This document shows, one piece after another, positions 1-64,000 of a stretch of DNA of 64,000 nt. The position numbers and the translations under genes were made by a program. The notes beneath the pieces were generated by a model. That model saw nothing but the letters and a program-made list of their open reading frames with translations. It was not told the origin of the DNA and made no database searches. Every line of letters begins with the position of its first letter. The stretch's first letter is position 1. The DNA comes from Fangia hongkongensis FSC776 = DSM 21703 (GTDB lineage Bacteria > Pseudomonadota > Gammaproteobacteria > Francisellales > Francisellaceae), in assembly GCF_000379445.1 (NCBI RefSeq), contig NZ_KB902274.1, positions 62,001 through 126,000 of the forward strand. Direction: 5' to 3'.

Positions 1-1025
1 GGGAATATGCTGGGTATATAACCAATCGTTAGAGTTGAAATAAGACCATTGATTATTCCAGCAATAATCATCCATACTTCTAGATTAAAGTGCAAACCAA
101 CAGTAAATAATAGAATAGAAAATATTATTTGTATGAAAACGGCTATTAGCCACGATTTGGCAAAAAATCTTTGTGGAAAAAAAGTAGCAACAAGCAGGGA
201 GGATATTAATAATGCAACGGAAGAATAAATATGAAGATAGGAAACATCTTTAAAGGTTAATGATGTGATCTTAAGCAAAATAATTGGTAAAAAGACGCCT
301 GTTATTGTAATAGATACAGTAACTAAGGATAGCAATATGGCAAGCGTTAGACGTTTCTTATAGTTAAGAAATAAATCATAAATAGGTGGGTGCTTTTGAG
401 ATTTTGGATGAAATGTTTCGGTTAATTTAAATCTAAGAAGATAGCTAATAAAGGTCAACACCGCACCAAAAGCAAAAGCAATTCTCCACCCATAGTCAAT
501 CATAGATTGTGGCGAGATACTGTATACAAGTATAGCAATTATACTGGTGACCAATATAGTCCCTGCGCTAGTTAGAGCTTCAAATATAGCACAGAATTTA
601 AGGGAATACTTAGGGATGCCATATTCATAACATAGCGTTAACCCGCCTCCAACTTCACCGCCAAAGGAAAACCCCTGTATCATTCTAAGTAATAAGAATA
701 TAAAGACCGCCAATGCGCCAATAGATTGAGAGCTTGGTGTGAAAACAAGCATGATTGTTGCAATAAGCATTATAAAGGTATTGGCAATATAAGTTTTTTT
801 TCTGCCATATTTATCTCCAAAAAAGCCTATAACTATCGCGCCTATGGGTCTGGAAAAATAACCAATCATTATAATGATATAGTAAACTATCAAAGAGAGC
901 GTAGGTGTATTAGTATAGAAAACCTTGCTAAGAATGGGGGCAAGACTTAATGCAAGACCAAAATCATAACATTCTAGCATGCTGATACTGCCGCACAACC
1001 AAGTTTTTTTACTGTTAGAGGACAT
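1..1025 (-). CDS. MFS transporter, metabolite:H+ symporter (ProP/CitA-like) type, 3' end outside window
   Basis: Translating the minus strand from an ATG at 1025-1023 gives an open frame running off the left window edge, about 341 residues. The N-terminus is hydrophilic, then hydrophobic helices follow. The loop after TM2 carries the MFS signature GDKYGRKK, and the stretch ending RMIQGFSFGGEVGGG is typical of the metabolite:H+ symporter family (ProP, KgtP, CitA). It is an inner-membrane secondary transporter; the substrate cannot be read from sequence. It is divergent from the PatB-like gene across about 310 bp. Only the C-terminal helices are missing, because of the window edge, and no internal stop was found. 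Family call fairly sure, substrate unknown. Confidence 0.8.
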   Translation of the reverse strand, partial: MSSNSKKTWLCGSISMLECYDFGLALSLAPILSKVFYTNTPTLSLIVYYIIIMIGYFSRPIGAIVIGFFGDKYGRKKTYIANTFIMLIATIMLVFTPSSQSIGALAVFIFLLLRMIQGFSFGGEVGGGLTLCYEYGIPKYSLKFCAIFEALTSAGTILVTSIIAILVYSISPQSMIDYGWRIAFAFGAVLTFISYLLRFKLTETFHPKSQKHPPIYDLFLNYKKRLTLAILLSLVTVSITITGVFLPIILLKITSLTFKDVSYLHIYSSVALLISSLLVATFFPQRFFAKSWLIAVFIQIIFSILLFTVGLHFNLEVWMIIAGIINGLISTLTIGYIPSIF

Positions 1026-1336
1026 AAGATTACCCATCTTTAAATGTAATTAAAATTAAATGCTATATTTATTATTTACCCCACCTTTAAGCAAGTGCTC
1101 AACCAGCCGAGAAGAGAGATGTAATCAAATTTAGTATGGGTCTATAATAAGCATTCCTTAGGTGGTACTTTCTTTGCTGAATGATAGAATTATTTTGCAG
1201 AATATCCACTATCAGCTGAGAAATAATGCAATTTATCATTCATTTTGATACGAAGAATGATTTACACCACACGGCTATAGCCTTTTTACGCGGTTGTGGT
1301 ATATTTTGCGGTTATAGCGATTCAGTGAGTATTTTT
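1026..1336. other. Intergenic region between divergent MFS and PatB-like genes
   Basis: About 310 bp separate the two divergent starts. The rightmost part (1226-1336) is open in frame with the PatB-like gene but looks unlike the family N-terminus, so I treat it as leader. No clear terminator or repeat was seen. It presumably holds the promoters for both genes; I could not single out convincing -35/-10 pairs. Confidence 0.4.
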
Positions 1337-2515
1337 ATGTCCGATAACCTTGAAGATAGCCTTATTTCCCTTTTTGATCGCCATGTTTCTCGCAAAGGAA
1401 CTGACTCAACAAAACTGGATTTATGTGATCAGATGTTACATGGAAAAGACCTTACACCTGCTTGGGTGGCAGATGGTGATTTTCCTTGTCCTAATGAAGT
1501 TGTCAATGAAATGCGTAAAACAGCAGATCAATCGATTTATGGTTATACGTATTTAAGCACTGCATTCTATCAAAGTATTGTAAATTGGTATCAGCAGGAG
1601 CATAGTTTAACGATTGATCACAATAATATTATAACCAGTAATGGTGTGGTGAATGCCTTGGCATTACTGATTAACACCTTTAGCAAAGAAGGGGATGGGG
1701 TAATTGTTCAATCACCGGTCTATTATCCATTTTTTCAACTGGTTAAAGAGAATAATCGCGTTGTGTTAGATAATCCACTTCGTGAAGAAAATGGCCACTA
1801 TTCGATTGATTTTGATCATTTTGAGTCTTTAGCCCGCTCAGGCGCTAAGCTTTTCATTTTATGCTCTCCGCATAATCCAATTGGAAAGGTGTGGGAAAAA
1901 GAAGAACTTAAGAAATTGGTCGATATTTGTAAAACATATAATATCATGATGATAAGTGATGAGATTCATTCAGATTTAATCTATTCACCTTCTGTGTTTA
2001 ATTCTACTTTGCCATTTTCTGATGACTATAATAATCTGATTGTACTGAACTCAGCTGCAAAAACCTTTAATATTGCAGGGCTTTTTACCAGCTATGGCGT
2101 AACGTATAATAAAGAAATTAAACAGCGTTATGAAAGCACTGCTAATAAGTGGGGGATGCACAATAACTTATTTGGCATTCGTGCAACAATGGCCGCGTAT
2201 CGTTCAAAGGACTACTTAATTGCGCTTCGCTCTTATCTAAAAGGAAATATTGATTTAATTGATGCAATGATAAAAGCTTCAAATAAGCCTATTGGTTTTG
2301 TAAGACCCGAGGCAACTTATCTTGCATGGCTTGATTTTAGAGGGTTAAATTTAAGTGAAACAAAGCTGAAAGCAAAAATTCATGGTCAGGCAAAAATAGG
2401 CATCACACCCGGGGTAGGCTTTGGCAAAAAGGGCGCTGGGTTTTATCGCATGAACTTTGCAACACCAAGAGACAATCTTGCTGATATTATGAGTAGGCTT
2501 TTAGCTGTTTTTTAA
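1337..2515 (+). CDS. patB: PLP-dependent C-S lyase / aminotransferase, PatB/MalY family
   Basis: A fold-type I PLP enzyme of the cystathionine beta-lyase (MalY/PatB) group, which splits C-S bonds of cystathionine or cysteine conjugates to give pyruvate, ammonia and a thiol. From the chosen start it has 392 residues, the usual family length. Visible motifs: AWVADGDF near residue 42 (family WVADMDF), CSPHNP at 176-181, SDEIH at 207-211, and the Schiff-base lysine K242 in SAAKTFNIAG. The frame is open back to 1226, but those 37 residues do not resemble the family, so I start at ATG 1337, with a weak AGTGAG ahead. The 3' end overlaps the convergent ArsR gene by 4 bp. Confidence 0.85.
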   Translation: MSDNLEDSLISLFDRHVSRKGTDSTKLDLCDQMLHGKDLTPAWVADGDFPCPNEVVNEMRKTADQSIYGYTYLSTAFYQSIVNWYQQEHSLTIDHNNIITSNGVVNALALLINTFSKEGDGVIVQSPVYYPFFQLVKENNRVVLDNPLREENGHYSIDFDHFESLARSGAKLFILCSPHNPIGKVWEKEELKKLVDICKTYNIMMISDEIHSDLIYSPSVFNSTLPFSDDYNNLIVLNSAAKTFNIAGLFTSYGVTYNKEIKQRYESTANKWGMHNNLFGIRATMAAYRSKDYLIALRSYLKGNIDLIDAMIKASNKPIGFVRPEATYLAWLDFRGLNLSETKLKAKIHGQAKIGITPGVGFGKKGAGFYRMNFATPRDNLADIMSRLLAVF

Positions 2516-2850
2516 AACAAATCAGCAAGTGACTCAAATAACTGTTTAGTATAGCTCTTATTAACTTTGCACATACGAAACTGTGCCTTTCTTTCACAAG
2601 TCACAATGCCAGCATCTTCAAGTTGTTGTATATGCTGTGAGGTAACAGATTGAGACAGTCCCACTTTTTGCATAATCATATTGATTGTAACGCCTTCTTT
2701 TTCAATATCGACTTTTTCGGAGAAAAAGTTTTTTTTAGGTTCTAATAGCCATTGCACGATATTAAACCTGTCGGGGTTTGACAGTGCTTTAAAGGCTTTT
2801 AGATAGAGCTCTGTTTGATACATTGAGCCCAAATTTTTAATTAAAGACAT
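2512..2850 (-). CDS. ArsR/SmtB-family winged-helix transcriptional regulator
   Basis: A 112-residue winged helix-turn-helix protein. Early residues LKAFKALSNPDRFNIVQWL match the ArsR-family opening. The recognition helix region is VGLSQSVTSQHIQQLEDAGIV, followed by a wing (CERKAQFRMCKV). I see no clear CxC metal site, so the signal may not be a metal. The frame is open to 2928, but ATG 2850 has a good AAGGA 5 nt ahead and matches family length. It is convergent with the PatB-like gene; its target may be that gene, the MFS gene or itself. Confidence 0.85.
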   Translation of the reverse strand: MSLIKNLGSMYQTELYLKAFKALSNPDRFNIVQWLLEPKKNFFSEKVDIEKEGVTINMIMQKVGLSQSVTSQHIQQLEDAGIVTCERKAQFRMCKVNKSYTKQLFESLADLF

Positions 2851-2886
2851 ATAAATCCTTAAAAGGGGAGTGCTTTTATATTTAGT

Positions 2887-2913
2887 TTTATAGATGAATG
2901 CATATCTTGTCAA
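2887..2913 (-). promoter_or_regulatory. Candidate promoter of the ArsR-family gene
   Basis: On the minus strand a perfect -35 TTGACA (2913-2908) is followed after 15 nt by TATAAA (2892-2887), or after 17 nt by TAAAAC. It lies 40-60 nt ahead of the chosen ArsR start at 2850. Spacing of the better -10 is short, so confidence is moderate. Confidence 0.4.
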
Positions 2914-2965
2914 TATTGTTCGGCTCAAAAGTTTATTGCTATATTTAAATAATTATATATCCGAG

Positions 2966-2991
2966 TATTTGAATATTCCAATAATCAAATA
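2966..2991. repeat. Inverted repeat, possible ArsR-family operator
   Basis: A perfect 7-bp inverted repeat, TATTTGA (2966-2972) and TCAAATA (2985-2991), with a 12-nt spacer. It lies upstream of both the ArsR-family gene and the ATP-grasp gene at 3190. ArsR proteins bind AT-rich dyads of about this size, so an operator is plausible. In AT-rich sequence a 7-bp arm can also arise by chance. Confidence 0.3.
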
Positions 2992-3110
2992 TATAAGTAT
3001 TAGAGTCAGTGAATTGATTGTTTTTTTGTTCTGTTTGAATGAATATCAGAAAATAAAAAGATGAAAGCAAAAGATTTAGTTTACACATTTAAACTCTGGA
3101 AATAATATAC

Positions 3111-3139
3111 TTGGATAGATTGTTACTGATTAAGATAAA
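3111..3139 (+). promoter_or_regulatory. Candidate promoter of the ATP-grasp / QEGLA operon
   Basis: TTGGAT (3111-3116), a 17-nt spacer, then GATAAA (3134-3139), about 50 nt ahead of the ATP-grasp start. The gene also has a purine-rich ribosome site (AAGGAAAAGG) just before its ATG. Confidence 0.35.
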
Positions 3140-3189
3140 ATCGCTTAAAATTTCACTTAAGTATTTTAAGGAAAAGGTAGATAAATATT

Positions 3190-4227
3190 ATGAGAATATG
3201 TTTTATAATGTATCCATGGGATAGAGTGGACCCGCAAACAGACTCCACTATTAGGCTCATTCATGAGTGTGTTAAAAGAGAGCATACGGTTGCAATTACA
3301 ACACCAAATAACTTAACAATCAGAGATAGTGTAGCTCAAGTATATGCTGATGTTTTTACTAAGGGAGCGAAGCTTAGTAATAGCATGGTTTCTTTTTATA
3401 AAAATGCAGTTTTTAAGCGTTGCCAGTTACCTTTGTCTGGTTTTGATGTGATTTTCATGAGAAGTAACCCGCCTTTGGACATGCTTGCTTTAAATTTTCT
3501 TGATTCTGTTGACTCGGGAACGTTTATTATGAATGACCTTAATGGATTGAGAATAGCAAACAATAAACTCTATACATCTTCATTTGATGATGAGGAAAAT
3601 AGGTTTATTCCCGTCACTCATGCATCAAAAAATAGAGAGTATCTTGAGCGAGTGCTTAAAGATTCACCTCAAGATAAAATGATTTTGAAGCCATTAAATG
3701 GCTATGGTGGTGAAGGCGTGATTGTTGTTGAAAAAAAAGCATCATCGAACTTCCGCTCATTGTTGGATTTTTATATTGGAGATAAAAATAAAACGGGCAA
3801 CTATGTTATTCTGCAGGAATATGTTGAGGGCGCTGAGAAAGGGGATGTGAGAATTTTAATGCTGAATGGAGAGCCTATTGGTGCAATGAAGCGTGTTCCG
3901 GCTGAAAATGATTTGCGTTCCAATGTGCATGCAGGTGGTCGTGTTGAAAAACATATTCTATCAAAGGAAGAAAAAGAATTATGTAAACTTATTGGACCAA
4001 AGTTAGTACAGGATGGTCTTTATTTCGTTGGTATTGATGTGATCAATGGAAAGTTAATTGAGGTAAATGTACAAAGCCCTGGTGGTATATCGCGGATAAA
4101 CAAGTTAAATGGAGTTAAGTTGCAGAAAAAAGTAATTGATTTTCTAGAGACAATTGTAACCAGTAGAAAAATAGCTATAGAAAGAAGAAAGTTATTTACC
4201 AAGGTGATAGATGATGTTAACTCTTGA
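3190..4227 (+). CDS. GshB-like ATP-grasp ligase
   Basis: A 345-residue ATP-grasp protein resembling glutathione synthetase (GshB). Shared features: FDVIFMRSNPP (GshB has DVILMRKDPP), the ATP-binding ILKPLNGYGGEGV, QEYVEGAEKGDVRILMLNGEP, the Mg2+ site in FVGIDVINGKLIEVNVQSPGGI, and HAGGR. ATP-grasp ligases join a carboxylate to an amine through an acyl phosphate. The next gene overlaps by 17 bp and encodes an amidohydrolase/metallopeptidase fusion. That conserved pairing suggests a ligase working with these hydrolases on a shared peptide-like substrate rather than housekeeping glutathione synthesis. True GshB activity is possible; no gshA is in the window. Confidence 0.75.
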   Translation: MRICFIMYPWDRVDPQTDSTIRLIHECVKREHTVAITTPNNLTIRDSVAQVYADVFTKGAKLSNSMVSFYKNAVFKRCQLPLSGFDVIFMRSNPPLDMLALNFLDSVDSGTFIMNDLNGLRIANNKLYTSSFDDEENRFIPVTHASKNREYLERVLKDSPQDKMILKPLNGYGGEGVIVVEKKASSNFRSLLDFYIGDKNKTGNYVILQEYVEGAEKGDVRILMLNGEPIGAMKRVPAENDLRSNVHAGGRVEKHILSKEEKELCKLIGPKLVQDGLYFVGIDVINGKLIEVNVQSPGGISRINKLNGVKLQKKVIDFLETIVTSRKIAIERRKLFTKVIDDVNS

Positions 4228-6196
4228 TGAAGATGAAATTATTCAGAAAATAAAAAATAATGAATGCTTTAGTGCTCAAAATAGCACGGGTTCATTTGTT
4301 ATTACTATTAATGCATATGTTCCTTATTTAGCAACAGCTATTCATGCAGGGAAACAGATTAGTAAAGAAATGGAAGACTGCTATACAGTAGATGAAAAAG
4401 AGCGTTTATTTGAAGAAGACCCCTATACGGATGAGTTTATATTTGGATTGCCCATTACACTTGTAGCAAAGGATTCTCGATTTAGCTATGATCTTAACAG
4501 GTCAATTGACCAGTGTGTTTACGATACGGCATGGGGAAAAACAGTCTGGAAAAAACCAATTACAGATAAAATGAGAGATGAGCTCTATAGCCGTCATAGT
4601 AAATATTATAAAATATTGAAAGCCCTTGTGTCTAAATTAGAGTCGTTATACTCGAAGTGTTACATTTTTGATATTCATAGTTATAATTATCAAAGAATCA
4701 CAACGGTGCAAACACCAACTTTTAACTTAGGCTCATTTTACTGTCAGCATCGATATCAATCAGAAGTTGAACGCTTTGTAGCGGATTTAGGCAAAATTGT
4801 ACTCCCTAACCTTGATACAACAGTTGAAGTCAATAATGTATTTGAAGGGAAGGGCTACCAAGCTTTCTTTATTAATAAATTCTTTAAGCATACTTGCCTG
4901 TTCCCAGTAGAAATTAAAAAAGTTTTTATGGATGAAAATGAAGGCATTCCTTACCCGTTAGTTATAGAAGAAGTCGCTAAAGAATTGCAAAGAGCCATAA
5001 AATCTTTTGTTGATAAGAGTCAGAAAAAATCATCTGCTATGTCAGTTGGAAAACATAGAGTTGATAAGGAGGTAATTGCTTTAGATAAAAAGCTTTTTCA
5101 GCTTTCAAGGAAAATCGATGTCTTGTACTATGTTAATCCCATTAATTATGAATCGGAAAAGCGTAAATTTTTTAAAAATCCCATGAGTTACTATCCGGAT
5201 TTCAAATATCGCCAATTAAAAATTGATCCCTTTGATTTTAGAGAAAAACTATATAAGCTCCCAGTTTCTAACGTAAGCTCTCCGACATTACGACAACTAT
5301 ACCGTGAAGTTATTGATTCTATCGCCTTAGATGTGGACTTAATTACAAGTGTCGGTACAGAAAGTTTTTTTTATAATTCCTTAAGGATATATGGCGAGCC
5401 GAATAATAGAGATATTAATAATGCAAAGTTTTTATTGTATGCTCCAGCGAGTTGTCATCAAGACAAAAAGGTTGTTTCTGCTGAGGAAATTATTCATTTA
5501 TTTGAAGAGAGTATTCAGCATTATGATATCCCATTTCAAATCAGGCTATCAGACCAGATTATTGCTAAGGCAATGGTTGATAATACAAAAAAAATGGTCC
5601 TGATTAATAAAAGAGCACAGTTAACACGAACTGAGCTTTTAGCTTTGATACATCATGAGGTTGGAGTGCATGCGGTTACTACTAGTAATGCAGAGAGGCA
5701 GCCATTATCTATTTACCGTTTGGGCTTGCCAAATAATACGCATACACAAGAAGGCTTAGCCATTTATAGTGAGTATCTTTCCGGTAACTTAACATTGGAG
5801 AGGTTGCAGGAGCTGGCATTGCGAGTTGTCGCCGTTGATCATATGATTAAACACCAAAATTTTATCAAAACGTATCAGTACATACTAACAAACTATAAAG
5901 ATGATAAAGAATTTTGTTTCAAACTGGTGTCACGTGTTTATCGTGGTGGGGGCTTTAGTAAAGACTTTCTGTATTTAAGTGGGCTTAGAGATATCATTAA
6001 AAATATAACACATCCAAATTTCAATCTACTATTTTCAGGTAAAACAAGCTTGCAATACCTTGATCTTTTGCAACTCTTAGCTCAAGAGGGGTATTTAGTC
6101 TCTCCACATCTTATGCCTATTAGTTATCACGATAAGATACAAAAAAAAGACAAAGATCGTATCATCATCGATTATTTAATAGAGTCCATTCGGTAA
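4211..6196 (+). CDS. Fusion: N-formylglutamate amidohydrolase-like domain + QEGLA (DUF1704/MATCAP-type) metallopeptidase domain
   Basis: 661 residues in two parts. Residues ~25-260 resemble the N-formylglutamate amidohydrolase (HutG-type) zinc fold: IHAG near 44-47, SYDLNR at 92-97 and FDIHSYN at 153-159. Residues ~285-650 match the QEGLA/DUF1704 family, related to the tubulin tyrosine carboxypeptidase MATCAP. The zinc motif HHEVGVH is at 481-487 (ligands H482 and H487, base E483), and the name-giving QEGLA is at 513-517, where E514 is the likely third ligand. Related bacterial families are usually annotated as separate genes. Start: an AAGGTGAT ribosome site is followed by two tandem ATGs (4211, 4214). 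Substrate unknown. Confidence 0.75.
   Translation: MMLTLDEDEIIQKIKNNECFSAQNSTGSFVITINAYVPYLATAIHAGKQISKEMEDCYTVDEKERLFEEDPYTDEFIFGLPITLVAKDSRFSYDLNRSIDQCVYDTAWGKTVWKKPITDKMRDELYSRHSKYYKILKALVSKLESLYSKCYIFDIHSYNYQRITTVQTPTFNLGSFYCQHRYQSEVERFVADLGKIVLPNLDTTVEVNNVFEGKGYQAFFINKFFKHTCLFPVEIKKVFMDENEGIPYPLVIEEVAKELQRAIKSFVDKSQKKSSAMSVGKHRVDKEVIALDKKLFQLSRKIDVLYYVNPINYESEKRKFFKNPMSYYPDFKYRQLKIDPFDFREKLYKLPVSNVSSPTLRQLYREVIDSIALDVDLITSVGTESFFYNSLRIYGEPNNRDINNAKFLLYAPASCHQDKKVVSAEEIIHLFEESIQHYDIPFQIRLSDQIIAKAMVDNTKKMVLINKRAQLTRTELLALIHHEVGVHAVTTSNAERQPLSIYRLGLPNNTHTQEGLAIYSEYLSGNLTLERLQELALRVVAVDHMIKHQNFIKTYQYILTNYKDDKEFCFKLVSRVYRGGGFSKDFLYLSGLRDIIKNITHPNFNLLFSGKTSLQYLDLLQLLAQEGYLVSPHLMPISYHDKIQKKDKDRIIIDYLIESIR
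4847..4854 (+). other. KOPS-like octamer (FtsK orienting sequence), left of dif
   Basis: GGGAAGGG on the + strand, matching GGGNAGGG and pointing right, toward dif. Inside the QEGLA fusion gene. Confidence 0.35.
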
Positions 6197-6201
6197 TATA
6201 C

Positions 6202-6984
6202 ATGATCGCACTTAGAGATGTCAGTTATCTTTCAAGAGTTAAGTCTCTGGAGTATCAGTTTCACGCCCAACGTTGCTATGGCACATTAGGCGTCAATGGC
6301 GCAGGAAAATCAACCTTATTGAAGCTGCTCTCTGGGCAATTTCCACACAAAAAAGTATCAGGAGAGATGTATTTAAATCAAATGAACCTTCTACAAATGC
6401 AAACAAAAGAGCGAGCAAAATATATTGCCATGCTATCACAAAGCATACATTTGAATTTCCCCTATTTAGCCGAGGATATTTTGGCGATGGGACGCTATGC
6501 TCTTGGTTTATCAAATCAGCAAACAAAAGCGGCATTTGACCTGATTGTGGAGTTGCTCCATTTGGAGCCAATACTCAAAAAAGAGTATCATAAACTCTCA
6601 GGCGGTCAAAAGCAGCGCCTTCAGCTTGCGCGCGTGATTTTCCAGTTAATAGGGGATTTGGATGAGGAAAATGAGCGTTGGCTTTTATTGGATGAGCATG
6701 CAGCAGGTCTTGATATATATCGTCAATATCAATCTTTTGAGGTGTTAATGTCAATTAAACAAAGATTTAATATTGGGATTATTGCAATTATCCACGATAT
6801 TAATTTGGCAGCAAAGTATGCAGATAATTTATTACTTTTAGATCAAGGAGAGCTTGCAATTGCAGGCAATGCTGAAAAAGTGCTGTTATCAGGTGAATTT
6901 TCAAACGCTTTTCAAAGTAAAGTTGAGTACTTAAGTGAAAAAGCGATATACTTAACGCACCCAAATAGATCGACAATGAGTTAA
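6202..6984 (+). CDS. ABC transporter ATP-binding protein, heme/siderophore (HmuV/FecE)-like, orphan
   Basis: 260-residue nucleotide-binding subunit. Walker A GVNGAGKST at 30-38, signature LSGGQKQR at 132-139 followed by LQLAR, Walker B LLLDE at 161-165, and switch histidine in AIIHDINLAA. Overall it resembles the iron-chelate/heme/B12 import ATPases (HmuV, FecE, BtuD). It starts 5 bp after the QEGLA fusion gene and ends 9 bp before pyrE, so it is co-transcribed. No permease or binding-protein gene is nearby, so partners lie elsewhere or the assignment to import is wrong. The region between signature and Walker B is extended (GDLDEENERW), as in HmuV. Confidence 0.75.
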   Translation: MIALRDVSYLSRVKSLEYQFHAQRCYGTLGVNGAGKSTLLKLLSGQFPHKKVSGEMYLNQMNLLQMQTKERAKYIAMLSQSIHLNFPYLAEDILAMGRYALGLSNQQTKAAFDLIVELLHLEPILKKEYHKLSGGQKQRLQLARVIFQLIGDLDEENERWLLLDEHAAGLDIYRQYQSFEVLMSIKQRFNIGIIAIIHDINLAAKYADNLLLLDQGELAIAGNAEKVLLSGEFSNAFQSKVEYLSEKAIYLTHPNRSTMS

Positions 6985-6993
6985 TGTATAATC

Positions 6994-7644
6994 ATGTTAC
7001 AAACAAGATTTTTTGATATTGCTTTGGAGGCCAAAGCACTGCGCTTTGGTGAGTTCACACTGAAATCTGGACGAATAAGTCCTTATTTTTTTAATGCGGG
7101 GCTGTTTAATGATGGACAAAAACTCTATCAGTTAGCGACGTGCTATGCACAGTGTATCATTGAAAAAAACATTCAATTTGATGTTTTATTTGGTCCTGCG
7201 TATAAAGGCATTCCTCTGGTGGCTCTCGTTTCGGCGATATTATATGAGGTGCACGGCAGAAATGTCGGCTTTTGTTATAACCGTAAAGAGCAAAAAGATC
7301 ATGGCGAGGGCGGTATTTTAGTTGGCAGTGATATTAAAAATAAGCGCGTTTTAATTATTGATGATCTCATAACAGCTGGTACAGCTATTAAACAGGCAAT
7401 TGGTATGATTCAAGCAGCAGAAGCTGGGCTCTCTGGCGTTGTGGTTGCACTTGATCGAGAGGAAGTAGCATCAAATCAGAGAGTTTCAGCGATTCAAGCA
7501 ATTGAAGATACGTATCAATTTCCAGTGTTTTCAGTTGCCTCTTTGAGCGCGATGATTCAATTTATGAAAACGCATGGCGCTTTTTCTAAGGATGAAATTC
7601 AGCGTATAGAGCATTATCAAGCAGAGTATGGAGTCAAACAATAA
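6994..7644 (+). CDS. pyrE: Orotate phosphoribosyltransferase
   Basis: 216 residues, the normal length. PyrE joins orotate to PRPP to make OMP in pyrimidine synthesis. Seen directly: KALRFGEFTLKSGRISPYFFNAG near the N-terminus, FGPAYKGIPL, the flexible loop YNRKEQKDHGEGG, and the PRPP motif VLIIDDLITAGTA near residues 120-133. It sits 9 bp after the ABC ATPase and 1 bp before the racemase-like gene, so it is embedded in the + strand operon. Confidence 0.96.
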   Translation: MLQTRFFDIALEAKALRFGEFTLKSGRISPYFFNAGLFNDGQKLYQLATCYAQCIIEKNIQFDVLFGPAYKGIPLVALVSAILYEVHGRNVGFCYNRKEQKDHGEGGILVGSDIKNKRVLIIDDLITAGTAIKQAIGMIQAAEAGLSGVVVALDREEVASNQRVSAIQAIEDTYQFPVFSVASLSAMIQFMKTHGAFSKDEIQRIEHYQAEYGVKQ

Positions 7645-7645
7645 C

Positions 7646-8383
7646 ATGATTGGTATTCTTGCTGGTATGGGGCCATTTTCAACAGCGCCTTTTATTGATC
7701 GATTGATGAAAAGCTGGCAAGAGCACTTTAATGCGCACTATGATATAGATTTTCCTCATGTATTAATATATTCATTGCCAACACCATTTTACCTTGATCG
7801 AGAAGTAGATCATTTGGTTTTAGAGAGAAGCATCATAACTGGAGCGCTTAAACTTCAAAGTGCAGGAGTTGATTTTATTGCAATGCCTTGTGGTAGTGCA
7901 CATAGGTATTTTGAGGCAGTAAAAAGCAAGCTTAATATTGAGCTTCTAAATATGCTCGAATTAAGCATCACTAATCTTACTGATCTTACTGGTAAAGCCC
8001 AAAAGATTGCTGTTTTAGCCACGGATTCAACTATAAGTTCAGGTCTGTATCAAAGAGCGCTAGAACAAAAGGGTTTGGCTTATATTAACTCTATGATCTA
8101 TCAAAAGGATGTAAATGCGTTAATTCACTCTGTTAAATGCGCCAAAGAGACCAATTATCTTGATGTTAAGGCTGTAAATCTGCTTGAGAAACTAAAAAAA
8201 GAAAATGTCAAAACAGCACTTATTGCTTGCACTGAATTAAGTGAGTGCTTCTCACGCATAATTCATTCACCGAGCTACCAAAATAAAATAGATATAATCG
8301 ATGCTTCCGATGCGTTAGTAAAAGGCAGCGTCTTTACTGGAAGCACGATAAAAGAAAGTGCGCTAGACTTGTTGTTTTTCTAA
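7646..8383 (+). CDS. Aspartate/glutamate racemase family protein
   Basis: 245 residues of the Asp/Glu racemase superfamily, which interconverts amino-acid stereoisomers with two opposed cysteines and no cofactor. Both are present: C82 in AMPCGSAH (family MPCNTAH, so the usual Asn is Gly here) and C195 in IACTELS. The protein opens with MIGILAGMGPFST, the family N-terminus. An in-frame ATG 18 nt upstream (7628) lies inside pyrE; I prefer 7646 because it matches the family, with GGAG 12 nt ahead. The Asn-to-Gly change leaves specificity (Asp, Glu or other) open. Confidence 0.75.
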   Translation: MIGILAGMGPFSTAPFIDRLMKSWQEHFNAHYDIDFPHVLIYSLPTPFYLDREVDHLVLERSIITGALKLQSAGVDFIAMPCGSAHRYFEAVKSKLNIELLNMLELSITNLTDLTGKAQKIAVLATDSTISSGLYQRALEQKGLAYINSMIYQKDVNALIHSVKCAKETNYLDVKAVNLLEKLKKENVKTALIACTELSECFSRIIHSPSYQNKIDIIDASDALVKGSVFTGSTIKESALDLLFF

Positions 8384-8397
8384 AAAGACGGTATCAT
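8369..8397 (+). promoter_or_regulatory. Candidate rpsO promoter
   Basis: TTGTTG (8369-8374), 17 nt, TATCAT (8392-8397), overlapping the end of the racemase-like gene. Transcription would start near 8404, exactly where the structured rpsO leader begins. Confidence 0.55.
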
Positions 8398-8403
8398 ACG
8401 GCG

Positions 8404-8465
8404 TTGCTAAGCACTTTAGTGTTTTTGAGTGAATCAAAACCGCTATTGAATGGGAGCTTTAGCAA
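8404..8465 (+). promoter_or_regulatory. Structured rpsO leader (nested stem-loops)
   Basis: TTGCTAAGC (8404-8412) pairs with GCTTTAGCAA (8456-8465) with one bulge. Inside it, GTTTTTGA (8421-8428) pairs with TCAAAAC (8434-8440). It ends 33 nt before the rpsO start. In E. coli S15 represses its own translation through a structured rpsO leader; this fold is a candidate equivalent, seen only as complementarity. Confidence 0.45.
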
Positions 8466-8498
8466 TGTAAATAGACTAATAAACAACGGAGAAAACAT

Positions 8499-8765
8499 AT
8501 GTTAAGCACCGAACAAAAACAAGCAATCGTTGCTGAGTATCAGCAAGCAGAAGGTGATACGGGCTCACCAGAAGTGCAAGTTGCGCTTTTAACTGCACGT
8601 ATTACAGATTTACAAGGCCACTTTAAAAATCACAAGCAAGATTTCCACTCAAGACGTGGATTATTGCGCCTTGTTAGTCAACGCCGTAAGTTGTTAGATT
8701 ATCTTAAAGGTAAAGACATTGATCGTTACCGTTCACTTATCAAGCGTTTAGAATTACGTAGATAA
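8499..8765 (+). CDS. rpsO: 30S ribosomal protein S15
   Basis: 88 residues, the standard length. S15 binds 16S rRNA in the central domain early in 30S assembly. The conserved segments [44 protein letters not shown] and [12 protein letters not shown] are all there. A GGAG ribosome site precedes the ATG. It is followed by pnp after 48 bp, the usual bacterial rpsO-pnp order. Confidence 0.98.
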
Positions 8766-8813
8766 TTGATTAAAGATAATTGGAAATAAGGATAATATTA
8801 AGGTATACACATT

Positions 8814-10889
8814 GTGAAAATTTATAAAGAAGTCTTCCAACTAGGTAACACTGAATACTCGATTGAAACTGGGGGTATTGCTCGTCAGGCGACAGGGTCT
8901 GTACTTGTTAGTGCAGGAGATACGGTTGTTTTGGTGACAGCAGTTGCAAAAAAAGAAGTTAAAGATGGTGCTGATTTTTTCCCATTGACAGTTAACTATC
9001 AAGAAAAGTCTTATGCAGCTGGAAAAATCCCTGGTGGATTCCCACGTCGAGAAGGTAGACCTGGTGAAGCTGAAACGTTAACGGCACGTTTAATCGACCG
9101 TCCGTTACGCCCGCTTTTTCCGGAAGGCTTTTATAATGAAGTGCAAGTCGTTGCCACAGTATTATCATTTGATCCAGAGGTTCCACCAGATATTCCAGCG
9201 CTGATCGGTGCTTCGGCCTCGTTGGTTTTATCTGGTGTACCTTTTGAAGGCCCTATTGCAGGGGTTCGTGTTGGTTTTATTGATGGCCAATATGTATTGA
9301 ATCCATCTTTGGATGCACAGAAAAAATCGGAGTTAGATCTTGTTGTTGCAGGAACATCTGATGCTGTGTTGATGGTTGAATCAGAAGCTGAAAGTTTACC
9401 AGAAGAGGTAATGCTTGGCGCCGTTTTGTATGGCCATAAAGAGATGCAGGTGATTATTGATGCAATTAATCATTTAGCAGAGTATGCAGCAAAACCACGT
9501 TGGGATTATGAGCCTAAGAAAGAAAATAAGGCATTAAAAGAGCAAATTAAGTCGAAATTTTTCAGTAAGATTAAATCAGCATATGAAGAGACTGAAAAAC
9601 AAAAACGTAATGCTTGCATAAATACACTCAGACAAGAAGTTATTGAGGCAATTGTTGCCGATGAAAATGAAGCTGAAGAAGTTTCCGTTGATGAAATCAA
9701 AGATGTATTTCATAGCATAGAGAAAGATTTAGTTAGAAAAAATATTCTAGCTGGTAGTCCAAGAATTGATGGACGTGATACGCGTACTGTTCGCCCAATT
9801 AGTGTGAGAACTGGCGTTATTCCTAAAGCGCACGGCTCAGCACTTTTTACCCGTGGAGAAACCCAAGCACTTGTGGTCACTACATTAGGTAATGATAGAG
9901 ATGCTCAGCTAATTGAAAATTTAAATGGTGATTTGAAAAATCGCTATATGTTACATTATAACTTTCCACCTTATTCAGTAGGTGAAACAGGGATGATGGG
10001 CACGCCAAAGCGTCGTGAGATCGGTCATGCTAATTTGGCCAAACGTGCAACACAGGCAGTGTTTCCAAATGAAGCTGTTTATCCATACGTTGTACGTGTG
10101 GTATCTGAAATTACAGAGTCAAATGGCTCAAGTTCTATGGCAACTGTTTGCGGATCATCATTATCAATGATGGATGCAGGTGTGCCACTTGCCGCTCCGG
10201 TTGCAGGTATTGCAATGGGGCTTATTAAAGAGGGCGATAAGTTTGCTGTGTTATCAGATATCCTAGGTGATGAAGATCATCTTGGCGATATGGACTTTAA
10301 AGTAGCAGGAACGCAATATGGTGTGACTGCATTACAAATGGATATTAAAATTAAAGGCATTACACGTGAAATTATGCAAGCTGCTTTAGATCAAGCAAAA
10401 GAAGGTCGTTTGCATATTTTAGGTATTATGAATGAAGTGATTTCTGAGTATAAAACAGAGACCTCAGCACATGCTCCTCAGGTTGAAGTTATTAGTATTG
10501 ATCCATCGAAAATACGTGATGTCATTGGTAAAGGTGGCGCGACAGTAAAAGGGATTACCGAAAAAACAGGCGCTTCAATCGATACCTCTGATAATGGTGA
10601 TGTAAAGATTTTTGCCAAGAGCAAAGCGTCATTAGAGGCTGCCATTGCTGAAGTGGAGGCATTAACTGCTTCTGCAGAGGTGGGACAAACCTATACAGGC
10701 AAAGTGGTTAAAGTCTTAGATTTTGGTGCTTTTGTGAACATCCTTCCTGGAAAAGATGGTTTGTTGCCATTTTCTGAGCTTGAGTCACTTGGTATCAATC
10801 CAAATACACTTGCAGAAGGCAAGTCGCTTAAAGTTATGGTGCAAAATGTCGACAGAATGGGTAAAATTAAACTAGTCCCATTACAGTAA
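8814..10889 (+). CDS. pnp: Polyribonucleotide nucleotidyltransferase (PNPase)
   Basis: 691 residues from a GTG start. PNPase degrades RNA 3' to 5' phosphorolytically and is a degradosome partner in many gammaproteobacteria. Two RNase PH-like domains are visible: the first with [12 protein letters not shown] and [11 protein letters not shown], the second with [12 protein letters not shown] and a [16 protein letters not shown] active-site stretch. They are followed by a KH domain ([13 protein letters not shown] near residue 570) and an S1 domain from about residue 623 ([15 protein letters not shown]). It lies between rpsO and erpA. Confidence 0.97.
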
Positions 10890-10902
10890 AAGGTAAGAAT
10901 AT

Positions 10903-11247
10903 ATGACAGTACAGCAAGCCGCACCGCTTAATTTTACAGATGCAGCTGCCCTCAAAGTCAAGGAATTGATTGAAGAAGAGGGCAATGATGAGTTGAAGCT
11001 TCGTGTGTATATTACAGGAGGTGGCTGTTCAGGGTTTCAGTATGGATTTAGCTTCGATGAAGCGCAAAAAGAAGATGATATGGTTTTTACAAATCATGGC
11101 GTACATCTTTTAGTGGATGCAATGAGTTTTCAATATTTAATTGGTGCAGATATCGATTACAAAGAAGATGTTGAAGGCGCACACTTTATCATTAGAAACC
11201 CAAATGCTAAAACAACCTGTGGTTGTGGATCGTCTTTTTCTGTTTAA
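10903..11247 (+). CDS. erpA: Iron-sulfur cluster insertion protein ErpA
   Basis: 114-residue A-type Fe-S carrier of the HesB/IscA family that delivers clusters to target enzymes. The three ligand cysteines are present: C42 in [11 protein letters not shown], and C106 and C108 in the C-terminal [11 protein letters not shown]. The surrounding residues ([30 protein letters not shown]) are closer to ErpA than to IscA or SufA, and there are no isc/suf genes around. It follows pnp by 13 bp, and a terminator lies about 140 bp downstream. Confidence 0.92.
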
Positions 11248-11386
11248 ACTAAATGTTTAAGTCTTTTAAAATAACAACAAAATATTGATCATTATTCATA
11301 TTAATATCTAAAATGACCCATCTTTCATCCGGGTAATATCAACGACTTTAAATATAAGTAATTTCCCCTTAATCTATGCATTGAAT

Positions 11387-11414
11387 CCGTAGTTACTACG
11401 GTTTTTGATTTTTT
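11387..11414 (+). terminator. Rho-independent terminator downstream of erpA
   Basis: CCGTAG, loop TTA, CTACGG (11387-11401), followed at once by TTTTTGATTTTTT. A perfect 6-bp stem with a T-run on the + strand; it probably ends the rpsO-pnp-erpA transcript. Confidence 0.75.
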
Positions 11415-11593
11415 AAAATCTCGATATCATTTCCTCAATCGCATAAGGATAGTGCACGGATAACTCAGGCTGGTGTGTTATTAATTATATTGTTTTATCA
11501 GTCTAAAAGCACTTTTCTTATTAGAGCAAAAACAAAGCCACTCGAGGCTTTTATACTTACTCGCTAAAACTGAAATTATATAAGGAAGAATAT

Positions 11594-11740
11594 ATGCAGT
11601 TGACTCAAATAGTAAAAGATCGGGTTTTGAAAGAGATAGATGGATATGTGACAAGAAGTAGACCAAAGCTTTTCTATAATAACGACTTATTTAATGACAA
11701 AACTGATATTGCAAGGAATTTACAACTTGGCAGGGTTTGA
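11594..11740 (+). CDS. Small hypothetical ORF, possible 5' part of a frameshifted gene
   Basis: 48 codons from an ATG with a strong AAGGAAG ribosome site (11582-11588). The product begins MQLTQIVKDRVLKEIDGYV; I recognise no family. Its end overlaps another open frame (11694-11930), which has no ribosome site of its own. The two could be one gene of about 110 codons broken by a +1/-2 frame change near 11700-11735, or two overlapping short genes. Isolated by a terminator upstream. Confidence 0.35.
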   Translation: MQLTQIVKDRVLKEIDGYVTRSRPKLFYNNDLFNDKTDIARNLQLGRV

Positions 11741-11930
11741 TCAAAATCTCGGATCTAGAGCATCAGGTATTGCAGATGACACAAAAGCATTAATTCATGA
11801 GGTTTTTAGATTTTTTGGTATTGTGTTGACTGTTGAAAACGGGGGTATAGCACAGTTATTGAATAGCAACGGCTATAGCCGTTCAGCAAATTTAGTTGGA
11901 TTTGTAAAAAAGCTGTTAGGGTATTCATAG
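11694..11930 (+). CDS. Small hypothetical ORF, possible 3' part of a frameshifted gene
   Basis: 78 codons with protein-like composition (DDTKALIHEVFRFFGIVLT, then SANLVGFVKKLLGYS), no recognised family and no ribosome site before its ATG. It overlaps the preceding 48-codon ORF, which does have one. Most likely the downstream half of the same gene after a frameshift. A copy of the 19-bp dispersed repeat lies 24 bp after its stop. Confidence 0.35.
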   Translation: MTKLILQGIYNLAGFDQNLGSRASGIADDTKALIHEVFRFFGIVLTVENGGIAQLLNSNGYSRSANLVGFVKKLLGYS

Positions 11931-11953
11931 TACAGCATAATAAATCACATAGT

Positions 11954-11972
11954 GTAAATAACACCAAATCAT
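11954..11972 (-). repeat. 19-bp dispersed repeat, copy 1 (Ter-like candidate), left of dif
   Basis: The minus strand reads ATGATTTGGTGTTATTTAC, identical over all 19 bases to copy 2 at 16878-16896. A 19-bp identity in a 64-kb window is far beyond chance. It lies 1.4 kb left of dif in the opposite orientation to the two copies on the right. It also lies just after an ORF stop. Confidence 0.8.
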
Positions 11973-12118
11973 TATAGTTTCAATACGTATGATGAGTTAT
12001 GCTTAAGCGTATGTATATATCCTATAATTCTATGAATACTAAACTATTGTTTAGATGTCATAAAAAGCATATATTTAGGTATTCAAAGTAATATTGACAA
12101 CATACAGAGTGAGTAAAA

Positions 12119-12724
12119 ATGAAAGAAATCATGACATTAAGCAATAACTTGGTGCGTTTGGAGCTATTGTCTTATGCGCATTTAGAAGGTTTAGAGCAGG
12201 CAACACAAGATGGTTATCTATGGGAGCTGTGGTTTACAATCGTGCCTACGCCTGAAGACATGAGAGCTGATATTAAGCGTAGACTGAGACTCTATCAACA
12301 AGGTAGCATGTTGCCGTATACAGTTATTTGTCAAAAAAGTGGCAGAATTTTGGGCATGACTAGTTATATGAATATTGATCATGAGCAAAACCGTCTAGAG
12401 ATTGGTAGCACATGGTACGCGAAAGCTGTACACGGTACAGCAATTAATGTTGCCTGTAAGTTGCTTCTTTTGGAACATGCTTTTGAAGTGTTTAAGTGTA
12501 TTGCTGTTGAATTTAGAACACATCATTTGAATTTTGCATCGCGACGCGCCATAGAATCCATAGGTGCCAAATTGGATGGTATTCTGCGTAATCATCGCAA
12601 GATGCACAACGGCACACTACGTGATACTTGTGTTTATAGTATTATTGATTCTGAGTGGAAAACTATCAAAGCACATTTGAATTATAAGCTAATGGCAAAG
12701 CAGAGGAAATCAGCTGAAATCTAA
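12119..12724 (+). CDS. GNAT-family N-acetyltransferase (RimL-like)
   Basis: 201 residues of the RimJ/RimL-type acetyl-CoA-dependent acetyltransferase fold. Typical pieces are visible: NNLVRLELLSYAHLEGLEQA at the start, GMTSYMNIDHEQNRLEIGSTWY in the central strands, and NFASRRAIESIGAKLDGILRNH, the usual C-terminal motif. Substrate unknown; relatives acetylate protein N-termini, small amines or antibiotics. An in-frame ATG at 12131 is an alternative start. It overlaps convergent YqhA by 4 bp. Confidence 0.75.
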   Translation: MKEIMTLSNNLVRLELLSYAHLEGLEQATQDGYLWELWFTIVPTPEDMRADIKRRLRLYQQGSMLPYTVICQKSGRILGMTSYMNIDHEQNRLEIGSTWYAKAVHGTAINVACKLLLLEHAFEVFKCIAVEFRTHHLNFASRRAIESIGAKLDGILRNHRKMHNGTLRDTCVYSIIDSEWKTIKAHLNYKLMAKQRKSAEI

Positions 12725-13272
12725 TGTGGTTTATGAACTTTATGTTCAAGCCAGCCTGTAAAGGCAATCATAATGGCTGAAAATACAAAAACAAGGTGAA
12801 TAATCACATTCCATAAAAGCTCTCTATCAGAGATATGTGCAATATCTAAAAATTGCTTTAGCAGTGAAATGGAGGATATCGCTACAATTGACCCTGCAAT
12901 TTTCATCTTAACACCGGTAGGGGAAAGCTTTTTAATCCAAATTGGTTCTCCTTTATCATGGGCAACGTCTATTTTGGAGACAAAGTTCTCATAGCCGCTT
13001 ATTACAACAACGACAACCAAATTTGCAACTAAAGCAGCATCACATAAAGTCAGTGCAAATACGATAAGCTCGTGACCGCCAAAGTCTTTAATATTAATCA
13101 GCATCATTATGACAGACTTAGAGATGTCAAAAACAAAAGCTAAAAGTACCAATGACAAGACAAGATAAATGGGCGCTTGCAGCCATCGACTGGAAAAAAC
13201 AACTTTTTCAATACCCGTTTCAACTTTAGAGATTTTTCTAATACTATTATCAGTGTTAAGATTATTATCCAT
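12721..13272 (-). CDS. yqhA: UPF0114 family membrane protein YqhA
   Basis: 183 residues with the UPF0114/TIGR00645 pattern: EKVVFSSRWLQAPIYLVLSLVLLAFVFDI near the start, then hydrophobic segments near residues 35-60, 75-100, 125-145 and 155-175, with the family stretch VANLVVVVVISGYENFVS. Inner-membrane protein of unknown function. It is convergent with the GNAT gene and its 5' side faces the dif region. Confidence 0.88.
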   Translation of the reverse strand: MDNNLNTDNSIRKISKVETGIEKVVFSSRWLQAPIYLVLSLVLLAFVFDISKSVIMMLINIKDFGGHELIVFALTLCDAALVANLVVVVVISGYENFVSKIDVAHDKGEPIWIKKLSPTGVKMKIAGSIVAISSISLLKQFLDIAHISDRELLWNVIIHLVFVFSAIMIAFTGWLEHKVHKPH

Positions 13273-13406
13273 TTAAATTCTATTATGTAGTAGTGTGTTT
13301 TAAATACATAGCAATATTGTAGAGCAACAGTAATCAGCATTAAATAATTTATTGCAATAAAGGATAAAAAATCTATATCTATCAGAGGATAAGACATAAT
13401 AACATA

Positions 13407-13434
13407 AGTTCGCATAATATATATTATGTTAAAT
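13407..13434 (+). other. dif: Chromosome dimer resolution site dif (XerCD site)
   Basis: 28 bp made of a XerC arm AGTTCGCATAA, centre TATATA and XerD arm TTATGTTAAAT. Against the E. coli dif site it matches 25 of 28 positions: the XerD arm is identical, the XerC arm differs at two outer bases and the centre at one. It lies in non-coding sequence, as dif sites do. XerC and XerD recombine dimeric chromosomes here at division under FtsK control, so this marks the terminus of the replichores. Confidence 0.88.
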
Positions 13435-13490
13435 TATAGAATTAGAACTCCCTGCTTCATACGTTGCCTTGAAAGTATCACCGGTTAAAC

Positions 13491-13742
13491 CTATTTAAGA
13501 TTTACTAGATCTACAAAATCAATTACTCTGAGCTTGAATCCTGATGCCTGATTTTCAACAATTATATTATCATTAGTTAAATCTGCATGATAAAAAGATC
13601 GGCGCGATAAATTTTCAGGTCCATGCAGACCTCTCAGCTTATTTATTTCCTTTAATAAAAAATGTATTTCTTCATCATCATCTAGAGCCCTCAGCTTTTC
13701 CCCGCAGTCAAAAACCCAAAAAATGGCATTATCATGGCTTTT
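13491..13742 (-). pseudogene. Remnant of an APH/choline-kinase-like phosphotransferase
   Basis: A minus-strand frame open between a TAG at 13745-13743 and a TAG at 13493-13491, with no usable start codon. Its 83 residues include HDNAIFWVFDCGEKLRAL and the kinase motif FYHADLTNDNIIVEN followed by RVIDFVDL, which matches the HxDxxxxN ... D catalytic pattern of aminoglycoside/choline phosphotransferases. The N-terminal lobe with the ATP lysine is missing, so only the C-terminal catalytic part remains. A degraded gene next to dif fits the terminus as a region of gain and loss. Confidence 0.6.
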
Positions 13743-13789
13743 CTATATGACTTAATAATAATTTCTTGAAAAAAGTGTAAGAAGAACGT

Positions 13790-14497
13790 TTATTTTATTT
13801 TTGACAATAGAGCCATCGTTAGGAAAATAAGAATCATCACAAAGATAACTCCCCAAAAGTGCATAAACACATATCCGGTGACAGCAAGAATGCCACCTAG
13901 AGAAAAGCCTAATAAAGCACTGCCAAATACGAGAATATTTTTGACCGCATTTTTTTTCGAAATAATTGATTTACGATTGAATAGATACAGTAAAACTGCA
14001 GATAGATCGATAATAAATTGTGTAAAATTGCCTGTCATCATGGTCACTGGAGGTGATTTTTGTAAATAGAGCTTGGAAATCGTATTATGAATGGCCATTG
14101 CACAAACAGGCAACATACTTAAGAGGATAAAATTAAGTGACGTTACATTTAACTTAGGGGAAAGTGAGCCCAATAACATTAAGAAAAAGAAAAGCATTCC
14201 TTCTAGCGCTAGCCAGAAGACTAAATGCTTTCTCTTGACACCATGGAGCTCAATAATGCATGAAATAATGGCAGCAAAGACCATAAATACAGGGATTGCA
14301 ACGACCTTTGATGCAACCCCTGAGGTATCTGTGACTAAATAAGCAATAATAATCACAATGTTCCCAGTAATATGGGCTGTAAATAAATGAGCAAGGGCAA
14401 TAAAACCAAATACATCACTAAAGCCCCCTATTGCTGAGAGCAAAAACACAAGCGTTTTATTTACGCCGCAGTCTATGACGCCCAAATGTTGACTCAT
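13790..14497 (-). CDS. YoaK/DUF1275 family membrane protein
   Basis: 235 residues, six or seven predicted membrane helices, and the DUF1275 signatures HITGNIV near residue 42 and VTMMTGNFTQ near residue 155. Inner-membrane protein of unknown function, sometimes annotated as a transporter. Its promoter lies between 14498 and 14543, close to the rlmKL stop. Confidence 0.85.
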   Translation of the reverse strand: MSQHLGVIDCGVNKTLVFLLSAIGGFSDVFGFIALAHLFTAHITGNIVIIIAYLVTDTSGVASKVVAIPVFMVFAAIISCIIELHGVKRKHLVFWLALEGMLFFFLMLLGSLSPKLNVTSLNFILLSMLPVCAMAIHNTISKLYLQKSPPVTMMTGNFTQFIIDLSAVLLYLFNRKSIISKKNAVKNILVFGSALLGFSLGGILAVTGYVFMHFWGVIFVMILIFLTMALLSKIK

Positions 14498-14543
14498 ATA
14501 CGATTATAAAAATGATTTTGAATATCTAAAAAGATAGCATAAT

Positions 14544-16769
14544 TTATGATGATTTGTGTTTGATCTCCCAGCAATGATGGATGTTTGGACGGCGAAGAAA
14601 GTCTCTTGATAGGCATACTTTATCAATATTCTGGCAATGATATTTTTTCATCAGGTTTTCATCTAAGGTGAATTTTCTATAGTTATTAGAAAAATATAAG
14701 ATGCCATTTTCCTTTAATGATCGCATCGCAAGATCGATCAAAAGCGCATGATCACGCTGAACATCAAGTGTCTCTTGCATCTTTTTGGAATTTGAAAAAG
14801 TCGGTGGATCTAGGAAGATAACATCATATTGTTGATGGTTCTCCTTAAGCCATCCTATACAATCTGATTCAATAAATTCATACTTTTTACCCAAGCTTAA
14901 CTTATTTAATTCAAAATTTCGCTTTCCCCAGTCAAGGTAGGTTCGAGACATATCTACATTAGTAATGCGCTTAGCACCAGCTAAGGCTGCATGAACACTT
15001 GCAGTGCAGGTATATGAAAAGAGGTTTAATAAGGCTTTTCCTTTTGACGCTTTAGCGACAATTTGTCTTATTTTACGGTGATCTAAAAACAAGCCTGTAT
15101 CTAAATAATCATTAAAATTAACATAAAATAAGGCTTCATTTTCACGGACCACATGATAAGTTTTTTGTGCATCTAGCTTATGATATTGTGCTTTACCTGC
15201 TTGTTTTTTACGTGTTTTCAAATGAATGTTTTTATATGGGATATCTAGCGTGTGATGAATATGATACAGAATTTGCTTTAATCTTTTCTCTGCTGCGTTA
15301 TGATCAACATATTTCTCAGCTTGATATTCTTGTACATGCACGTGATTATTATAAAGATCAACGGCAACAGAAAACTCCGGAATATCAGCATCATAAAGAC
15401 GATAGCATTCAATTTCATTTTGTTTTGCCCACTTTCTCAGTTGGGTAACATTCTTATTTAAACGGTTTTTAAAAGAAAGATGCTTATCATCTTCATTAAT
15501 TGCCTGTTCAATGTGCCTTTTCTCTTTTTCGGCAGCACTTTCAAAGCGCATTTTTGATTGTGGATCAATGTTGATATGATAAAGAACCGTTTCAATCGCA
15601 CCGTTAAATAGCTTGTTTTGCTTATAACTTCTAAGAGAAAGAGATTTAGTTGTCTCTTTAAATCCACTAAATACACATAGTTTCCAGTCTTGAAAGTGAG
15701 ATAAAAGCTGATCTGAAAAGGTATTAAAAAGTGCTTTGAGCTTGTTTTCTTGTTGATGGTATAACCGCTCGCCATAAGGCGGATTGGTTAAGATAATGCC
15801 TTGTGCATCATCTGGCAGATCAGATAAGTCATATCGATCTAGTTTAGAGATATCCTGAACAGCAATACTGATTTTATTTTCCAAGCCAATAGCAGCAATA
15901 TTCTCTTTTGCTTTATCGATAACATAAGGATCAGAGTCATATCCTATAATGTGAATATCCTTTTTTCCTTGCTCGCTAAATTGATGTGAGTTTTTCTCCA
16001 TCATATCAAGAGCGTTTCTTTTAACCGATTCAAACAATGCTTGGTCATAGTCAAGCCAGTGCATAAAAGAAAAGTTTTCTCGATGAATATTAGGTAAAAC
16101 ACCATAGGCGATCATTGCCGCTTCTATTAAAAGTGTTCCAGAGCCACACATCGGGTCAATTAAGACAGGATGGCTATTTTCAATGAGTAGTGTTTGCCAA
16201 CCTGATCGATACACAATGGCAGCGGCAAGCGTTTCTTTTAATGGCGCCCTTCCCTGCTCAACTCTATAACCTCGCCTATGCAAGCTCTCTCCGGTAGCTG
16301 AGAGATACACACTTACACTGCCGCGGTGAAAGTGAAGTGAAATAATAATCTCAGGGGACTCTAAGTTAATATTGGGTCTAGCCTCACACTCATTACGAAA
16401 TTTATCAGCAACAGCATCTTTTGCCTTTTGCGCAGCATATTGCATATTATTAAATGCTCGATGCTTTCCAGTAACCTCAACTTTAAAGGTTTTATCTACT
16501 GCAAAGAGACTATGCCATGGTATTTCATATAATACTTGGTATAGCTCATCGGCATTTTCAATTTTTCTTTCATCTAATTTTAAATAAATTTGATTGGCAA
16601 TACGGGAGCTAAAGCAAGCTTCATAGAGCTTTTCGCGCGTTGTGACAAATGACACACCTGCAACGTGTAGTTTTGTATGGTGAATGCCAAGTGTATGGAG
16701 TTCACTTTGCAGCAAATCTTCAGTACTTTTTGCGCAACTGGCAAAACAGTCAATTGTATTTTGAGACAT
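14544..16769 (-). CDS. rlmL: Bifunctional 23S rRNA methyltransferase RlmKL (m2G2445 / m7G2069)
   Basis: 741 residues with both methyltransferase halves, as in gammaproteobacteria. A THUMP-type RNA-binding segment (~45-160) precedes the RlmL domain with DPMCGSGT from 205 and NPPYGER from 329. The RlmK domain follows with NLFSYTCTASVHAALAGA near 582-599 and DPPTFSNS at 654-661. It modifies two guanines of 23S rRNA using SAM. Single gene; the oxidoreductase upstream ends 123 bp away. Confidence 0.95.
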   Translation of the reverse strand: MSQNTIDCFASCAKSTEDLLQSELHTLGIHHTKLHVAGVSFVTTREKLYEACFSSRIANQIYLKLDERKIENADELYQVLYEIPWHSLFAVDKTFKVEVTGKHRAFNNMQYAAQKAKDAVADKFRNECEARPNINLESPEIIISLHFHRGSVSVYLSATGESLHRRGYRVEQGRAPLKETLAAAIVYRSGWQTLLIENSHPVLIDPMCGSGTLLIEAAMIAYGVLPNIHRENFSFMHWLDYDQALFESVKRNALDMMEKNSHQFSEQGKKDIHIIGYDSDPYVIDKAKENIAAIGLENKISIAVQDISKLDRYDLSDLPDDAQGIILTNPPYGERLYHQQENKLKALFNTFSDQLLSHFQDWKLCVFSGFKETTKSLSLRSYKQNKLFNGAIETVLYHINIDPQSKMRFESAAEKEKRHIEQAINEDDKHLSFKNRLNKNVTQLRKWAKQNEIECYRLYDADIPEFSVAVDLYNNHVHVQEYQAEKYVDHNAAEKRLKQILYHIHHTLDIPYKNIHLKTRKKQAGKAQYHKLDAQKTYHVVRENEALFYVNFNDYLDTGLFLDHRKIRQIVAKASKGKALLNLFSYTCTASVHAALAGAKRITNVDMSRTYLDWGKRNFELNKLSLGKKYEFIESDCIGWLKENHQQYDVIFLDPPTFSNSKKMQETLDVQRDHALLIDLAMRSLKENGILYFSNNYRKFTLDENLMKKYHCQNIDKVCLSRDFLRRPNIHHCWEIKHKSS
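16247..16254 (-). other. KOPS-like octamer, right of dif
   Basis: CCCTTCCC on +, so GGGAAGGG on the minus strand, pointing left toward dif. Inside rlmKL. Confidence 0.35.
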
Positions 16770-16877
16770 ATGATCTCTATCAGGTATAAATTAACAGCAT
16801 TATATCATTGGATAGATATATTTTTGAGATTATTTCATGCTAACTTTTAGAGTAAGATCAATGAGTGTGCTTTAAAT

Positions 16878-16896
16878 ATGATTTGGTGTTATTTAC
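16878..16896 (+). repeat. 19-bp dispersed repeat, copy 2 (Ter-like candidate), right of dif
   Basis: ATGATTTGGTGTTATTTAC, identical to copy 1, then GC as in copy 3. It overlaps the stop codon of the minus-strand oxidoreductase gene. It lies 3.4 kb right of dif on the + strand. Confidence 0.8.
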
Positions 16897-17942
16897 GCAT
16901 ATAATTTCTTACCTATCTCCGAGCTTTTTATACACATTTCAATCATCTCAATAAGACCCACAGCCTCCTCTGGCGTGACAGGAAGCGGGGAGTTAGTTAA
17001 AATTGCATTAGCTATTTGATTGTAATAGATCCTGTAATCTCCAGCAATTGTTGCAACTTTCTGCTCTTTGCCATCGATATCTGTTTTGATACCATATTGA
17101 GTGCTCTTTTCTATTCCCAGAGCATCACTTGGTTTTTCTCCTTGCTTTAATCGCTCCTCTTGAGGGTCAAGACCATATTTTACAAAACTTCCCTTATCTC
17201 CATGAACAGTGAAACGCGGCATTGATGCTTTAACAACACTTGCTGAGTGTAAAATGACCCGCAAATCATTATAACCTAAAACAATATGGAAATAATCATC
17301 CACCTTCGCCCCCTCTCTTGTCTTGGCAACATCTGCAATAATCCAATGAGGCTTACCAAATAAAACCATAGCCTGATCGATCAAATGCGCACCCAAGTCG
17401 TATAAAACACCGCTTCCTGGCTTATCCTGCTCACGCCACTTTTGCAAATCTACATGTGGGCGAAAACGATCAAAATGACTTTCAAAAGTATAAATTTCAC
17501 CTAGCGCATTATTATCTAACAGTGTTTTAACCGTCATGAAATCACCATCAAAACGTCTATTTTGATATACGCTGAGTTTCTTATCTTTCAATTGGGCAAT
17601 CTCTTTAAGCTCCAAAGCTTCTTCTTTTGTAATGACAAAAGGCTTATCAACGACCACATGCTTATCGGCCATAAGCGCAGCTTTAGCAAGTGCATAGTGC
17701 GTATCTGTTGGTGTTGCAATTACAACCAGGTCAATTTGATCATCCTTAAGTACTGCATCCACATCCGCTAGAACTTTAACATTTGGATAGCGTGAGCTAA
17801 TTTCGTTTTTTCTTGAGCTAACAATAGCGCTAAGTGTTAAACTCTCTACTTCTTCAATCACAGGGGCATGAAAAGCAGATCCCGCAAGCCCATAACCAAC
17901 CAGTGCAACATGAATATTTTGATTTTTTTGATAATCAGACAA
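16893..17942 (-). CDS. Gfo/Idh/MocA-family NAD(P)-dependent oxidoreductase
   Basis: 349 residues. The N-terminal Rossmann segment is VALVGYGLAGSAFHAPVI, followed by ATPTDTHYALAKAAL and the catalytic-type HVVVDKPFVITKEEA (family EKP). The C-terminal dimer domain has QKWREQDKPGSGVLYDLGAHLIDQAMVLFG. It resembles YdgJ/YvaA-type sugar or inositol dehydrogenases. No sugar-metabolism neighbours are seen, so the substrate is unknown. Its stop codon lies within a copy of the 19-bp dispersed repeat. Confidence 0.85.
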   Translation of the reverse strand: MSDYQKNQNIHVALVGYGLAGSAFHAPVIEEVESLTLSAIVSSRKNEISSRYPNVKVLADVDAVLKDDQIDLVVIATPTDTHYALAKAALMADKHVVVDKPFVITKEEALELKEIAQLKDKKLSVYQNRRFDGDFMTVKTLLDNNALGEIYTFESHFDRFRPHVDLQKWREQDKPGSGVLYDLGAHLIDQAMVLFGKPHWIIADVAKTREGAKVDDYFHIVLGYNDLRVILHSASVVKASMPRFTVHGDKGSFVKYGLDPQEERLKQGEKPSDALGIEKSTQYGIKTDIDGKEQKVATIAGDYRIYYNQIANAILTNSPLPVTPEEAVGLIEMIEMCIKSSEIGKKLYA

Positions 17943-18094
17943 AATTATACTTCCTAGGTTTCTATAGGGTATAAATCTACAGCAGCTAGATGCACTTGCC
18001 TAGCCCTATTTTTTCTATTTTTAATCTTTCTCTTATCATTCAGTTAGAATCTATCATAAAATAAATATAAGATAATAAAAACAATCTAAAACAA

Positions 18095-18847
18095 ATGAGA
18101 ATCTCTAGAGTCTATAGTGATACTATACATGCTGGTTTAACATCAACCACACTCTCATCAACATTAAGCCATTACTTGATCCGAGTTTTAAGGCATAAAA
18201 AATCGCATCAAGTCAAACTCTTTAATAACCATGACGGGATAGAGTATTTAGCTGAAATTACAGATGCCAACTCAAAAGGCTGTACTTTAGAGGTTATTGA
18301 CGCATATAAAGTATTCAATGAATCACCTATTAAGATCCACCTTTATCAAGCCTTGTCAAAAGGAGGAAAGTTTGAGGCCGTGGTACAAAAAGCAACTGAG
18401 CTTGGCGTCAATACCATCACCCCCATGATAACAGAGCATGTCGATTTTAAACTGCCGACAGAGAAGCTTGAGACTAAAGTGTCACACTGGCAAAAAGTGG
18501 CAATTAGTGCTGCTGAGCAATCTCAACGTGTCTTTTTTCCGAAGTTATCAACCCCGATGTGCTTTAATGATGTGCTAAAAGAAAAAACAACAATAAAAGC
18601 AGCTGATCAGCTTTTTGTGCTTTTGTGCCCACATCAAGGGATATCCATTCAAAAGCTTCATAAGCAATATCCAGATGTAAAAGCTATTCATCTTTTCATT
18701 GGACCAGAGGGAGGCTTTTCTGAGACTGAGAACAATCAATCCTTGGATTTAATAGAGCGTATTAAACTTGGTCCTCGTGTGCTTAGAACTGAAACCACGC
18801 CAGTGGCAATATGTGCGATCATTCAAACACTATGGGGTGATTTTTAG
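18095..18847 (+). CDS. rsmE: 16S rRNA m3U1498 methyltransferase
   Basis: 250 residues with the SPOUT-fold RsmE pattern: an N-terminal PUA-like part (HYLIRVLRHKKSHQVKLFN), then IHLYQALSKGGKFEAVVQKATELGVNTI, ISAAEQSQR, LFIGPEGGFSETE and LGPRVLRTETTPVA forming the trefoil knot and SAM site. It methylates U1498 near the decoding site. It stands alone between the oxidoreductase and purM. Confidence 0.95.
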   Translation: MRISRVYSDTIHAGLTSTTLSSTLSHYLIRVLRHKKSHQVKLFNNHDGIEYLAEITDANSKGCTLEVIDAYKVFNESPIKIHLYQALSKGGKFEAVVQKATELGVNTITPMITEHVDFKLPTEKLETKVSHWQKVAISAAEQSQRVFFPKLSTPMCFNDVLKEKTTIKAADQLFVLLCPHQGISIQKLHKQYPDVKAIHLFIGPEGGFSETENNQSLDLIERIKLGPRVLRTETTPVAICAIIQTLWGDF

Positions 18848-19025
18848 TGCATATGTTTATGTTATTGATCATAATGAATCAGAGACAATACAACAATTAG
18901 TGAGGACGCAAACTCTATCTAGTGACGAATAAAGACACGCCTCTCTATTACTGATAGTCTTTGCAAAGAAGGAAAGCCAGCAAGCATTTAAACCAATATT
19001 ATTCAGGATATTCTTGAAAAATAGT

Positions 19026-19055
19026 TTGTGATTACTCTCTTCTCCAAGGTATAAT
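19026..19055 (+). promoter_or_regulatory. Candidate purMN promoter
   Basis: TTGTGA (19026-19031), 18 nt, and a perfect TATAAT (19050-19055), about 32 nt before the purM start. The leader would be about 25 nt with no good Shine-Dalgarno. The rest of 18848-19086 shows no gene I would support. Confidence 0.6.
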
Positions 19056-19086
19056 TTGCACACATTTACCAGCCAACCTGTGCTTT

Positions 19087-20130
19087 ATGTCAACAAAACA
19101 CCTAAGCTATAGTGATGCCGGCGTAGATATCGATGCCGGAAATGCCCTTATCGAACAAATTAAACCTTTTGCTAAAAAAACCATGCGCCCTGAAGTGTTA
19201 ACAGGTCTTGGTGGCTTTGGCGCCTTATTTGAGCTGCCACTTGATAAGTATAAAAACCCTGTACTCGTCTCTGGAACAGATGGTGTTGGGACAAAGCTTA
19301 AGCTTGCCTACGATGCTAATATGCACGATAAAATTGGAATTGATCTTGTAGCCATGTGCGTCAATGATCTTATCGTTGGTGGTGCTGAGCCTCTTTTTTT
19401 CCTCGATTATTATGCCACAGGAAAGCTAAGTGTTTCTCAAGCGACTGATGTAATAAAAGGTATTTCAGAGGGCTGTCTTCAAGCTGGCTGCTCTCTTGTT
19501 GGAGGCGAGACGGCTGAAATGCCTGGCATGTATAATCAGGATGAGTATGATCTTGCTGGTTTTTGTGTTGGTATCGTTGAGAAATCCAACATAATAACAG
19601 GTCAAAAAGTTAAAGAAGGCGACCGATTGATCGCCCTTTCTTCTTCCGGCATTCATTCAAATGGCTACTCTCTTGTACGTAAAGTCATTGAAATGAATAA
19701 TCTCTCACTTGATATGCCTTTTTTAGACAGCACATTAAAAGCACATCTTTTAGCACCAACTCGTATCTATGTGAAAAGCATTTTGGAACTCTTGAAAACC
19801 TTTGATATTCATGCCATTTCTCATATAACAGGTGGTGGATTTACAGAAAACATCCCGCGTGTATTACCTGAGTATAGCAATGCAGTGATTGATTTATCCA
19901 GTTGGGACTTCCCGCCTATTTTCAAATGGTTAGCAGAAAAAGGAAATATTGAGCAACATGAGATGCTGCGCACATTCAACTGTGGTGCCGGAATGATTCT
20001 GAGTGTTGCAAAAGAAGATGTCACAAATGTTATAGATGCACTTCATACTCTAGGTGAAAACGCTTGGGAGATTGGAGAGATTAAAGCCGGGGCGCAAAAA
20101 ACACCTTTTGTTTCCTACCAAGAAACATAA
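19087..20130 (+). CDS. purM: Phosphoribosylformylglycinamidine cyclo-ligase (AIR synthetase)
   Basis: 347 residues, normal length. PurM closes the imidazole ring of AIR with ATP in purine synthesis. Conserved parts: [86 protein letters not shown] and [15 protein letters not shown]. Six bp separate it from purN, the gammaproteobacterial order. No strong ribosome site precedes the ATG. Confidence 0.97.
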
Positions 20131-20136
20131 AGATTT

Positions 20137-20715
20137 ATGAATAATACTAACACGAAGAAAATAGTTATTCTTTGCTCAGGTGAAGGATCAAACCTGCAAG
20201 CAATTATTGATTATTTTAATGGTTATTCTGATGTTGAAATTGCCTGCATTATCTCAGATAAACCCTCTAAGTCACTTGAACGTGGGATTGCACATAACAT
20301 TCCAACGCTATACCTTCCCAAGCTTAATCACCCTCGAGAGAGTTATGATCAAGTGCTTATGGCTCACATTAATCTCTATCAACCTGATCTAATTATCTTA
20401 GCAGGGTTTATGCGTATTTTATCCGCCAAGTTTATTCAATCTTACCCTAAAAAAATCCTTAATATCCACCCATCATTACTGCCAAAGTACAAGGGGTTAA
20501 ATACCCATAAGCGCGCACTTGAGAATAATGATAAAATACATGGAACAACTATACACTATGTTAATGAGGATTTAGATGGTGGAGAGATTATTATTCAAAA
20601 ATCCATTAAGATTCTAGAGAGTGATAATGAGAAGACACTTGAAGAAAAAGTTAAAGTCATAGAGCATCAACTTTATCCCAAAACAATCGTATCACTCCTA
20701 AGTAGTAAACACTAA
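20137..20715 (+). CDS. purN: Phosphoribosylglycinamide formyltransferase
   Basis: 192 residues. PurN moves a formyl group from 10-formyl-THF to GAR. Visible: ILCSGEGSNLQAIIDYF, the folate-site LAGFMRIL, the catalytic-loop HPSLLPKYKGLNTHKRAL and TIHYVNEDLDGGEII with the conserved Asp. It is the second gene of the purMN operon. Confidence 0.96.
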   Translation: MNNTNTKKIVILCSGEGSNLQAIIDYFNGYSDVEIACIISDKPSKSLERGIAHNIPTLYLPKLNHPRESYDQVLMAHINLYQPDLIILAGFMRILSAKFIQSYPKKILNIHPSLLPKYKGLNTHKRALENNDKIHGTTIHYVNEDLDGGEIIIQKSIKILESDNEKTLEEKVKVIEHQLYPKTIVSLLSSKH

Positions 20716-20791
20716 TGTTTGAATTGGGCTTGTCGTTTTTTGCATCTCCACATGTTAAAATCTTTCGGGTTTGTTTTTATGGAGATTAAAC

Positions 20792-21163
20792 ATGATTTCA
20801 CATATTGACCATATTGTCCTTACGGTTCAAAACATCGATCGATCTATTCACTTTTATCAAAAGTTAGGTATGACAGTGCAAACGTTTGCTCATGGTCGAA
20901 AGTCCTTACATTTTGGAAATCAAAAAATCAACTTGCAAGAATTAGGACAAGAAACAAGAAATAATGCACAAATTGGCTCTGGAGATCTGTGTTTAATTAG
21001 TGATTGGTCACTAGATGCTATTATTAATCATTTAGCTAATCATCAAATTCCAATCATTGAAGGTCCTGTAAAAAAGACAGGGGCTCAAGGGAAGATTGAC
21101 AGCATTTATATTAGTGATCCAGATAAAAATTTAGTTGAAATATCTGTATACACTAAAGTTTGA
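20792..21163 (+). CDS. VOC-superfamily (glyoxalase/dioxygenase fold) protein
   Basis: 123 residues: HIDHIVLTVQNIDRSIHFYQKLGM opens a single VOC module, with LHFGNQKINLQE in the middle and IDSIYISDPDKNLVEISVY closing it, including the conserved C-terminal Glu. Such proteins are metal-dependent lyases, dioxygenases or resistance proteins; it is not a canonical GloA. I start at ATG 20792 with GGAG 8 nt ahead; the frame is open to 20771. Confidence 0.8.
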   Translation: MISHIDHIVLTVQNIDRSIHFYQKLGMTVQTFAHGRKSLHFGNQKINLQELGQETRNNAQIGSGDLCLISDWSLDAIINHLANHQIPIIEGPVKKTGAQGKIDSIYISDPDKNLVEISVYTKV

Positions 21164-21264
21164 ATCTTAGCACTTAAAATAAACAAGCAAACGTATTGCA
21201 TCACTCCCAATAGAATACATTCCACCCAATCCGTTATTTTTTTACAGAAATTATCTATTTTTAT

Positions 21265-21293
21265 TTGCAACTCATTTGAAAAGTGTTTATAAA
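21265..21293 (+). promoter_or_regulatory. Candidate promoter of the POT peptide transporter
   Basis: TTGCAA (21265-21270), 17 nt, TATAAA (21288-21293). Transcription from near 21300 would give a leader of about 200 nt before the transporter start, containing a possible leader peptide. Confidence 0.5.
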
Positions 21294-21320
21294 TATTCCC
21301 CTAGACAGGGAGGAGATACA

Positions 21321-21365
21321 TTGCACCACGTGATTTTTTATCATGTTATTTCTAGGAATAACTAG
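21321..21365 (+). CDS. Possible 14-residue leader peptide ahead of the POT transporter
   Basis: A strong GGGAGGAG site (21308-21315) is followed 5 nt later by TTG and 14 codons to TAG, product MHHVIFYHVISRNN if translated from TTG. A small AAACAT/ATGTTT hairpin lies between it and the transporter start. Very short, so it may be chance; the unused strong ribosome site is the main argument. Confidence 0.25.
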   Translation: MHHVIFYHVISRNN

Positions 21366-21506
21366 CTGTGAACAAGCAAAACTTGCTGATAAACTAAACA
21401 TCTAACATGTTTAATTTATTCTCACAACTGTGGCGCAATCTGTCATGGCAATATAACAAGTAGTAAATAAACAACAACATACACTAACATAAATCGGGGG
21501 ATTTAT

Positions 21507-22940
21507 ATGAGTAATATCGCAGGCGCTCAGTCCAAAGGGCTGCCAAAGCAGTTTTGGGTCATTTGGGGGATAGAACTTTGGGAGCGATTTGGCTATTATG
21601 CGACCCAAGCAGTACTCACACTTTATTTTGTGAGCCATCTTGGCTTTTCTCAAAAACTGAGCATATATACGTTTGGATCATTTGCTGCATTTGTATTTGG
21701 ATTTATCTGGGTTGGCGGGTTTGTTGGCGATAAATATTTAGGTGCCAAGCGTACTGTCGCTTTAGGTGCATTTATATTATTTCTCTCTTATGCAGCACTT
21801 GCACTCTCAACCAAATCAACCATATTTTACGCACTTGGTGGTATTATTGTTGGCAATGCGCTTTTCAAAGCAAACCCATCTTCTCTTATCTCCAAACTGT
21901 ATGAAAAAGGTGATCCAGCATTAGATGGTGCAATGACATTATATTACATGGCCATTAACATTGGCTCATTTGTCTCTATGCTGATTGCGCCGATTGCAGC
22001 ACAAGCTTATGGCTGGCAAGCGGCTTTTTGGATCAGTGCCTTTGGTCTACTTCTAGGTCTTTTAAATTACTTTGTCTTTTATAAGGTGCTAAGTAGCATC
22101 TCCACCGAAGCTGGCGCAAAACCAATGGCATTTGGCAGATTAATTAGCGTTATTATCGCCTCTATCATCGGTATTATTATTTTTGGGAATATTCTGCCTT
22201 ATACAACACTTTGTTACACCATTGTATATGTGGTGGTTGCCGGTGGCTTTTTATACTTTTTGAAAACAGCGCTAACCTTGAAAGGCAAAGATAGAGCAAG
22301 AATGCTTATTGCCTTTTTGTTAATTTTAGAAGGTATTGTCTTCTTTGTTCTTTATAATCAAATGCCAACTTCATTGACATTCTTTGCACTTCATAATATT
22401 GATGGAAATGTCTTTGGTTGGCACATTCCTGCTGCCTCTTATCAAGTGCTTAATCCACTTGTAATTATCGTTGCCTCGCCAATTTTAGCAATTATCTACA
22501 AAAAACTACCTGGTACGCATGCAACCAAATTCTGCTGTGGCATGACTTTATGTGGATTGGCTTTTTTGGTTTTATTTTTACCACGGTACACTGCAACAAA
22601 CGGTCTTGCCTCACCTTGGTGGATGGTTTTAACCTATACACTACAATCAACAGGTGAGCTATTAGTGTCAGCACTTGGTATTGCCATGGTTGCAGAGCTA
22701 TGCCCCAGAAACATGTCAGGGTTTGTCATGGGAATCTGGTTTTTAACAACCATGTTGGCTGGACCTGTTGGCGCTTATGTGGGTAATTTAACCTCACCGC
22801 CGACAGGCATTACACTTGATACCATGCAAAGCTTATATCTATATACTGGGGTATTTGCCAAAATTGGCATTGTCACATTGATTATCGCCCTTTTTATGTG
22901 GTTAACACGCCCAATAGTCAATCGCTATATCCAACATTAA
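21507..22940 (+). CDS. Proton-dependent oligopeptide transporter (POT/PTR family, DtpA-like)
   Basis: 477 residues with 12 or more membrane helices. The POT signatures are clear: GIELWERFGYYATQAVL (ExxERFxYY motif) near residue 20, and MTLYYMAINIGSFVSMLIAP near residue 145. It imports di- and tripeptides with protons across the inner membrane. GGGGG precedes the ATG by about 6 nt. A second POT-like gene lies at 24130. Which of the Dtp subtypes it matches cannot be told. Confidence 0.9.
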   Translation: MSNIAGAQSKGLPKQFWVIWGIELWERFGYYATQAVLTLYFVSHLGFSQKLSIYTFGSFAAFVFGFIWVGGFVGDKYLGAKRTVALGAFILFLSYAALALSTKSTIFYALGGIIVGNALFKANPSSLISKLYEKGDPALDGAMTLYYMAINIGSFVSMLIAPIAAQAYGWQAAFWISAFGLLLGLLNYFVFYKVLSSISTEAGAKPMAFGRLISVIIASIIGIIIFGNILPYTTLCYTIVYVVVAGGFLYFLKTALTLKGKDRARMLIAFLLILEGIVFFVLYNQMPTSLTFFALHNIDGNVFGWHIPAASYQVLNPLVIIVASPILAIIYKKLPGTHATKFCCGMTLCGLAFLVLFLPRYTATNGLASPWWMVLTYTLQSTGELLVSALGIAMVAELCPRNMSGFVMGIWFLTTMLAGPVGAYVGNLTSPPTGITLDTMQSLYLYTGVFAKIGIVTLIIALFMWLTRPIVNRYIQH

Positions 22941-22959
22941 TTGCCTTCGCAAACTCATT

Positions 22960-23400
22960 TTATAAGTCTTTTCTTAAAAAATATGCCTTTGTGTTTTTAT
23001 CGAAACCTTTTCGAACAAACTCAACCTGATAGCCGTGTTTCTCATAAAATTCTTTTGCTTCAAATTCCATTGTATTAACTGCAATAAAGTGGCAATTTCT
23101 TTGTCTTGCAAGCGCTTCCGCTTTTTGTAATAACGCGCTACCATAGCCTTTTTTGCGCGCATTTTTCACAACAAATAGTAAATCAATATAAAAGCAGCCG
23201 CAATAATTCAACCCGGAAATACCCGCTACAAACTGATTCTGTTCATTAACAATTGAAAAGGAATATGGTGCATTATTCTGACCTATACCCTTTTGCTCAT
23301 AGGCGTGATCATTCAATCCTTCTTTAATATGCTTAAGATGTGCTTCAGATAGATAATCTTTATATTCTATTACAAAATCAACTTCTCTTTCCTCTAACAT
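22960..23400 (-). CDS. GNAT-family N-acetyltransferase
   Basis: 146 residues: FVAGISGLNYCGCFYIDLLFVVKNARKKGYGSALLQKAE contains the acetyl-CoA loop (RKKGYGSAL), and FYEKHGYQVEFVRKGF is the C-terminal GNAT motif. Substrate unknown. It is convergent with the POT gene, with 19 bp between stops. Confidence 0.82.
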   Translation of the reverse strand: MLEEREVDFVIEYKDYLSEAHLKHIKEGLNDHAYEQKGIGQNNAPYSFSIVNEQNQFVAGISGLNYCGCFYIDLLFVVKNARKKGYGSALLQKAEALARQRNCHFIAVNTMEFEAKEFYEKHGYQVEFVRKGFDKNTKAYFLRKDL

Positions 23401-23540
23401 GCCTTCCTCGATATTTCATTTTCTAACCTGACAGTAATGTAGCCCATCTAAAGTACTTTTACCATTTTTCTTGCGATAGCAACAAATATACCACTCGCGA
23501 ATCATTTTTCGGTGTTTAATGTTGAAGAAGTTTTTGATAG

Positions 23541-23602
23541 CTTTGAGTCATTGGATTGCAGGTAATAGCTAGGACTATTAGCAATATCTAATGACTCAAA
23601 AG
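23541..23602. repeat. Large imperfect hairpin in the gap before the small secreted protein
   Basis: CTTTGAGTCATTGGATTGC (23541-23559) pairs with 23581-23602 (GCAATATCTAATGACTCAAAAG as two halves GCAATATCTA and ATGACTCAAAAG) with few bulges, enclosing a perfect TAATAG/CTATTA stem. No T-run follows, so it is not a standard terminator. It could be a small RNA, an mRNA structure or a worn mobile-element end. The rest of 23401-23743 shows no gene. Confidence 0.5.
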
Positions 23603-23743
23603 AACAAGAAATTCAATGGCAGAAATAGGGTAAAATGATTTGCGGGTGGTATAACAGCACCTAAAGTATTCGATACGCTTTTTATTTGGCTGAGTTTTAT
23701 ATAAACTAGAAATCACAAAACAAACAATAAGCTCGTTGCAAAA

Positions 23744-24043
23744 ATGAAACAATTTCGCTATCTGATTGCTTTAGTGCTCGGCATTGTATTGAGTACTTCA
23801 GGACATGCAAATGCAAATTTTGATCAAGCATTGACTTATGCAACCGTTAATTCAGCTGTTGCAACCACATCGGCAATTGCATTACAAAAGGCAGGCTACC
23901 CAACACAAACTGTTAACACACCCTATGGCCTTGTGACTACCATTAAAGATTCAAATACACCCGCAGCCACTGCAAACCAACCACCTGCTTGGCAGCAACA
24001 ACAGCAGGTTCAATCACAACGCGAAGCGTTTATGAATAGCTAA
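23744..24043 (+). CDS. Small exported hypothetical protein
   Basis: 99 residues. The first ~24 (MKQFRYLIALVLGIVLSTSG, then HANA) form a Sec signal peptide with likely cleavage at ANA|NF. The mature part is rich in Ala, Thr and Gln with a PPAWQQQQQVQSQ tail and no cysteines; no family recognised. It precedes the MFS gene by 86 bp on the same strand. Periplasmic or secreted by inference. Confidence 0.6.
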   Translation: MKQFRYLIALVLGIVLSTSGHANANFDQALTYATVNSAVATTSAIALQKAGYPTQTVNTPYGLVTTIKDSNTPAATANQPPAWQQQQQVQSQREAFMNS

Positions 24044-24129
24044 AAGAAATTAAATTCAATTGCGATCTAATAAATTCTTGCCATAATATTATCTATAACA
24101 AGGCATAAAGCCCTACATAACGATAGATA

Positions 24130-25578
24130 ATGAACCTAAAACCCAAAAAACTCTTATTAAATACCCGACAGCCAACAGGCATGTGGGTGATATTATTCAC
24201 ATCGATACTCTACACAATGAGTACGACCACAATTATCATTACATTTGAAGATTACATTTTAAATAGCGCACCCTATCTCAACTATCTCTCCAAAAGCTTT
24301 GATTTAAGCCTGTATAGTAATTTATTTCTATTCTCATTTGCTAGCGTGATTGGCGGTATTTTAGGTTATAATATCGGCCACAAAAGATCGGTATTAATCG
24401 GCATTTTTTACTCTTGCGCTGGATTGATATTACTGACAATTAACAACCTCGCATTGATCGGTTTTTCAGCCTACATTATTGGGGTTGGTGTCACCGTGCC
24501 AAACCTATATACAACTTTAAGCTTTCTCTATACTCAGGATGATCCAAGGCGCCATGCTGGCTTTACCCTTGTCTACATTGCCACCATTGTGGGTGCAGCA
24601 TTAGCCATTGTTATCACTGATTTATTTGCTCGCCATTTAGGTTATCAGAGTTTGTATCTTATTATGGCCGTTGCAAGTATTATTGGCGCACTGACTTTCT
24701 TATATGCCAGTGCAACATTGAATAAGAGTGTGAGTATTTCAGATAATATTGATGCCAAGTTCACCCCTTCAGTCTATAGCGTTATTTTTATCTTAATCGT
24801 TCTTTCAACTTTAATTAGTTACCTGTTAGATTATATCTATGTGTTAGAGGGAATTATTCTGATTGTCGCCGCTATTGCTTTTATCCTCATGTGCCTTTAT
24901 AGCTTTTTTGAAAAAGACTATGCTCAAAGAAAACGCATTATTGCACTCATTACGCTTAGCATCCTTGCAGGCTGCTATTGGTTTATTGATAAAAACATTC
25001 TGATTATCTTTTTGTATTATCTACGAATATATGGTGAAAATGCCAACATGGGCATTCCTGAGTTTATCTCATCAAACTTTATCTTCGAGGCAAACATCGT
25101 CCTGATTGTTATTATCGGGATTATCATGGCAGGATTTTGGAACAAGAATAAGCATCAAAAACACATCATTCAAATCACACGGTTCTTTTCACTGGCACTT
25201 CTTATTTCAGCCGTTGCCTGCTTATTTATTGCATTAAGCTTCTTTCTTGGCAAAAGTGCCAGCTACTTGCTTTTGATCACCGTTGCACTCAACTCTATTG
25301 CTAAAGTGATTTTATTACCACTTTACTATGCGATTGTCGGCAAACTCTCACCGAGAAAGTATGAGTCTATCATTATGGGATTTTTCTTCCTATTTACTGC
25401 TGCAATTGGTATTTTATCTATCTATGTCAATAATAAAACCATATCCTCTCAAGCCTTTCACCGACAGGAGTTAGGCTATCTTTATTCGTACTTTTTCATT
25501 GGCGTTTTAATCACTGCCATTCTCGCTTTTGCACTGAGTAAAATTTGGAAAAAATATCTAAAAAGTAAACAAATATAA
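24130..25578 (+). CDS. MFS transporter, divergent POT-like
   Basis: 482 residues with 12-14 hydrophobic helices. GYNIGHKRSVLIGIF is the MFS loop after TM2, and DDPRRHAGFTLVYIATIVGA resembles the POT-family TM4 region, but the ExxERFxYY motif is replaced (TFEDYIL). Francisella-type bacteria carry several such divergent peptide/amino-acid MFS proteins. Inner-membrane transporter, substrate unknown. Confidence 0.7.
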   Translation: MNLKPKKLLLNTRQPTGMWVILFTSILYTMSTTTIIITFEDYILNSAPYLNYLSKSFDLSLYSNLFLFSFASVIGGILGYNIGHKRSVLIGIFYSCAGLILLTINNLALIGFSAYIIGVGVTVPNLYTTLSFLYTQDDPRRHAGFTLVYIATIVGAALAIVITDLFARHLGYQSLYLIMAVASIIGALTFLYASATLNKSVSISDNIDAKFTPSVYSVIFILIVLSTLISYLLDYIYVLEGIILIVAAIAFILMCLYSFFEKDYAQRKRIIALITLSILAGCYWFIDKNILIIFLYYLRIYGENANMGIPEFISSNFIFEANIVLIVIIGIIMAGFWNKNKHQKHIIQITRFFSLALLISAVACLFIALSFFLGKSASYLLLITVALNSIAKVILLPLYYAIVGKLSPRKYESIIMGFFFLFTAAIGILSIYVNNKTISSQAFHRQELGYLYSYFFIGVLITAILAFALSKIWKKYLKSKQI

Positions 25579-25668
25579 GCCATTTGCTATTGTTTTTCCA
25601 GCGATAGACCACATATACTATACAGTGAAATGTTATAATAATTGTGTATTAATTGTACAGGAGTGACT

Positions 25669-26367
25669 ATGAGTAATCAGTTCAACTACAACCGACAAAA
25701 TGCGCGCGTGATCGATCAACGCAGCAAAACATCGGTTATTCAAAGCAACAAGGTGCTGAGAAATACCTATTTGCTATTATCCTTAACCTTGTTGTTAAGT
25801 GCACTAACTGCTGGCTGGTCAATGATGATTGGCGCGCCAGTCATTAGCCCTATTTTAACCTTAATTCTTTATTTTGCTTTACTGTTCGGCATTCAAGCAA
25901 CAAGAAATAGTCCAATAGGTCTTGTGCTTACCTTTGTTCTTACTGGATTTTTAGGCTTTACCCTCGGACCTATTTTAAACTTCTACATTACTACTTTTTC
26001 AAATGGATCTGAGCTTATTATGATGGCACTTGGCGCAACAGGAGCTATCTTTTTGGGACTATCAGCTATTGCCTTAAATCCAAATCGTGATTTTACTCGC
26101 CTTGGTCCAATTTTAGGTGTAGGTGCATTGGTTGCACTGGTGGCTATTGTGGTTAATTTATTCTTGCAGATGCCGGCTTTATACTTAGCGCTGTCTGTTA
26201 TTGTCGCCTTTATTTCAGCTGGATTTATTTTATGGCAAACGAACCAAATTGTTCGTGGCGGCGAAACAAATTACATTATGGCAACTGTCACAATCTATAT
26301 TTCAATACTTAATATCTTTATGACTATTTTGCAGTTTCTAGGCATGTTTGCTGGCAACAGAAACTAA
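25669..26367 (+). CDS. Bax inhibitor-1 / YccA-YbhL family membrane protein
   Basis: 232 residues, seven predicted helices. The N-terminus is NKVLRNTYLLLSLTLLLSALTAGWSM, typical of BI-1/YccA, and the last helix is followed by a short tail. E. coli relatives modulate FtsH or act as channels. Start set at ATG 25669 with AGGAG 7 nt ahead rather than 25642. A clear terminator follows 25 bp after the stop. Confidence 0.85.
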   Translation: MSNQFNYNRQNARVIDQRSKTSVIQSNKVLRNTYLLLSLTLLLSALTAGWSMMIGAPVISPILTLILYFALLFGIQATRNSPIGLVLTFVLTGFLGFTLGPILNFYITTFSNGSELIMMALGATGAIFLGLSAIALNPNRDFTRLGPILGVGALVALVAIVVNLFLQMPALYLALSVIVAFISAGFILWQTNQIVRGGETNYIMATVTIYISILNIFMTILQFLGMFAGNRN

Positions 26368-26392
26368 AGTAATACTCAATCATATTTTATAT

Positions 26393-26416
26393 AGGCCTGT
26401 TCATCAGGCCTTTTTT
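26393..26416 (+). terminator. Rho-independent terminator after the Bax-inhibitor-1-like gene
   Basis: AGGCCTG, loop TTCAT, CAGGCCT, then a T-run. A perfect 7-bp GC-rich stem, the clearest terminator in the window. Confidence 0.92.
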
Positions 26417-26544
26417 AATCCATCCCACTGCCTTTTGTATGATTTTTATCGATTTAAACCCATCTCTTGCTTGAATTTTCCTCCTTTGCCCTAAGCTTAA
26501 AAGGTATAAAAATAAATATGATTTTAACATGATGAATTGACGCT

Positions 26545-26946
26545 ATGATATTTAAACACGATACGGATCAAGCTAATTATGACAACGCCTGTAAAATTGC
26601 AAAAAGGCTTTTTCGTCTGCTGAAATTAAAAGGTGGCATTGGTGTTATTTCTGATCAAAATACCAATGTGCTTAGTTATGAGTTTGTGATCCATTTTCAT
26701 GACATACCCATTAATTTTGGCAGCTGCTTGACTTCAGAAGAGCTATTAGCAAAAACAAAACTTTACAAAGAGCTATTAACTGATGTCAGTATACAGCCAG
26801 ATAAGCTCTTTGAAGCTTGCGCTCAAAAAGCACAAAAAAACCCTCAATTTAAAGCAATTTTGCAAGATTTGGTGATCGTAAGTGAATTTCTAAAGCATCA
26901 ATCTCTCCTGCCAACCTCCCCACTTCTTAGTCAGGCAATCCACTAG
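26545..26946 (+). CDS. Hypothetical protein
   Basis: 133 residues, no signal peptide or membrane segment, no family I recognise. It looks cytoplasmic and mixed alpha/beta, beginning FKHDTDQANYDNACKIAKRLFRLLKLKG and ending with helices. It is in line with grxB 55 bp downstream. Codon use looks like that of its neighbours. Confidence 0.6.
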   Translation: MIFKHDTDQANYDNACKIAKRLFRLLKLKGGIGVISDQNTNVLSYEFVIHFHDIPINFGSCLTSEELLAKTKLYKELLTDVSIQPDKLFEACAQKAQKNPQFKAILQDLVIVSEFLKHQSLLPTSPLLSQAIH

Positions 26947-27001
26947 CGCGATTATCCCCATTCAGTTACAATACACACACTTTATAAGATTAGACAAACC
27001 T

Positions 27002-27676
27002 ATGAAATTATTTATCTATGAACATTGTCCCTATTGCGTGAGGCCAAGAATGCTTGCAGGCATAAAATCACTAGAGGTTACACTTCAGTTTCTTGCCAAT
27101 GATGATGAACAGGCACATATTAAGCGCATTGGGAAAAAACAGGTTCCTTTTTTAGAGAAAGATGATGGTCGTTATATCACAGAGAGTTTAGATATTTGTC
27201 ATTATCTTAATGAATTTGATCACAAGCCTATATTAGCGCCCCATGCAAGCGATACAACACTTGTTGATTTATGTAATAGGCTTGCTACGTATGCAAAAAA
27301 CATTACCTATATTAGATTTCCATATCACCCACAACATCAGCAAGATTTTCCAACTGATAGCGCCAAGGCTTACTTTATCAATAAAAAAGAGAGTTATATT
27401 GGGGATTTCAAAGCGCATTATTTATTTCCCCAAGCAACTATAGAGAAGATAATGCCATTGATAAATCAAATTGACTCCTTAATGCAATATGACTATGCAA
27501 GCTCAGAGAAGCTATCTTTTGATGATATCATTATCTTTCCAATCTTGCGCAGCTTAACTTTAGCCCAAGACATCCTGACACTTCCACAAAATATAATGCG
27601 TTATCTAGAGCATATCAGTCAAAAATCTGGCGTGTCACTTTATACAAAATATGATTATAAACAGGATCTTTTATGA
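27002..27676 (+). CDS. grxB: Glutaredoxin 2 (GrxB-type)
   Basis: 224 residues, GST-like length rather than that of the short glutaredoxins. The redox site CPYC is at 9-12 in [13 protein letters not shown], the cis-Pro turn is [11 protein letters not shown], and the helical C-terminal domain contains [15 protein letters not shown]. Reduces protein disulfides with glutathione. Its stop overlaps the rsxB-like start by 4 bp. Confidence 0.9.
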
Positions 27677-28296
27677 TTATTTCGATTGATCAAATTGATG
27701 CTATATTACCGCAAACACAGTGCACTAAATGTGGATATAAAGACTGTTATGATTACGCAAAAGCCATTAGTAATGGTGAAAAACACAACCGCTGTCCTCC
27801 AGGCGGAGAAGAAGGAATACAAAAACTTGCTAATTTATTAGATAGGGAGACGCTTCCACTTGATTTAAATTGTGGACAAGAAGCCCCTAAAAGTGTTGCA
27901 GTTATTGATGAATCACTATGTATTGGCTGTGAGAAGTGCCTTCTAGCCTGCCCTGTTGATGCAATTATTGGCAGCAAAAAATTAATGCATACCGTAATTG
28001 CTGATGAATGCACAGGCTGTGATCTTTGCATTACTCCTTGCCCAATGGATTGTATTGAAATGGAAATAATTGATAGCCAAAAGCAGCCTCAAAATATGCC
28101 TATTTCTTTGCTAGAAGAACAAAAAGCTCATTATCGTCAAAAGCATATTGCAAAAGAAGCGCGCTTAAAGGCAAAAGAGAAACTATCCAAGAAAACACAC
28201 AGCAATAATATAAAAGGCAAGGCGCTGAATATTGATAAAAAAGCCTATATCAAAGAGGCTCTTGCAGCCTACAAGAAGAAAAAAGGGTCACGATGA
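27673..28296 (+). CDS. RnfB/RsxB-like ferredoxin subunit, orphan
   Basis: 207 residues. First an Fe-S domain ([16 protein letters not shown], later CPPGG), then two 4Fe-4S motifs: [12 protein letters not shown] and [12 protein letters not shown]. This is the RnfB/RsxB order, but the N-terminal membrane helix is absent and no other rnf/rsx genes are nearby. The tail is Lys-rich. In E. coli the rsx operon ends next to nth; here only this subunit remains next to nth. Soluble electron carrier by inference. Confidence 0.8.
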
Positions 28297-28931
28297 ATAA
28301 GCAAAAACGCCTTGAGATATTTGAAATATTCAAAAACAACAACCCGAACCCAACTACTGAGCTTAATTATCACTCCACCTTTGAGCTCTTGATTGCAGTT
28401 ATTTTATCTGCTCAAGCAACTGATGTCAGCGTGAATAAGGCAACAGACAAACTCTATCCAATTGCCAATACACCCGAGGCAATCTATGCACTTGGCGAGG
28501 CTCGTCTTATGGAGTATATAAAATCAATCGGGCTTTATAAAACCAAAGCAAAGAATGTAATTAAAACCTGCCGTATTTTAATCGATCAATATCAATCAAC
28601 TGTACCCAATGACAGAAAAGCACTTGAGTCTTTGCCCGGAGTTGGCAGAAAGACTGCAAATGTTATTTTAAATACGGCCTTTGGAGAGCCTACCATGGCG
28701 GTGGATACGCATATTTTTCGCATCAGCAATCGTATAAACCTTGCCCCCGGAAAAACACCTTTAGAAGTTGAGAGTAGACTATTACGCGTGATCCCAAAAG
28801 CCTATTTACAAGATGCACATCACTGGCTAATATTACATGGTCGTTATATCTGTAAAGCACAAAAACCAAGCTGCGGCGAATGCCCTATCTTTTCACTTTG
28901 TGAGTATAGAGAAAAGGAGGCGTATCTATGA
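28293..28931 (+). CDS. nth: Endonuclease III (DNA glycosylase/AP lyase)
   Basis: 212 residues, standard length. It removes oxidised pyrimidines. Helix-hairpin-helix [18 protein letters not shown] includes the catalytic Lys (GRKTA), [12 protein letters not shown] carries the catalytic Asp, and the 4Fe-4S cluster cysteines are in [17 protein letters not shown]. Overlaps the rsxB-like gene and the DUF1841 gene by 4 bp each. Confidence 0.97.
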
Positions 28932-29359
28932 TTTTCTCTCACGAACGCCTTGAGCTTAGAAAACTCTATTTCGATGTATGGGAAAAGCATCAGAATAAGC
29001 TTGTCATGAGCGAGATGGAAAAGCAAATTTTTCGTGTTATTGAGTTTCACCCTGAATACCACCATTACCTGCAAACACGTGATAATTTACATAAGGACTT
29101 TCCACCAGAGTTTGGACAAAGTAACCCTTTTTTACATATGGGGCTTCACCTTGGTCTTATTGAGCAAATCATCACTGATCGACCACAGGGAATTCAGAGT
29201 ATCTATCAACAATTACTGCAAAAATTCAAAGATGAGCATACACTTCAACACGAGATGATGGATAGGCTTGCAGAGTCTATTTATAGCGCACAAAAAAACC
29301 ATACCCCACCTGATGAGCAAAACTATTTGCGTGAGCTTCAAGCCCTCTGTAATAATTAA
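28928..29359 (+). CDS. DUF1841 family protein
   Basis: 143 residues. [41 protein letters not shown] and [24 protein letters not shown] match DUF1841, a cytoplasmic family of unknown function common in beta- and gammaproteobacteria. Last gene of the overlapping grxB-rsxB-nth run; the coupling suggests shared expression rather than a known function. Confidence 0.85.
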
Positions 29360-29372
29360 ACTTAATAAGAGC

Positions 29373-30506
29373 TTATCTTAAATACTTTCTAAGTAGAGGG
29401 TCATAGATATGATACTGATTATCCTTCAGACTGTAATAAATTAGATCCTTCGTTTTTAGATATTCCAATGCTTGCTTTGCACTACTGTAATTCCGAATGC
29501 CAATTTCCACTAATAATGTTTGATCTAATGTCTTGCCAAACGGATATTGAGATAAATACTTTAAAACACGCTTTTGATTAGGGCTAAGTCCTTTGACATC
29601 TTCTTTAATATAAGGAAAAATCTGCTCGCATAGTGATGCCCAAGCTATTTTAACCTGCTCCATGCTCGGAATAGTCTCATAGCGATCCCAGATTTCCATA
29701 CACAAATAATTGACATAGTAAGGGTGAAGTTCAGTCATATTCACCAAAATTTCATCCATAATCTGTTTTGGCAGCACGCTCCCCCATCTTTCCTTTGCTG
29801 CTTTTTCAATGAAATCATAATAATGTTCCAGCTCAATTTTATCTAATTTCATTATTTTACATAAGCGATAAAGCGGCTTTGATTTATCCATAAACAGCAC
29901 TTCTAACATGTGTCTAGATGAACCAGAGAAAATGTAAGCTACCCGCTCTGATCTTTCTGCAGCATGTCTTATTGCCGCTTGTAGAACGCCTGATTTATCA
30001 ATATCATACATCTGCTGGAACTCATCACACACAATGACTACCTGAATTTCAAGTGATATTGCTAACTGATCAATGGATAACAGTAAATCAGCAATATCCT
30101 CAGGTGATGCTGTTTTTTCTTGCAATGACAGCTTAACACTCTGTCCATATATCGTACTAATAAACTCTGGTTTATAATGGGCAAAAAACTTATAGATTAA
30201 GCCTTTAATTGCATTTAAATCACTGGTCATTTGACCAATCAAATTTGAGAGCTTTTTACAAATCACATGAATAACATCTGCTGTATCGATCGCCTTTAGA
30301 AAATCAAACCAAACATGCTTATAATCATTCAAACGAATAACCTCACTGATTAAGCTTGTTTTCCCATATCTTCTTGGCGCAATGATCACTGTATGCTCTG
30401 CATGGTTAATGCTTTTACTTAATGCTTTTTTCTCCTGTGTTCTATTACAAAAACTCTCGCCTTTTGCAATCGCTAGAGTGAATTTTTGGCTCATCACAAT
30501 TCTCAC
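29373..30506 (-). CDS. Archaeal-type (STAND-like) AAA ATPase with C-terminal winged helix
   Basis: 377 residues. P-loop APRRYGKTSLI near residue 45 and Walker B VVIVCDEFQQMYD near residue 158 match the PF01637-type ATPases; the C-terminal ~70 residues (LSPNQKRVLKYLSQYPFG...) look like a winged helix. Such proteins are often solitary, mobile genes of unknown role. A GGAGG is only 3 nt ahead of GTG 30506 but 15 ahead of ATG 30494, so the start is uncertain. It is followed by two phosphotransferase genes on the same strand. Confidence 0.75.
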   Translation of the reverse strand: MRIVMSQKFTLAIAKGESFCNRTQEKKALSKSINHAEHTVIIAPRRYGKTSLISEVIRLNDYKHVWFDFLKAIDTADVIHVICKKLSNLIGQMTSDLNAIKGLIYKFFAHYKPEFISTIYGQSVKLSLQEKTASPEDIADLLLSIDQLAISLEIQVVIVCDEFQQMYDIDKSGVLQAAIRHAAERSERVAYIFSGSSRHMLEVLFMDKSKPLYRLCKIMKLDKIELEHYYDFIEKAAKERWGSVLPKQIMDEILVNMTELHPYYVNYLCMEIWDRYETIPSMEQVKIAWASLCEQIFPYIKEDVKGLSPNQKRVLKYLSQYPFGKTLDQTLLVEIGIRNYSSAKQALEYLKTKDLIYYSLKDNQYHIYDPLLRKYLR

Positions 30507-30625
30507 TTACCTCCATATGATATATCACTATATTATATATCAATATGCAATATAAGGGTATGAGTTATTGACTGTTGATTTCAGATAGTTGGCTATCCTT
30601 TATTTGCATTGTGGCTCACACAGAC

Positions 30626-31495
30626 TTAATCGGTTAAAATATCATGTATGATATTTTTTTGGATAACGGCTGCGTCACTTTGTTTGTCTTGGCACTGAGA
30701 TAGCTCAAATGTTGTTTTCCAAAGTGCCCAAGCTTTTGCTCTTAACCAAGTGTCATTATCTAATGCTATAGCATCTTGAAAGATTTTTCGTGAATTGCCT
30801 TTTAAAAAAGTCCATGCAATAACAAGATCACAGGCTGGATCTCCTAAAGCTGTACCACCAAAATCAATGATGCCAGATAGTTTATTATTCTTAATAAGAA
30901 TATTGCCAGAAGCAAAATCACCATGAATCCAAACAGGTGTATTTTCCCACTTGGTAGCACAGGCTTTTTCCCATAAATCTAAAGCATGATCAGCATCTAT
31001 AATATCTCTCAAACTAGCAATTTGCTCTTTTGCCCCTTTATCATAAACACTAATATGATCACCTCGCCACCAGTTGTGTTGACCGGGGCTTGGACCTTTG
31101 ATATTTATTATTGCTTGAAGTTCTGTTAAAAAGTTTGCTAGCGCAGAAGCGATATGTGCCAGTGCTTTGTAGCTAAGCGTTAGATGATTAGCACTTTCAC
31201 CATTAAGCCACTTATAAATAGAAAATGGATAAGGGTAATCATCACTTGGCAAGCCCATCTTAATAGGCTCAGAAATGGCGACGCTTAACTGTTTTGCAAG
31301 TTGAGGTAATAATGCTTGTTCTATCGGTACTTTTAGCGCATATGCCTCTGTAGTTGGCATGCGAATGAGCATGTCATCGCCTATTCTATAGGTTCGATTA
31401 TCATGTCCTTGCACCTCTACTTCAGTAATATTTAAATGAGAATATTCAGGAAATTGCGTAGCAATTAGCTTTTTTGCAAGCTTAAGTGTAATCAT
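30626..31495 (-). CDS. Aminoglycoside phosphotransferase (APH) family kinase
   Basis: 289 residues. The kinase catalytic segment is WIHGDFASGNILIKNNKLSGIIDFGGTALGDPACDL, with H-G-D, N and the metal-binding D of IDF. The N-terminal lobe has DNRTYRIGDDMLIRMP. Relatives phosphorylate aminoglycosides, macrolides or small hydroxyl metabolites. Resistance cannot be concluded from sequence. It is 9 bp downstream of a second kinase, so they form one unit. Confidence 0.82.
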   Translation of the reverse strand: MITLKLAKKLIATQFPEYSHLNITEVEVQGHDNRTYRIGDDMLIRMPTTEAYALKVPIEQALLPQLAKQLSVAISEPIKMGLPSDDYPYPFSIYKWLNGESANHLTLSYKALAHIASALANFLTELQAIINIKGPSPGQHNWWRGDHISVYDKGAKEQIASLRDIIDADHALDLWEKACATKWENTPVWIHGDFASGNILIKNNKLSGIIDFGGTALGDPACDLVIAWTFLKGNSRKIFQDAIALDNDTWLRAKAWALWKTTFELSQCQDKQSDAAVIQKNIIHDILTD

Positions 31496-31504
31496 AATAC
31501 CGCC

Positions 31505-32404
31505 TTAGCGCATTAAACTGGGATAAAGCACTGATGCTAGCCTTAGCATTTCATCAGGATTGCCATTATCTTCGATAAACCATTGGGCCGAGATAATAGC
31601 ACGCAAAAACACCCATGATCGCAGCCGATCCTCAGGAATGTCAAGGTTATTTGCTAAGCGTGATAATCGTTGATTAATCTTATCAGGAATTGTGTTTATC
31701 TCATTCCAGTCAGATTGATTTAACACATCAAAGGCCGAAGCTTCAAATGCCATCTCTCCTATAATACCTTTTGGATCGATACTTAACCATGAATCTTGAT
31801 GCCTGATGATATTATCTAAATGCAAATCACCATGACAGAGATATTCAGCTCTATTCGAGCTTAGAAGATAAGCTTTAAGTTCTTTGGCTTTATCAATATA
31901 TTTAAGGCTTATGCGTGGATCGGTAATGTTATCTATTGCTTGGCACCATTTTTTAACATGTGTGTATTGAGTTTTTGGTATTGGTATTGGCTTCGATGCC
32001 AGTGTTTTTACAATACCTGCGTAAATTTCGATGGTGTTTTCAATATTCTGAGAATAATTCTCTTTTAATGACATCCCTGGAATCGCTTGCTCAAGTAAGA
32101 GCGCATTGTGACAGCTAGCGCTATCAATAACCCGTATGGAGCCCACACCATCCCAATGTTTCAAAGCACGGTACTCATTTTTAATTAGTGCCTGATCACA
32201 GCTACATTTTAATACCACAGGAGTATTGTGATCTTGTTTGGCAAATGCCACATAGTTGTAACTTATATTTTCCACTGGCATTACATTACTTAACTTCCAA
32301 TGCATTGATAATTCATCGATGATGTTTGGCAGTCTATTTAACCACTCTCTGCCTGTATCTCCCCAAACATTAATCACGTTTTTCTCTAGCATCTCCATAC
32401 TCAT
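31505..32404 (-). CDS. Aminoglycoside/hydroxyurea kinase family (APH(6)/StrB-like)
   Basis: 299 residues resembling PF04655: opening EKNVINVWGDTGREWLNRLPNII, then YVAFAKQDHNTPVVLKC with the ATP-site Lys, CHGDLHLDNII and SIDPKGIIGE. APH(6) enzymes phosphorylate streptomycin; chromosomal relatives may act on other substrates. Three Met codons (1, 3, 5) compete for the start; I keep the first. Divergent from nothing; the 420-bp gap to rpmA lies upstream. Confidence 0.82.
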   Translation of the reverse strand: MSMEMLEKNVINVWGDTGREWLNRLPNIIDELSMHWKLSNVMPVENISYNYVAFAKQDHNTPVVLKCSCDQALIKNEYRALKHWDGVGSIRVIDSASCHNALLLEQAIPGMSLKENYSQNIENTIEIYAGIVKTLASKPIPIPKTQYTHVKKWCQAIDNITDPRISLKYIDKAKELKAYLLSSNRAEYLCHGDLHLDNIIRHQDSWLSIDPKGIIGEMAFEASAFDVLNQSDWNEINTIPDKINQRLSRLANNLDIPEDRLRSWVFLRAIISAQWFIEDNGNPDEMLRLASVLYPSLMR

Positions 32405-32773
32405 AGTGACCGTCTCAATTCATCGACGAATAAACGCATCATAATATGTGGTTTAGAATTAAAAGTGGGACAAAACTCACCCGCTGAAAACTTAATTTTG
32501 GGTGATGGTTGTTACATAATAATTGACCGGTCATATGGTTTTTAATTCCAAGCTGAATTATAGTTCTCTATAAGATATTATTATAGCTATGCCAAGAAAA
32601 CGACTCTTTTATTAGAGCTTCCTGTGATTCTATATAATAGTTCCAGTATATAACCGACCAAATATGTCCATATCAATCCTTTGTTACATATAGGCTTGAG
32701 TCATGCGGGTATTTATTAGAATTACTATATATTTCAATTTAATATAGTATCATTAAGGCGGAAATTAAGGCAC
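32405..32773. other. Non-coding gap upstream of the phosphotransferase pair
   Basis: About 370 bp of AT-rich sequence with no frame I would call a gene. It must hold the promoter of the minus-strand phosphotransferase genes; I found no convincing -35/-10 pair or repeat. Its right end meets the rpmA terminator. Confidence 0.4.
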
Positions 32774-32798
32774 AAAAAAAGCGCCCTAAGGCGCTTTT
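32774..32798 (-). terminator. Rho-independent terminator of rplU-rpmA
   Basis: Read on the minus strand: AAAAGCGCC, loop TTA, GGGCGCTTTTTTT. GC-rich stem with a T-run, 26 bp after the rpmA stop. Confidence 0.9.
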
Positions 32799-32824
32799 AA
32801 CGTATTATCTGAACATCTTAAATA

Positions 32825-33094
32825 TTATTGAACAGACTCTGCCTTTTCAATGGAAACATATTGACGATTATGCTTGCCACCAATGTGGAATTTTACATAT
32901 CCATCTTCTGTTGCAAAAATAGTGTGATCACGGCCACAACCTGTATTCACACCTGAATGAAATTTAGTACCACGCTGGCGAACAACAATTGTTCCAGCTT
33001 TAACAAATTCACCACCATAACGCTTCACACCTAAATACTTAGGATTCGAATCGCGACCATTTCGTGTACTACCACCTGCTTTCTTATGAGCCAT
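32825..33094 (-). CDS. rpmA: 50S ribosomal protein L27
   Basis: 89 residues. L27 reaches the peptidyl-transferase centre. [45 protein letters not shown] and GRDHTIFA are diagnostic. The N-terminus AHKKAGGS is the normal mature form, without the cleaved extension found in Firmicutes. 15 bp after rplU; obg, often next, is absent here. Confidence 0.98.
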
Positions 33095-33109
33095 TGTTTA
33101 CTCCTTAGA

Positions 33110-33421
33110 TTAACCTTGAATTGCTGTAACTTTAACCGCAGTGTAATACTGACGGTGACCTTGACGCTTCATGCTATGTTTGCGACGACGGAATTTAATA
33201 ATGGTAACTTTTTTATGGCGACCTTGCTCTAACACTTCAGCTGTCACTTTTGCGCCTTCAACAACTGGACTGCCTACTTTAACTTCTTCACCATTTTGTA
33301 GCATTAGCACTTGATCAAACTCGATATTTTCACCAACGCCTTTTTCAATTTTTTCTAATTTAACGACAGCACCTTCAGTTACCTTGTACTGCTTGCCGCC
33401 ACTTTTTATAATTGCAAACAT
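33110..33421 (-). CDS. rplU: 50S ribosomal protein L21
   Basis: 103 residues. L21 binds 23S rRNA with L20. [17 protein letters not shown] and [22 protein letters not shown] are diagnostic. GGAG lies 10 nt before the ATG. First gene of rplU-rpmA; its promoter must lie in 33422-33586. Confidence 0.98.
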
Positions 33422-33586
33422 AATTTTAAGCTCCGCTTAGGTTTTTTGCTCAAACTGACACAAAGTCACTTTATATCGTTTGACTTTTTGTTATCTAATA
33501 TACTGAAACACTTTTTTATTAAGAGCGCTCCAAGCGGACAAATGATACTGGGTTTGGCTTGGAATTTCAAGGATAGGGGCTTATTT

Positions 33587-34450
33587 TTAATTAATTACTT
33601 CGACTATTTTTGCAAAATACTCGGGAAGCACCCCCCTATCATACCAGCAAAGTGCAATTTCATGATCATAATACTCTTTTTCATTCATGATAACGACTTC
33701 TTTATTTTTACAATATTGCTTATAAAACTCTTCTGTTACAACAGTATAACCGAGCGCATTTTCAACCAATAGTGATAAATCCTCCGGCGAGTTAATAAAG
33801 TGCCTATCTTTTCTTGCCAACTCAAATAAGTTGAATTTCTTAAGGTAGCTATAGGTAATATCATCACTCGGATCAAAATCAACAATGTTTTCACTTGAGA
33901 TAATCTCTGTAATGTCACGACTAACCCACGCTGCAGGAATTAGCATTTTATATCGCTCTGGTCTTAAAGTTTTGGTGCAGACTTCCTTTGAGACATGTTT
34001 TTTTTGCACAATCGCCATATCAACTTTGCCGGCCTTAAGATCAAGATGTCTTAACTCCAGATCATTAATTTGAAAGTGTACTCTTAATTGGGGATATAAT
34101 TTAATGGTATCTGAGACGGAGGATAAAATCCTTGTTTTCATTACTGTTGATGAAGATAAAATTGTCAGGTTAATAATGTAACTCTCATCCACAGCGCCAA
34201 GCGTTTGCATGTAGCTTGCTTCTAGTTTTTTTAAGTTATGACAGTATCGAAGCAGTATTTCGCCCTCGGAAGTTAACTGCATGCCTTTTCTTGAACGGAT
34301 AAAAAGCGGCGTTTTAAGCTTTTGCTCTAATAATTTAATCCGCTGCGTTACAGCTGTCTGTGTTAAAAATAATATTTCAGCTGCACTATGAACGCTTTTT
34401 GCTTTCGCTACTGCAATAAATGCTTCTAACTGTGGATTCAACATGATCAT
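33587..34450 (-). CDS. LysR-family transcriptional regulator, likely of the art operon (ArgP-like)
   Basis: 287 residues. The N-terminal winged helix LEAFIAVAKAKSVHSAAEILFLTQTAVTQRIKLLEQKL is typical LysR; the rest is the periplasmic-binding-like effector domain. It is divergent from the arginine-type ABC operon across about 195 bp, the usual LysR arrangement, so it probably controls that operon in response to a basic amino acid. Start at 34450 or 34444. Confidence 0.85.
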   Translation of the reverse strand: MIMLNPQLEAFIAVAKAKSVHSAAEILFLTQTAVTQRIKLLEQKLKTPLFIRSRKGMQLTSEGEILLRYCHNLKKLEASYMQTLGAVDESYIINLTILSSSTVMKTRILSSVSDTIKLYPQLRVHFQINDLELRHLDLKAGKVDMAIVQKKHVSKEVCTKTLRPERYKMLIPAAWVSRDITEIISSENIVDFDPSDDITYSYLKKFNLFELARKDRHFINSPEDLSLLVENALGYTVVTEEFYKQYCKNKEVVIMNEKEYYDHEIALCWYDRGVLPEYFAKIVEVIN

Positions 34451-34645
34451 TTTAATTCATCACTTAATAAAAATAATTTATTTTATTGATGTATAAACTT
34501 AGATTACCATAGCCTTCATTAAATGAGAATATAAATACACTACTTACAAATCGTTTTGTTTTGTAGCTGTAAAACTACGATTCGCTTTGACATTCGCTCA
34601 AGAATGCTTTTTGATGTAGTAAGACGGGTAACAGAATTACTTTCC

Positions 34646-35398
34646 ATGCTGACATTAACAAATATACACAAATCTTATGGTGATGATGCCGTACTTAACG
34701 GCATTGATTTAACCTTATCTAAAGGGAAGGTTCTTGTTCTTTTGGGACCAAGCGGCTCTGGTAAGAGTACACTCCTTAAATGTATTAATCTTCTGGAGAC
34801 TCCCTCTTCTGGATCTATGCACTTAAATGACAAGTTATATGACTTTAATCAAACTAGAACAAAACTCTCAGCAAAAACACTGCAATCGCTTAGAAATGAA
34901 GTGGGAATGGTGTTTCAACAATTTAATTTATGGAGTCACTTAAATGTGCTTCACAATTTAACGCTTGCTGCAAGAAAAGTACTGAAGCTCTCTAAAAATG
35001 AAGCAGAGAAAAAAGCAGTTTCCTTATTAAAACAACTTGGATTAGAGAGCAAAAAAGAAAGCTACCCTGCAATGCTATCTGGCGGACAAAAGCAGCGTGT
35101 ATCCATTGCTAGATCTCTTATGATGTCACCTCAAATTATGTTATTTGATGAACCAACCTCTGCACTTGACCCAGAAATGGTTAATGAAGTTCTCGCAATG
35201 ATAAAATCTTTAAAAGAAAATGGAATGACCATGATTATTTCAACACATGAGATTGAATTTGCAAAAGCCATTGCTGATGAAGTGATCTTTATCGAAGGAG
35301 GTAAAGTGTATGAACAAGGTGGCAGTGAAATCATTGATCAGCCAAAAACTGCTCGCATGTCAAAATTTTTGAATTTAATGAACCATGAACAAGTTTAA
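34646..35398 (+). CDS. artP: Amino-acid ABC transporter ATP-binding protein (ArtP-like)
   Basis: 250 residues. Walker A LGPSGSGKST, VGMVFQQFNLWSHLNV, signature LSGGQKQRVSIAR, Walker B IMLFDEPTSALDPEM, switch STHEIEFAK. The sequence around LYDFNQTRT ... LRNEVGMVFQQFNLW is closest to ArtP (arginine). I start at ATG 34646, matching the family; the frame is open to 34556. First gene of a four-gene operon with binding protein and two permeases. Confidence 0.88.
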   Translation: MLTLTNIHKSYGDDAVLNGIDLTLSKGKVLVLLGPSGSGKSTLLKCINLLETPSSGSMHLNDKLYDFNQTRTKLSAKTLQSLRNEVGMVFQQFNLWSHLNVLHNLTLAARKVLKLSKNEAEKKAVSLLKQLGLESKKESYPAMLSGGQKQRVSIARSLMMSPQIMLFDEPTSALDPEMVNEVLAMIKSLKENGMTMIISTHEIEFAKAIADEVIFIEGGKVYEQGGSEIIDQPKTARMSKFLNLMNHEQV

Positions 35399-35430
35399 AA
35401 ACTTTAAAAAAAACCAACGGGAGAAGCGTG

Positions 35431-36210
35431 ATGACTACTAAAAATAATAAGCTCTGCAAACTACTTTCTATTGCAGCATTGACCACTATGGCATTTGGTG
35501 CAAGTTATGCAGATCAGATTAATATCAAATTTGCAACCAATGCAACCTATCCTCCTTTTGTGAGTAAAAATGCACAAGGAAAAATGATCGGCTATGATAT
35601 TGATGTTGTCCATGCTATTTGTAAAGATATCAAAGCAAAATGTAGCATTGAGGATACTTCCTTTGAAGCGTTAATTCCTTCACTAACTTTAGGCAAATAT
35701 GATGCAATTTTTGGTGGACTATCTATCACACCTAAGCGCCAGCAAGTGGTTGATTTTACTAAGCCGCTTTATCAAAATGCAGCAACTTTTATTGTTGCCA
35801 AAGATAGCGAATTTTCATTAAAACAATCTGAAATGGATGGCAAAGTTATTGGCTACCAACAAGGCAACACTTTCCCGAATTATATCAAAGCGACCTACGG
35901 GAGCAAAGTAAAGCTTAAAGCTTATCCTTCTCCTGCTTTGGCATTTCAAGATCTTATACACCATCGAATCGATGCTGTAATGCTTGATAAGATTGTTGCA
36001 ACAGATATGCTGAGAAAACAAAATAATAAAGATTATATAACTGTTGGCGATATCTACAATGCAAAATACTTTGGCATTGGCAGCGGTATTGCGGTGAAAA
36101 AAGGCAATCAAACACTACTTAAGGAGCTTGATCAAAGCATCCATACACTACATCAAAATGGCACCATTAAAAAGTTGCAAAAGAAATGGCATTTAGATGA
36201 ACAATCTTGA
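35431..36210 (+). CDS. artI: Amino-acid ABC transporter periplasmic binding protein (ArtI/ArtJ-like)
   Basis: 259 residues with a Sec signal peptide (cleavage near SYA|DQ). The mature protein has ATNATYPPFVSKNAQGKMIGYDIDVV, LIPSLTLGKYDAIFGGLSITPKRQQVVDFTKPLY and ligand-site residues of the basic/polar amino-acid class, similar to ArtI/ArtJ. GGGAG is 7 nt before ATG 35431; the preceding GTG is less likely. Overlaps the next permease gene by 14 bp. Confidence 0.85.
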   Translation: MTTKNNKLCKLLSIAALTTMAFGASYADQINIKFATNATYPPFVSKNAQGKMIGYDIDVVHAICKDIKAKCSIEDTSFEALIPSLTLGKYDAIFGGLSITPKRQQVVDFTKPLYQNAATFIVAKDSEFSLKQSEMDGKVIGYQQGNTFPNYIKATYGSKVKLKAYPSPALAFQDLIHHRIDAVMLDKIVATDMLRKQNNKDYITVGDIYNAKYFGIGSGIAVKKGNQTLLKELDQSIHTLHQNGTIKKLQKKWHLDEQS

Positions 36211-36877
36211 GTACTTTTTACAAATCATCTATGCGCTGAAGATAACTGTTTTTTTAGCTTTAGGCGCATTGATATTAGGTCTTGTATTGGGTCTTCTTGG
36301 TGCTTTAATGGAAAGAGGAATGCTTCTCTTTCGCATTATCGCACAAATTTGGCATTTAATTATTCGAGCATTGCCAGAGATTATTGTTATTTTTATTTTC
36401 TACTTTGGTCTTAGTATTGTTTTAAGTGCACTCCTTCATACTTATGTTGAAGTCAGTGCCTTTCTCTCTGGCGTGATCGCACTTGGTATTATTTTTGGCG
36501 CTTATGCTTCACAAATTATCCAATCGGCAATGAATAGCATTGACCAAGGTGAAATAGATGCCGCCTTATCGCTTGGCATGTCCAAATATCAAGCCTTTAT
36601 AATGATTGCGCTTCCAAATATTGCCAAACATGCTTTCCCTGGATTAATGAATTTATGGCTTGTTGTATTAAAAGACAGCTCCATTGTTTCTGTCATTGGT
36701 GTTGTTGATATTATGCGCGCATCACAAACTGCCGCGGCACAAAACTTTGCTCCATTAACATTTTATTTATTTGCTGCATTTTTATATTTGCTCTTAACAA
36801 CTTTATCCTATATTGGAGCACGCTTTTTGAATAAGAAACTACACCATGGGGAGCAGTATGAGCGAATTAGTTTATAA
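36197..36877 (+). CDS. artQ: Amino-acid ABC transporter permease (ArtQ-like)
   Basis: 226 residues with about five membrane helices. The EAA-type loop is INSIDQGEIDAALSLGMSKYQAFIMIALPNI, where the ATPase docks; IRALPEIIVIFIFYFGL is the His/Glu/Arg permease signature. It overlaps the binding-protein gene and the next permease gene, so translation is coupled. Confidence 0.88.
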   Translation: MNNLEYFLQIIYALKITVFLALGALILGLVLGLLGALMERGMLLFRIIAQIWHLIIRALPEIIVIFIFYFGLSIVLSALLHTYVEVSAFLSGVIALGIIFGAYASQIIQSAMNSIDQGEIDAALSLGMSKYQAFIMIALPNIAKHAFPGLMNLWLVVLKDSSIVSVIGVVDIMRASQTAAAQNFAPLTFYLFAAFLYLLLTTLSYIGARFLNKKLHHGEQYERISL

Positions 36878-37544
36878 CTATGGACAGCTGTGGATCTCTG
36901 GGATTATCACCACAGTGTCACTTACTATTCTCGCTATTATTATTGCGCTTTTTCTCTCTTTAGCACTTGCATGGTTAAAGTTAAAGGAATATAGCGTGAT
37001 AAGTGGCATTATTGATATCTACCTATATCTTGTTCGCGGCACGCCATTTCTAATACAGCTTTTTTTAATCTACTACGGAAGTGGTCAAATATCATGGATC
37101 AATAACTCCTTTTTGGGTGATATTTTTGCCAATGCTTTTATTAGTGGACTCATTGCCCTTATTATTAACTCGACAGCGTATGCAACTGTGCTTATTTATG
37201 GTGGTTTGCAAAATCTTAATCGTGATGAGCTCTTAAGCGCAAAAGCCTCTGGCCTTAGTTCATGGCAAAGCTTTATTTATATTATGCTACCCAGTTTGTT
37301 TTACCGCATTTTTCCTGCTTATATCAATGAGATGATCATGGTGTTAAAATGCTCTGCCTTAGTAAGCACAATCACTGTTTTGGATATTACAGGAAGCGCA
37401 CAAGAAATTATCAGTGATAGCTATCAAAGTTTGAATACACTTCTGATTGCCGCGGTATTTTATCTACTCATTACACTGATCTTAGCGGTGCCGACAAAGG
37501 CCATTTTTAGCTGGATGTTTAACAAGCGTTTCAAGCGCATTTAA
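36858..37544 (+). CDS. artM: Amino-acid ABC transporter permease (ArtM-like)
   Basis: 228 residues. LVRGTPFLIQLFLIYYG is the polar amino-acid permease signature and LNRDELLSAKASGLSSWQSFIYIMLPS the ATPase-docking loop. I place the start at ATG 36858 because GGGGAG lies 4 nt before it; an in-frame ATG at 36846 is the alternative. Last gene of the art operon; the next gene begins about 100 bp later with its own promoter region. Confidence 0.87.
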   Translation: MSELVYNYGQLWISGIITTVSLTILAIIIALFLSLALAWLKLKEYSVISGIIDIYLYLVRGTPFLIQLFLIYYGSGQISWINNSFLGDIFANAFISGLIALIINSTAYATVLIYGGLQNLNRDELLSAKASGLSSWQSFIYIMLPSLFYRIFPAYINEMIMVLKCSALVSTITVLDITGSAQEIISDSYQSLNTLLIAAVFYLLITLILAVPTKAIFSWMFNKRFKRI

Positions 37545-37572
37545 AAATACACTTTTAGCTGATAAAAGTTTC

Positions 37573-37601
37573 TTTCCATTTGAGTGAAATATCACTATGA
37601 T
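37573..37601 (+). promoter_or_regulatory. Candidate promoter of the potGHI operon
   Basis: TTTCCA (37573-37578), 17 nt, TATGAT (37596-37601), about 50 nt before potG. The -35 is weak. Confidence 0.35.
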
Positions 37602-37649
37602 ACCCCTACTAAATTTGACATATCCTAACCAATGGGGGATTTATGCCCA

Positions 37650-38771
37650 ATGGAGCGTACAACTCATAAAAAACCGCTTGTTAGCATTCGTAATCTGATT
37701 AAACGTTTTGATGACGGCCATACTGCTGTTGATGGTATTTCCTTAGATATTTATCCAAAAGAGTTTTTTGCCTTACTTGGAAGCTCAGGAAGCGGAAAAA
37801 GTACTTTACTTCGCATGCTTGCAGGATTTGAACAACCAACTGATGGTAAAATTCTAATTGATGGCGTTGATATGACACATATTCCACCTTATGATCGCCC
37901 TGTGAATATGATGTTTCAATCCTATGCGCTTTTTCCACATATGAGTATTGAGCAAAATATTGCATTTGGTTTAAAGCAAGATAAGTTACCAAAAGATGAA
38001 ATTCAAAAGCGCACTCATTCTGCCCTCAAGATCATCAAAATGGAGCATTTAGCCAAAAGAAAGCCACACCAACTATCAGGTGGACAGCGCCAAAGAGCCG
38101 CTCTTGCTAGATGTCTTGCCAAACGTCCAAAGCTTATTTTACTTGATGAACCACTCTCTGCACTTGATAAGAATTTACGTGATCAGATGAAGTTTGAGCT
38201 TGTTGATATTCAAGAGCAAACAGGCAGCACCTTTATTATGGTAACGCATGATCAAGAAGAAGCCATGACGATGGCCTCTCGAATCGGCATTATGTCTGAT
38301 GGCTGGTTAGAGCAAGTCAGCCCACCAGAGGAAGTGTATGAGTTCCCGAAAAGTCGTTTTGTCGCCAACTTCATTGGTAAAAGTGCTATTTTTGAGGCTT
38401 CAATTACCAGAATTGGTGATGATTACAGCATTATTGATTCTGATGAAACACGCTGTTCATTTAAAGTTGATCGAAAGCTAGAAGGTATTGAAGCTCAACA
38501 AATATGGGTTGGCTTACGACCTGAAAAAATCTCAATCTCTAAAGAGCCACCTGAGGCATATAACCCCAAAAAACCGGTTAATATGCTGGTTGGAAAAGTG
38601 CAAGATATCGCCTATATGGGCGGGCTTTCAACCTATCATGTTGTGACCGCTGCCGGCAAACTCATTAAAGCCACTGATTTTAATATTGAACGTAACGCAG
38701 ACCACCCAACTTGGGATGACACAGTCTATCTTAGCTGGGAGCAAGAAAGTATCATGGTGCTTTACTCATGA
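37650..38771 (+). CDS. potG: Putrescine/spermidine ABC transporter ATP-binding protein (PotG-like)
   Basis: 373 residues. LLGSSGSGKST Walker A, RPVNMMFQSYALFPHMSIEQNIAFGLKQDKLPK (nearly as in PotG), signature LSGGQRQRAALAR, Walker B LILLDEPLSALD, and a C-terminal TOBE-type part with WVGLRPEKISI. The frame is open to ATG 37632. GGGGG at 37634-37638 sits before an out-of-frame ATG (37643) that opens only 8 codons, and 11 nt before ATG 37650, which I prefer. Overlaps potH by 4 bp. Confidence 0.88.
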   Translation: MERTTHKKPLVSIRNLIKRFDDGHTAVDGISLDIYPKEFFALLGSSGSGKSTLLRMLAGFEQPTDGKILIDGVDMTHIPPYDRPVNMMFQSYALFPHMSIEQNIAFGLKQDKLPKDEIQKRTHSALKIIKMEHLAKRKPHQLSGGQRQRAALARCLAKRPKLILLDEPLSALDKNLRDQMKFELVDIQEQTGSTFIMVTHDQEEAMTMASRIGIMSDGWLEQVSPPEEVYEFPKSRFVANFIGKSAIFEASITRIGDDYSIIDSDETRCSFKVDRKLEGIEAQQIWVGLRPEKISISKEPPEAYNPKKPVNMLVGKVQDIAYMGGLSTYHVVTAAGKLIKATDFNIERNADHPTWDDTVYLSWEQESIMVLYS

Positions 38772-39664
38772 AGTCTTTATCTTCTGCACTTGATACACAA
38801 AAATGGCAGCGAAGAGTTATCGTCGCCATTCCGATGCTATGGTTTATCATTTTTCTTCTTATTCCCTTTTTATTTGTTGTTGCAATCAGTTTTACAGTTC
38901 CTGCAAATGGGACGCCTCCCTTTAGTGCAATTTTAAGTTATACCGATCAAACACTACATATTATATTGCATCTAGAGAACTATATTCACACGCTGCATGC
39001 CAAGCTTATTTATATTGCTCTTTATGATTCAATTAGTGTTGCATTAATTACAACGCTATTATGTATCTTAATCGGCTATCCAATCGCGCTTGCCTTATCA
39101 AGAATGAAAAAAGGCGCACAGCAGTTATTTTTAGTACTCATTATCATTCCCTATTGGACCTCATTTCTACTACGTACTTATGCTTGGGTAACCGTGCTTG
39201 GCAACCACCAATTAAACGAATTTTTAATGTGGCTTGGCCTTCCCAGCATGGGCCTTTTATATAACAACTTTTCTATGTATTTAGGCATGGTTTACTGCTA
39301 TTTGCCCTTTTTAATTCTGCCTTTGTATGCAAGTTTAATCAAACTTGATCCTATTTTAAATGATGCTGCGGCCGATCTTGGTGCAAAACCAATGAGCACC
39401 TTTTTTAAGATCACTTTACCGTTATCTATGCCAGGGCTTATTGCAGGCAGTCTTCTTGTATTTATTCCCGCAGTCGGTGAGGTGGTTGTACCACAAATTA
39501 TGGGTGGCTTAAACAATATCATGATTGGTAGTGTTATCTGGGATCAATTCTTCACAGCGAACAACTGGGGCATGTCAGCGGCTATTTCAGTAATTCTATT
39601 GATCATTTTGGTGCTTCCAATGATTTGGATGCAAAAAATTCAACAACGTCAAGTACATTACTAG
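38768..39664 (+). CDS. potH: Putrescine ABC transporter permease (PotH-like)
   Basis: 298 residues, six membrane helices. The docking loop LDPILNDAAADLGAKPMSTFFKITLPLSMPGLIAGS and the segment FIPAVGEVVVPQIMGGLNNIMIG match PotH. It overlaps potG at ATGA and is followed 8 bp later by potI. Confidence 0.9.
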   Translation: MKSLSSALDTQKWQRRVIVAIPMLWFIIFLLIPFLFVVAISFTVPANGTPPFSAILSYTDQTLHIILHLENYIHTLHAKLIYIALYDSISVALITTLLCILIGYPIALALSRMKKGAQQLFLVLIIIPYWTSFLLRTYAWVTVLGNHQLNEFLMWLGLPSMGLLYNNFSMYLGMVYCYLPFLILPLYASLIKLDPILNDAAADLGAKPMSTFFKITLPLSMPGLIAGSLLVFIPAVGEVVVPQIMGGLNNIMIGSVIWDQFFTANNWGMSAAISVILLIILVLPMIWMQKIQQRQVHY

Positions 39665-39672
39665 GAGAAAAG

Positions 39673-40488
39673 ATGCGATTATTTCCTTTTAGTAAAATCA
39701 TGTTAATACTTGGACTGATATTCTTATATATCCCTCTGGTTGTTTTAATTCTCTTTTCTTTTAGTAATTCTGAGATTATTAATCTATGGGGCGGTTTTAC
39801 ATTAGATTGGTATAAAGAGCTGTTTCAAGACAGTGATATTATTAATGCCGCATTAGTGAGCCTTCAAGTAGCAGTCGTCGCCTCCCTTGCTGCAACTATT
39901 CTTGGCACAATCATTGCCTATAGTATCACACGATTTAAGCGCTTTCGTGGCAAACACTTTCTTTATGGCATGACAATTACACCACTTGTTTTGCCTGATA
40001 TTGTCCTAGGTGTCTCTTTGCTTTTAATGTTCACTTCTTTACAAGGCATTATCGGCTGGCCACATGGTCGCGGGATGATGACAATTATCTTGGCGCATAT
40101 TACCTTTTGTACCGCCTATGTTACCATTGTAATGCAAGCACGAATCAGAAGCGTTGATTTATCCATTGAAGAGGCAGCGATGGATCTTGGCGCAAAGCCA
40201 CTGAAAGTATTTTTTCAAATTACATTACCACAGATTATTCCATCTTTGATCGCCTCATTTTTATTAGCATTTACCTTATCTATTGATGATTTGGTCATTA
40301 CTGAATTTGTTGCTGGCAGCTCTGATCCGACATTACCTATGTATATTTACTCAACAGTTAAAAATGGCCCAACGCCTGAAATTAATGCCTTAGCCACCAT
40401 TATGATTGCCATTATTTCAACCGTTGTTGTTATTGGGGCGTTTATTACATTTAAAGTAGAAAATAATAAGAAAAAGAAAAATAGATAG
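39673..40488 (+). CDS. potI: Putrescine ABC transporter permease (PotI-like)
   Basis: 271 residues, six membrane helices. SIEEAAMDLGAKPLKVFFQITLPQIIPSLIASFLLAFTLSIDDLVITEFVAG is very close to PotI. Start set at ATG 39673 with AGGAG 7 nt before; the frame extends to 39625 inside potH. No potF-type binding protein follows: the next gene is on the other strand. Confidence 0.9.
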   Translation: MRLFPFSKIMLILGLIFLYIPLVVLILFSFSNSEIINLWGGFTLDWYKELFQDSDIINAALVSLQVAVVASLAATILGTIIAYSITRFKRFRGKHFLYGMTITPLVLPDIVLGVSLLLMFTSLQGIIGWPHGRGMMTIILAHITFCTAYVTIVMQARIRSVDLSIEEAAMDLGAKPLKVFFQITLPQIIPSLIASFLLAFTLSIDDLVITEFVAGSSDPTLPMYIYSTVKNGPTPEINALATIMIAIISTVVVIGAFITFKVENNKKKKNR

Positions 40489-40510
40489 GGCGAATATCTT
40501 TAATGTAAAT

Positions 40511-41593
40511 TTATGATGCTTTAGAGGACAAAAAAGGATAGTCTATATAACCCTCTTGCCCACCAAGGTAAAAGGTTGTTGAATCAGGGACATTACGTTT
40601 TTCATTTTGCTCAAACCTTGAAACAAGATCAGGGTTTGCGATAAATAACTGCCCCCAGCTTGCTGCATCGGCAATACCACTTTCAATAGCACTTTCAGCT
40701 TCAGATTTAGATAACTGCTGATTAATCACATAAGCACCACCAAATGCCTTTTTTAATTTTTGCGTTAAATCATCACTGCCTAGATTAGCGCGAGCAAATA
40801 AAAAGGCAAGTTTTCGTCTTCCCAGCTCTTTTGCTATATATGAAAAAGTCTCAACTGGATTAGAGTCACCCATGTCATGGGCATCACACCTAGGGGCTAA
40901 ATGCATCCCAACACGATCAGCGCCCCATACACCACACACAGCATCTGTTACTTCAAGCATAAAACGTGCTCTTTTCTCAAGCGTTCCACCATACTCATCC
41001 TCACGTAAATTGGTACTATCTTGCAAAAACTGATCTAATAAATAACCATTAGCGCCATGTATCTCAACACCATCAAAACCGGCTTTTTTTGCATTTTTTG
41101 CCCCTTGCTCAAATGCTTTTATCGTTTCTTGAATCTCATCAATGCTCATTGCTTTTGGTGTTTCGAAATCACGTATTGGTCGCACAAGTGATGGGTGACC
41201 TGCTGGCTTTACGGCACTTGGCGCTAGAGGCAGTTTACCATTTAAATATAATGAAGCTGATATTCTTCCAACATGCCATAGTTGTAATATAATCTTGCCT
41301 CCTTCTTGGTGAACAGCATCTGTTACTTTTTGCCAGCCTTTCACTTGCTCTTCACTCCAAATACCAGGAGTCTGAGGGTAGCCTACCCCCATAGGACAAA
41401 CTGAAGTCGCCTCAGTAATGATAAGCCCTGCACTTGAACGTTGTTTGTAATACTTGACCATAAGATCATTTGGCGCACGTGTTCTCTCATCCGCTCGGCA
41501 TCTTGTCAGTGGTGCCATAATCATTCTATTTTTTAGGTTTAAAGCACCTAATTTCACGGGGGTAAGTAATATATCATTCGTCTTTTTTTCCAC
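40511..41593 (-). CDS. Old yellow enzyme family ene-reductase (NemA-like)
   Basis: 360 residues, FMN-binding TIM barrel. TPVKLGALNLKNRMIMAPLTRCRA opens the family; HVGRIS, GFDGVEIHGANGYLLDQFLQDSTNLREDEYGG carry the substrate His-Asn pair (HGAN) and FMN-site residues; LGRRKLAFLFAR lies before the phosphate site. It reduces activated C=C bonds, including electrophiles and nitro compounds, with NAD(P)H. It stands alone between convergent potI and the ABM-like gene. Confidence 0.92.
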   Translation of the reverse strand: MEKKTNDILLTPVKLGALNLKNRMIMAPLTRCRADERTRAPNDLMVKYYKQRSSAGLIITEATSVCPMGVGYPQTPGIWSEEQVKGWQKVTDAVHQEGGKIILQLWHVGRISASLYLNGKLPLAPSAVKPAGHPSLVRPIRDFETPKAMSIDEIQETIKAFEQGAKNAKKAGFDGVEIHGANGYLLDQFLQDSTNLREDEYGGTLEKRARFMLEVTDAVCGVWGADRVGMHLAPRCDAHDMGDSNPVETFSYIAKELGRRKLAFLFARANLGSDDLTQKLKKAFGGAYVINQQLSKSEAESAIESGIADAASWGQLFIANPDLVSRFEQNEKRNVPDSTTFYLGGQEGYIDYPFLSSKAS

Positions 41594-41701
41594 TAGAATT
41601 CTCCTATTTTGCTATTTATCCTTTTCATGCAAGTTTTGCAGCATGTAATCTTTAAAAACATGTTATAAACAATATGTAAATCCGCATATAGAGTAAATGC
41701 A

Positions 41702-42052
41702 TTACTCATCCAAATAATAGTATACCGGTGACATTGCTGCCAAATGTTCATGTAACTTTTGAAGCTCCACCCTTGGACCATGTACCTCAAGTTGCACAAT
41801 CTCCGATACAGATAACAGCTCATCAATCAAAGTCTTGGTGCTTTCTATATGTTCAAGTAAAGCCAGTGCATTAATATAACCCTCTCGACAATGCATCATG
41901 TGATCGTTAAACGTAAAATTATAAAACAAACACCCAGACTCCTTTTGCGTCAATGACACCAATTGCTTTGTAATTGACTTTGCTTGCTCAAGCGCACCGT
42001 CATTGATTTTAAAGTAAGGAACAATCGTACAAAAATTATCATTTAGTTTCAT
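41702..42052 (-). CDS. Antibiotic-biosynthesis-monooxygenase-like (ABM, dimeric alpha/beta barrel) protein
   Basis: 116 residues. CTIVPYFKINDGALEQAKSITKQLVSLTQKESGCLFYNFTFND and CREGYINALALLEHIES follow the ABM strand-helix-strand pattern (here with ESGCLFY for the usual E-GC--Y). Relatives are cofactor-free monooxygenases or stress proteins. Function unknown; upstream of OYE on the same strand with a 108-bp gap. Confidence 0.65.
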   Translation of the reverse strand: MKLNDNFCTIVPYFKINDGALEQAKSITKQLVSLTQKESGCLFYNFTFNDHMMHCREGYINALALLEHIESTKTLIDELLSVSEIVQLEVHGPRVELQKLHEHLAAMSPVYYYLDE

Positions 42053-42238
42053 TGGAAAACCCCTCTTTTGTGATTCAGGTTAATATTTTTATTTTACAAG
42101 GTAGAGTCAGTATAGCTCTCATCTTTTAGTGATAGCCAGCATAACAGCCAACTAATAGAGCTATTTCATAATATTTCAATACTCTGCTTTGTCCTAATAA
42201 GTGACATCTCAAATATTGCTATTTATAAAAATTTTGTC

Positions 42239-42270
42239 TTGACTTTAACCTATAGGTAAAGCTGTATTTT
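42239..42270 (+). promoter_or_regulatory. MerR/CueR-type promoter-operator of the multicopper oxidase gene
   Basis: -35 TTGACT (42239-42244) and -10 TATTTT (42265-42270) are 20 bp apart, longer than normal. The palindrome ACCTATAGGT (42248-42257), extended by CTTTA/AAAG flanks, sits between them. This is the layout of MerR-family activators, where the protein twists the long spacer. With a multicopper oxidase downstream, a CueR-like copper sensor is likely. No merR-type gene is in the window. Confidence 0.65.
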
Positions 42271-42313
42271 ACTCATATAGACAATGTGATAATAAATAAC
42301 CTGAGGAAAGACC

Positions 42314-43777
42314 ATGAAACTGATTCGCTTCATTTATATCATTAGCATTATGATGATAACCAGTAGCGCACTACTGATTGCAGCCCCCATCAATCTTTAT
42401 GTAAAAAAAGAGAAAATAAACATTAATAATAAGACCGCCCAAGTTTATACCATTCAACAGAAAAACAAACAAGAAGGCTTTATTGGCACTGTTGGCGATA
42501 ATTTTAATGCCATTATTCATAATGACACACAATCACCACTTACCCTTCACTGGCATGGCTTAATTGATCCAAGTAAAGAAGATGGTGTGCCTTATTTGAG
42601 TCAGCTTCCTTTGATGCCAGGGAAAACTGAACATATCAAATTCCCTCTTGTACAAGCAGGTACTTATTGGATGCATTCACATTATCAGCTTCAAGAAGGC
42701 TCACTGATGTCTGCCCCCTTTATTATTTTGCCTAAAAAACCAAGAGCTATTGCCAAAGATGCAAAAGACATCACGGTTATGATTGAAGACTATAGTTTTA
42801 AAGCACCTGAGGCGATTCTTGCTGATTTAATTAAAAACTCACAAAAGCCAATGAAAGGTGACAGTAAGCCTGATTTATTTGATGTGAAATCAGATGCCTT
42901 GCTCGCCAATAGACACACGCTGAATAACCCTCAAGTTATTGATGTGCAAGCGAATCAAAAAATACGACTTCGCATGATTAATGCCGCCTCAGCGAATAAT
43001 GTCTATGTTAAGTTTCCAAAGTCCATTATCGCAGCAGCAATTGCCAAAGATGGCTCTAATCTTAAGCCTTATTATGGACAAAAATTTCAACTCAGTGTTG
43101 CCAGTAGATTAGACTTTATATTTACGGTTCCCCAAGTAAAAGAAGGTGTTTTCCCAGTATTTATTCAAGCAGAAGGCAGAAGACTCAGAACCGGAATTAT
43201 CTTTCGTGTAGGTAATGCTAAATTACCTGTTTATTCGGAGTATGCCAATAAAAAAACAAAAGGATTTAGCTATTTACAATATTACAATATGCACCCACTC
43301 AAAGCACTTAAAAAACGACCGGTTGACAGAACACTTATCTATAATCTCACTGGAAAAATGTCTGGTTATATATGGGGTATTAACGGTGCCTCATGGCCTA
43401 ATATTAAACCATTTTTTATTAAAGAAGGTCAAAGAGTGCAAATGATCATTAACAACACCACTTCAATGGCACACCCAATGCACTTACATGGTCATGTTTT
43501 TCAGTTAATTGCTATTAATGGCACTTACATTAATGGATTTGAAGGAGACACAATTGATGTTCTACCGCACAGTAGCGTGACTCTTGAGTTCGATGCAAAT
43601 AACCCAGGCATTTGGGCATTTCACTGTCATTTAATGTATCATCTGGCAGCAGGCATGTTCACATCAATCAACTATGCCAAAGTTGACCCACCGCAATTTT
43701 ATCTCAATAAAATCCACATGACTAAACAACAATATGATACTTGGAAAAAACAGAATCTATCAACCAGTACAGAATGA
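42314..43777 (+). CDS. Multicopper oxidase (periplasmic, CueO/CumA type)
   Basis: 487 residues with an N-terminal signal peptide. All four copper motifs are there: HWHGL from 79, MHSHYQ around 121-123, HPMHLHGHVF, and HCH at 437-439 with H443 and axial M448. So the type 1 and trinuclear sites are complete. It would oxidise Cu(I), phenols or Fe(II) in the periplasm. Preceded by a MerR-type promoter and an AGGA ribosome site. Confidence 0.92.
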   Translation: MKLIRFIYIISIMMITSSALLIAAPINLYVKKEKININNKTAQVYTIQQKNKQEGFIGTVGDNFNAIIHNDTQSPLTLHWHGLIDPSKEDGVPYLSQLPLMPGKTEHIKFPLVQAGTYWMHSHYQLQEGSLMSAPFIILPKKPRAIAKDAKDITVMIEDYSFKAPEAILADLIKNSQKPMKGDSKPDLFDVKSDALLANRHTLNNPQVIDVQANQKIRLRMINAASANNVYVKFPKSIIAAAIAKDGSNLKPYYGQKFQLSVASRLDFIFTVPQVKEGVFPVFIQAEGRRLRTGIIFRVGNAKLPVYSEYANKKTKGFSYLQYYNMHPLKALKKRPVDRTLIYNLTGKMSGYIWGINGASWPNIKPFFIKEGQRVQMIINNTTSMAHPMHLHGHVFQLIAINGTYINGFEGDTIDVLPHSSVTLEFDANNPGIWAFHCHLMYHLAAGMFTSINYAKVDPPQFYLNKIHMTKQQYDTWKKQNLSTSTE

Positions 43778-43788
43778 TCTCAATCTTT

Positions 43789-44808
43789 CTAAAGAGAACC
43801 CGGTGTTTCTACTTCAGTATTTTCAAGAGGCTCAGAGGCCTCTTTTTCTTCATTTAACCCCTCTAATGGCGCTTCATCAAGTGACTGCTCATTTTGTTCA
43901 TTTTGCTCTTTTTGATGCTTTGCAAAGATCGCTAAAACCTCAGAGACAAACTCACGCAGTGTCTCAACCATAATGGTAAAATCAGCGTCAAAACGTGCTT
44001 CTTTTGTTTCAGTAACAATATCATTGGCTTTATCTTGAACATACTCTAAATATTTAATAGATTTAATCATAAATTCATCGTTGAGAATAAATGACAATTG
44101 CTCTTGCCATGACAAGCCAAGTTGCACTACCTCTCTTCCAGTATCAATCAAAGACTGGATATCCTCTGTTAACAGATTCTGCTTTTGACAGCGAATAACA
44201 CCAGATGAATCTTCATTGTCCTGTAATACACACTGATCTTCAATGGTAAGACTCTGTGGGTATTCATTTGTCTTTACCCAATTGGTTAAAATCATTGATA
44301 TTGGTAACAACTCTGGAATGCGGATTTTGAGACTTCCTAATGCTTTACGTAAATTGACAGTCACTAAATCTGCTTTTTTGCTTGAAGCTGCATTGACGAT
44401 AAAAAGCCCTTTTAACTGGTCAATATAAGCATAGGTCACTGTATTTCGTGTAAAGGCGCGCGGTAAAAGCGTCTGAAAAATTTCCTCTTTTAATGTATCT
44501 TTTTCTTTTTTCTTAACTTTTCTGGACTCTCTAAGCTCTATTTCCTCTACTTTTTCATCTAATAGCTCTTTCACTACACTTGCAGGAACAATTTTTTCTT
44601 GCACTTGAAATGCAATCATAATTGCACCTTGCGCTTGATGGATTAATGGACCATCATGTGTAGAAAATGGAGAAACCCAGCCCATAGAAATAGGAACGCT
44701 AGATCCACAAGGGACAAACTTATGATCACTAAGTGCTTTTTCTAGTGCATCGCACTCTGTCTCAAAAGGTGCTAAAAATTCAAATATTGATAAGTTTTTA
44801 AACCACAT
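43789..44808 (-). CDS. rdgC: Recombination-associated protein RdgC
   Basis: 339 residues. MWFKNLSIFEFLAPF, FVPCGSSVPISMGWVSPF, LPRAFTRNTVTYAYID and the C-terminal SFILNDEFMIKSIKYLEYVQ match RdgC, a DNA-binding ring that limits RecA loading. The last ~40 residues are an acidic, Glu/Gln-rich tail (KEQNEQNEQSLDEAP...) beyond the usual family end. Convergent with the multicopper oxidase, 11 bp between stops. Confidence 0.93.
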   Translation of the reverse strand: MWFKNLSIFEFLAPFETECDALEKALSDHKFVPCGSSVPISMGWVSPFSTHDGPLIHQAQGAIMIAFQVQEKIVPASVVKELLDEKVEEIELRESRKVKKKEKDTLKEEIFQTLLPRAFTRNTVTYAYIDQLKGLFIVNAASSKKADLVTVNLRKALGSLKIRIPELLPISMILTNWVKTNEYPQSLTIEDQCVLQDNEDSSGVIRCQKQNLLTEDIQSLIDTGREVVQLGLSWQEQLSFILNDEFMIKSIKYLEYVQDKANDIVTETKEARFDADFTIMVETLREFVSEVLAIFAKHQKEQNEQNEQSLDEAPLEGLNEEKEASEPLENTEVETPGSL

Positions 44809-44924
44809 AAAATTTTCCTCTTCATCTTAAATAAAAGTGGCACAAAAAAAGACTCGTGCCAATTCTATTTTTACTGCTTTTATCGTATTTTTTTAAAAAT
44901 ATGGTGGTTAACACCAAGGGTGTA

Positions 44925-45725
44925 CTATTTAAAAATAACCGTCTGCTTTTTCGCCGCATTTTCTAAGGATTTTAAATAGCTGTTCTTTGGATAGTTTTTT
45001 CTTAAAATTTCAAGATATTCCTCTGACTGATCAGGAAGTTTCAAAATATCATAGGCCTGAATGGTTAAGACCAATGCATCTTGAATAGCATTACTTTGCG
45101 GATAGTCTTTGATAACGATTTTTGCACGGTTAATCGCAGCGACATAGGCTTCATGATCAAAATAAAACTTAGCAATATTGTACTGGTACTCTCCAACCGT
45201 GTTATTAATATAAATCATCCGCCTTGTCGCATCTTCCACATAGCTGCCTTTTGGATTAATCAATACCGCTTTTTTAAACTGATTATATGCTTCAATATAG
45301 GCTTGTGGATCATGTTGAGCCATGTCATATGGAAGGCGCCTTTGTAAAAAGCCTCGCCCATTATCAAAGTTCATCACACCCATCATATAATACACATACC
45401 CCAGATGTTTAGAAGTTGGATAGGCTCTTAGAAATTGCTGGGCAAGACCCAGCGCCATTGCTGAGTCATTATTTTGATAATACGCATAAATTAAATCTAA
45501 ATTTCCAAGCTCGGTATATTTTTGAAATGGATATTGCGCATTCAATGATCGAAAGGTTTTAATGGCATCATAGAAATCTTCATTTTGAATCTGCTCATGG
45601 CCTTTGGCATAGATATACTTTGCACTTTCGCCCTGGTAAGGCAAAGGCTCTTTATCTGTAGAGGCACACCCTGTCACAAGGGCTAAAACACTCGCACCAA
45701 CAACTGCCATTAAACTCTTTTTCAT
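44925..45725 (-). CDS. bamD: Outer membrane assembly lipoprotein BamD
   Basis: 266 residues. Lipoprotein signal with lipobox LVTGC (C20), then TPR-like repeats: EQIQNEDFYDAIKTFRSLNAQYPFQKY, LAQQFLRAYPTSKHLGYVYYMMGVMN and AYNQFKKAVLINPKGSYVEDA. BamD is the essential lipoprotein of the BAM complex with BamA. Divergent from rluD, as in E. coli. Confidence 0.95.
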   Translation of the reverse strand: MKKSLMAVVGASVLALVTGCASTDKEPLPYQGESAKYIYAKGHEQIQNEDFYDAIKTFRSLNAQYPFQKYTELGNLDLIYAYYQNNDSAMALGLAQQFLRAYPTSKHLGYVYYMMGVMNFDNGRGFLQRRLPYDMAQHDPQAYIEAYNQFKKAVLINPKGSYVEDATRRMIYINNTVGEYQYNIAKFYFDHEAYVAAINRAKIVIKDYPQSNAIQDALVLTIQAYDILKLPDQSEEYLEILRKNYPKNSYLKSLENAAKKQTVIFK

Positions 45726-45810
45726 TTATTTACCTTTATTTGTTAACTTAAATGGGATTTATTCGTTAAAATACTCCCAATTAAAGTAATACATTACGTG
45801 GAATTTATTT

Positions 45811-46893
45811 GTGTCACATCATACCGCATTTAGCGATATTCATCAAAATGTTATTGTACCAGATGAGCTTGCTGGAAAGCGATTAGATCAGGTATTATCT
45901 ATGCTTTTTGATAGTTATTCTCGCTCCCAGTTGCAAAAATGGTTAAAGCAAGGTGATATTTTAATCGATGGAGAAATAAAAAAGGCTAAGGATAAGTTAA
46001 TTGGGGGTGAGCATATTTCATTGAATATTGCCCTTCAAACACAAACTATCTGGCAAGCAGAAAAGATGCCGCTTGATATCATTTATGAAGATCAGGATAT
46101 TATTGTCATTAATAAGCCTACAGGCTTGGTTGTGCACCCAGGCGCTGGAAACACCTCTGGCACGCTATCAAATGCACTTTTAGCACATGATGAAGCCTTT
46201 AGCAAAGTGCCTAGAGCTGGCATTGTCCATCGTTTAGATAAAGATACATCAGGGCTGATGGTTGCGGCAAAAACCCTGAGTGCTCATGCTTCCTTAGTTG
46301 ATCAATTATCAAAAAGAAAGGTGAAAAGAGAATATGAAGCTATTGCTACAGGCTATATTACTGTAGGCAGTACAATTAAAACCAAAATTGGGCGCTCTCC
46401 TCATAATCGCCTTAAAATGGCAGTAACCCCTACAGGTAAAGATGCAATCACTCACTTTATTATTCTCGAGCGATATAGAGGACATACTCGAATTCGTTGC
46501 AAACTAGAGACAGGTAGAACACATCAGATTCGCGTTCATATGCAACATGTTCGTGCACCACTTTTAGGCGATCCTGTTTATAACCCACGTTTGAAGTTGG
46601 TAAAAGGCAGCTCTGAAGCACTGCAAGAGGTACTTAAAAACTTTAAACGCCAAGCACTTCATGCTTATAAGCTTGCGTTTATACACCCTATTACAAAAGA
46701 AGAAGTGACTTTTAGTGCTAAGCCACCTGAAGATATGCAAAGCTTAATTAAGCTGTTAAGAGAAGATGCCAAAGCTTTATATGAATATCAAGATTCATTT
46801 GACGACTTTGAGGATTTTGATGAGTTTGAAGCGTATGATGATGACGATGACTATGGTGATGACGATGAAATGGAATTTGAATATCGCCCTTAA
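45811..46893 (+). CDS. rluD: 23S rRNA pseudouridine synthase RluD, with acidic C-terminal tail
   Basis: 360 residues from GTG. An S4-like domain (~15-75: GKRLDQVLSMLFDSYSRSQLQKWLKQGDI) precedes the RluA catalytic domain with the active-site Asp in RAGIVHRLDKDTSGLMVAAK and GRTHQIRVHMQH. RluD makes pseudouridines 1911/1915/1917 in 23S rRNA. The last ~30 residues (from about 330) are almost all Asp, Glu, Phe and Tyr, an acidic tail absent from E. coli RluD. Divergent from bamD across 85 bp. Confidence 0.94.
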   Translation: MSHHTAFSDIHQNVIVPDELAGKRLDQVLSMLFDSYSRSQLQKWLKQGDILIDGEIKKAKDKLIGGEHISLNIALQTQTIWQAEKMPLDIIYEDQDIIVINKPTGLVVHPGAGNTSGTLSNALLAHDEAFSKVPRAGIVHRLDKDTSGLMVAAKTLSAHASLVDQLSKRKVKREYEAIATGYITVGSTIKTKIGRSPHNRLKMAVTPTGKDAITHFIILERYRGHTRIRCKLETGRTHQIRVHMQHVRAPLLGDPVYNPRLKLVKGSSEALQEVLKNFKRQALHAYKLAFIHPITKEEVTFSAKPPEDMQSLIKLLREDAKALYEYQDSFDDFEDFDEFEAYDDDDDYGDDDEMEFEYRP

Positions 46894-46929
46894 ACGACAT
46901 CTGACAACAAATAGTTCTTAGGTTTAAGC

Positions 46930-47625
46930 TTAATTAACCACTGCTGGCGCAATATAAAGATAGATAGCAAAAAAATGCGCTATGCTTCCTGCTAAAACAA
47001 ACAAGTGCCAAATGACATGACAATATTGTATGCTTTCATCTAACATATAAAACACCACGCCACTTGTATATAGAATTCCGCCAAGCACAATCCACATTAA
47101 ACAAGCAGCTGGCAATGCACTGACAATTTGTACGATAAACCCAAGTGCCACCCATCCCATAATGACATAAAGCGCAGTAGAGAGCCAACCATCGCCAAAA
47201 TAAAAAAGCTTATAAATAAGACCCACTAAAGCCACTCCCCAGAGGATAGAAAAGATAATCCAACCATAGGGGCCATAAAGCGAAATAAGTGCAATGGGTG
47301 TATAGGTCCCAGCAATTAGAAAAAATATATTCAGATGATCTGCTTGGCGCAATCTACGCTTCCACTTGGAGGTTTTTGCTGCATGATAACAGCTGGAGGC
47401 ACCATACATTGACACCAAAGAGGCCCCAAAAATACTCACTCCCACTACATTAATCACACTGCCAAAAGTTGCCGCTTTAACAATCAAAAGTATCAACGCA
47501 ACAACACTTAATATAGCACCCACAAAATGCGTTAGCGCATTGAACCTTTCTTCATTTTGGCTGTACATATTCTCTTTATTCAGCGCATTATCTGCAAGCG
47601 CGCTATTTATCATCTTGATATCCAA
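46930..47625 (-). CDS. Hemolysin III / PAQR family membrane protein (YqfA-like)
   Basis: 231 residues, seven helices. ERFNALTHFVGAILSVVALILL, SSCYHAAKTSKWKRRLRQADHLNIFFLIAGTYTPI and CHVIWHLFVLAGSIAHFFAIYLY carry the conserved Ser/His/Asp residues of the putative metal-dependent site. Inner-membrane protein; the hemolysin name is historical. Convergent with rluD. Confidence 0.93.
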   Translation of the reverse strand: MDIKMINSALADNALNKENMYSQNEERFNALTHFVGAILSVVALILLIVKAATFGSVINVVGVSIFGASLVSMYGASSCYHAAKTSKWKRRLRQADHLNIFFLIAGTYTPIALISLYGPYGWIIFSILWGVALVGLIYKLFYFGDGWLSTALYVIMGWVALGFIVQIVSALPAACLMWIVLGGILYTSGVVFYMLDESIQYCHVIWHLFVLAGSIAHFFAIYLYIAPAVVN

Positions 47626-47751
47626 TGTTCATTGTATTCTCCTACATATTTCGTTATTCCTTTTAAAAAAGCAAGTCATATCCAAAGAAAGTTCTTTTTG
47701 ATCTACACTTAACTTACAAACACTTACCTACATTGCTATGCTACCGTTAAC

Positions 47752-48567
47752 ATGAGCCTTATAGAGAAACTAGCAAACAAAATCACACACTTTTTAACTA
47801 CCAATGTGGAGAAATCACGAAAAGTGCCCTTGAGTGATTTTAAGGCGCTTTGCCAAAATATTGTGCCTTGTGATGTGATTTTAGTTGAGGGAAGGAGTCG
47901 CTCTGCCAAAGCAATTAACTACATAACTAAAAGTGTCTGGACGCATTCGGCTATTTATATTGGGACAGTTAACGAGATACCCTCTTGTTTTAACAAAAGT
48001 ATGAATTTAATTCAATTCCAACAAACGGATCGTATTATTATTGAGAGCAATTTAGGTGAAGGTGTGATTGTTACAAGCTTAGAAAAATACAAAGAAGAGC
48101 ATATTCGAATCTGCCGACCTACTGGAATCAGTGAAAATCAGAAAATCACTGTACTCGAATACCTCTCAACACAAATTGGTCATCCATACGATGCACGGCA
48201 GATTTTTGATCTGGCACGCTTTTTCTTCCCATGGTGGGTTTTGCCAAGGAAGTGGAGATCAAGTCTGTTCCAACATAATGCACAAAGTCATACCAAAGCA
48301 AGCTGCTCACTACTCATTGCAAATGCTTTTATTAATGCACGTTTTCCTATTATCCCAGTAATTGAGAGAAAAGGCTCTTCTCATTATTTTGAAGCCATCA
48401 TTCGAAACCCAAGACTTTTTGTTCCTGCTGATTTTGACTACTCTCCTTTTTTTAATATTATCAAATATCCTATTATTCAATTAAACGGAAGACATCAAGA
48501 TCATATCACTTGGGATGACTCAAGCATCAGTAATGATGAATATGGCATCACTAAATCACCGTCATAA
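47752..48567 (+). CDS. YiiX/YebB-like permuted NlpC/P60 papain-fold protein
   Basis: 271 residues. CDVILVEGRSRSAKAINYITKSVWTHSAIYIG has the His of the permuted NlpC/P60 (DUF830) family, and TKASCSLLIANAF the nucleophile Cys of the other half. Such enzymes act as amidases or esterases on peptidoglycan or lipids. No signal peptide, so probably cytoplasmic. Its 3' end overlaps nfsA by 17 bp (convergent). Confidence 0.82.
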   Translation: MSLIEKLANKITHFLTTNVEKSRKVPLSDFKALCQNIVPCDVILVEGRSRSAKAINYITKSVWTHSAIYIGTVNEIPSCFNKSMNLIQFQQTDRIIIESNLGEGVIVTSLEKYKEEHIRICRPTGISENQKITVLEYLSTQIGHPYDARQIFDLARFFFPWWVLPRKWRSSLFQHNAQSHTKASCSLLIANAFINARFPIIPVIERKGSSHYFEAIIRNPRLFVPADFDYSPFFNIIKYPIIQLNGRHQDHITWDDSSISNDEYGITKSPS

Positions 48568-49279
48568 AACCTTGCTCTTTCAACGCATTTTGCATAAAAG
48601 GTCTCGCTTCTTTTGCCAGTTTGGCCTCAATATCATCTGACCAGCTATTGTCTTTTTTATTATTCGTTCTGTTTTTATAGTACTCTCTCACTTGTTGATC
48701 GTATTGATCAAGTGCATCTCTATCGAGTGATTGGTAGCGATCTTCATGTACAAAAATATCAACCGGCAACCTTGGTTTGCACTCTGGGGATTCTTCAGGA
48801 TACCCTAAACAAAGTCCCATCAAAGGGAATACCTGACAAGGGAGCTCTAAAAGCTTACAAACTTCAAGTGGGTTATTTCTGATGCCGCCAATAAAGACAC
48901 CACCTAAAGATAATGACTCTGCAGCCAATAGTGCATTTTGCCCCATAATGCCAGCATCAACTGCCCCTAGTATCACCTGCTCAGTATATCCATAGCACCC
49001 CTTAGGAACTATCTTTTGATGTCTTGCATAATCAATACAAAACACCCAAAATTCAGCGGCATTTCCTACATAAGGCTGATTACCTGTCAGTGTGACCAGT
49101 TTTTCTCTTTTATCCTTATTCACAACACGAATAATACTAACACATTGTACAAAGCTGGAACTTGACGCAGAGATTGCTGCTGTTAAGATTTTCTCTTGTA
49201 TCTCACGGCTTAATGGTTTTGCCGTAAACTTACGTATTGATCGGTGAGATTTCATTAAATCAACAACCGTATTTTGCAT
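48551..49279 (-). CDS. nfsA: NADPH-dependent nitroreductase/FMN reductase (NfsA family)
   Basis: 242 residues. HRSIRKFTAKPLSREI opens the family; SASSSSFVQCVSIIRV binds FMN, GGIRNNPLEVCKLLELP and VFPLMGLCLGYP follow as in NfsA. It reduces nitro compounds and quinones by two electrons. It follows the Tus-like gene on the same strand with an 83-bp gap. Confidence 0.9.
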   Translation of the reverse strand: MQNTVVDLMKSHRSIRKFTAKPLSREIQEKILTAAISASSSSFVQCVSIIRVVNKDKREKLVTLTGNQPYVGNAAEFWVFCIDYARHQKIVPKGCYGYTEQVILGAVDAGIMGQNALLAAESLSLGGVFIGGIRNNPLEVCKLLELPCQVFPLMGLCLGYPEESPECKPRLPVDIFVHEDRYQSLDRDALDQYDQQVREYYKNRTNNKKDNSWSDDIEAKLAKEARPFMQNALKEQGFMTVI

Positions 49280-49362
49280 AACATACCCTCTAAATACCTT
49301 CCAACTGATTGGCAGTCTCCAGTATCACTATAAGGTTGTCAAGCACTCTAAGCTAAATCTCT

Positions 49363-50217
49363 CTAACTTTTGGTATATATTGGCAAAGAGTCGATAATAG
49401 GTCCAATATAATCTCCGGCATCAAGGCGTTTTTTGCGCACACTCATTACATTATAACTGTAGTGTAACGGTAATTCGCTGCAAACAAATACAGGCGTGCT
49501 ACAAATAACCCGCATTGGGCGCCTGTCATTCAAGGTGTAAATATTTACCGCATGCCTTATCTCTCTATCGTATCTCATATAGAAAATCTCCGAGGCATCA
49601 TAATGCTGAATACAAGAAATCTCTTTTGTTATTTCAAGATCTATTTTTTTCAATGCATTTAATTTCTTTAACAAGGCCTCTTGTGTTAATTTGTTGCTAA
49701 CCACATTCTTCTCATGATAAAAGGTCATATGAGTGATATTGCCCTCTATCATATACAAGTGGCGATTAAGCATTTTCCAATTAATACGCTTATGAAACCG
49801 TGTGGATTTAAATAGCTGTATATAATGAGCACTTCCTTTATAAAGCGCCTTTACACTTGTGATTTGCTCCTTGATTGATTGTTTTTCTCTATTTACTATT
49901 TCAATATAATGACTAATATCTTCTTTGATTGCTTTTGGAATATCAATATAGCCAACTGCGACAGCTGTATGTCCACTTTCCAGCACATCAGTATTCATAT
50001 ACGATAGACTCATATCCAACAATTTTTCAAGTGCCATCTCTTTTTCATCGCAATTGAGCCCTTCTGTATAATAAAGATGCCATTTTACCTGTGAGGCAGA
50101 TTTCATGATTTTGTCAATAAGCTCAGCGCTATAGTTATCAATTTTTGTCAGCGAGGCATGGATATTATTTTCGTGCTTTTTGAGTGTGAATTCTTCTGGT
50201 TGCTTTGGCTTTTTCAT
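49363..50217 (-). CDS. Candidate Tus-like replication terminus (Ter) binding protein
   Basis: 284 residues, no signal or membrane segment, rich in Lys and Tyr. By eye it follows E. coli Tus (309 aa) in order and spacing: AVAVGYIDI...DISHYIEIVNREKQSIKEQI (Tus AAVRLPGVL...LVSHIQHINKLKTTFEHI), NWKMLNRHL at 146-154 (Tus FEWVHRHL, the Ter-locking pocket), KLTQEALLKKLNALKK at 176-191 (Tus NLHRDEVLAQLEKSLK), CSTPVFV at 239-245 (Tus CPTPLIA) and a similar C-terminal tail. Pocket residues differ: Tus F140 aligns with W147, H144 with N151. Identity is low and no profile search was run. The nearby dif and the repeat ahead of it favour the reading. Confidence 0.5.
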   Translation of the reverse strand: MKKPKQPEEFTLKKHENNIHASLTKIDNYSAELIDKIMKSASQVKWHLYYTEGLNCDEKEMALEKLLDMSLSYMNTDVLESGHTAVAVGYIDIPKAIKEDISHYIEIVNREKQSIKEQITSVKALYKGSAHYIQLFKSTRFHKRINWKMLNRHLYMIEGNITHMTFYHEKNVVSNKLTQEALLKKLNALKKIDLEITKEISCIQHYDASEIFYMRYDREIRHAVNIYTLNDRRPMRVICSTPVFVCSELPLHYSYNVMSVRKKRLDAGDYIGPIIDSLPIYTKS

Positions 50218-50251
50218 CTACTAAGAACATTATCTTCAATCTTCTTAGTAG
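50218..50251. repeat. Perfect inverted repeat abutting the Tus-like start codon
   Basis: CTACTAAGAA (50218-50227) and TTCTTAGTAG (50242-50251), 14-nt spacer, perfect over 10 bp. It begins directly before the ATG (50217) where a ribosome site should be, and its far arm borders the -10. Either an operator or an mRNA hairpin limiting translation. Confidence 0.6.
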
Positions 50252-50278
50252 GATAGATAGCAATATTAAAAAACACAA
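50250..50278 (-). promoter_or_regulatory. Candidate promoter of the Tus-like gene
   Basis: On the minus strand TTGTGT (50278-50273), 17 nt, TATCCT (50255-50250). The 19-bp repeat ends 2 bp upstream of the -35 and the inverted repeat starts at the -10. Confidence 0.45.
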
Positions 50279-50279
50279 C

Positions 50280-50298
50280 ATGATTTGGTGTTATTAAC
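50280..50298 (+). repeat. 19-bp dispersed repeat, copy 3 (Ter-like candidate), upstream of the Tus-like gene
   Basis: ATGATTTGGTGTTATTAAC, 18 of 19 bases as copies 1 and 2, followed by GC like copy 2. It lies 63 bp ahead of the Tus-like start and 14 bp after the permease stop, on the + strand as copy 2. In E. coli a Ter site lies just ahead of tus in the same way. Confidence 0.75.
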
Positions 50299-50311
50299 GC
50301 AAAATTTCATT

Positions 50312-51751
50312 TTAAGCGATAGAATTCAATGCCATATTTAGATATTTTCTCTTATGCTTCAGCTGCTTACGATGAGAAAAATATATCCAAATAAGTGGAA
50401 TAGCGATGATGATTGCATCCGCTACAACCATAATGATAATATACCAGCCCATTGATTTGATATGTGAAAAAGCAGGCGGGAAAAGCCCTGCGACAAATCC
50501 TAGAAGGCAGGCCATAATAGCAAGTGAAGCCATTAAGATTAATATAGCGTTGCCTTTTCTCTTACCGCCAACACGAAAGCTTCGATCAGCATCACGCTTT
50601 GTATATCTAAGGCGAATTGCCGAGATAAATATCATAATCCACATTAATACTGTAAATTGTGAGGTCAAAGCAATTAATAATGCAAAGGCAGAGACAATCG
50701 ATGGCATGAGTAAAAAAGCCAGTGATAAGATGCTACCAATACATACCTGAATTAACAGCATATTAACTGGCATTCCCGAGGCATTTTTTCTTTGACAAAA
50801 TGAAGGGAAAAGCTTTGCCTCTGCTGCCTCTTGCATCCCTCTTGCAGGTCCCAATACCCAAGTGCTTAAAGCTGATAACATCCCGATGCCAATTAAAAAG
50901 GCAACAATAAACTGTGACACAGCGCCAAAGCCAAGATAGCTCATGACCATGCTAATAGCTTGGACAAGGCCATTTAATGGATTTACTTCATTGGCAGGCA
51001 AAATAATGACAAGCGAAAGCGTTGCTAATATGGTCAATAGCAAAATAATAACTACAGCAAACAACATAGAACGAGGAACATTTTTTTGTGGATCCTCAAT
51101 ATTTTTCATATGAAAGGCAACTGACTGAATGCCTGAGTAAGCTGATAATGTTTTTACCAATAAAGCAAAAGTGCCAAAAGAGGCAATGGGGATTAAATCA
51201 TTCACACCATGAAAACTTGTCTCCACCTTCCCAATGACAAGATAGTACACAGCGCCACAGATAATTAAGATTCCAGGTAATATCATACCAAAAAGCGCAC
51301 CAATAATGTTTAAAATAACAACTCGCTTCATTGGCAGTAAATTAAACAGCGTTATCAGCCAAAATACAGCAAGCATAATAAGCCAAAGTATATATTTATT
51401 CTCCATAAGCGAGGGAAAAGCAACCAATGTTATTGTGGCAATAATAGTTGATATCGTGCCTGGAAAACTAATGACATTATTAAACCATTCAAGCCACATG
51501 GCAATCACACCAGCCTTTTCACCCAAACCTTCTTTGACCCAGCTAAACACCCCACCATTATTTTTGGTCATCATGCCACTTAGCTCTGCGCATATCATAC
51601 TTGAGGGAACTAAAAATAAAATCGCTGCAAATATATAAAATATAACACTTTGAAAGCCAAGTGTTGCCATATAAGCAACAGAACTAAGACTCACAACAGC
51701 TGTAATGTTCAGCATCACCAATGAGAAAAGTGACACCTTTCTATTTAACAT
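50312..51751 (-). CDS. Amino-acid permease/antiporter, APC superfamily (GadC-like)
   Basis: 479 residues, 12 helices. MLNRKVSLFSLVMLNITAVVSLSSVAYMA, then SSMICAELSGMMTKNNGGVFSWVKEGLGEKAGVIAMWLEWFNNV is the APC helix 1-3 pattern of the glutamate:GABA/amine antiporter subgroup. Inner membrane; substrate not clear. It follows lysA by 35 bp, so lysine or a related diamine is a reasonable guess. Confidence 0.82.
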   Translation of the reverse strand: MLNRKVSLFSLVMLNITAVVSLSSVAYMATLGFQSVIFYIFAAILFLVPSSMICAELSGMMTKNNGGVFSWVKEGLGEKAGVIAMWLEWFNNVISFPGTISTIIATITLVAFPSLMENKYILWLIMLAVFWLITLFNLLPMKRVVILNIIGALFGMILPGILIICGAVYYLVIGKVETSFHGVNDLIPIASFGTFALLVKTLSAYSGIQSVAFHMKNIEDPQKNVPRSMLFAVVIILLLTILATLSLVIILPANEVNPLNGLVQAISMVMSYLGFGAVSQFIVAFLIGIGMLSALSTWVLGPARGMQEAAEAKLFPSFCQRKNASGMPVNMLLIQVCIGSILSLAFLLMPSIVSAFALLIALTSQFTVLMWIMIFISAIRLRYTKRDADRSFRVGGKRKGNAILILMASLAIMACLLGFVAGLFPPAFSHIKSMGWYIIIMVVADAIIIAIPLIWIYFSHRKQLKHKRKYLNMALNSIA

Positions 51752-51786
51752 AAAGAAACCTCTCTCTTTTATTTCTACAGTTATCT

Positions 51787-52971
51787 CTACAATAAAAACT
51801 CTTTAACTTTTGGTCGCAAATTATACTCACTTGAAAGCACCTTACCATAGGCACCCACTGAGTAAATTGCAATAAAATTGCCCCTTTGAATCTCAGGTAA
51901 TAGCAAGTTTTTTGCAAAAATATCACTAGATTCACAAATAGGTCCTGCCAAAGTATACTTTTCAAATTTGCTAGCTGCTAAGGGGTTTAATGCAATGATT
52001 TTATGCTCTGCCTGATATAATGCCGGTCGCATTAACTCTGTCATTCCTGCATCTAAAATTGCAAAATGACTGCCAGCAGTTTTTTTTGTAAATAACACCT
52101 TTGAAATCAATACCCCTATCTGCCCGACCAAAGAACGCCCAAGTTCAAAATGGATGTTAACCCCTTGTAAGTTCGATAATGGTGCAAAGGCATTAAAATA
52201 GGTTTTAAAATCAACTATTTGCTGTGCAAAAGGGTCACTATAATTAATACCAAGGCCGCCACCCACATTAATGTGCTTAATCTCAAACCCATTGCCCGTT
52301 AATTGTTTATAATGCGCCAATATACTCTCTGTTAGCTTAGAGAAACTTGTCATATCAATGATTTGTGAACCAATATGATAATGGCAACCAATAAATTGAA
52401 TATGGCTTGTGTGCTTATATCGTGTGTTTAACCACTGATAAACATCTTCAAATGCAATACCAAACTTATTGTCATAGCTTCCTGTGCTAATATAGTGATG
52501 CGTATTCACATTGATATCTGGATTTACTCTAAAACAAATTTGTGCCTTAACATTCATTTCTCTGGCAAACTGATCAATCACCTCAGCTTCTTGTAAAGAC
52601 TCGCAATTAAATGCAAAAATCCCAGCTTTGAGCGCATCACAAATCTCAAGGTCGGTTTTCCCCACACCAGCAAATACAACCTGATTTCCAGCAAACCCTG
52701 CATCAATTGCACATTTTATCTCACCCCCGCTCACACAATCCACGCCCAGATCATATGACTGAATCATCTGTAAAATAGCTTTATTATGATTGGCCTTCAT
52801 TGCATAGTGAATATGACCATAAGCCCCAAAAACTGCCTCTTTTGCCTTTATTGCTGCTTTCAAGATTGCTTGCAGTAAATGACTATCATATAAATAAAAA
52901 GGTGTCTCGTAAGCCTTCTTGTGTATTAGATTCAAAAGATTTTCAGGATCAAAAATACAGGATTTTGTCAT
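51787..52971 (-). CDS. lysA: Diaminopimelate decarboxylase
   Basis: 394 residues, alanine-racemase-fold PLP enzyme making lysine from meso-DAP. The PLP Lys is in IHYAMKANHNKAILQ; GVDCVSGGEIKCAIDAG, GCHYHIGSQI, NVGGGLGINY and FELGRSLVGQIG are family motifs; AGPICESSDIFAKN supplies the partner Cys. Upstream of the permease in an operon; 100 bp after glyA. Confidence 0.93.
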   Translation of the reverse strand: MTKSCIFDPENLLNLIHKKAYETPFYLYDSHLLQAILKAAIKAKEAVFGAYGHIHYAMKANHNKAILQMIQSYDLGVDCVSGGEIKCAIDAGFAGNQVVFAGVGKTDLEICDALKAGIFAFNCESLQEAEVIDQFAREMNVKAQICFRVNPDINVNTHHYISTGSYDNKFGIAFEDVYQWLNTRYKHTSHIQFIGCHYHIGSQIIDMTSFSKLTESILAHYKQLTGNGFEIKHINVGGGLGINYSDPFAQQIVDFKTYFNAFAPLSNLQGVNIHFELGRSLVGQIGVLISKVLFTKKTAGSHFAILDAGMTELMRPALYQAEHKIIALNPLAASKFEKYTLAGPICESSDIFAKNLLLPEIQRGNFIAIYSVGAYGKVLSSEYNLRPKVKEFLL

Positions 52972-53071
52972 TAGGCAAAACTGGATAAGGTTTTATACAT
53001 TTTCGTATACTAAGAGATATAAAAATCCCCGTCTAGATAAGATATGCTGCAAATGCACGTTGACAATGATA

Positions 53072-54349
53072 TTAAGCAGGACAAGCTTCCTTTATCTGTC
53101 CATATACTGGGAATTTGCTACACAATTCAACCACTTCATTTTTCACTTTTTGCTCTAATGCTTCATCACCTAAATTCTCGATGATATCACACATCCAATT
53201 TGCAATTTGCTCACACTCTTTTTCTTTGAAACCACGTGTTGTGATTGCAGGTGTGCCAATACGAAGGCCGCTTGTGACAAATGGAGATCTTGGATCATTC
53301 GGTACAGAGTTTTTATTAACGGTAATATTCGCTCTACCAAGCGCGGCTTCAACATCTTTGCCAGTGATATCTTTATTGATCAAATCAATCAAAATCAAAT
53401 GATTTTCAGTGCCGTTTGATACAACATTCACCCCTCTAGAGATAAGCACCTCTGCCATTTTTTTAGCATTTTTGACAACCTGTCTTTGATACTCAACAAA
53501 CTCTGGCTCCAAGGCTTCTTTGAAAGCAACCGCTTTTGCTGCAATCACATGCATTAAAGGGCCACCTTGAGTACCTGGAAAGACAATCGATTGGAATTTT
53601 TTTTCTAACTCAGGGTTAGATTTTGCCAAAATAAGCCCACCTCTTGGTCCACGCAATGTTTTATGGGTTGTACTTGTAACAACATCGGCATAAGGCACAG
53701 GGTTTGGATAAACTCCCGCTGCAATTAAGCCTGCCACATGCGCCATATCAACCATTAAATATGCGCCCACTTCATCGGCAATCTCTCTAAAGCGCTTCCA
53801 ATCAACAATACCTGAAAATGCCGAAAAGCCAGCAATAATCATTTTAGGTTTATGAAGCTCGGCCAATCGTTTCACTTCGTTATAATCAATATCACCTGTT
53901 TCAGGGTCTAACCCATACTGAATGGCATTAAATAACTTCCCTGAAAAGCTAACCTTAGCCCCATGCGTTAAATGTCCACCATGTGCTAGAGACATTCCAA
54001 GCACAGTATCACCGGGATTTAAAAGGGCAAAATAGACAGCGGCATTTGCCTGAGAACCAGAGTGTGGCTGTACATTTGCATAATCTGCGCCAAAGAGTTT
54101 TTTAATTCTATTTACAGCTAGCTCTTCTGCCACATCCACATACTCACAACCACCATAATAGCGTTTTCTGGCATAGCCTTCTGCATATTTATTGGTTAAT
54201 TGGGAGCCTTGAGCTTCCATTACAGCTGGAGAGGCATAATTTTCAGATGCAATAAGCTCAATATGTTCTTGTTGACGGTTATTTTCTTTTTGTATCGCTT
54301 CATTTAATTCCGGGTCAAATGATGAAATGGTTACAGAACGATCAAACAT
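53072..54349 (-). CDS. glyA: Serine hydroxymethyltransferase
   Basis: 425 residues. Makes glycine and methylene-THF from serine. [30 protein letters not shown], the PLP Lys in [18 protein letters not shown] and [11 protein letters not shown] are diagnostic. A strong AAAGGAGG ribosome site precedes the ATG. Divergent from darP across 110 bp; no glycine riboswitch fold was evident in that gap. Confidence 0.97.
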
Positions 54350-54459
54350 TAATACGCCTCCTTTTAATCTTTCGATGATTGATGCTTTTTAGTTTCTAAG
54401 CGTGTGAAATTTGGTTATCATTTTACACAGTGCTGAATAGAAAACCTAGCTAAACCTGC

Positions 54460-54999
54460 ATGAATTCCAATTTTGAACCAAAAACACATGAAGACACTGA
54501 AAAGACACTTAGTAGAACAAAGCTTAAAAAGGCCTCTTTGGATATTACTGATTTCGCCAAAAAACTGCTTGAACTAAGTGAGGATAGGCTTAAGAAGCTG
54601 CCACTTGAGGAACATATTATCTATGAGCTTCTCAAAGCAAAACCCATGAAAAAAATTGCACTTAAGCGCCAGACTCAATATATCGGGAAGCTTATGCGAA
54701 ATAGTGACATAGATCAAGCTGTGGAGTATTACGATAAGCTGATGCAAAAAAATAAAGCCAGTAACGTTGAGTTTAAAAGGCTTGAGCAATTACGAGATGC
54801 ATTAATTCATCCAGAGTCTATGAAAGAGGCGCTAGATAGGCTTGTTGAGAAATATCCAGCTGTTGATATTCAAAAGCTCAGACAATTGATTCGCGCCTAT
54901 CATAAAGAAGTACAAAAATCACCCGATGAAGAGAGCTCAGCGACACCAAAATCTTATAAACTGATTTTTCAATTTTTAAAATCATTGTCTCAAGGCTAA
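54460..54999 (+). CDS. darP: Ribosome biogenesis factor DarP (YjgA, DUF615)
   Basis: 179 residues. SRTKLKKASLDITDFAKKLLELSEDRLKKLPLEE then ALKRQTQYIGKLMRNSDIDQA is the DUF615 pattern, here with ALIHPESMKEALDRLVEKYPAVDIQKLRQLIRAYHKE at the C-terminus. YjgA/DarP assists 50S assembly. Overlaps nothing; the retropepsin starts 2 bp after its stop. Confidence 0.9.
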   Translation: MNSNFEPKTHEDTEKTLSRTKLKKASLDITDFAKKLLELSEDRLKKLPLEEHIIYELLKAKPMKKIALKRQTQYIGKLMRNSDIDQAVEYYDKLMQKNKASNVEFKRLEQLRDALIHPESMKEALDRLVEKYPAVDIQKLRQLIRAYHKEVQKSPDEESSATPKSYKLIFQFLKSLSQG

Positions 55000-55001
55000 A
55001 T

Positions 55002-55490
55002 ATGCAAAAGCGCTTTATCTATGCTTTTTGGATTGTTGTTCTTATTTTGGCAAGTTTTATTGCACATTTGTATCTACAAAACAAAAACAAACAAGCACTA
55101 ACCCCAGAGAGTTCAGTAACTTTAAACGGTGCTGTTGTCTCAATAAAAGCCTACAATCATCACTATCAAAGCTATGGTAAAATCAATGATGAAACAGTGA
55201 TATTTTTAGTGGATACGGGCGCCACAAGTGTCTCGATCCCTGAGCATATTGCCAACTCAATTGGACTTAAAAAGGGTTATGCGCTTCAAGCTTCTACGGC
55301 AAATGGCATAACAACTGTCTATTATACTTTGATTCCAAAATTACAAATTGGTAATATTGTTCTTCACAATGTCCGTGGAAATATCAACCCTTCGATGAAA
55401 GGTGATAGTATCCTTCTAGGAATGAGTGCGCTTAGGCGATTGGAGATAACACAAAAAAACAATGTCTTAACGTTAAAACAGCAAAAATAA
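55002..55490 (+). CDS. Retropepsin-like aspartic protease (TIGR02281 family), membrane-anchored
   Basis: 162 residues. One N-terminal membrane helix (~6-26), then a periplasmic domain with the active-site VDTGATSVSIP near residue 69 and LLGMSALRRLEI near the C-terminus. A single Asp motif means a dimer is needed, as for retroviral proteases. Substrate unknown. It starts 2 bp after darP. Confidence 0.88.
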   Translation: MQKRFIYAFWIVVLILASFIAHLYLQNKNKQALTPESSVTLNGAVVSIKAYNHHYQSYGKINDETVIFLVDTGATSVSIPEHIANSIGLKKGYALQASTANGITTVYYTLIPKLQIGNIVLHNVRGNINPSMKGDSILLGMSALRRLEITQKNNVLTLKQQK

Positions 55491-55530
55491 ACAACGTATT
55501 AGCCTATAGCGCTTTAAAGAGAGTGGGAAA

Positions 55531-57990
55531 GTGAGGGGAAACAAAGCGAATGCAAAAACGCTTATTTTTAGGCTCGTATTCATTATACTGTGCTTAATTT
55601 TAATGATCTTCAGCATTTCCCGCGCTTATGCAAGTGACGAGCTACCCCCTGGGTTTGAAGACTTCTTAGAAGAGAATGAGACAACTCTTGTTACCTTACA
55701 ATTTGGTAATAATACCTTAGCTGAAGCGGTTGCAACATTTGATGATAATGAAATTACGCTTGAAGACCCAGATAAAGTATTAGCTGAACTTAAACCTTAT
55801 ATTAAAAAATCTGCACAGAGCATCCTTCTTTCTGCATTATCCGATCCATTGGCGACAAACATAGATAGAGCCTGTCAAGATGGGCCTCAGTGTGGGTTTA
55901 TTAAACCCAATATCCTTGGTGTTATCTTTGATAGGAATAACTATAAACTCTCTATCTTTATTAATCCTATCTACCTGTTAAATCAAAAAACAATCCCAAC
56001 AAAATACCTCAAAGATTCTACCGCTGGCATTAGCATGTTAAATCTATTTCAATTTGGCGCCTCGGGCAACAATGATGAAAACCACTCTCTCTCTATGAAT
56101 CACAATGGGTTTTTAGGCTATCAAAACTGGCACATTGACTATAAGACAAACTACACTTACTCAGTCACCCCAGAGCAAGAAACAATTAATCAATTTCAGT
56201 TTCGAGATCTAGATTTAAATTGGCGCCATAAACAATACTATGCTTCTTTTGGTCTTCAGGATACCATCGGCACACTGATTATCCCAACCTTTCAAATTGT
56301 TGGCGCAAGCTTTCAAACCAATAGTGATTTGATTACTAACCTAAATGAGCAAATTGCCACACCTGTTGAGGTGAATATAATCGTCCCAAGCTATGTTGAT
56401 GTCTATAGAAACAATACGCTTATCGATACACAATACTTCCCACCTGGAAACTATTTTCTTGATACAAGAGGCTTTCCATCTGGCGCTTACTTTCTGAAGC
56501 TTGACATTAGAACATTAAACAATCAAAGAAGTACCAAAGAGGTATATTTTATTAAAACTTCAGCATTACCTTTGCTCTCTTTACCGAATTACTACATCAG
56601 CTATGGCCGCTTGGCTGAAATTGACTCAAGCACCGTATTTCCTACTTTAACAAATCTCAATGTTCTATCATTGGAAGCCAAACAACGCCTACATAAACTC
56701 TTTGGTATCGGTGAGCATATTACCCTTTTTAATGAGTCTCAAGGGATGGCAGAGCTCAGCTTCATGGCTGAACTGACACATATGAGCATGGTACTATCAG
56801 GTGCTTTAAGTAACTTTGGTGATACCGGTCTTGGTTTTTCAGTGGCTGGCAGTTTTTATAGCGTCGTACTAAACACTTACCTTCGTCAAATTTGGATTAA
56901 AAACACAGAGAACAGTTACATTAATGAGTATTTTGAAGACACTGATACAAGTAATACAAACATTGGGACATCAATTGCTTTTAACTGGCATGATATAAAC
57001 TTTAATGCTGGACTTAGCTATGCCTACGTTGATGAAGAGTTTCAACATAATATTGAATTTGGCGCGACTAAATATTTCTCTTTTGGCCCCTATAATGATT
57101 TCTCTATTGCACTGACACTCGATGCCTCACAAACAAATAAAAGCATATTTTTACAGTTCACATGGAACATTGGCAGTCCAAGTGGATGGTATGGTGCTAT
57201 TGGCGCTGAGGGACAGCTTTCCAAAGAATCATCAAGCACGATACAAAGAGAGCAAAACCTTAAGTTTAATGTCGGCAAAGAAATTAATACTGCTTATACT
57301 TCTTCTGATATTGGCACAAGTACACAAATTGATGCAAACAATCAATATTATTCTCAATATGGCAGCACATCAAATCCATACTTTGATGCTTTACAACAGT
57401 TTGACTTTGCTCAATCAAAAGATAACGGCGATACCTTTAACTATAATTTAAAATTTGCAACAAGCCTTGCTTATAGCCCATCCACCTACTGGGGAGTGAG
57501 TCATTCAGATGAAACAAGTGGCGTGCTTGTTCGAGTTAATAGTGATATCCCAAGTCAATATACTGTTTATGTCAATGGTAAACCGGATAAAGTTATTGAT
57601 GCAAATAGCACTTATTATCTTCCTTTAACAAGCTATGAAACACATAATATTCAAATTCAGACACATGAGGTGACCTTAAGCGTTCCGCATAATGATCTTG
57701 ATGTCGTTGTTTACCCCGGAAATGTCCAAAGTATTATTCGCTCTGCCAAGCCTGCCCTTTTACTTATGGGTAATTTTGTCACCGAAAATGGCGCACTTCT
57801 TACACATGCAACCATTTCAGGCGGACTTGAAGATACAAATACCGATGATGAAGGGTTTGCACAAATTGATGTCCTTGAAGGGGAACCTCTCACTTTAACA
57901 CTGCAAAATGGCAGTACCTGCGAGGTTACAACCAATAATCTACAGCCCGAAGATGGTTTTGTTTATTTAGATCAAATCATTTGTCATTAG
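55531..57990 (+). CDS. Outer-membrane usher of the alternate chaperone-usher (CS1/CFA, TcfC-like) family
   Basis: 819 residues from a GTG, signal peptide ending near AYA|SD. The mature start PPGFEDFLEENETTLVTLQFGNNTLAEAVATF is the CooC/CfaC/TcfC opening; PVEVNIIVPSYVDVYRNNTLIDTQYFPPGNYFLDTRGFPSGAYFLKLDI is the family E-set/plug region; long beta-rich stretches form the barrel, and a CNA-like fold (LTHATISGGLEDTNTDDEGFAQIDV) ends it. No chaperone or pilin gene is adjacent, so it is an orphan here. Confidence 0.82.
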   Translation: MRGNKANAKTLIFRLVFIILCLILMIFSISRAYASDELPPGFEDFLEENETTLVTLQFGNNTLAEAVATFDDNEITLEDPDKVLAELKPYIKKSAQSILLSALSDPLATNIDRACQDGPQCGFIKPNILGVIFDRNNYKLSIFINPIYLLNQKTIPTKYLKDSTAGISMLNLFQFGASGNNDENHSLSMNHNGFLGYQNWHIDYKTNYTYSVTPEQETINQFQFRDLDLNWRHKQYYASFGLQDTIGTLIIPTFQIVGASFQTNSDLITNLNEQIATPVEVNIIVPSYVDVYRNNTLIDTQYFPPGNYFLDTRGFPSGAYFLKLDIRTLNNQRSTKEVYFIKTSALPLLSLPNYYISYGRLAEIDSSTVFPTLTNLNVLSLEAKQRLHKLFGIGEHITLFNESQGMAELSFMAELTHMSMVLSGALSNFGDTGLGFSVAGSFYSVVLNTYLRQIWIKNTENSYINEYFEDTDTSNTNIGTSIAFNWHDINFNAGLSYAYVDEEFQHNIEFGATKYFSFGPYNDFSIALTLDASQTNKSIFLQFTWNIGSPSGWYGAIGAEGQLSKESSSTIQREQNLKFNVGKEINTAYTSSDIGTSTQIDANNQYYSQYGSTSNPYFDALQQFDFAQSKDNGDTFNYNLKFATSLAYSPSTYWGVSHSDETSGVLVRVNSDIPSQYTVYVNGKPDKVIDANSTYYLPLTSYETHNIQIQTHEVTLSVPHNDLDVVVYPGNVQSIIRSAKPALLLMGNFVTENGALLTHATISGGLEDTNTDDEGFAQIDVLEGEPLTLTLQNGSTCEVTTNNLQPEDGFVYLDQIICH

Positions 57991-58786
57991 CAGGCATGCT
58001 CTTTTGCAGGTGTTTCGCAAGCGCTTCATTATACGCCGTTAACACCGCCTCAATATTTTTATACTTAGGATGACTAAAGCTCGATTTTTTTGATAATACG
58101 GTATAGTAGATCTTGGTAAATAATGGCGTCCCTTGAATAGATACTTTGTTCCTATGAAGCGCCTGATTATAATATTCAACAATTTCAGGAATCGCTAAAA
58201 TCAGCTGAATTTTATTGAGCATTAACATTCTAATTGCTGTTTCTAAATTTGGATAGGCTACAATGCGAGAGCGATTTTCGGACTTAGAGAGACACTTCAA
58301 AAAAGCACTATTATAACTATTCCCCTTCACTACACCAACTTTTAACTTTTCTTTTGACAGATTTGGACAGGCATCAAAATAGCGCGCCTGATAATGCTCA
58401 TTTGTCACCCATACATACTCTGCCGTTGTCACAGGAATGCTTGGGTAATAAACACTCTTCTCCCTAAATTTCTTTTTTGATACCATCAGCGCACCATCAA
58501 TCTTACCACTTGCTACCAGTTTCCAGCACTGACTCCACGGAATAATTGTTATAGTGGTTTTAACCCCCAAAGATGAAAAGAGCTTCCTATTTAGCTCAAC
58601 ATCTTTGCCTTTCACTTGGCCATTTACTTTATAATCATATGGAGGCCAAGGCTCTGCACAAAGCGTTAAATGCCTTGCTTCATCTGTTTTACTTTCAGCT
58701 GCAATGCCTAAATTAGTAGACAGTCCAAGAGCAATAATACCCATCAAAAAAACCAAAAAAATTATTCGGCGCACGAATAGACTCAC
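57977..58786 (-). CDS. Periplasmic amino-acid-type solute-binding protein (SBP_bac_3), orphan
   Basis: 269 residues from a GTG with a GGAGG 6 nt before it, then a signal peptide ending near GIAA. LTLCAEPWPPYDYKVNGQVKGKDVELNRKLFSSLG and PWSQCWKLVASGKIDGALMVSKKKFREKSVYY match the family 3 binding proteins. No permease or ATPase nearby. Convergent with the usher, overlapping by 14 bp. Confidence 0.82.
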   Translation of the reverse strand: MSLFVRRIIFLVFLMGIIALGLSTNLGIAAESKTDEARHLTLCAEPWPPYDYKVNGQVKGKDVELNRKLFSSLGVKTTITIIPWSQCWKLVASGKIDGALMVSKKKFREKSVYYPSIPVTTAEYVWVTNEHYQARYFDACPNLSKEKLKVGVVKGNSYNSAFLKCLSKSENRSRIVAYPNLETAIRMLMLNKIQLILAIPEIVEYYNQALHRNKVSIQGTPLFTKIYYTVLSKKSSFSHPKYKNIEAVLTAYNEALAKHLQKSMPANDK

Positions 58787-58864
58787 CTCTCTCCTCCTTT
58801 GTTGAAATGAAATAATTTATAACACACTCATCGAAAAATGTAGCAAGTAATTTCATATTTGCAA

Positions 58865-60655
58865 TTACTTCTTATCAGGAATAATTCCCATCACTGGCAA
58901 CACATGGCTCATCATCTCGGCAAATACAGGTGCAGCAGCTGATCCTCCACCATATGCCTCACCTTTTGGGTCATCAATCACCACAACAGCCACAATCTCA
59001 GGATGCGAAGCCGGAGCAATGCCAACAAAGGTTGCCATGTAACTATCTGTAGCATAGCCCCCGGCAATGGCCTTTCTTACGGTACCTGTTTTGCCAGCAA
59101 TATGATAGCTTGGCACTTTTGCCTTTGAAGCGGTTCCTCCTCTACCCTCAACAACAGAGCTTAGCATATCAACCATTTTATTTGCGATTACTTTGGAGAT
59201 AATAGGATAAGATGGCGCTGGCTCATTTTGACTTCGTTTTAATAAGGTTGGTGGCACCATTTTCCCATCATTCGCAATGGTCGCATAAGCCTTTGCAATC
59301 TGTAGCGCCGTACCATTCATACTATAACCAAATGATAAAGTTGCTAAGGGGAAATCTCCCCATTTGTGTGGTGATGGCACATAACCTGTACGCTCCCCTG
59401 GGAATTCAATTCCAGTGATCTTACCAAATCCAAATTCCCTTAATGTCTCTGCCAAAGCATTTGCATTTAAAGAGAGAATAATGCGTGAAATACCCACGTT
59501 GGATGATTTCATTAAAATATGACGCAAATCCATTTCACCGTAATTACGAAAATCTCTCACCGTTCTGCCACCTACGCGATAATAGCCAGGGGATGTATCA
59601 ACCACTGTATCAACATCATACTGACCACTTTTTAGTCCTGTTACCGCTGCAAAGGGTTTCATCACAGAACCCGGTTCATAAACATCTGTTAACACGCGGT
59701 TTCTACGCTTATCTGGCGTTGCATCAGAGAGATTATTCGGGTTATAAGATGGATAATTTACCATCGCTAATACCTCACCTGTATGAACATTTAAAATAAC
59801 AGCTGATCCTGCCGTAGCATTATTTTCAATAACCCCTTCTTTGATATACTTATAAGCAATATATTGTATTTTCCTGTCAATACTTAAATATACATCCTGA
59901 CCATGCTCTAAGGGCTTATCATCAACATTCTTTCGCGCCACACCCCCTTTTAAATCACGCTGAATCGAGCGCTTTCCATCCTTCCCAGTTAAAAGCGTAT
60001 CAAACTGAAGTTCAATTCCTTCTTGCCCCTTACCATCAACATTGGTAAAACCAACAATATGTGCAGTAACAGATGCATCCGGATAGTAACGTTTAAACTC
60101 CCGATCAAGGTTCACACCTTTGATATCCATATTGTTAATTTGCTCAGCAATAAGCGGAGAAACTTGTCTTTTAAGATAAATAAAACCACTTCTTCCATGA
60201 AGTTTTCTTAAACGCTCGAGTATACGGCTTTGCTGCGCGTTTGAGAGCTTTAATAACTGCATGACTTGTTTAAGCTTTGGATTATCTGCACGAATGAAAA
60301 ATGGATCAATCCAAATAGAGTCAACTGGCGTGCTAATTGCCAAAGGCTTTCCATTTCGATCTAGAATCATGCCACGATAAGCATGTGTGACCATCGTACG
60401 CTCTGAGCGATTATCCCCTTCTTGTTTTAATTTTTGGTGCTCTTTGGTTTGCATATGGATAAGCTTATAAATCAACAAAACAACCACAAGCATAAGCACA
60501 AAGGTAATAAAAATATAACGCCATAGGTAATTAGACTTTTTTGCTTTTTTTGCCGTTTTTACCTTATTTCCACCTAGCTCTTTTTTTTTATTATTTATAT
60601 TTCTCTTGACTCTGTGGTACTGCGTTTCATTAGAAGGCTTTTTGCGATCAGTCAT
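58865..60655 (-). CDS. ftsI: Peptidoglycan D,D-transpeptidase FtsI (PBP3)
   Basis: 596 residues. A cytoplasmic Lys-rich N-terminus and one membrane helix (~residues 43-63), a dimerisation domain (YRGMILDRNGKPLAISTPVDSIWID), then the transpeptidase with the catalytic Ser in YEPGSVMKPFAAVT, SSN in KSSNVGISR, and KTGT. It cross-links septal murein. Start at ATG 60655, which overlaps ftsL by 8 bp and has GGTGG ahead; upstream in-frame codons lie inside ftsL. Confidence 0.95.
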   Translation of the reverse strand: MTDRKKPSNETQYHRVKRNINNKKKELGGNKVKTAKKAKKSNYLWRYIFITFVLMLVVVLLIYKLIHMQTKEHQKLKQEGDNRSERTMVTHAYRGMILDRNGKPLAISTPVDSIWIDPFFIRADNPKLKQVMQLLKLSNAQQSRILERLRKLHGRSGFIYLKRQVSPLIAEQINNMDIKGVNLDREFKRYYPDASVTAHIVGFTNVDGKGQEGIELQFDTLLTGKDGKRSIQRDLKGGVARKNVDDKPLEHGQDVYLSIDRKIQYIAYKYIKEGVIENNATAGSAVILNVHTGEVLAMVNYPSYNPNNLSDATPDKRRNRVLTDVYEPGSVMKPFAAVTGLKSGQYDVDTVVDTSPGYYRVGGRTVRDFRNYGEMDLRHILMKSSNVGISRIILSLNANALAETLREFGFGKITGIEFPGERTGYVPSPHKWGDFPLATLSFGYSMNGTALQIAKAYATIANDGKMVPPTLLKRSQNEPAPSYPIISKVIANKMVDMLSSVVEGRGGTASKAKVPSYHIAGKTGTVRKAIAGGYATDSYMATFVGIAPASHPEIVAVVVIDDPKGEAYGGGSAAAPVFAEMMSHVLPVMGIIPDKK

Positions 60656-60980
60656 TTTCCACCTGTATGGTTTGAATATCTTTTGCCTTTGGTAAGTACA
60701 TATTGTTTTTCTTGGCAACTTCTTCCACATGTGTTGGTGAGGCGAGTGTGCTATGCTCAATTAAAATTTGAGTCCATTGATCTCTTAAGTCCTCTCGCCC
60801 ATAATATAGTTTCTGCTCCTGATCAAGCGCAACCTTATAGTGATATTTAACAACAACCACCGAAAAAGCTGACAATAAAACAAAAAGACATAGTACAAAA
60901 GCAACAATCACCTTTGCATTAAAGGTGCTTTTAACAAAAGATTGCCAGAGTTTTTGGCGAACCTCTTTTCGCGACATCAT
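60648..60980 (-). CDS. ftsL: Cell division protein FtsL
   Basis: 110 residues, one membrane helix (~22-45) and a short periplasmic coiled-coil, as FtsL in the FtsQLB complex. It starts directly after the rsmH stop and its end overlaps ftsI. Position between rsmH and ftsI is what identifies it, since FtsL diverges quickly. Confidence 0.85.
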   Translation of the reverse strand: MMSRKEVRQKLWQSFVKSTFNAKVIVAFVLCLFVLLSAFSVVVVKYHYKVALDQEQKLYYGREDLRDQWTQILIEHSTLASPTHVEEVAKKNNMYLPKAKDIQTIQVEND

Positions 60981-61901
60981 CTACAGTTTCTCCACAACTC
61001 TCAGCATTGCACTTCTTGAGCGAATATTTTCTTCTAATTCATTATCTGTCGCTTTTGCCTTTTTTACCACCCATTTCATCAAAGCAGGTTTTTCCTCCAT
61101 AATTGGCAAATGCCTTGGTAGTGACTTGTCGCTTTGTTTTGCTGCCATATTCACCATGAATTGCTTGACTATTCTATCTTCAAGCGAATGAAATGTGATA
61201 ATGCTAAGGCGCCCTTTAGCCGCTAGAATATCATACGCACATTTAAGCACACTGTGCACCTCATCTAGCTCCTGATTCACATAAATTCGAAGCGCTTGAA
61301 ATACCCGTGTGGCAGGGTGTTTTTTTTCGCGTTTCCCAATGGTTTTTAGAATAAAATCAGCCAAGTCAACCGTTGTGTTAAAAGATTCACCCAATAAAAG
61401 ATGCGCCTTTATTGATTTTGCAATTTTCCAAGCATGGCGCTCCTCACCAAAGTTTCTAAAAATATCAGCAAGCTCTTGATCAGAGAGCTTCTCTAGCACT
61501 TCTTTAGCCGAGATGCCTTTAGTGGGATCCATTCGCATATCTAATGGACCTAACTTAGAAAAACTAAACCCTCTTTCTGCCACATCAAGCTGCGGTGAAG
61601 AAACACCCAAGTCTAATAAAATGCCATCTACTTTGCCTATTAGGTTATGCTCTTCGCAATACTGATGCATATTAGAAAATGGCGCATGAACAATACTAAA
61701 GTTTGGCGCATTAAAGTGCGTATTGGCATAAGCAACTGCATCTGGATCTCTGTCAAATGCAATGAGTTTTCCCTCTCTGCCAAGCATTTTTAATATGACT
61801 TTAGAGTGGCCACCACGCCCAAAAGTGCCATCAATGTATACACCATCTGTTTGAATATTTAATCCATCTATTGACTCTTCAAGTAGAACTGAGTAATGCA
61901 T
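60981..61901 (-). CDS. rsmH: 16S rRNA m4C1402 methyltransferase RsmH (MraW)
   Basis: 306 residues. HYSVLLEESIDGLNIQTDGVYIDGTFGRGGHSKVIL, DRDPDAV, GILLDLGVSSPQLD, ERGFSF and RIYVNQELDE are RsmH motifs. It methylates C1402 with SAM. First gene of the dcw cluster in this genome; mraZ is not in front of it. Its start overlaps trpA by 23 bp. Confidence 0.96.
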   Translation of the reverse strand: MHYSVLLEESIDGLNIQTDGVYIDGTFGRGGHSKVILKMLGREGKLIAFDRDPDAVAYANTHFNAPNFSIVHAPFSNMHQYCEEHNLIGKVDGILLDLGVSSPQLDVAERGFSFSKLGPLDMRMDPTKGISAKEVLEKLSDQELADIFRNFGEERHAWKIAKSIKAHLLLGESFNTTVDLADFILKTIGKREKKHPATRVFQALRIYVNQELDEVHSVLKCAYDILAAKGRLSIITFHSLEDRIVKQFMVNMAAKQSDKSLPRHLPIMEEKPALMKWVVKKAKATDNELEENIRSRSAMLRVVEKL

Positions 61902-62685
61902 TTTGTTCCTTCACCTGTTGAATAAAGCTCGCAATTTCACTTTGAGCATGATGAAGGTTATTGAGATTTTTTTCAATGATTGATGTAAAGAAACTGCCAA
62001 CAATTGCACCATTAGCACCGGCTTCCCATACTGTACGAACATGCTCAGGTTTAGAAATGCCAAACCCCACCACCATCGGCTCGTCAATTAAGGCTCTCAC
62101 ATGCTGAATGCGTTTAATGGTTTCAGGAGCGACTTCAGATCTCGCACCTGTTGTACCAAAACCACTTAATACATAATTAAATGCTGTTGTATGGCTAGAG
62201 AGAAGCGCAATGCGTTTATCATTTGTATTTGGAGCAATCATTTGAACACTGCCAATATGATACTTCTTCAATAAAGCTAAATGCCTTTGGGCTTCTTCTA
62301 AAGGCAAATCCGCAGAAACAATCGCATCAACACCTGCCTCACTTAGCGCTTGATAGGCACTTTCTCCTTGCTTAAATAACAGGTTATAGTAAATAAGAAG
62401 CCCAATAGGAATATCATTGGAAATTTGACGAATTTCCTTTAAAAAAGCAATAGAGCGTTCAAAACTCATGCCTGATTGTAAGGCGCGCTCCATTGAGCGC
62501 TGATTGGTTGGCCCATCAGCGATAGGATCCGAAAATGCAAATCCAAGCTCAAGCGCATCTGCTCCTGCTTCAATCACTGATTTGATCAAAGCAAGACTTG
62601 CTTCATAATTAGGGTCACCAATTGTAAAAAATGGGATAAATATCTTTTTGTTTTCAGTTGAGAATAAACGTTGAAATCGATTCAT
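61879..62685 (-). CDS. trpA: Tryptophan synthase alpha subunit
   Basis: 268 residues. Splits indole-3-glycerol phosphate to indole for TrpB. FIPFFTIGDPNYEASLALI, ALELGFAFSDPIADGPTNQRSMERAL (catalytic Glu/Asp), DAIVSADLPLEEA and GFGISKPEHVRTVWEAGANGAIVGSF are all family motifs. ATG overlaps the trpB stop by 1 bp; its own end overlaps rsmH. Confidence 0.96.
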   Translation of the reverse strand: MNRFQRLFSTENKKIFIPFFTIGDPNYEASLALIKSVIEAGADALELGFAFSDPIADGPTNQRSMERALQSGMSFERSIAFLKEIRQISNDIPIGLLIYYNLLFKQGESAYQALSEAGVDAIVSADLPLEEAQRHLALLKKYHIGSVQMIAPNTNDKRIALLSSHTTAFNYVLSGFGTTGARSEVAPETIKRIQHVRALIDEPMVVGFGISKPEHVRTVWEAGANGAIVGSFFTSIIEKNLNNLHHAQSEIASFIQQVKEQNALLSST

Positions 62686-63860
62686 TAGGCCTCGCCTCTA
62701 TAATTAAAATAACTCTGCAAATCCTTGTCTCCCCTACCTGAAAGGTTAACAAGCACGGTTTTCCCACAAAGCGTCTCTTTTGCCAACTTCAATGCCAAGG
62801 CCAAGGCATGTGAAGACTCAAATGCCGGAATAATTCCCTCTTTTTTCGATAATATTTCAAAGGCGCAAATTGCTTCTTCATCAGTAATCGTCTTGTAATT
62901 AACCCGAGAAATAGATTGCAAATAGGCATGCTCAGGACCAATCCCCGGGTAATCCAGCCCTGCTGAAATAGAATAGGGCTCTTTAATCTGACCATCTTCA
63001 TTCTGTAAAAAAAGTGATTGCATACCATGAAAGACGCCTTCAACGCCTCTATTCATTGTTGCTGCATGCTCTTCAGTATCCATGCCTTTTCCAGCAGGCT
63101 CAGCCCCATAAATCATAACCGATTTATCTTCCAAAAAAGCAGAGAAAAGCCCAATGGCATTACTACCACCACCAACACACGCTATAATCGCATCTGGCAG
63201 CTTTCCAGTGCGCGCTAACATCTGTGCTTTTGCTTCTTGACCAATAACAGATTGAAAATAGCGGACAATTTCCGGAAAAGGATAAGGCCCTGCTGCCGTT
63301 CCAAAACAATAATAAGTATCCTCTGCATGTGTGATCCAATCACGCATTGCATCGTTAATAGCATCTTTTAAAGTTGCACTACCAGAAGAAACGCTATGCA
63401 CCTTAGCACCAAACAGCTTCATCCTTTCAACATTTGGCTGCTGCCTTGCAATATCTACAGCGCCCATATAAATTTCAACATCCATACCAAGCATCGCGCC
63501 TGTCATTGCTGTTGCTACACCATGCTGCCCTGCCCCTGTCTCTGCAATGATGCGTTTTTTGCCCAAATATTTAGCCAATAGCAATTGCCCGATGGTGTTA
63601 TTTGTTTTATGTGCGCCTCCATGCAATAAATCCTCTCGTTTTAAATATAAATCAAATCCATAAGCTTTAGAGAGGTTTTTCATGTAGGTTACAGGAGTTT
63701 CTCTTCCTGCATAGTTTTTAAGTAGATCTTGAAACTCACTTTGGAATGACTGATCCTCTTTTGCTTTGATAAAACCCGCTTCAATTTCCATTAATATCGG
63801 CATTAAGCTCTCAGGCGCATAACAACCGCCATATCTGCCATAACGTGATTTTAACTTCAT
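62685..63860 (-). CDS. trpB: Tryptophan synthase beta subunit
   Basis: 391 residues, PLP enzyme joining indole and serine. [20 protein letters not shown] at the start, the PLP Lys in [20 protein letters not shown], and [10 protein letters not shown] for the PLP phosphate. I start at ATG 63860 to match the family; the frame is open to 63929. First gene of trpBA-rsmH-ftsL-ftsI. Confidence 0.96.
63528..63535 (-). other. KOPS-like octamer, right of dif
   Basis: CCCTGCCC on +, so GGGCAGGG on the minus strand, pointing left toward dif. Inside trpB. Confidence 0.35.
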
Positions 63861-63899
63861 GCACTCACTCACTATTTGAACATTACTATCTAGAAAATC

Positions 63900-63929
63900 A
63901 CTATAGCATGTATTAGTGCAGAAATACAA
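63900..63929 (-). promoter_or_regulatory. Candidate trpBA promoter
   Basis: On the minus strand TTGTAT (63929-63924), 18 nt, TATAGT (63905-63900), about 40 nt before trpB. No Trp-rich leader peptide is visible before it in the remaining 71 bp. Confidence 0.55.
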
Positions 63930-64000
63930 ATAATCTTGCCACTTTATATTACAGTGGACTGCATTTTTTCTCTTTTTTTAAAAACCTTATCGCGTAGAAC

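Follow-up and report, generated by a model that had tools for sequence, protein, structure and literature searches.

A recurrent gene pair for a GshB-like ATP-grasp ligase and a fused FGase-MATCAP hydrolase in Fangia hongkongensis: a candidate module for reversible amino-acid ligation

Results

The analysed window, a stretch of 64,000 nucleotides from the genome of Fangia hongkongensis FSC776 (DSM 21703), carries two genes on the plus strand whose reading frames overlap by 17 bp (4211..4227, +). The first gene (3190..4227, +) encodes an ATP-grasp carboxylate-amine ligase of 345 aa, here called LIG, which belongs to the PRK12458 subfamily and is composed of the Pfam domains GSH-S_N (82.7 bits) and GSH-S_ATP (187.7 bits). 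The second gene (4211..6196, +) encodes a fusion protein of 661 aa. Its N-terminal part is an FGase-like amidohydrolase domain (4211..5026, +; approximately residues 1-272) and its C-terminal part a MATCAP/QEGLA metallocarboxypeptidase-like domain (5066..6193, +; approximately residues 286-661). A first-pass annotation made from the sequence alone had proposed an overlapping ligase/fusion pair with intact zinc residues in both hydrolase parts. Its coordinates were exact, and the expected motif residues were present in both domains.

The FGase part matches PF05013 at residues 38-215 with 58.4 bits (cut-off 28.9) and contains the motifs H45xG, SRxxxDxNR, DxHS and ExKK (E234, K236 and K237), with a site consisting of H45, S89, R90, D94, N96, R97, D154, H156, E234 and K237. 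The MATCAP part matches PF08014 at residues 319-642 with 316.9 bits and harbours an HExxxH motif at residues 482-487 (H482, E483 and H487), the QEGLA glutamate E514 and the motif RGGGxxKDxxY at residues 578-588. In addition, the fusion scores above the NCBIfam cut-off of the QEGLA family TIGR02421 (370.5 bits; cut-off 338.65). Both hydrolase sites are conserved over 50 homologues, except for the cases of decayed FGase sites described below.

Structure prediction, which had been suggested as a check for the fusion, recovered both folds. The AlphaFold model of the fusion had a mean pLDDT of 92, with low confidence in the linker (residues 274-281), and Foldseek matched it to human MATCAP (KIAA0895L, 7z5g; TM-score 0.73) and to the N-formylglutamate amidohydrolases 2q7s and 2odf (TM-score 0.70-0.73). 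The fusion has the HExxxH motif and the QEGLA glutamate in common with the human MATCAP-TMCP enzymes, but it is bacterial, carries an attached FGase-like domain and has an ATP-grasp ligase as partner; tubulin binding is not applicable to it. Likewise, it shares the family profile and the HxG, SRxxxDxNR and DxHS motifs with N-formylglutamate amidohydrolases, but its FGase part scores far below the cut-off of the HutG equivalog TIGR02017 (15.3 versus 278.75 bits), lies outside a histidine-degradation operon and represents a distinct subfamily that is co-inherited with LIG. The LIG model (mean pLDDT 88) has the two-domain ATP-grasp fold of E. coli GshB (1gsa; TM-score 0.87), the nearest fold neighbour, followed by RimK and LysX/ArgX.

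The genes flanking the pair in the window (encoding a PatB C-S lyase, an ArsR-like regulator, an HmuV-like ABC ATPase, PyrE and a racemase) were considered as members of the system and rejected. Three further genomes from the family of F. hongkongensis keep LIG and the fusion alone, in unrelated surroundings, and we therefore regard these two genes as the unit. The ArsR-like regulator gene (2512-2928) is divergently oriented, and its product scores just under the NCBIfam metalloregulator cut-off (51.9 versus 55 bits). The ABC ATPase gene (6202-6984) starts 5 bp past the fusion; its product is HmuV/BtuD-like, below the equivalog cut-offs, and no permease gene is adjacent. A gene for an Asp/Glu racemase family protein resembling the cysteate racemase CuyB (131.7 bits; cut-off 190) overlaps pyrE at 7628-8383. 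No osmotic genes were seen in the flanks of the window and no RNA elements were found near the operon. The number of promoter-like sites was about as expected, and terminator-like sites were in slight excess (8 versus 3.6 in shuffled sequences), to which we attach no functional significance.

When bacterial and archaeal genome contigs were searched with the QEGLA part, 80 related loci were found. In 65 of them a fused FGase-QEGLA gene directly follows LIG. The two frames overlap in all 65, by exactly 17 bp in 36, which indicates that the arrangement is not due to chance. The hosts are mostly marine Gammaproteobacteria, but the pair also occurs in Bacteroidota, Nitrospirota, Planctomycetota and others, where many of the genomes are metagenome-assembled. 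Conservation within the module is highest for LIG, with a mean identity of 68%, compared to 48% for the FGase and 50% for the QEGLA part. In other proteobacteria the FGase, QEGLA and ligase genes are separate neighbours (L036, L056, L058 and L060), and on rhizobial megaplasmids an unfused operon is annotated as FGase, QEGLA and 'glutathione synthase'. The laboratory strain Sinorhizobium meliloti 1021 has the three genes on pSymB, at approximately 1122942-1126740 of NC_003078.1. The first-pass annotation had proposed that ligase, FGase and QEGLA belong together, and this genome-context search supports such a unit in many phyla: LIG and the fusion constitute an ancient module that is conserved across phyla.

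Long QEGLA proteins that are not fused to an FGase have an N-terminal region that resembles a degenerate FGase-like domain in profile comparison (probability 89%, E 3e-6), which disfavours an unrelated domain at this position. As a consequence, the fused form may be the older arrangement, as far as profile comparison can tell. A virus-borne origin of the system was also considered and rejected, as a BFVD search gave only weak FGase-like matches. In approximately 30 loci, many from marine Gammaproteobacteria (L075-L154), the module is adjoined by divergent hdfR (LysR) and maoP (DUF413), which points to a shared chromosomal site. On one gammaproteobacterial contig (L154:3-5938) a pair of QEGLA genes encloses two copies of LIG. 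At another locus (L057:5661-8610) the QEGLA gene overlaps a gene for an AstE/AspA-type amidohydrolase in place of the FGase, a possible partner swap, and no LIG is adjacent.

LIG is routinely annotated as glutathione synthetase, a point that the first-pass annotation did not raise. It passes one automated GshB cut-off (PRK05246; 282.7 versus 272 bits) and shares the ATP/Mg residues K126, K167, D283, E291 and N293 with GshB, as would be expected if LIG also synthesised glutathione and the fusion recycled it or its conjugates. However, LIG does not reach the cut-off of the GshB equivalog TIGR01380 (243.7 versus 299.05 bits), while it exceeds the curated cut-off of PRK12458 (NF009110; 453.3 versus 408 bits). 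It also scores far below the RimK equivalog NF007764 (55.5 versus 331 bits). The genome from which the window was taken encodes a separate canonical GshB elsewhere (370 bits against TIGR01380, above the cut-off) as well as GshA. In a phylogenetic tree, 21 GshB proteins formed one clade excluding LIG (support 0.997), with the LIG forms not all resolved as one clade. Several positions that are constant in GshB are changed in LIG (D7 to Y8, D86 to N93, F89 to L96 and T286 to G298), and such positions are differently constant there, as in the change from SPT to SPG after the Mg-binding asparagine.

We also tested 16 genomes with LIG from outside mainstream Proteobacteria for the glutathione pathway. 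Canonical GshB was found in none of these genomes and GshA of either type was undetected in 12; most are metagenome-assembled genomes of Bacteroidota and other non-proteobacterial lineages, and although such assemblies can have gaps, they show a uniform pattern. In 15 of the 16, LIG is located in or beside the locus, and in the remaining one (L088) it is on another stretch. Judged by phylogeny and gene content, the housekeeping glutathione synthetase is an enzyme other than LIG: GshB forms a clade of its own, both GshB and GshA are present in the same genome as LIG, and LIG is found in genomes in which no glutathione pathway is detected. These findings make it unlikely that the ligase acts as GshB, which was part of what the first-pass annotation had named as refuting its proposal.

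To see how the parts of the module are inherited, we used a 299-genome sample of the phylum, in which the FGase subfamily was counted above 200 bits. LIG was present in eight genomes and the FGase subfamily in seven, with both in six, LIG alone in two and FGase alone in one (Fisher 2e-10, a value inflated by phylogenetic relatedness). QEGLA was present in 29 genomes, 22 of which had no LIG. The core FGase site was intact in 61 of the 65 loci with an adjacent LIG and in two of the eight complete fusions without one (Fisher 3e-5, likewise inflated, although the losses are spread over about four lineages). Concerning these two, the genome of L151 carries LIG at another place, and in L077 additional residues of the FGase motifs are gone. 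In several fusions without an adjacent LIG (L092, L119, L132 and L135) E234 or H156 was lost, and the fusion of L082 has lost H45. Moreover, the QEGLA proteins of L149, L150 and L153, which have no FGase domain, come from genomes without LIG. The MATCAP site, on the other hand, was intact in every fusion examined, with or without an adjacent LIG. Marinobacterium is an exception that speaks against a functional link between FGase and LIG, as it has kept LIG while its FGase site is decaying.

Co-inheritance and site decay are most simply explained by an FGase domain acting on the product or in the pathway of LIG and by a MATCAP domain whose role can stand alone. The cooperation of the domains that had been predicted from the fusion is thus supported for the FGase domain, which tracks the ligase both in inheritance and in active-site integrity. 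Hydrolases occurring independently of the ligase in most genomes had been named as evidence against the proposal. This independence was observed for QEGLA/MATCAP and not for the FGase subfamily, for which six of the seven strong genomes also contain the ligase.

A published salinity transcriptome of Photobacterium damselae suggests a link between the module and low salt, an association that is absent from the first-pass annotation. In 1% NaCl, A0J47_RS17020, annotated 'GshB', was upregulated 38-fold and the adjacent A0J47_RS17025 (QEGLA) 27-fold (PMC10308900). RimK was upregulated 52-fold at low salt in the same data, and the authors treated A0J47_RS17020 as GshB, comparing it with the phenotype of V. 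cholerae gshB (PMC10308900). In the P. damselae locus (L091) the genes for a lipoprotein, HdfR, MaoP, LIG and the fusion follow each other in the order of the locus tags RS17005 to RS17025. Because of this synteny, together with the annotation, A0J47_RS17020 is very probably LIG.

Gene neighbourhoods point in a similar direction. In four lineages (L082/L084, L119, L120 and L136) the gene that comes next after the fusion encodes an MscS-type mechanosensitive channel, compared to 0.1-0.3 expected by chance in a rough Poisson estimate. In one genus (f54 g106: L058, L059, L065 and L067) RloA-, RloB- and RloC-like genes are found directly beside LIG, and in Pseudomonas the tolerance of hypo-osmotic conditions requires the RloABC operon (PMC12239564). 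The pair rimB-rimK adjoins fusion genes in L092 and L119; true rimK neighbours number three in about 113 loci (Poisson approximately 0.02), and adjacency alone is weak evidence. Furthermore, ectAB is located close to the module in two Vibrio genomes, and the trio of Shinella adjoins a Na+/H+ antiporter operon. Taking the one transcriptome and these neighbourhoods together, the module is probably involved in hypo-osmotic adaptation in at least some hosts.

Discussion

GshB, RimK and LysX/ArgX, the fold neighbours of LIG, each extend the carboxylate of a peptide or carrier protein by one amino acid. Human and animal MATCAP/TMCP enzymes cleave off C-terminal residues and reverse polyglutamylation (PMC10499314). 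Because the relatives of LIG extend carboxylates and those of the MATCAP domain trim C-termini, we propose a cycle of reversible ligation and removal. On balance, we favour a reversible amino-acid ligation module in which LIG adds and the fusion removes, with the overlap fixing their ratio, and which is used at low salt in some hosts. LIG, as a GshB/RimK-type ATP-grasp enzyme, would use ATP to activate a carboxylate and would attach an amino acid to this group, which is probably the C-terminal end of a peptide or protein tail. An amide made by LIG or downstream of it would then be hydrolysed by the FGase-like domain, and the MATCAP-like domain would trim C-terminal residues off the same or a related tail. 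The latter domain may also work without LIG, possibly on glutamyl tails of the RimK type. We found no sign of RimK in the genome of the window, so that the MATCAP part is presumably not solely an eraser of RimK tails here. Translational overlap would keep the opposing activities in a fixed ratio, and switching on the module in low salt would serve hypo-osmotic adaptation in at least some hosts.

This proposal builds on our observations on the order and overlap of the genes, the identity of the domains and their intact sites, the co-inheritance and the distinction between LIG and GshB, and on the low-salt induction reported for genes that we matched by synteny (PMC10308900). From these we infer the class of substrate, the direction of each reaction and the physiological role; the amino-acid tag or small peptide metabolite suggested in the first-pass annotation is likewise an inference.

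The main rival explanation, which we consider possible with a distinctly lower probability, is that the product formed and degraded by the module is a soluble peptide metabolite, such as a glutathione-like peptide or a gamma-glutamyl or osmolyte peptide, instead of a modified protein tail. In its fold and its N-terminal substrate domain LIG most resembles GshB, whose substrate is a dipeptide, relatives of the FGase domain use small N-acyl amino acids as substrates, and the ectAB genes near the module in Vibrio belong to compatible-solute metabolism. On the other hand, the closest characterised relatives of the MATCAP domain act on protein tails (PMC10499314), and the neighbouring genes repeatedly encode RimK, RimB and Rlo proteins, which handle glutamyl tails of peptides or sequences rich in glutamate. 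It is improbable that the gene pair serves catabolism, scavenging amino acids that are N-acylated or bound in peptides, and that the ligase is functionally unrelated. Amidohydrolases of the FGase and the AstE/DoeB type do take part in amino-acid catabolism, and an AstE-like gene is found beside some QEGLA genes, but neither the high conservation of LIG nor the correlation of FGase site integrity with its presence is expected for a passenger. The least probable explanation, a second glutathione synthetase, is contradicted by the score against TIGR01380, the changed GshB-constant residues, the resident GshB and GshA and the LIG genomes in which neither enzyme was detected.

For reversible ligation on a tail there are known systems with a similar logic. 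In RimK-RimB, which add and remove polyglutamate on ribosomal protein S6, an ATP-grasp ligase is also opposed by a hydrolase; P. damselae induces RimK along with the module, and rimB-rimK occur beside fusion genes at two loci. The RimK ligase belongs to another clade, though, RimB is an aspartic endopeptidase whereas the hydrolases of the module are metalloenzymes, and RimK was undetected in the genome of the window. The Rlo operon of Pseudomonas aeruginosa (RloA retropepsin, RloB and RloC ATP-grasp) also combines a ligase with a peptidase and has a hypo-osmotic phenotype, but it consists of other proteins, its RloA is secreted, and no Rlo protein is encoded in the window. In the eukaryotic tubulin tyrosine ligase/MATCAP cycle an ATP-grasp ligase is opposed by a carboxypeptidase of the MATCAP fold. 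The tubulin ligase is of another ATP-grasp family and encoded apart from MATCAP, and no tubulin substrate is implied for the module.

A more far-reaching version of our proposal, which we regard as doubtful, is an osmotically regulated add-and-remove system in bacteria of several phyla. A low-salt ligase, with or without RimK, would build amino-acid tails or oligopeptides, and the FGase-MATCAP protein would dismantle them. Such a system could tune protein charge to ionic strength, or condense free amino acids and thereby lower internal osmolarity, as a counterpart of the tubulin tail code.

The component families are already present in public libraries, under names that are either incorrect (glutathione synthetase) or uninformative (flavohemoglobin expression-modulating). 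A search of a paper library on QEGLA, DUF1704, the combination of MATCAP with ATP-grasp and that of FGase with glutathione synthase did not reveal a description of the module. Parts of it may be touched on in a survey of ATP-grasp amidoligases that Iyer et al. reportedly published in 2009 (Mol Biosyst). Our analysis identifies a recurrent module of a ligase and a double hydrolase, and corrects a widespread annotation by which 'glutathione synthetase' is assigned where no glutathione pathway is detected. It also offers an explanation for a top low-salt-induced gene pair of the P. damselae transcriptome. Bacterial MATCAP homologues, otherwise described only as 'flavohemoglobin expression-modulating QEGLA motif protein', gain a testable partner and a testable condition. 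If the module indeed modifies tails, bacteria would have an analogue of the tubulin tyrosination/glutamylation cycle, and one that is accessible in Sinorhizobium meliloti.

Follow-up and report, generated by a model that had tools for sequence, protein, structure and literature searches.

In Escherichia coli, TerC and TerB arrest forks that have already passed dif. Why some bacteria retain such fork traps is debated, and a long-standing idea is that they prevent head-on collisions at strongly transcribed genes, rRNA operons foremost. All rRNA operons of E. coli lie near the origin, and in yeast a barrier acts against head-on fork entry into the rDNA (review, PMC4999828). Resident tus genes have been described in Enterobacterales, Pseudoalteromonas and Aeromonadales only (Galli et al. 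2019, PMC6549158), a second source likewise names these groups (PMC10331603), and chromosomal fork traps are viewed as descendants of plasmid systems (PMC6549158). The trap of Dickeya paradisiaca, at 18 kb, has been singled out as narrow (PMC8707476).

Here we describe a 19-mer with the consensus ATGATTTGGTG[T/C]TATTAAC, which recurs around dif in a window of 64,000 nucleotides (C36:62001-126000) from a draft genome of 2.95 Mb in 37 contigs. We consider it highly probable that the product of 49363-50217, a Tus-fold protein, binds this 19-mer, and that the two together act as a one-way fork barrier and form a trap at dif; copies behind the rRNA operons could guard these as well. The features of the window on which the argument turns are as follows.

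11954..11972 (C36:73954), minus strand: Ter-like site left of dif, exact match, with its ATG-end toward dif
13407..13434 (C36:75407), plus strand: dif, the chromosome dimer resolution site, sequence AGTTCGCATAATATATATTATGTTAAAT
16878..16896 (C36:78878), plus strand: Ter-like site right of dif, exact match
49363..50217, minus strand: tus-like gene with a diverged Tus-fold product of 284 aa, as judged by fold prediction and profile comparison
50280..50298 (C36:112280), plus strand: Ter-like site with one mismatch, preceding the start of the tus-like gene by 63 bp

The coordinates, strands and mismatch counts that a first-pass annotation had given for the three copies all proved correct, as did its placement of the third copy just ahead of the Tus-like gene (63 bp upstream of the 49363-50217 start). 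It had further claimed that the orientation switches at dif, and indeed the left copy faces one way and both right copies the other. The dif sequence AGTTCGCATAATATATATTATGTTAAAT is the sole such site in the genome, and the sign of the GC skew flips there. With a fourth copy beyond the window, the order along the contig is 61699(-), 73954(-), dif at 75407, 78878(+) and 112280(+), the innermost sites being 4.9 kb apart. Opposite-facing polar sites therefore stand on either side of dif, as in a Tus-Ter fork trap, and the same arrangement is repeated on a contig of Facilibium (C101). In the E. coli control, run with AGNATGTTGTAACTAA, the plus strand carries TerC and TerB right of dif, whereas TerA lies left of it on the minus strand. 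The resemblance is one of geometry: the best ungapped match of the 19-mer to the E. coli Ter core AGNATGTTGTAACTAA is 11/19, which is not significant (shuffle p 0.22). Likeness to that core was dropped as evidence on these figures, and polarity was therefore judged from positions alone.

How specific is the 19-mer to this region, and what becomes of its polarity elsewhere in the genome? Within the window, a search at up to 3 mismatches returns the three copies only, against a mean of 0.05 in 100 shuffles, none of which held three (0/100). Genome-wide, the same tolerance yields 14 matches, as compared with 2 for a reversed control pattern, and 12 copies remain at up to 2 mismatches. In addition to the three in the window these are the following.

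C36:61699, minus strand: copy with up to 2 mismatches
C12:1265 and C12:16848, both minus strand: copies with up to 2 mismatches
C2:58728 and C15:17386, both plus strand: copies with up to 2 mismatches, lying in coding sequence
C1:427 (minus), C6:421 (minus), C3:98520 (plus) and C33:180852 (plus): rRNA-linked copies of ATGATTTGGTGCTATTAAC, at contig ends

The two copies in coding sequence could be chance matches, and no convincing site was found on the contig carrying dnaA (C35). Scored against GC skew in this draft assembly of 37 contigs, all 12 copies share one polarity, lying on the minus strand where the plus-strand skew is positive and on the plus strand where it is negative (one-sided binomial, 2.4e-4); with the four rRNA copies counted once, the agreement is 9/9 (two-sided, 0.004). 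The copies on further contigs keep the same origin-facing polarity. Composition bias does not explain the pattern, since the G-rich motif sits on the G-poor strand; composition alone would favor the opposite, with a G-rich motif on the G-rich leading strand. The genome search answered neither of the expectations set out beforehand, a few copies all near the terminus or dozens without polarity. In particular, the copies are not confined to the terminus, as had been expected of Ter sites, four of them lying at the 3' ends of rRNA operons and others on further contigs.

The first-pass annotation had also raised a competing reading, in which the 19-mer serves as a terminator of transcription or as part of the 3'-UTR, placed in sense orientation after genes. 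In the window each of the three copies does come after a stop codon and has its complement, GTWAATAACACC, in the sense direction; the copy at 16878..16896 even shares bases with the stop codon that ends the 16893-17942 gene. This observation held for the window and failed genome-wide, where some copies come after rRNA terminators, others stand between the starts of genes and others fall within coding sequence. Because genes are mostly co-directional with the fork, polar sites will follow stop codons by default. Moreover, the 19-mer is without a G+C-rich hairpin and T run, the rRNA copies lie about 140 bp past a recognizable terminator directly after the 5S gene, the copies at C36:61699 and at position 542 of the Facilibium contig have no preceding co-oriented stop, and the gene-proximal copy in Facilibium belongs to the leader 5' of the tus-like coding region. 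The many genome copies predicted under the terminator reading did not appear either, just 12-14 being found. We rejected this explanation on the missing hairpin and T run, the copies past a terminator and those without a co-oriented stop, and regard it as very improbable.

The product of 49363-50217 is a diverged Tus by three lines of evidence: its modeled fold, a homolog above the Pfam cut-off, and a profile alignment. The 284-aa protein itself matches neither Pfam Ter (PF05472), even at an E-value of 10, nor any NCBIfam family. Its AlphaFold model (pLDDT 73.5, pTM 0.69), used as a query against the PDB, retrieved E. coli Tus as its top four matches (4xr2, 4xr0, 4xr1 and 1ecr; E 2e-10 to 2e-8, probability 1.00, TM about 0.56-0.59), and these entries are the only significant ones, the next match having an E-value of 0.02. 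The predicted fold thus agrees with the suggestion, made from sequence, that this neighbor protein is Tus-like. Identity to E. coli Tus in the structural alignment is about 10%. The Facilibium homolog, 46-47% identical to the window protein, scores above the curated Pfam Ter cut-off at 23.2 bits. In hhalign, a profile of six homologs aligned with one of nine members (E. coli Tus and eight distant Tus-like proteins) at a probability of 98% over 261 columns, a result whose E-value stems from one single comparison and is not to be over-read; four homologs against the single E. coli Tus sequence gave just 0.3%. At the lock pocket (I79, F140, H144 and L150 in E. coli Tus), I145 is the hydrophobic equivalent of L150, and F140 and H144, residues of the C(6)-binding pocket, have no clear counterpart in the profile alignment. 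Given both the unclear lock residues and the lack of Ter-core likeness, we class the locus as a Tus-Ter-like system and not as an E. coli-type Ter.

The nearest homologs of the protein occur in Facilibium subflavum (G005), Cysteiniphilum litorale (G011), two unclassified Thiotrichales (G002 and G010) and a further genome, G007. In each of the genomes with close homologs, namely the window genome, Facilibium and Cysteiniphilum, a site directly precedes the tus-like gene; in Facilibium it is 18 bp upstream of the ATG (contig C96), within the 5' leader. Around the Facilibium dif the order is 542(-), 3502(-), dif at 4711, 6987(+) and 13801(+). When 51 genomes were searched for TGATTTGGTGYTATTAAC at up to 1 mismatch, all 17 sites fell within these three. 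An unsupervised search for 13-mers of one polarity about dif in both terminus regions recovered this motif only, in 8 copies with 0 reversed. Site and gene thus occur together, and lie together, in three genera. In Cysteiniphilum the gene is carried by a plasmid-like contig of 118 kb that also has ParB- and TraG/D-like genes, and beside the gene stand two sites that face in opposite directions, 230 bp from each other; no convincing copy was found in the dif region of that genome. The contig fits the view that chromosomal traps have a plasmid origin (PMC6549158), and a search of a plasmid collection gave 0 matches to the window or Cysteiniphilum protein. For the distant homologs (G002, G007 and G010), no related motif was seen in the vicinity of dif or 5S, nor ahead of the gene itself, and a k-mer search for their sites gave no credible candidate, its opposite-polarity control being uninformative because it equals the reverse complement. 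Taken together, the polarity of 12/12 copies with respect to dif and skew, the Tus fold next door and the same arrangement in another genus bear out the fork-trap reading first proposed from the window, and we consider it well supported.

Based on these observations, we propose the following model. Like Tus, the protein most likely binds its 19-mer in monomeric form, and it would create a one-way barrier that halts the replicative helicase at one face. The geometry is that of TerC and TerB, which act on forks past dif, and from this we predict that the blocking face is the ATGATTT end. With this face toward the terminus, the complex would block DnaB-led forks that have run past the terminus and are heading to the origin, while origin-to-terminus forks would pass freely. 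The site at 11954..11972 is the predicted stop for forks leaving leftwards, that at 16878..16896 for forks leaving rightwards, and the sites around dif would form a trap that keeps fork fusion within a narrow interval. The copy ahead of the tus-like gene probably serves in autoregulation as well, repressing the gene's own transcription in the manner of E. coli TerB; no promoter was recognized in a search at this site. A different role is conceivable, in which the Tus-like protein does bind the sites, but these are mainly a transcriptional operator or a chromosome-organizing mark and fork arrest is absent or incidental. The presence of a copy in the tus-like leader in three genomes, the spread of sites far from dif and the lack of clear conservation of the E. 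coli-type lock residues would suit such a role, but strict replication polarity, the bracketing of dif in two genera and a Tus fold are unexpected for an operator, and we hold this explanation to be unlikely.

The copies linked to rRNA genes are the new and unexpected part of the finding. Each of four contig ends with 23S-5S genes carries a site 161-165 bp past the 5S gene, on the opposite strand. No 16S gene is assembled in this genome, so the operon count rests on these four contig ends; the other 5S gene is one lone copy without 23S. A site is thus present at 4/4 assembled operon 3' ends, with the polarity that would block head-on forks and an orientation permissive for forks traveling from origin to terminus. 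A terminator-like hairpin follows directly after 5S, and the site comes about 140 bp further on. In the fork-barrier model, forks that escaped the trap or started ectopically would be stopped here before entering the operon head-on. We found no description of a natural Ter site at a bacterial rRNA operon in the open-licence literature.

Are these copies guardians or passengers? An outer Ter site may have come to lie beside one operon and been spread by duplication and gene conversion, with no guarding role. The flanks are common to the copies and the tails cease to be homologous within about 10 bp past the site, and among the genomes compared the association is seen in the window genome only: no such copy accompanies the 5S genes assembled in Cysteiniphilum, any of the four in G007 or the lone 5S gene of Facilibium, whose other operon flanks are unassembled. 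Mere copying accords less well with the placement of the site in a 45-base block that is invariant in 4/4 tails and is the longest such run, when 33/166 columns between 5S and the site vary, and with its presence at 4/4 operon ends in functional polarity. Because the copies share ancestry and the association is limited to the window genome, we give a passenger origin a considerable, if somewhat less than even, chance. It concerns the rRNA part alone and is compatible with a fork trap at dif. The fullest version of our proposal, in which selection placed a bacterial rDNA fork barrier behind every rRNA operon, parallel to the unrelated one of eukaryotes and alongside a terminus trap, and the system was domesticated in the family of Facilibium and Cysteiniphilum, independently of Enterobacterales, from a plasmid form that Cysteiniphilum still displays, we put forward tentatively, at just short of an even chance.

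What is the relevance of such a system? It extends resident Tus-Ter to a gammaproteobacterial family, the one to which Facilibium and Cysteiniphilum belong, that is absent from the published list (PMC6549158, PMC10331603). Its protein scores too low for Pfam and its site sequence is new, and the two offer an orthogonal barrier pair for replication research. The series from plasmid to chromosome formed by Cysteiniphilum, Facilibium and the window genome bears on the domestication of fork traps. With candidate barrier sites directly behind rRNA operons, the idea that fork traps prevent head-on collisions there becomes testable.

Compared with the Tus-Ter system of E. coli and other Enterobacterales, the locus is alike in the Tus fold, in opposite-facing sites about dif and in a TerB-like site upstream of tus; the E. 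coli order of TerA (-), dif, TerC (+) and TerB (+) upstream of tus has the same geometry as the window. It differs in a protein that falls below Pfam Ter, with about 10% identity in structural alignment, in the sequence ATGATTTGGTG[T/C]TATTAAC without significant likeness to AGNATGTTGTAACTAA, and in having sites also at rRNA 3' ends. Of the two classes of Tus trap, type I and type II, described by Toft et al. (2021, PMC8707476), the locus resembles type II in having several sites per arm and a tus-vicinal site other than the innermost, but it lies outside Enterobacterales. The innermost sites are 4.9 kb apart, as against 18 kb in D. paradisiaca (PMC8707476). The 118-kb Cysteiniphilum contig with its ParB- and TraG/D-like genes resembles plasmid-borne Tus, known from R1-like plasmids and the second chromosome of Pseudoalteromonas, while in Facilibium and the window genome the sites are chromosomal and surround dif. 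RTP-Ter of Bacillus subtilis is a functional analog with an unrelated dimeric protein and site, and the fold of the window protein matched Tus alone in the PDB search. The sites behind the rRNA operons share with the yeast rDNA fork barrier their place at the 3' end of rRNA genes, set against head-on forks, although the protein is unrelated, the operons here are dispersed and those of yeast are tandem repeats, and the function here is a predicted one.

Diverged Tus-like proteins occur in five additional gammaproteobacterial families, the majority of them scoring close to the cut-off of the Tus family profile (Pfam Ter, PF05472):

L053-L061, diverged Tus-like proteins, in genomes G062, G129, G134, G136, G148, G206, G250, G312 and G349

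The family of Facilibium and Cysteiniphilum itself holds a second clade of tus-like genes, about 20% identical (L064-L066, in the unclassified Thiotrichales G002 and G010 and in the further genome G007). In none of these three genomes does a recognisable copy of the 19-bp site lie close to the tus-like gene, to dif or to rRNA; in G007, about 557 kb separate the gene from dif.

The C-variant of the site, ATGATTTGGTGCTATTAAC, typifies the rRNA copies of the Fangia genome, and Facilibium subflavum also holds one copy, which sits within a coding frame with no adjoining rRNA in the assembled sequence. A lone Fangia 5S gene, about 10 kb from one rRNA operon end, has neither a 23S gene nor a Ter-like copy.

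G005:C96:42236-42254, C-variant, Facilibium
G000:C6:10632-10746, lone 5S rRNA gene, Fangia

Directly left of the first site in the window (11954-11972), an interrupted open frame resembles the remnant of a gene:

11595-11930, interrupted open frame

In Cysteiniphilum litorale, the tus-like gene lies on a 118-kb contig together with ParB- and TraG/D-like genes, and its locus carries a pair of oppositely facing sites with 230 bp between them.

G011:C4:9107-10228, tus-like gene locus (L102)

This locus is likely a plasmid relative of the fork trap; GC skew shifts locally there from negative to positive, resembling the vicinity of an origin.

Follow-up and report, generated by a model that had tools for sequence, protein, structure and literature searches.

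The window analysed here, a stretch of 64,000 nucleotides from Fangia hongkongensis FSC776, has a GC content of about 37% and carries, at positions 13407-13434 of the plus strand, the 28-mer AGTTCGCATAATATATATTATGTTAAAT, which is a canonical gammaproteobacterial dif. Two 11-bp arms, the XerC arm (13407-13417, plus strand) and the XerD arm (13424-13434, plus strand), flank a central region of 6 bp (13418-13423, plus strand), as in the proteobacterial dif layout. The left neighbour of the site is a UPF0114 gene (12721-13272, minus strand), while about 13500-13720 on the minus strand are occupied by the remnant of a kinase-like gene, which has no intact reading frame and shows weak similarity to APH/choline kinases (E about 0.01, under the curated cut-off). 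This degraded fragment, which directly adjoins dif, reads HADLTNDNIIVE...VIDFVD; it is a neighbour of the site and no part of its mechanism. An earlier note, made from the letters of this DNA, had described the 28-mer as non-coding, and it is indeed intergenic between the UPF0114 gene and the kinase remnant, unless a mechanical open reading frame of 91 amino acids (13140-13415, minus strand) is counted. Promoter and terminator signals at dif show no excess over shuffles, and no RNA or tRNA genes were found within the window. At 3190-6196, a glutathione-synthetase-like gene is followed by a gene for a QEGLA-motif protein.

In nearly all related bacteria, dif is a 28-base spot at the end of replication where XerC and XerD separate joined sister chromosomes. 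The Fangia site equals E. coli dif at 25 of 28 positions (three mismatches) and has the same XerD arm and the same location at the terminus; the coordinates and match count in the earlier note were exact. Relative to the E. coli site, the outer positions 1 and 4 of the XerC arm are changed, and position 13, in the central region, goes from G to A. The published dif of Francisella tularensis Schu 4, CATTCGTATAATATATATTATGTTAAAT, shares the 28-bp layout and has an identical central region and XerD arm, whereas its XerC arm differs from that of Fangia at positions 1, 2 and 7 (PMC2731167).

Cumulative G-C along the whole 138 kb contig that includes the window (C36) climbs as far as window position 12875 and declines beyond it, and this maximum coincides with the breakpoint of a fitted two-segment model. 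The G fraction of G+C is 0.565 to the left of 12875 and 0.456 to the right. On the scale of this 138 kb contig, rather than of the whole genome, the skew switch is 0.5 kb from dif; for a site placed at random on the contig, the probability of such proximity is about 0.8% (2 x 536 / 138458). Skew was computed on this contig, on a second contig (C35) and on stretches of relatives, so that the maximum holds for the one contig of a genome that is a 37-contig draft. On C35, the DnaA C-terminal domain is encoded at 78.9-79.1 kb and the skew minimum of that contig is about 5 kb away, so the sign convention of the skew agrees. In six relatives, the skew maxima, taken within stretches of 40-200 kb, lie 0.6-7.4 kb from the respective dif. 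Unlike the Fangia site with its 0.5 kb on the contig, the published site of F. tularensis Schu 4 is 44.6 kb from its skew maximum (PMC2731167). Among ten relatives with single-contig genomes, the distance between dnaA and dif amounts to 0.41-0.54 of the genome (G010, 0.536; G012, 0.493; G013, 0.499; G016, 0.490; G017, 0.519; G019, 0.504; G020, 0.413; G025, 0.535; G026, 0.505; G027, 0.523).

The earlier note had also argued that gene directions fit replication forks converging on dif. Of the 12 predicted genes on the left side, 9 are oriented toward the site. On the right side, the note's minus-strand orientation is not a general rule: 26 plus-strand and 24 minus-strand genes show no strand bias, and gene direction therefore lends no support. 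The argument thus carries little weight on that side, and the dif reading does not depend on it. Among the gene calls on which it was built, pnp, rplU, rpmA, glyA and an ftsI-type transpeptidase gene proved correct when checked, and rpsO on reading the sequence. Both rpsO-pnp (8484-10889) and rplU-rpmA (32825-33421) are no more than about 20 kb away from the terminus, which is unusual for highly expressed genes.

The 24-base dif core, with up to three mismatches allowed, occurs once in the draft genome of 2,946,743 bases (37 contigs, 2.95 Mb, listed as 100% complete), in agreement with one dif per chromosome. When the central hexamer was left free, perfect arms were found across the genome at 13407-13434 only. 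This search also returned 12 further sites at 2-3 mismatches as candidates for a second dif or a pdif; the total of 13 compares with 11 for a reversed control pattern, and since the control yields about as many, these sites are noise. The search for a second dif-like site that the earlier note had proposed thus found none elsewhere in the draft genome. Mobile elements that use XerCD are known to carry dif-like sites, and the 28-mer might accordingly be the attachment site of an integrated IMEX phage or pdif module, with the true dif elsewhere. An integrated element would, however, have two flanking sites, and this reading is largely contradicted by the uniqueness of the 28-mer. Against it also stand the position of the 28-mer at the skew switch, its ordinary chromosomal neighbours, and the conservation of the glutathione-synthetase and QEGLA genes in two relatives (G004 and G006), at about 7-10 kb from their own dif; we consider it very improbable.

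Conservation extends well beyond Fangia. The exact 28-mer is present in 51 other database contigs, nearly all of them gammaproteobacterial and mainly from Halomonadaceae, SAR86, Thiomicrorhabdus, Endozoicomonas and similar gammaproteobacteria. Within Fangia's family, to which Francisella-like species also belong, the dif core is present as a single copy in 29 of 30 genomes, the sole exception being a genome that is 84% complete. The flanks of the 28-mer are variable across the family genomes, except for a T directly after it, in agreement with the variable surroundings that are a general feature of dif (PMC2731167). A chance match, which the AT-rich character of both site and window might suggest, is refuted by this conserved single copy and has a negligible probability, as 100 shuffles gave no site at three mismatches to E. 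coli dif and the runner-up independent site in the window matches at 19 of 28 positions.

The Fangia genome encodes all the protein partners of dif, namely XerC, XerD and an FtsK that has a gamma domain, and the earlier note's proposal to look for xerC and xerD was thereby borne out. Two of the four phage-integrase family proteins score above the respective NCBIfam cut-offs, one as the XerD equivalog (371 bits; cut-off, 330) and one as XerC (340 bits; cut-off, 335), and the remaining two, below both cut-offs, look like integrases. The gamma domain of FtsK scores 98 bits. In E. coli, FtsK is oriented by the motif GGGNAGGG or, more widely defined, RRNAGGGS. On the Fangia contig, the exact GGGNAGGG is rare (3 copies toward dif, 0 away), RRNAGGGS points toward and away from dif 66 and 10 times, respectively, and AGNAGGG does so 21 and 4 times, pointing to dif on both sides, as it also does in relatives. 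Pooled over six species, the ratio for AGNAGGG is 106:10, and it is the most polar among 15 letter permutations. Polar KOPS-like motifs are thus directed toward dif, though base skew supplies part of this polarity, and AGNAGGG is therefore a candidate rather than a demonstrated KOPS. That the FtsK-orienting motif of Fangia's family has shifted from GGGNAGGG toward AGNAGGG, as a lineage-specific KOPS variant of low-GC genomes, is a tentative and rather doubtful suggestion.

Taken together, positions 13407-13434 are almost certainly the chromosomal dif of Fangia, an ordinary site for chromosome dimer resolution by the XerCD/dif/FtsK system. What is observed is the site itself, its occurrence as a single copy, its place at the switch in skew, genes for the three partner proteins and the polarity of the motifs; the biochemical steps would follow those known from E. 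coli. Replication forks would meet in the dif region, and an odd number of crossovers would give rise to dimeric chromosomes to be resolved at dif. Septal FtsK would translocate DNA toward the site with polar KOPS-like motifs as a guide, and its gamma domain would activate XerD on the right arm; strand exchange by XerC and XerD would span the 6 bp between the two arms. The claim of the earlier note that dif places the chromosome terminus in this window is supported by the skew maximum, the uniqueness of the site and the presence of both xerC and xerD. The Fangia dif adds no new biology, being a standard site in a standard place. For a genus represented by one genome in this comparison, it gives the draft chromosome a defined replication terminus, which makes the contigs easier to orient.
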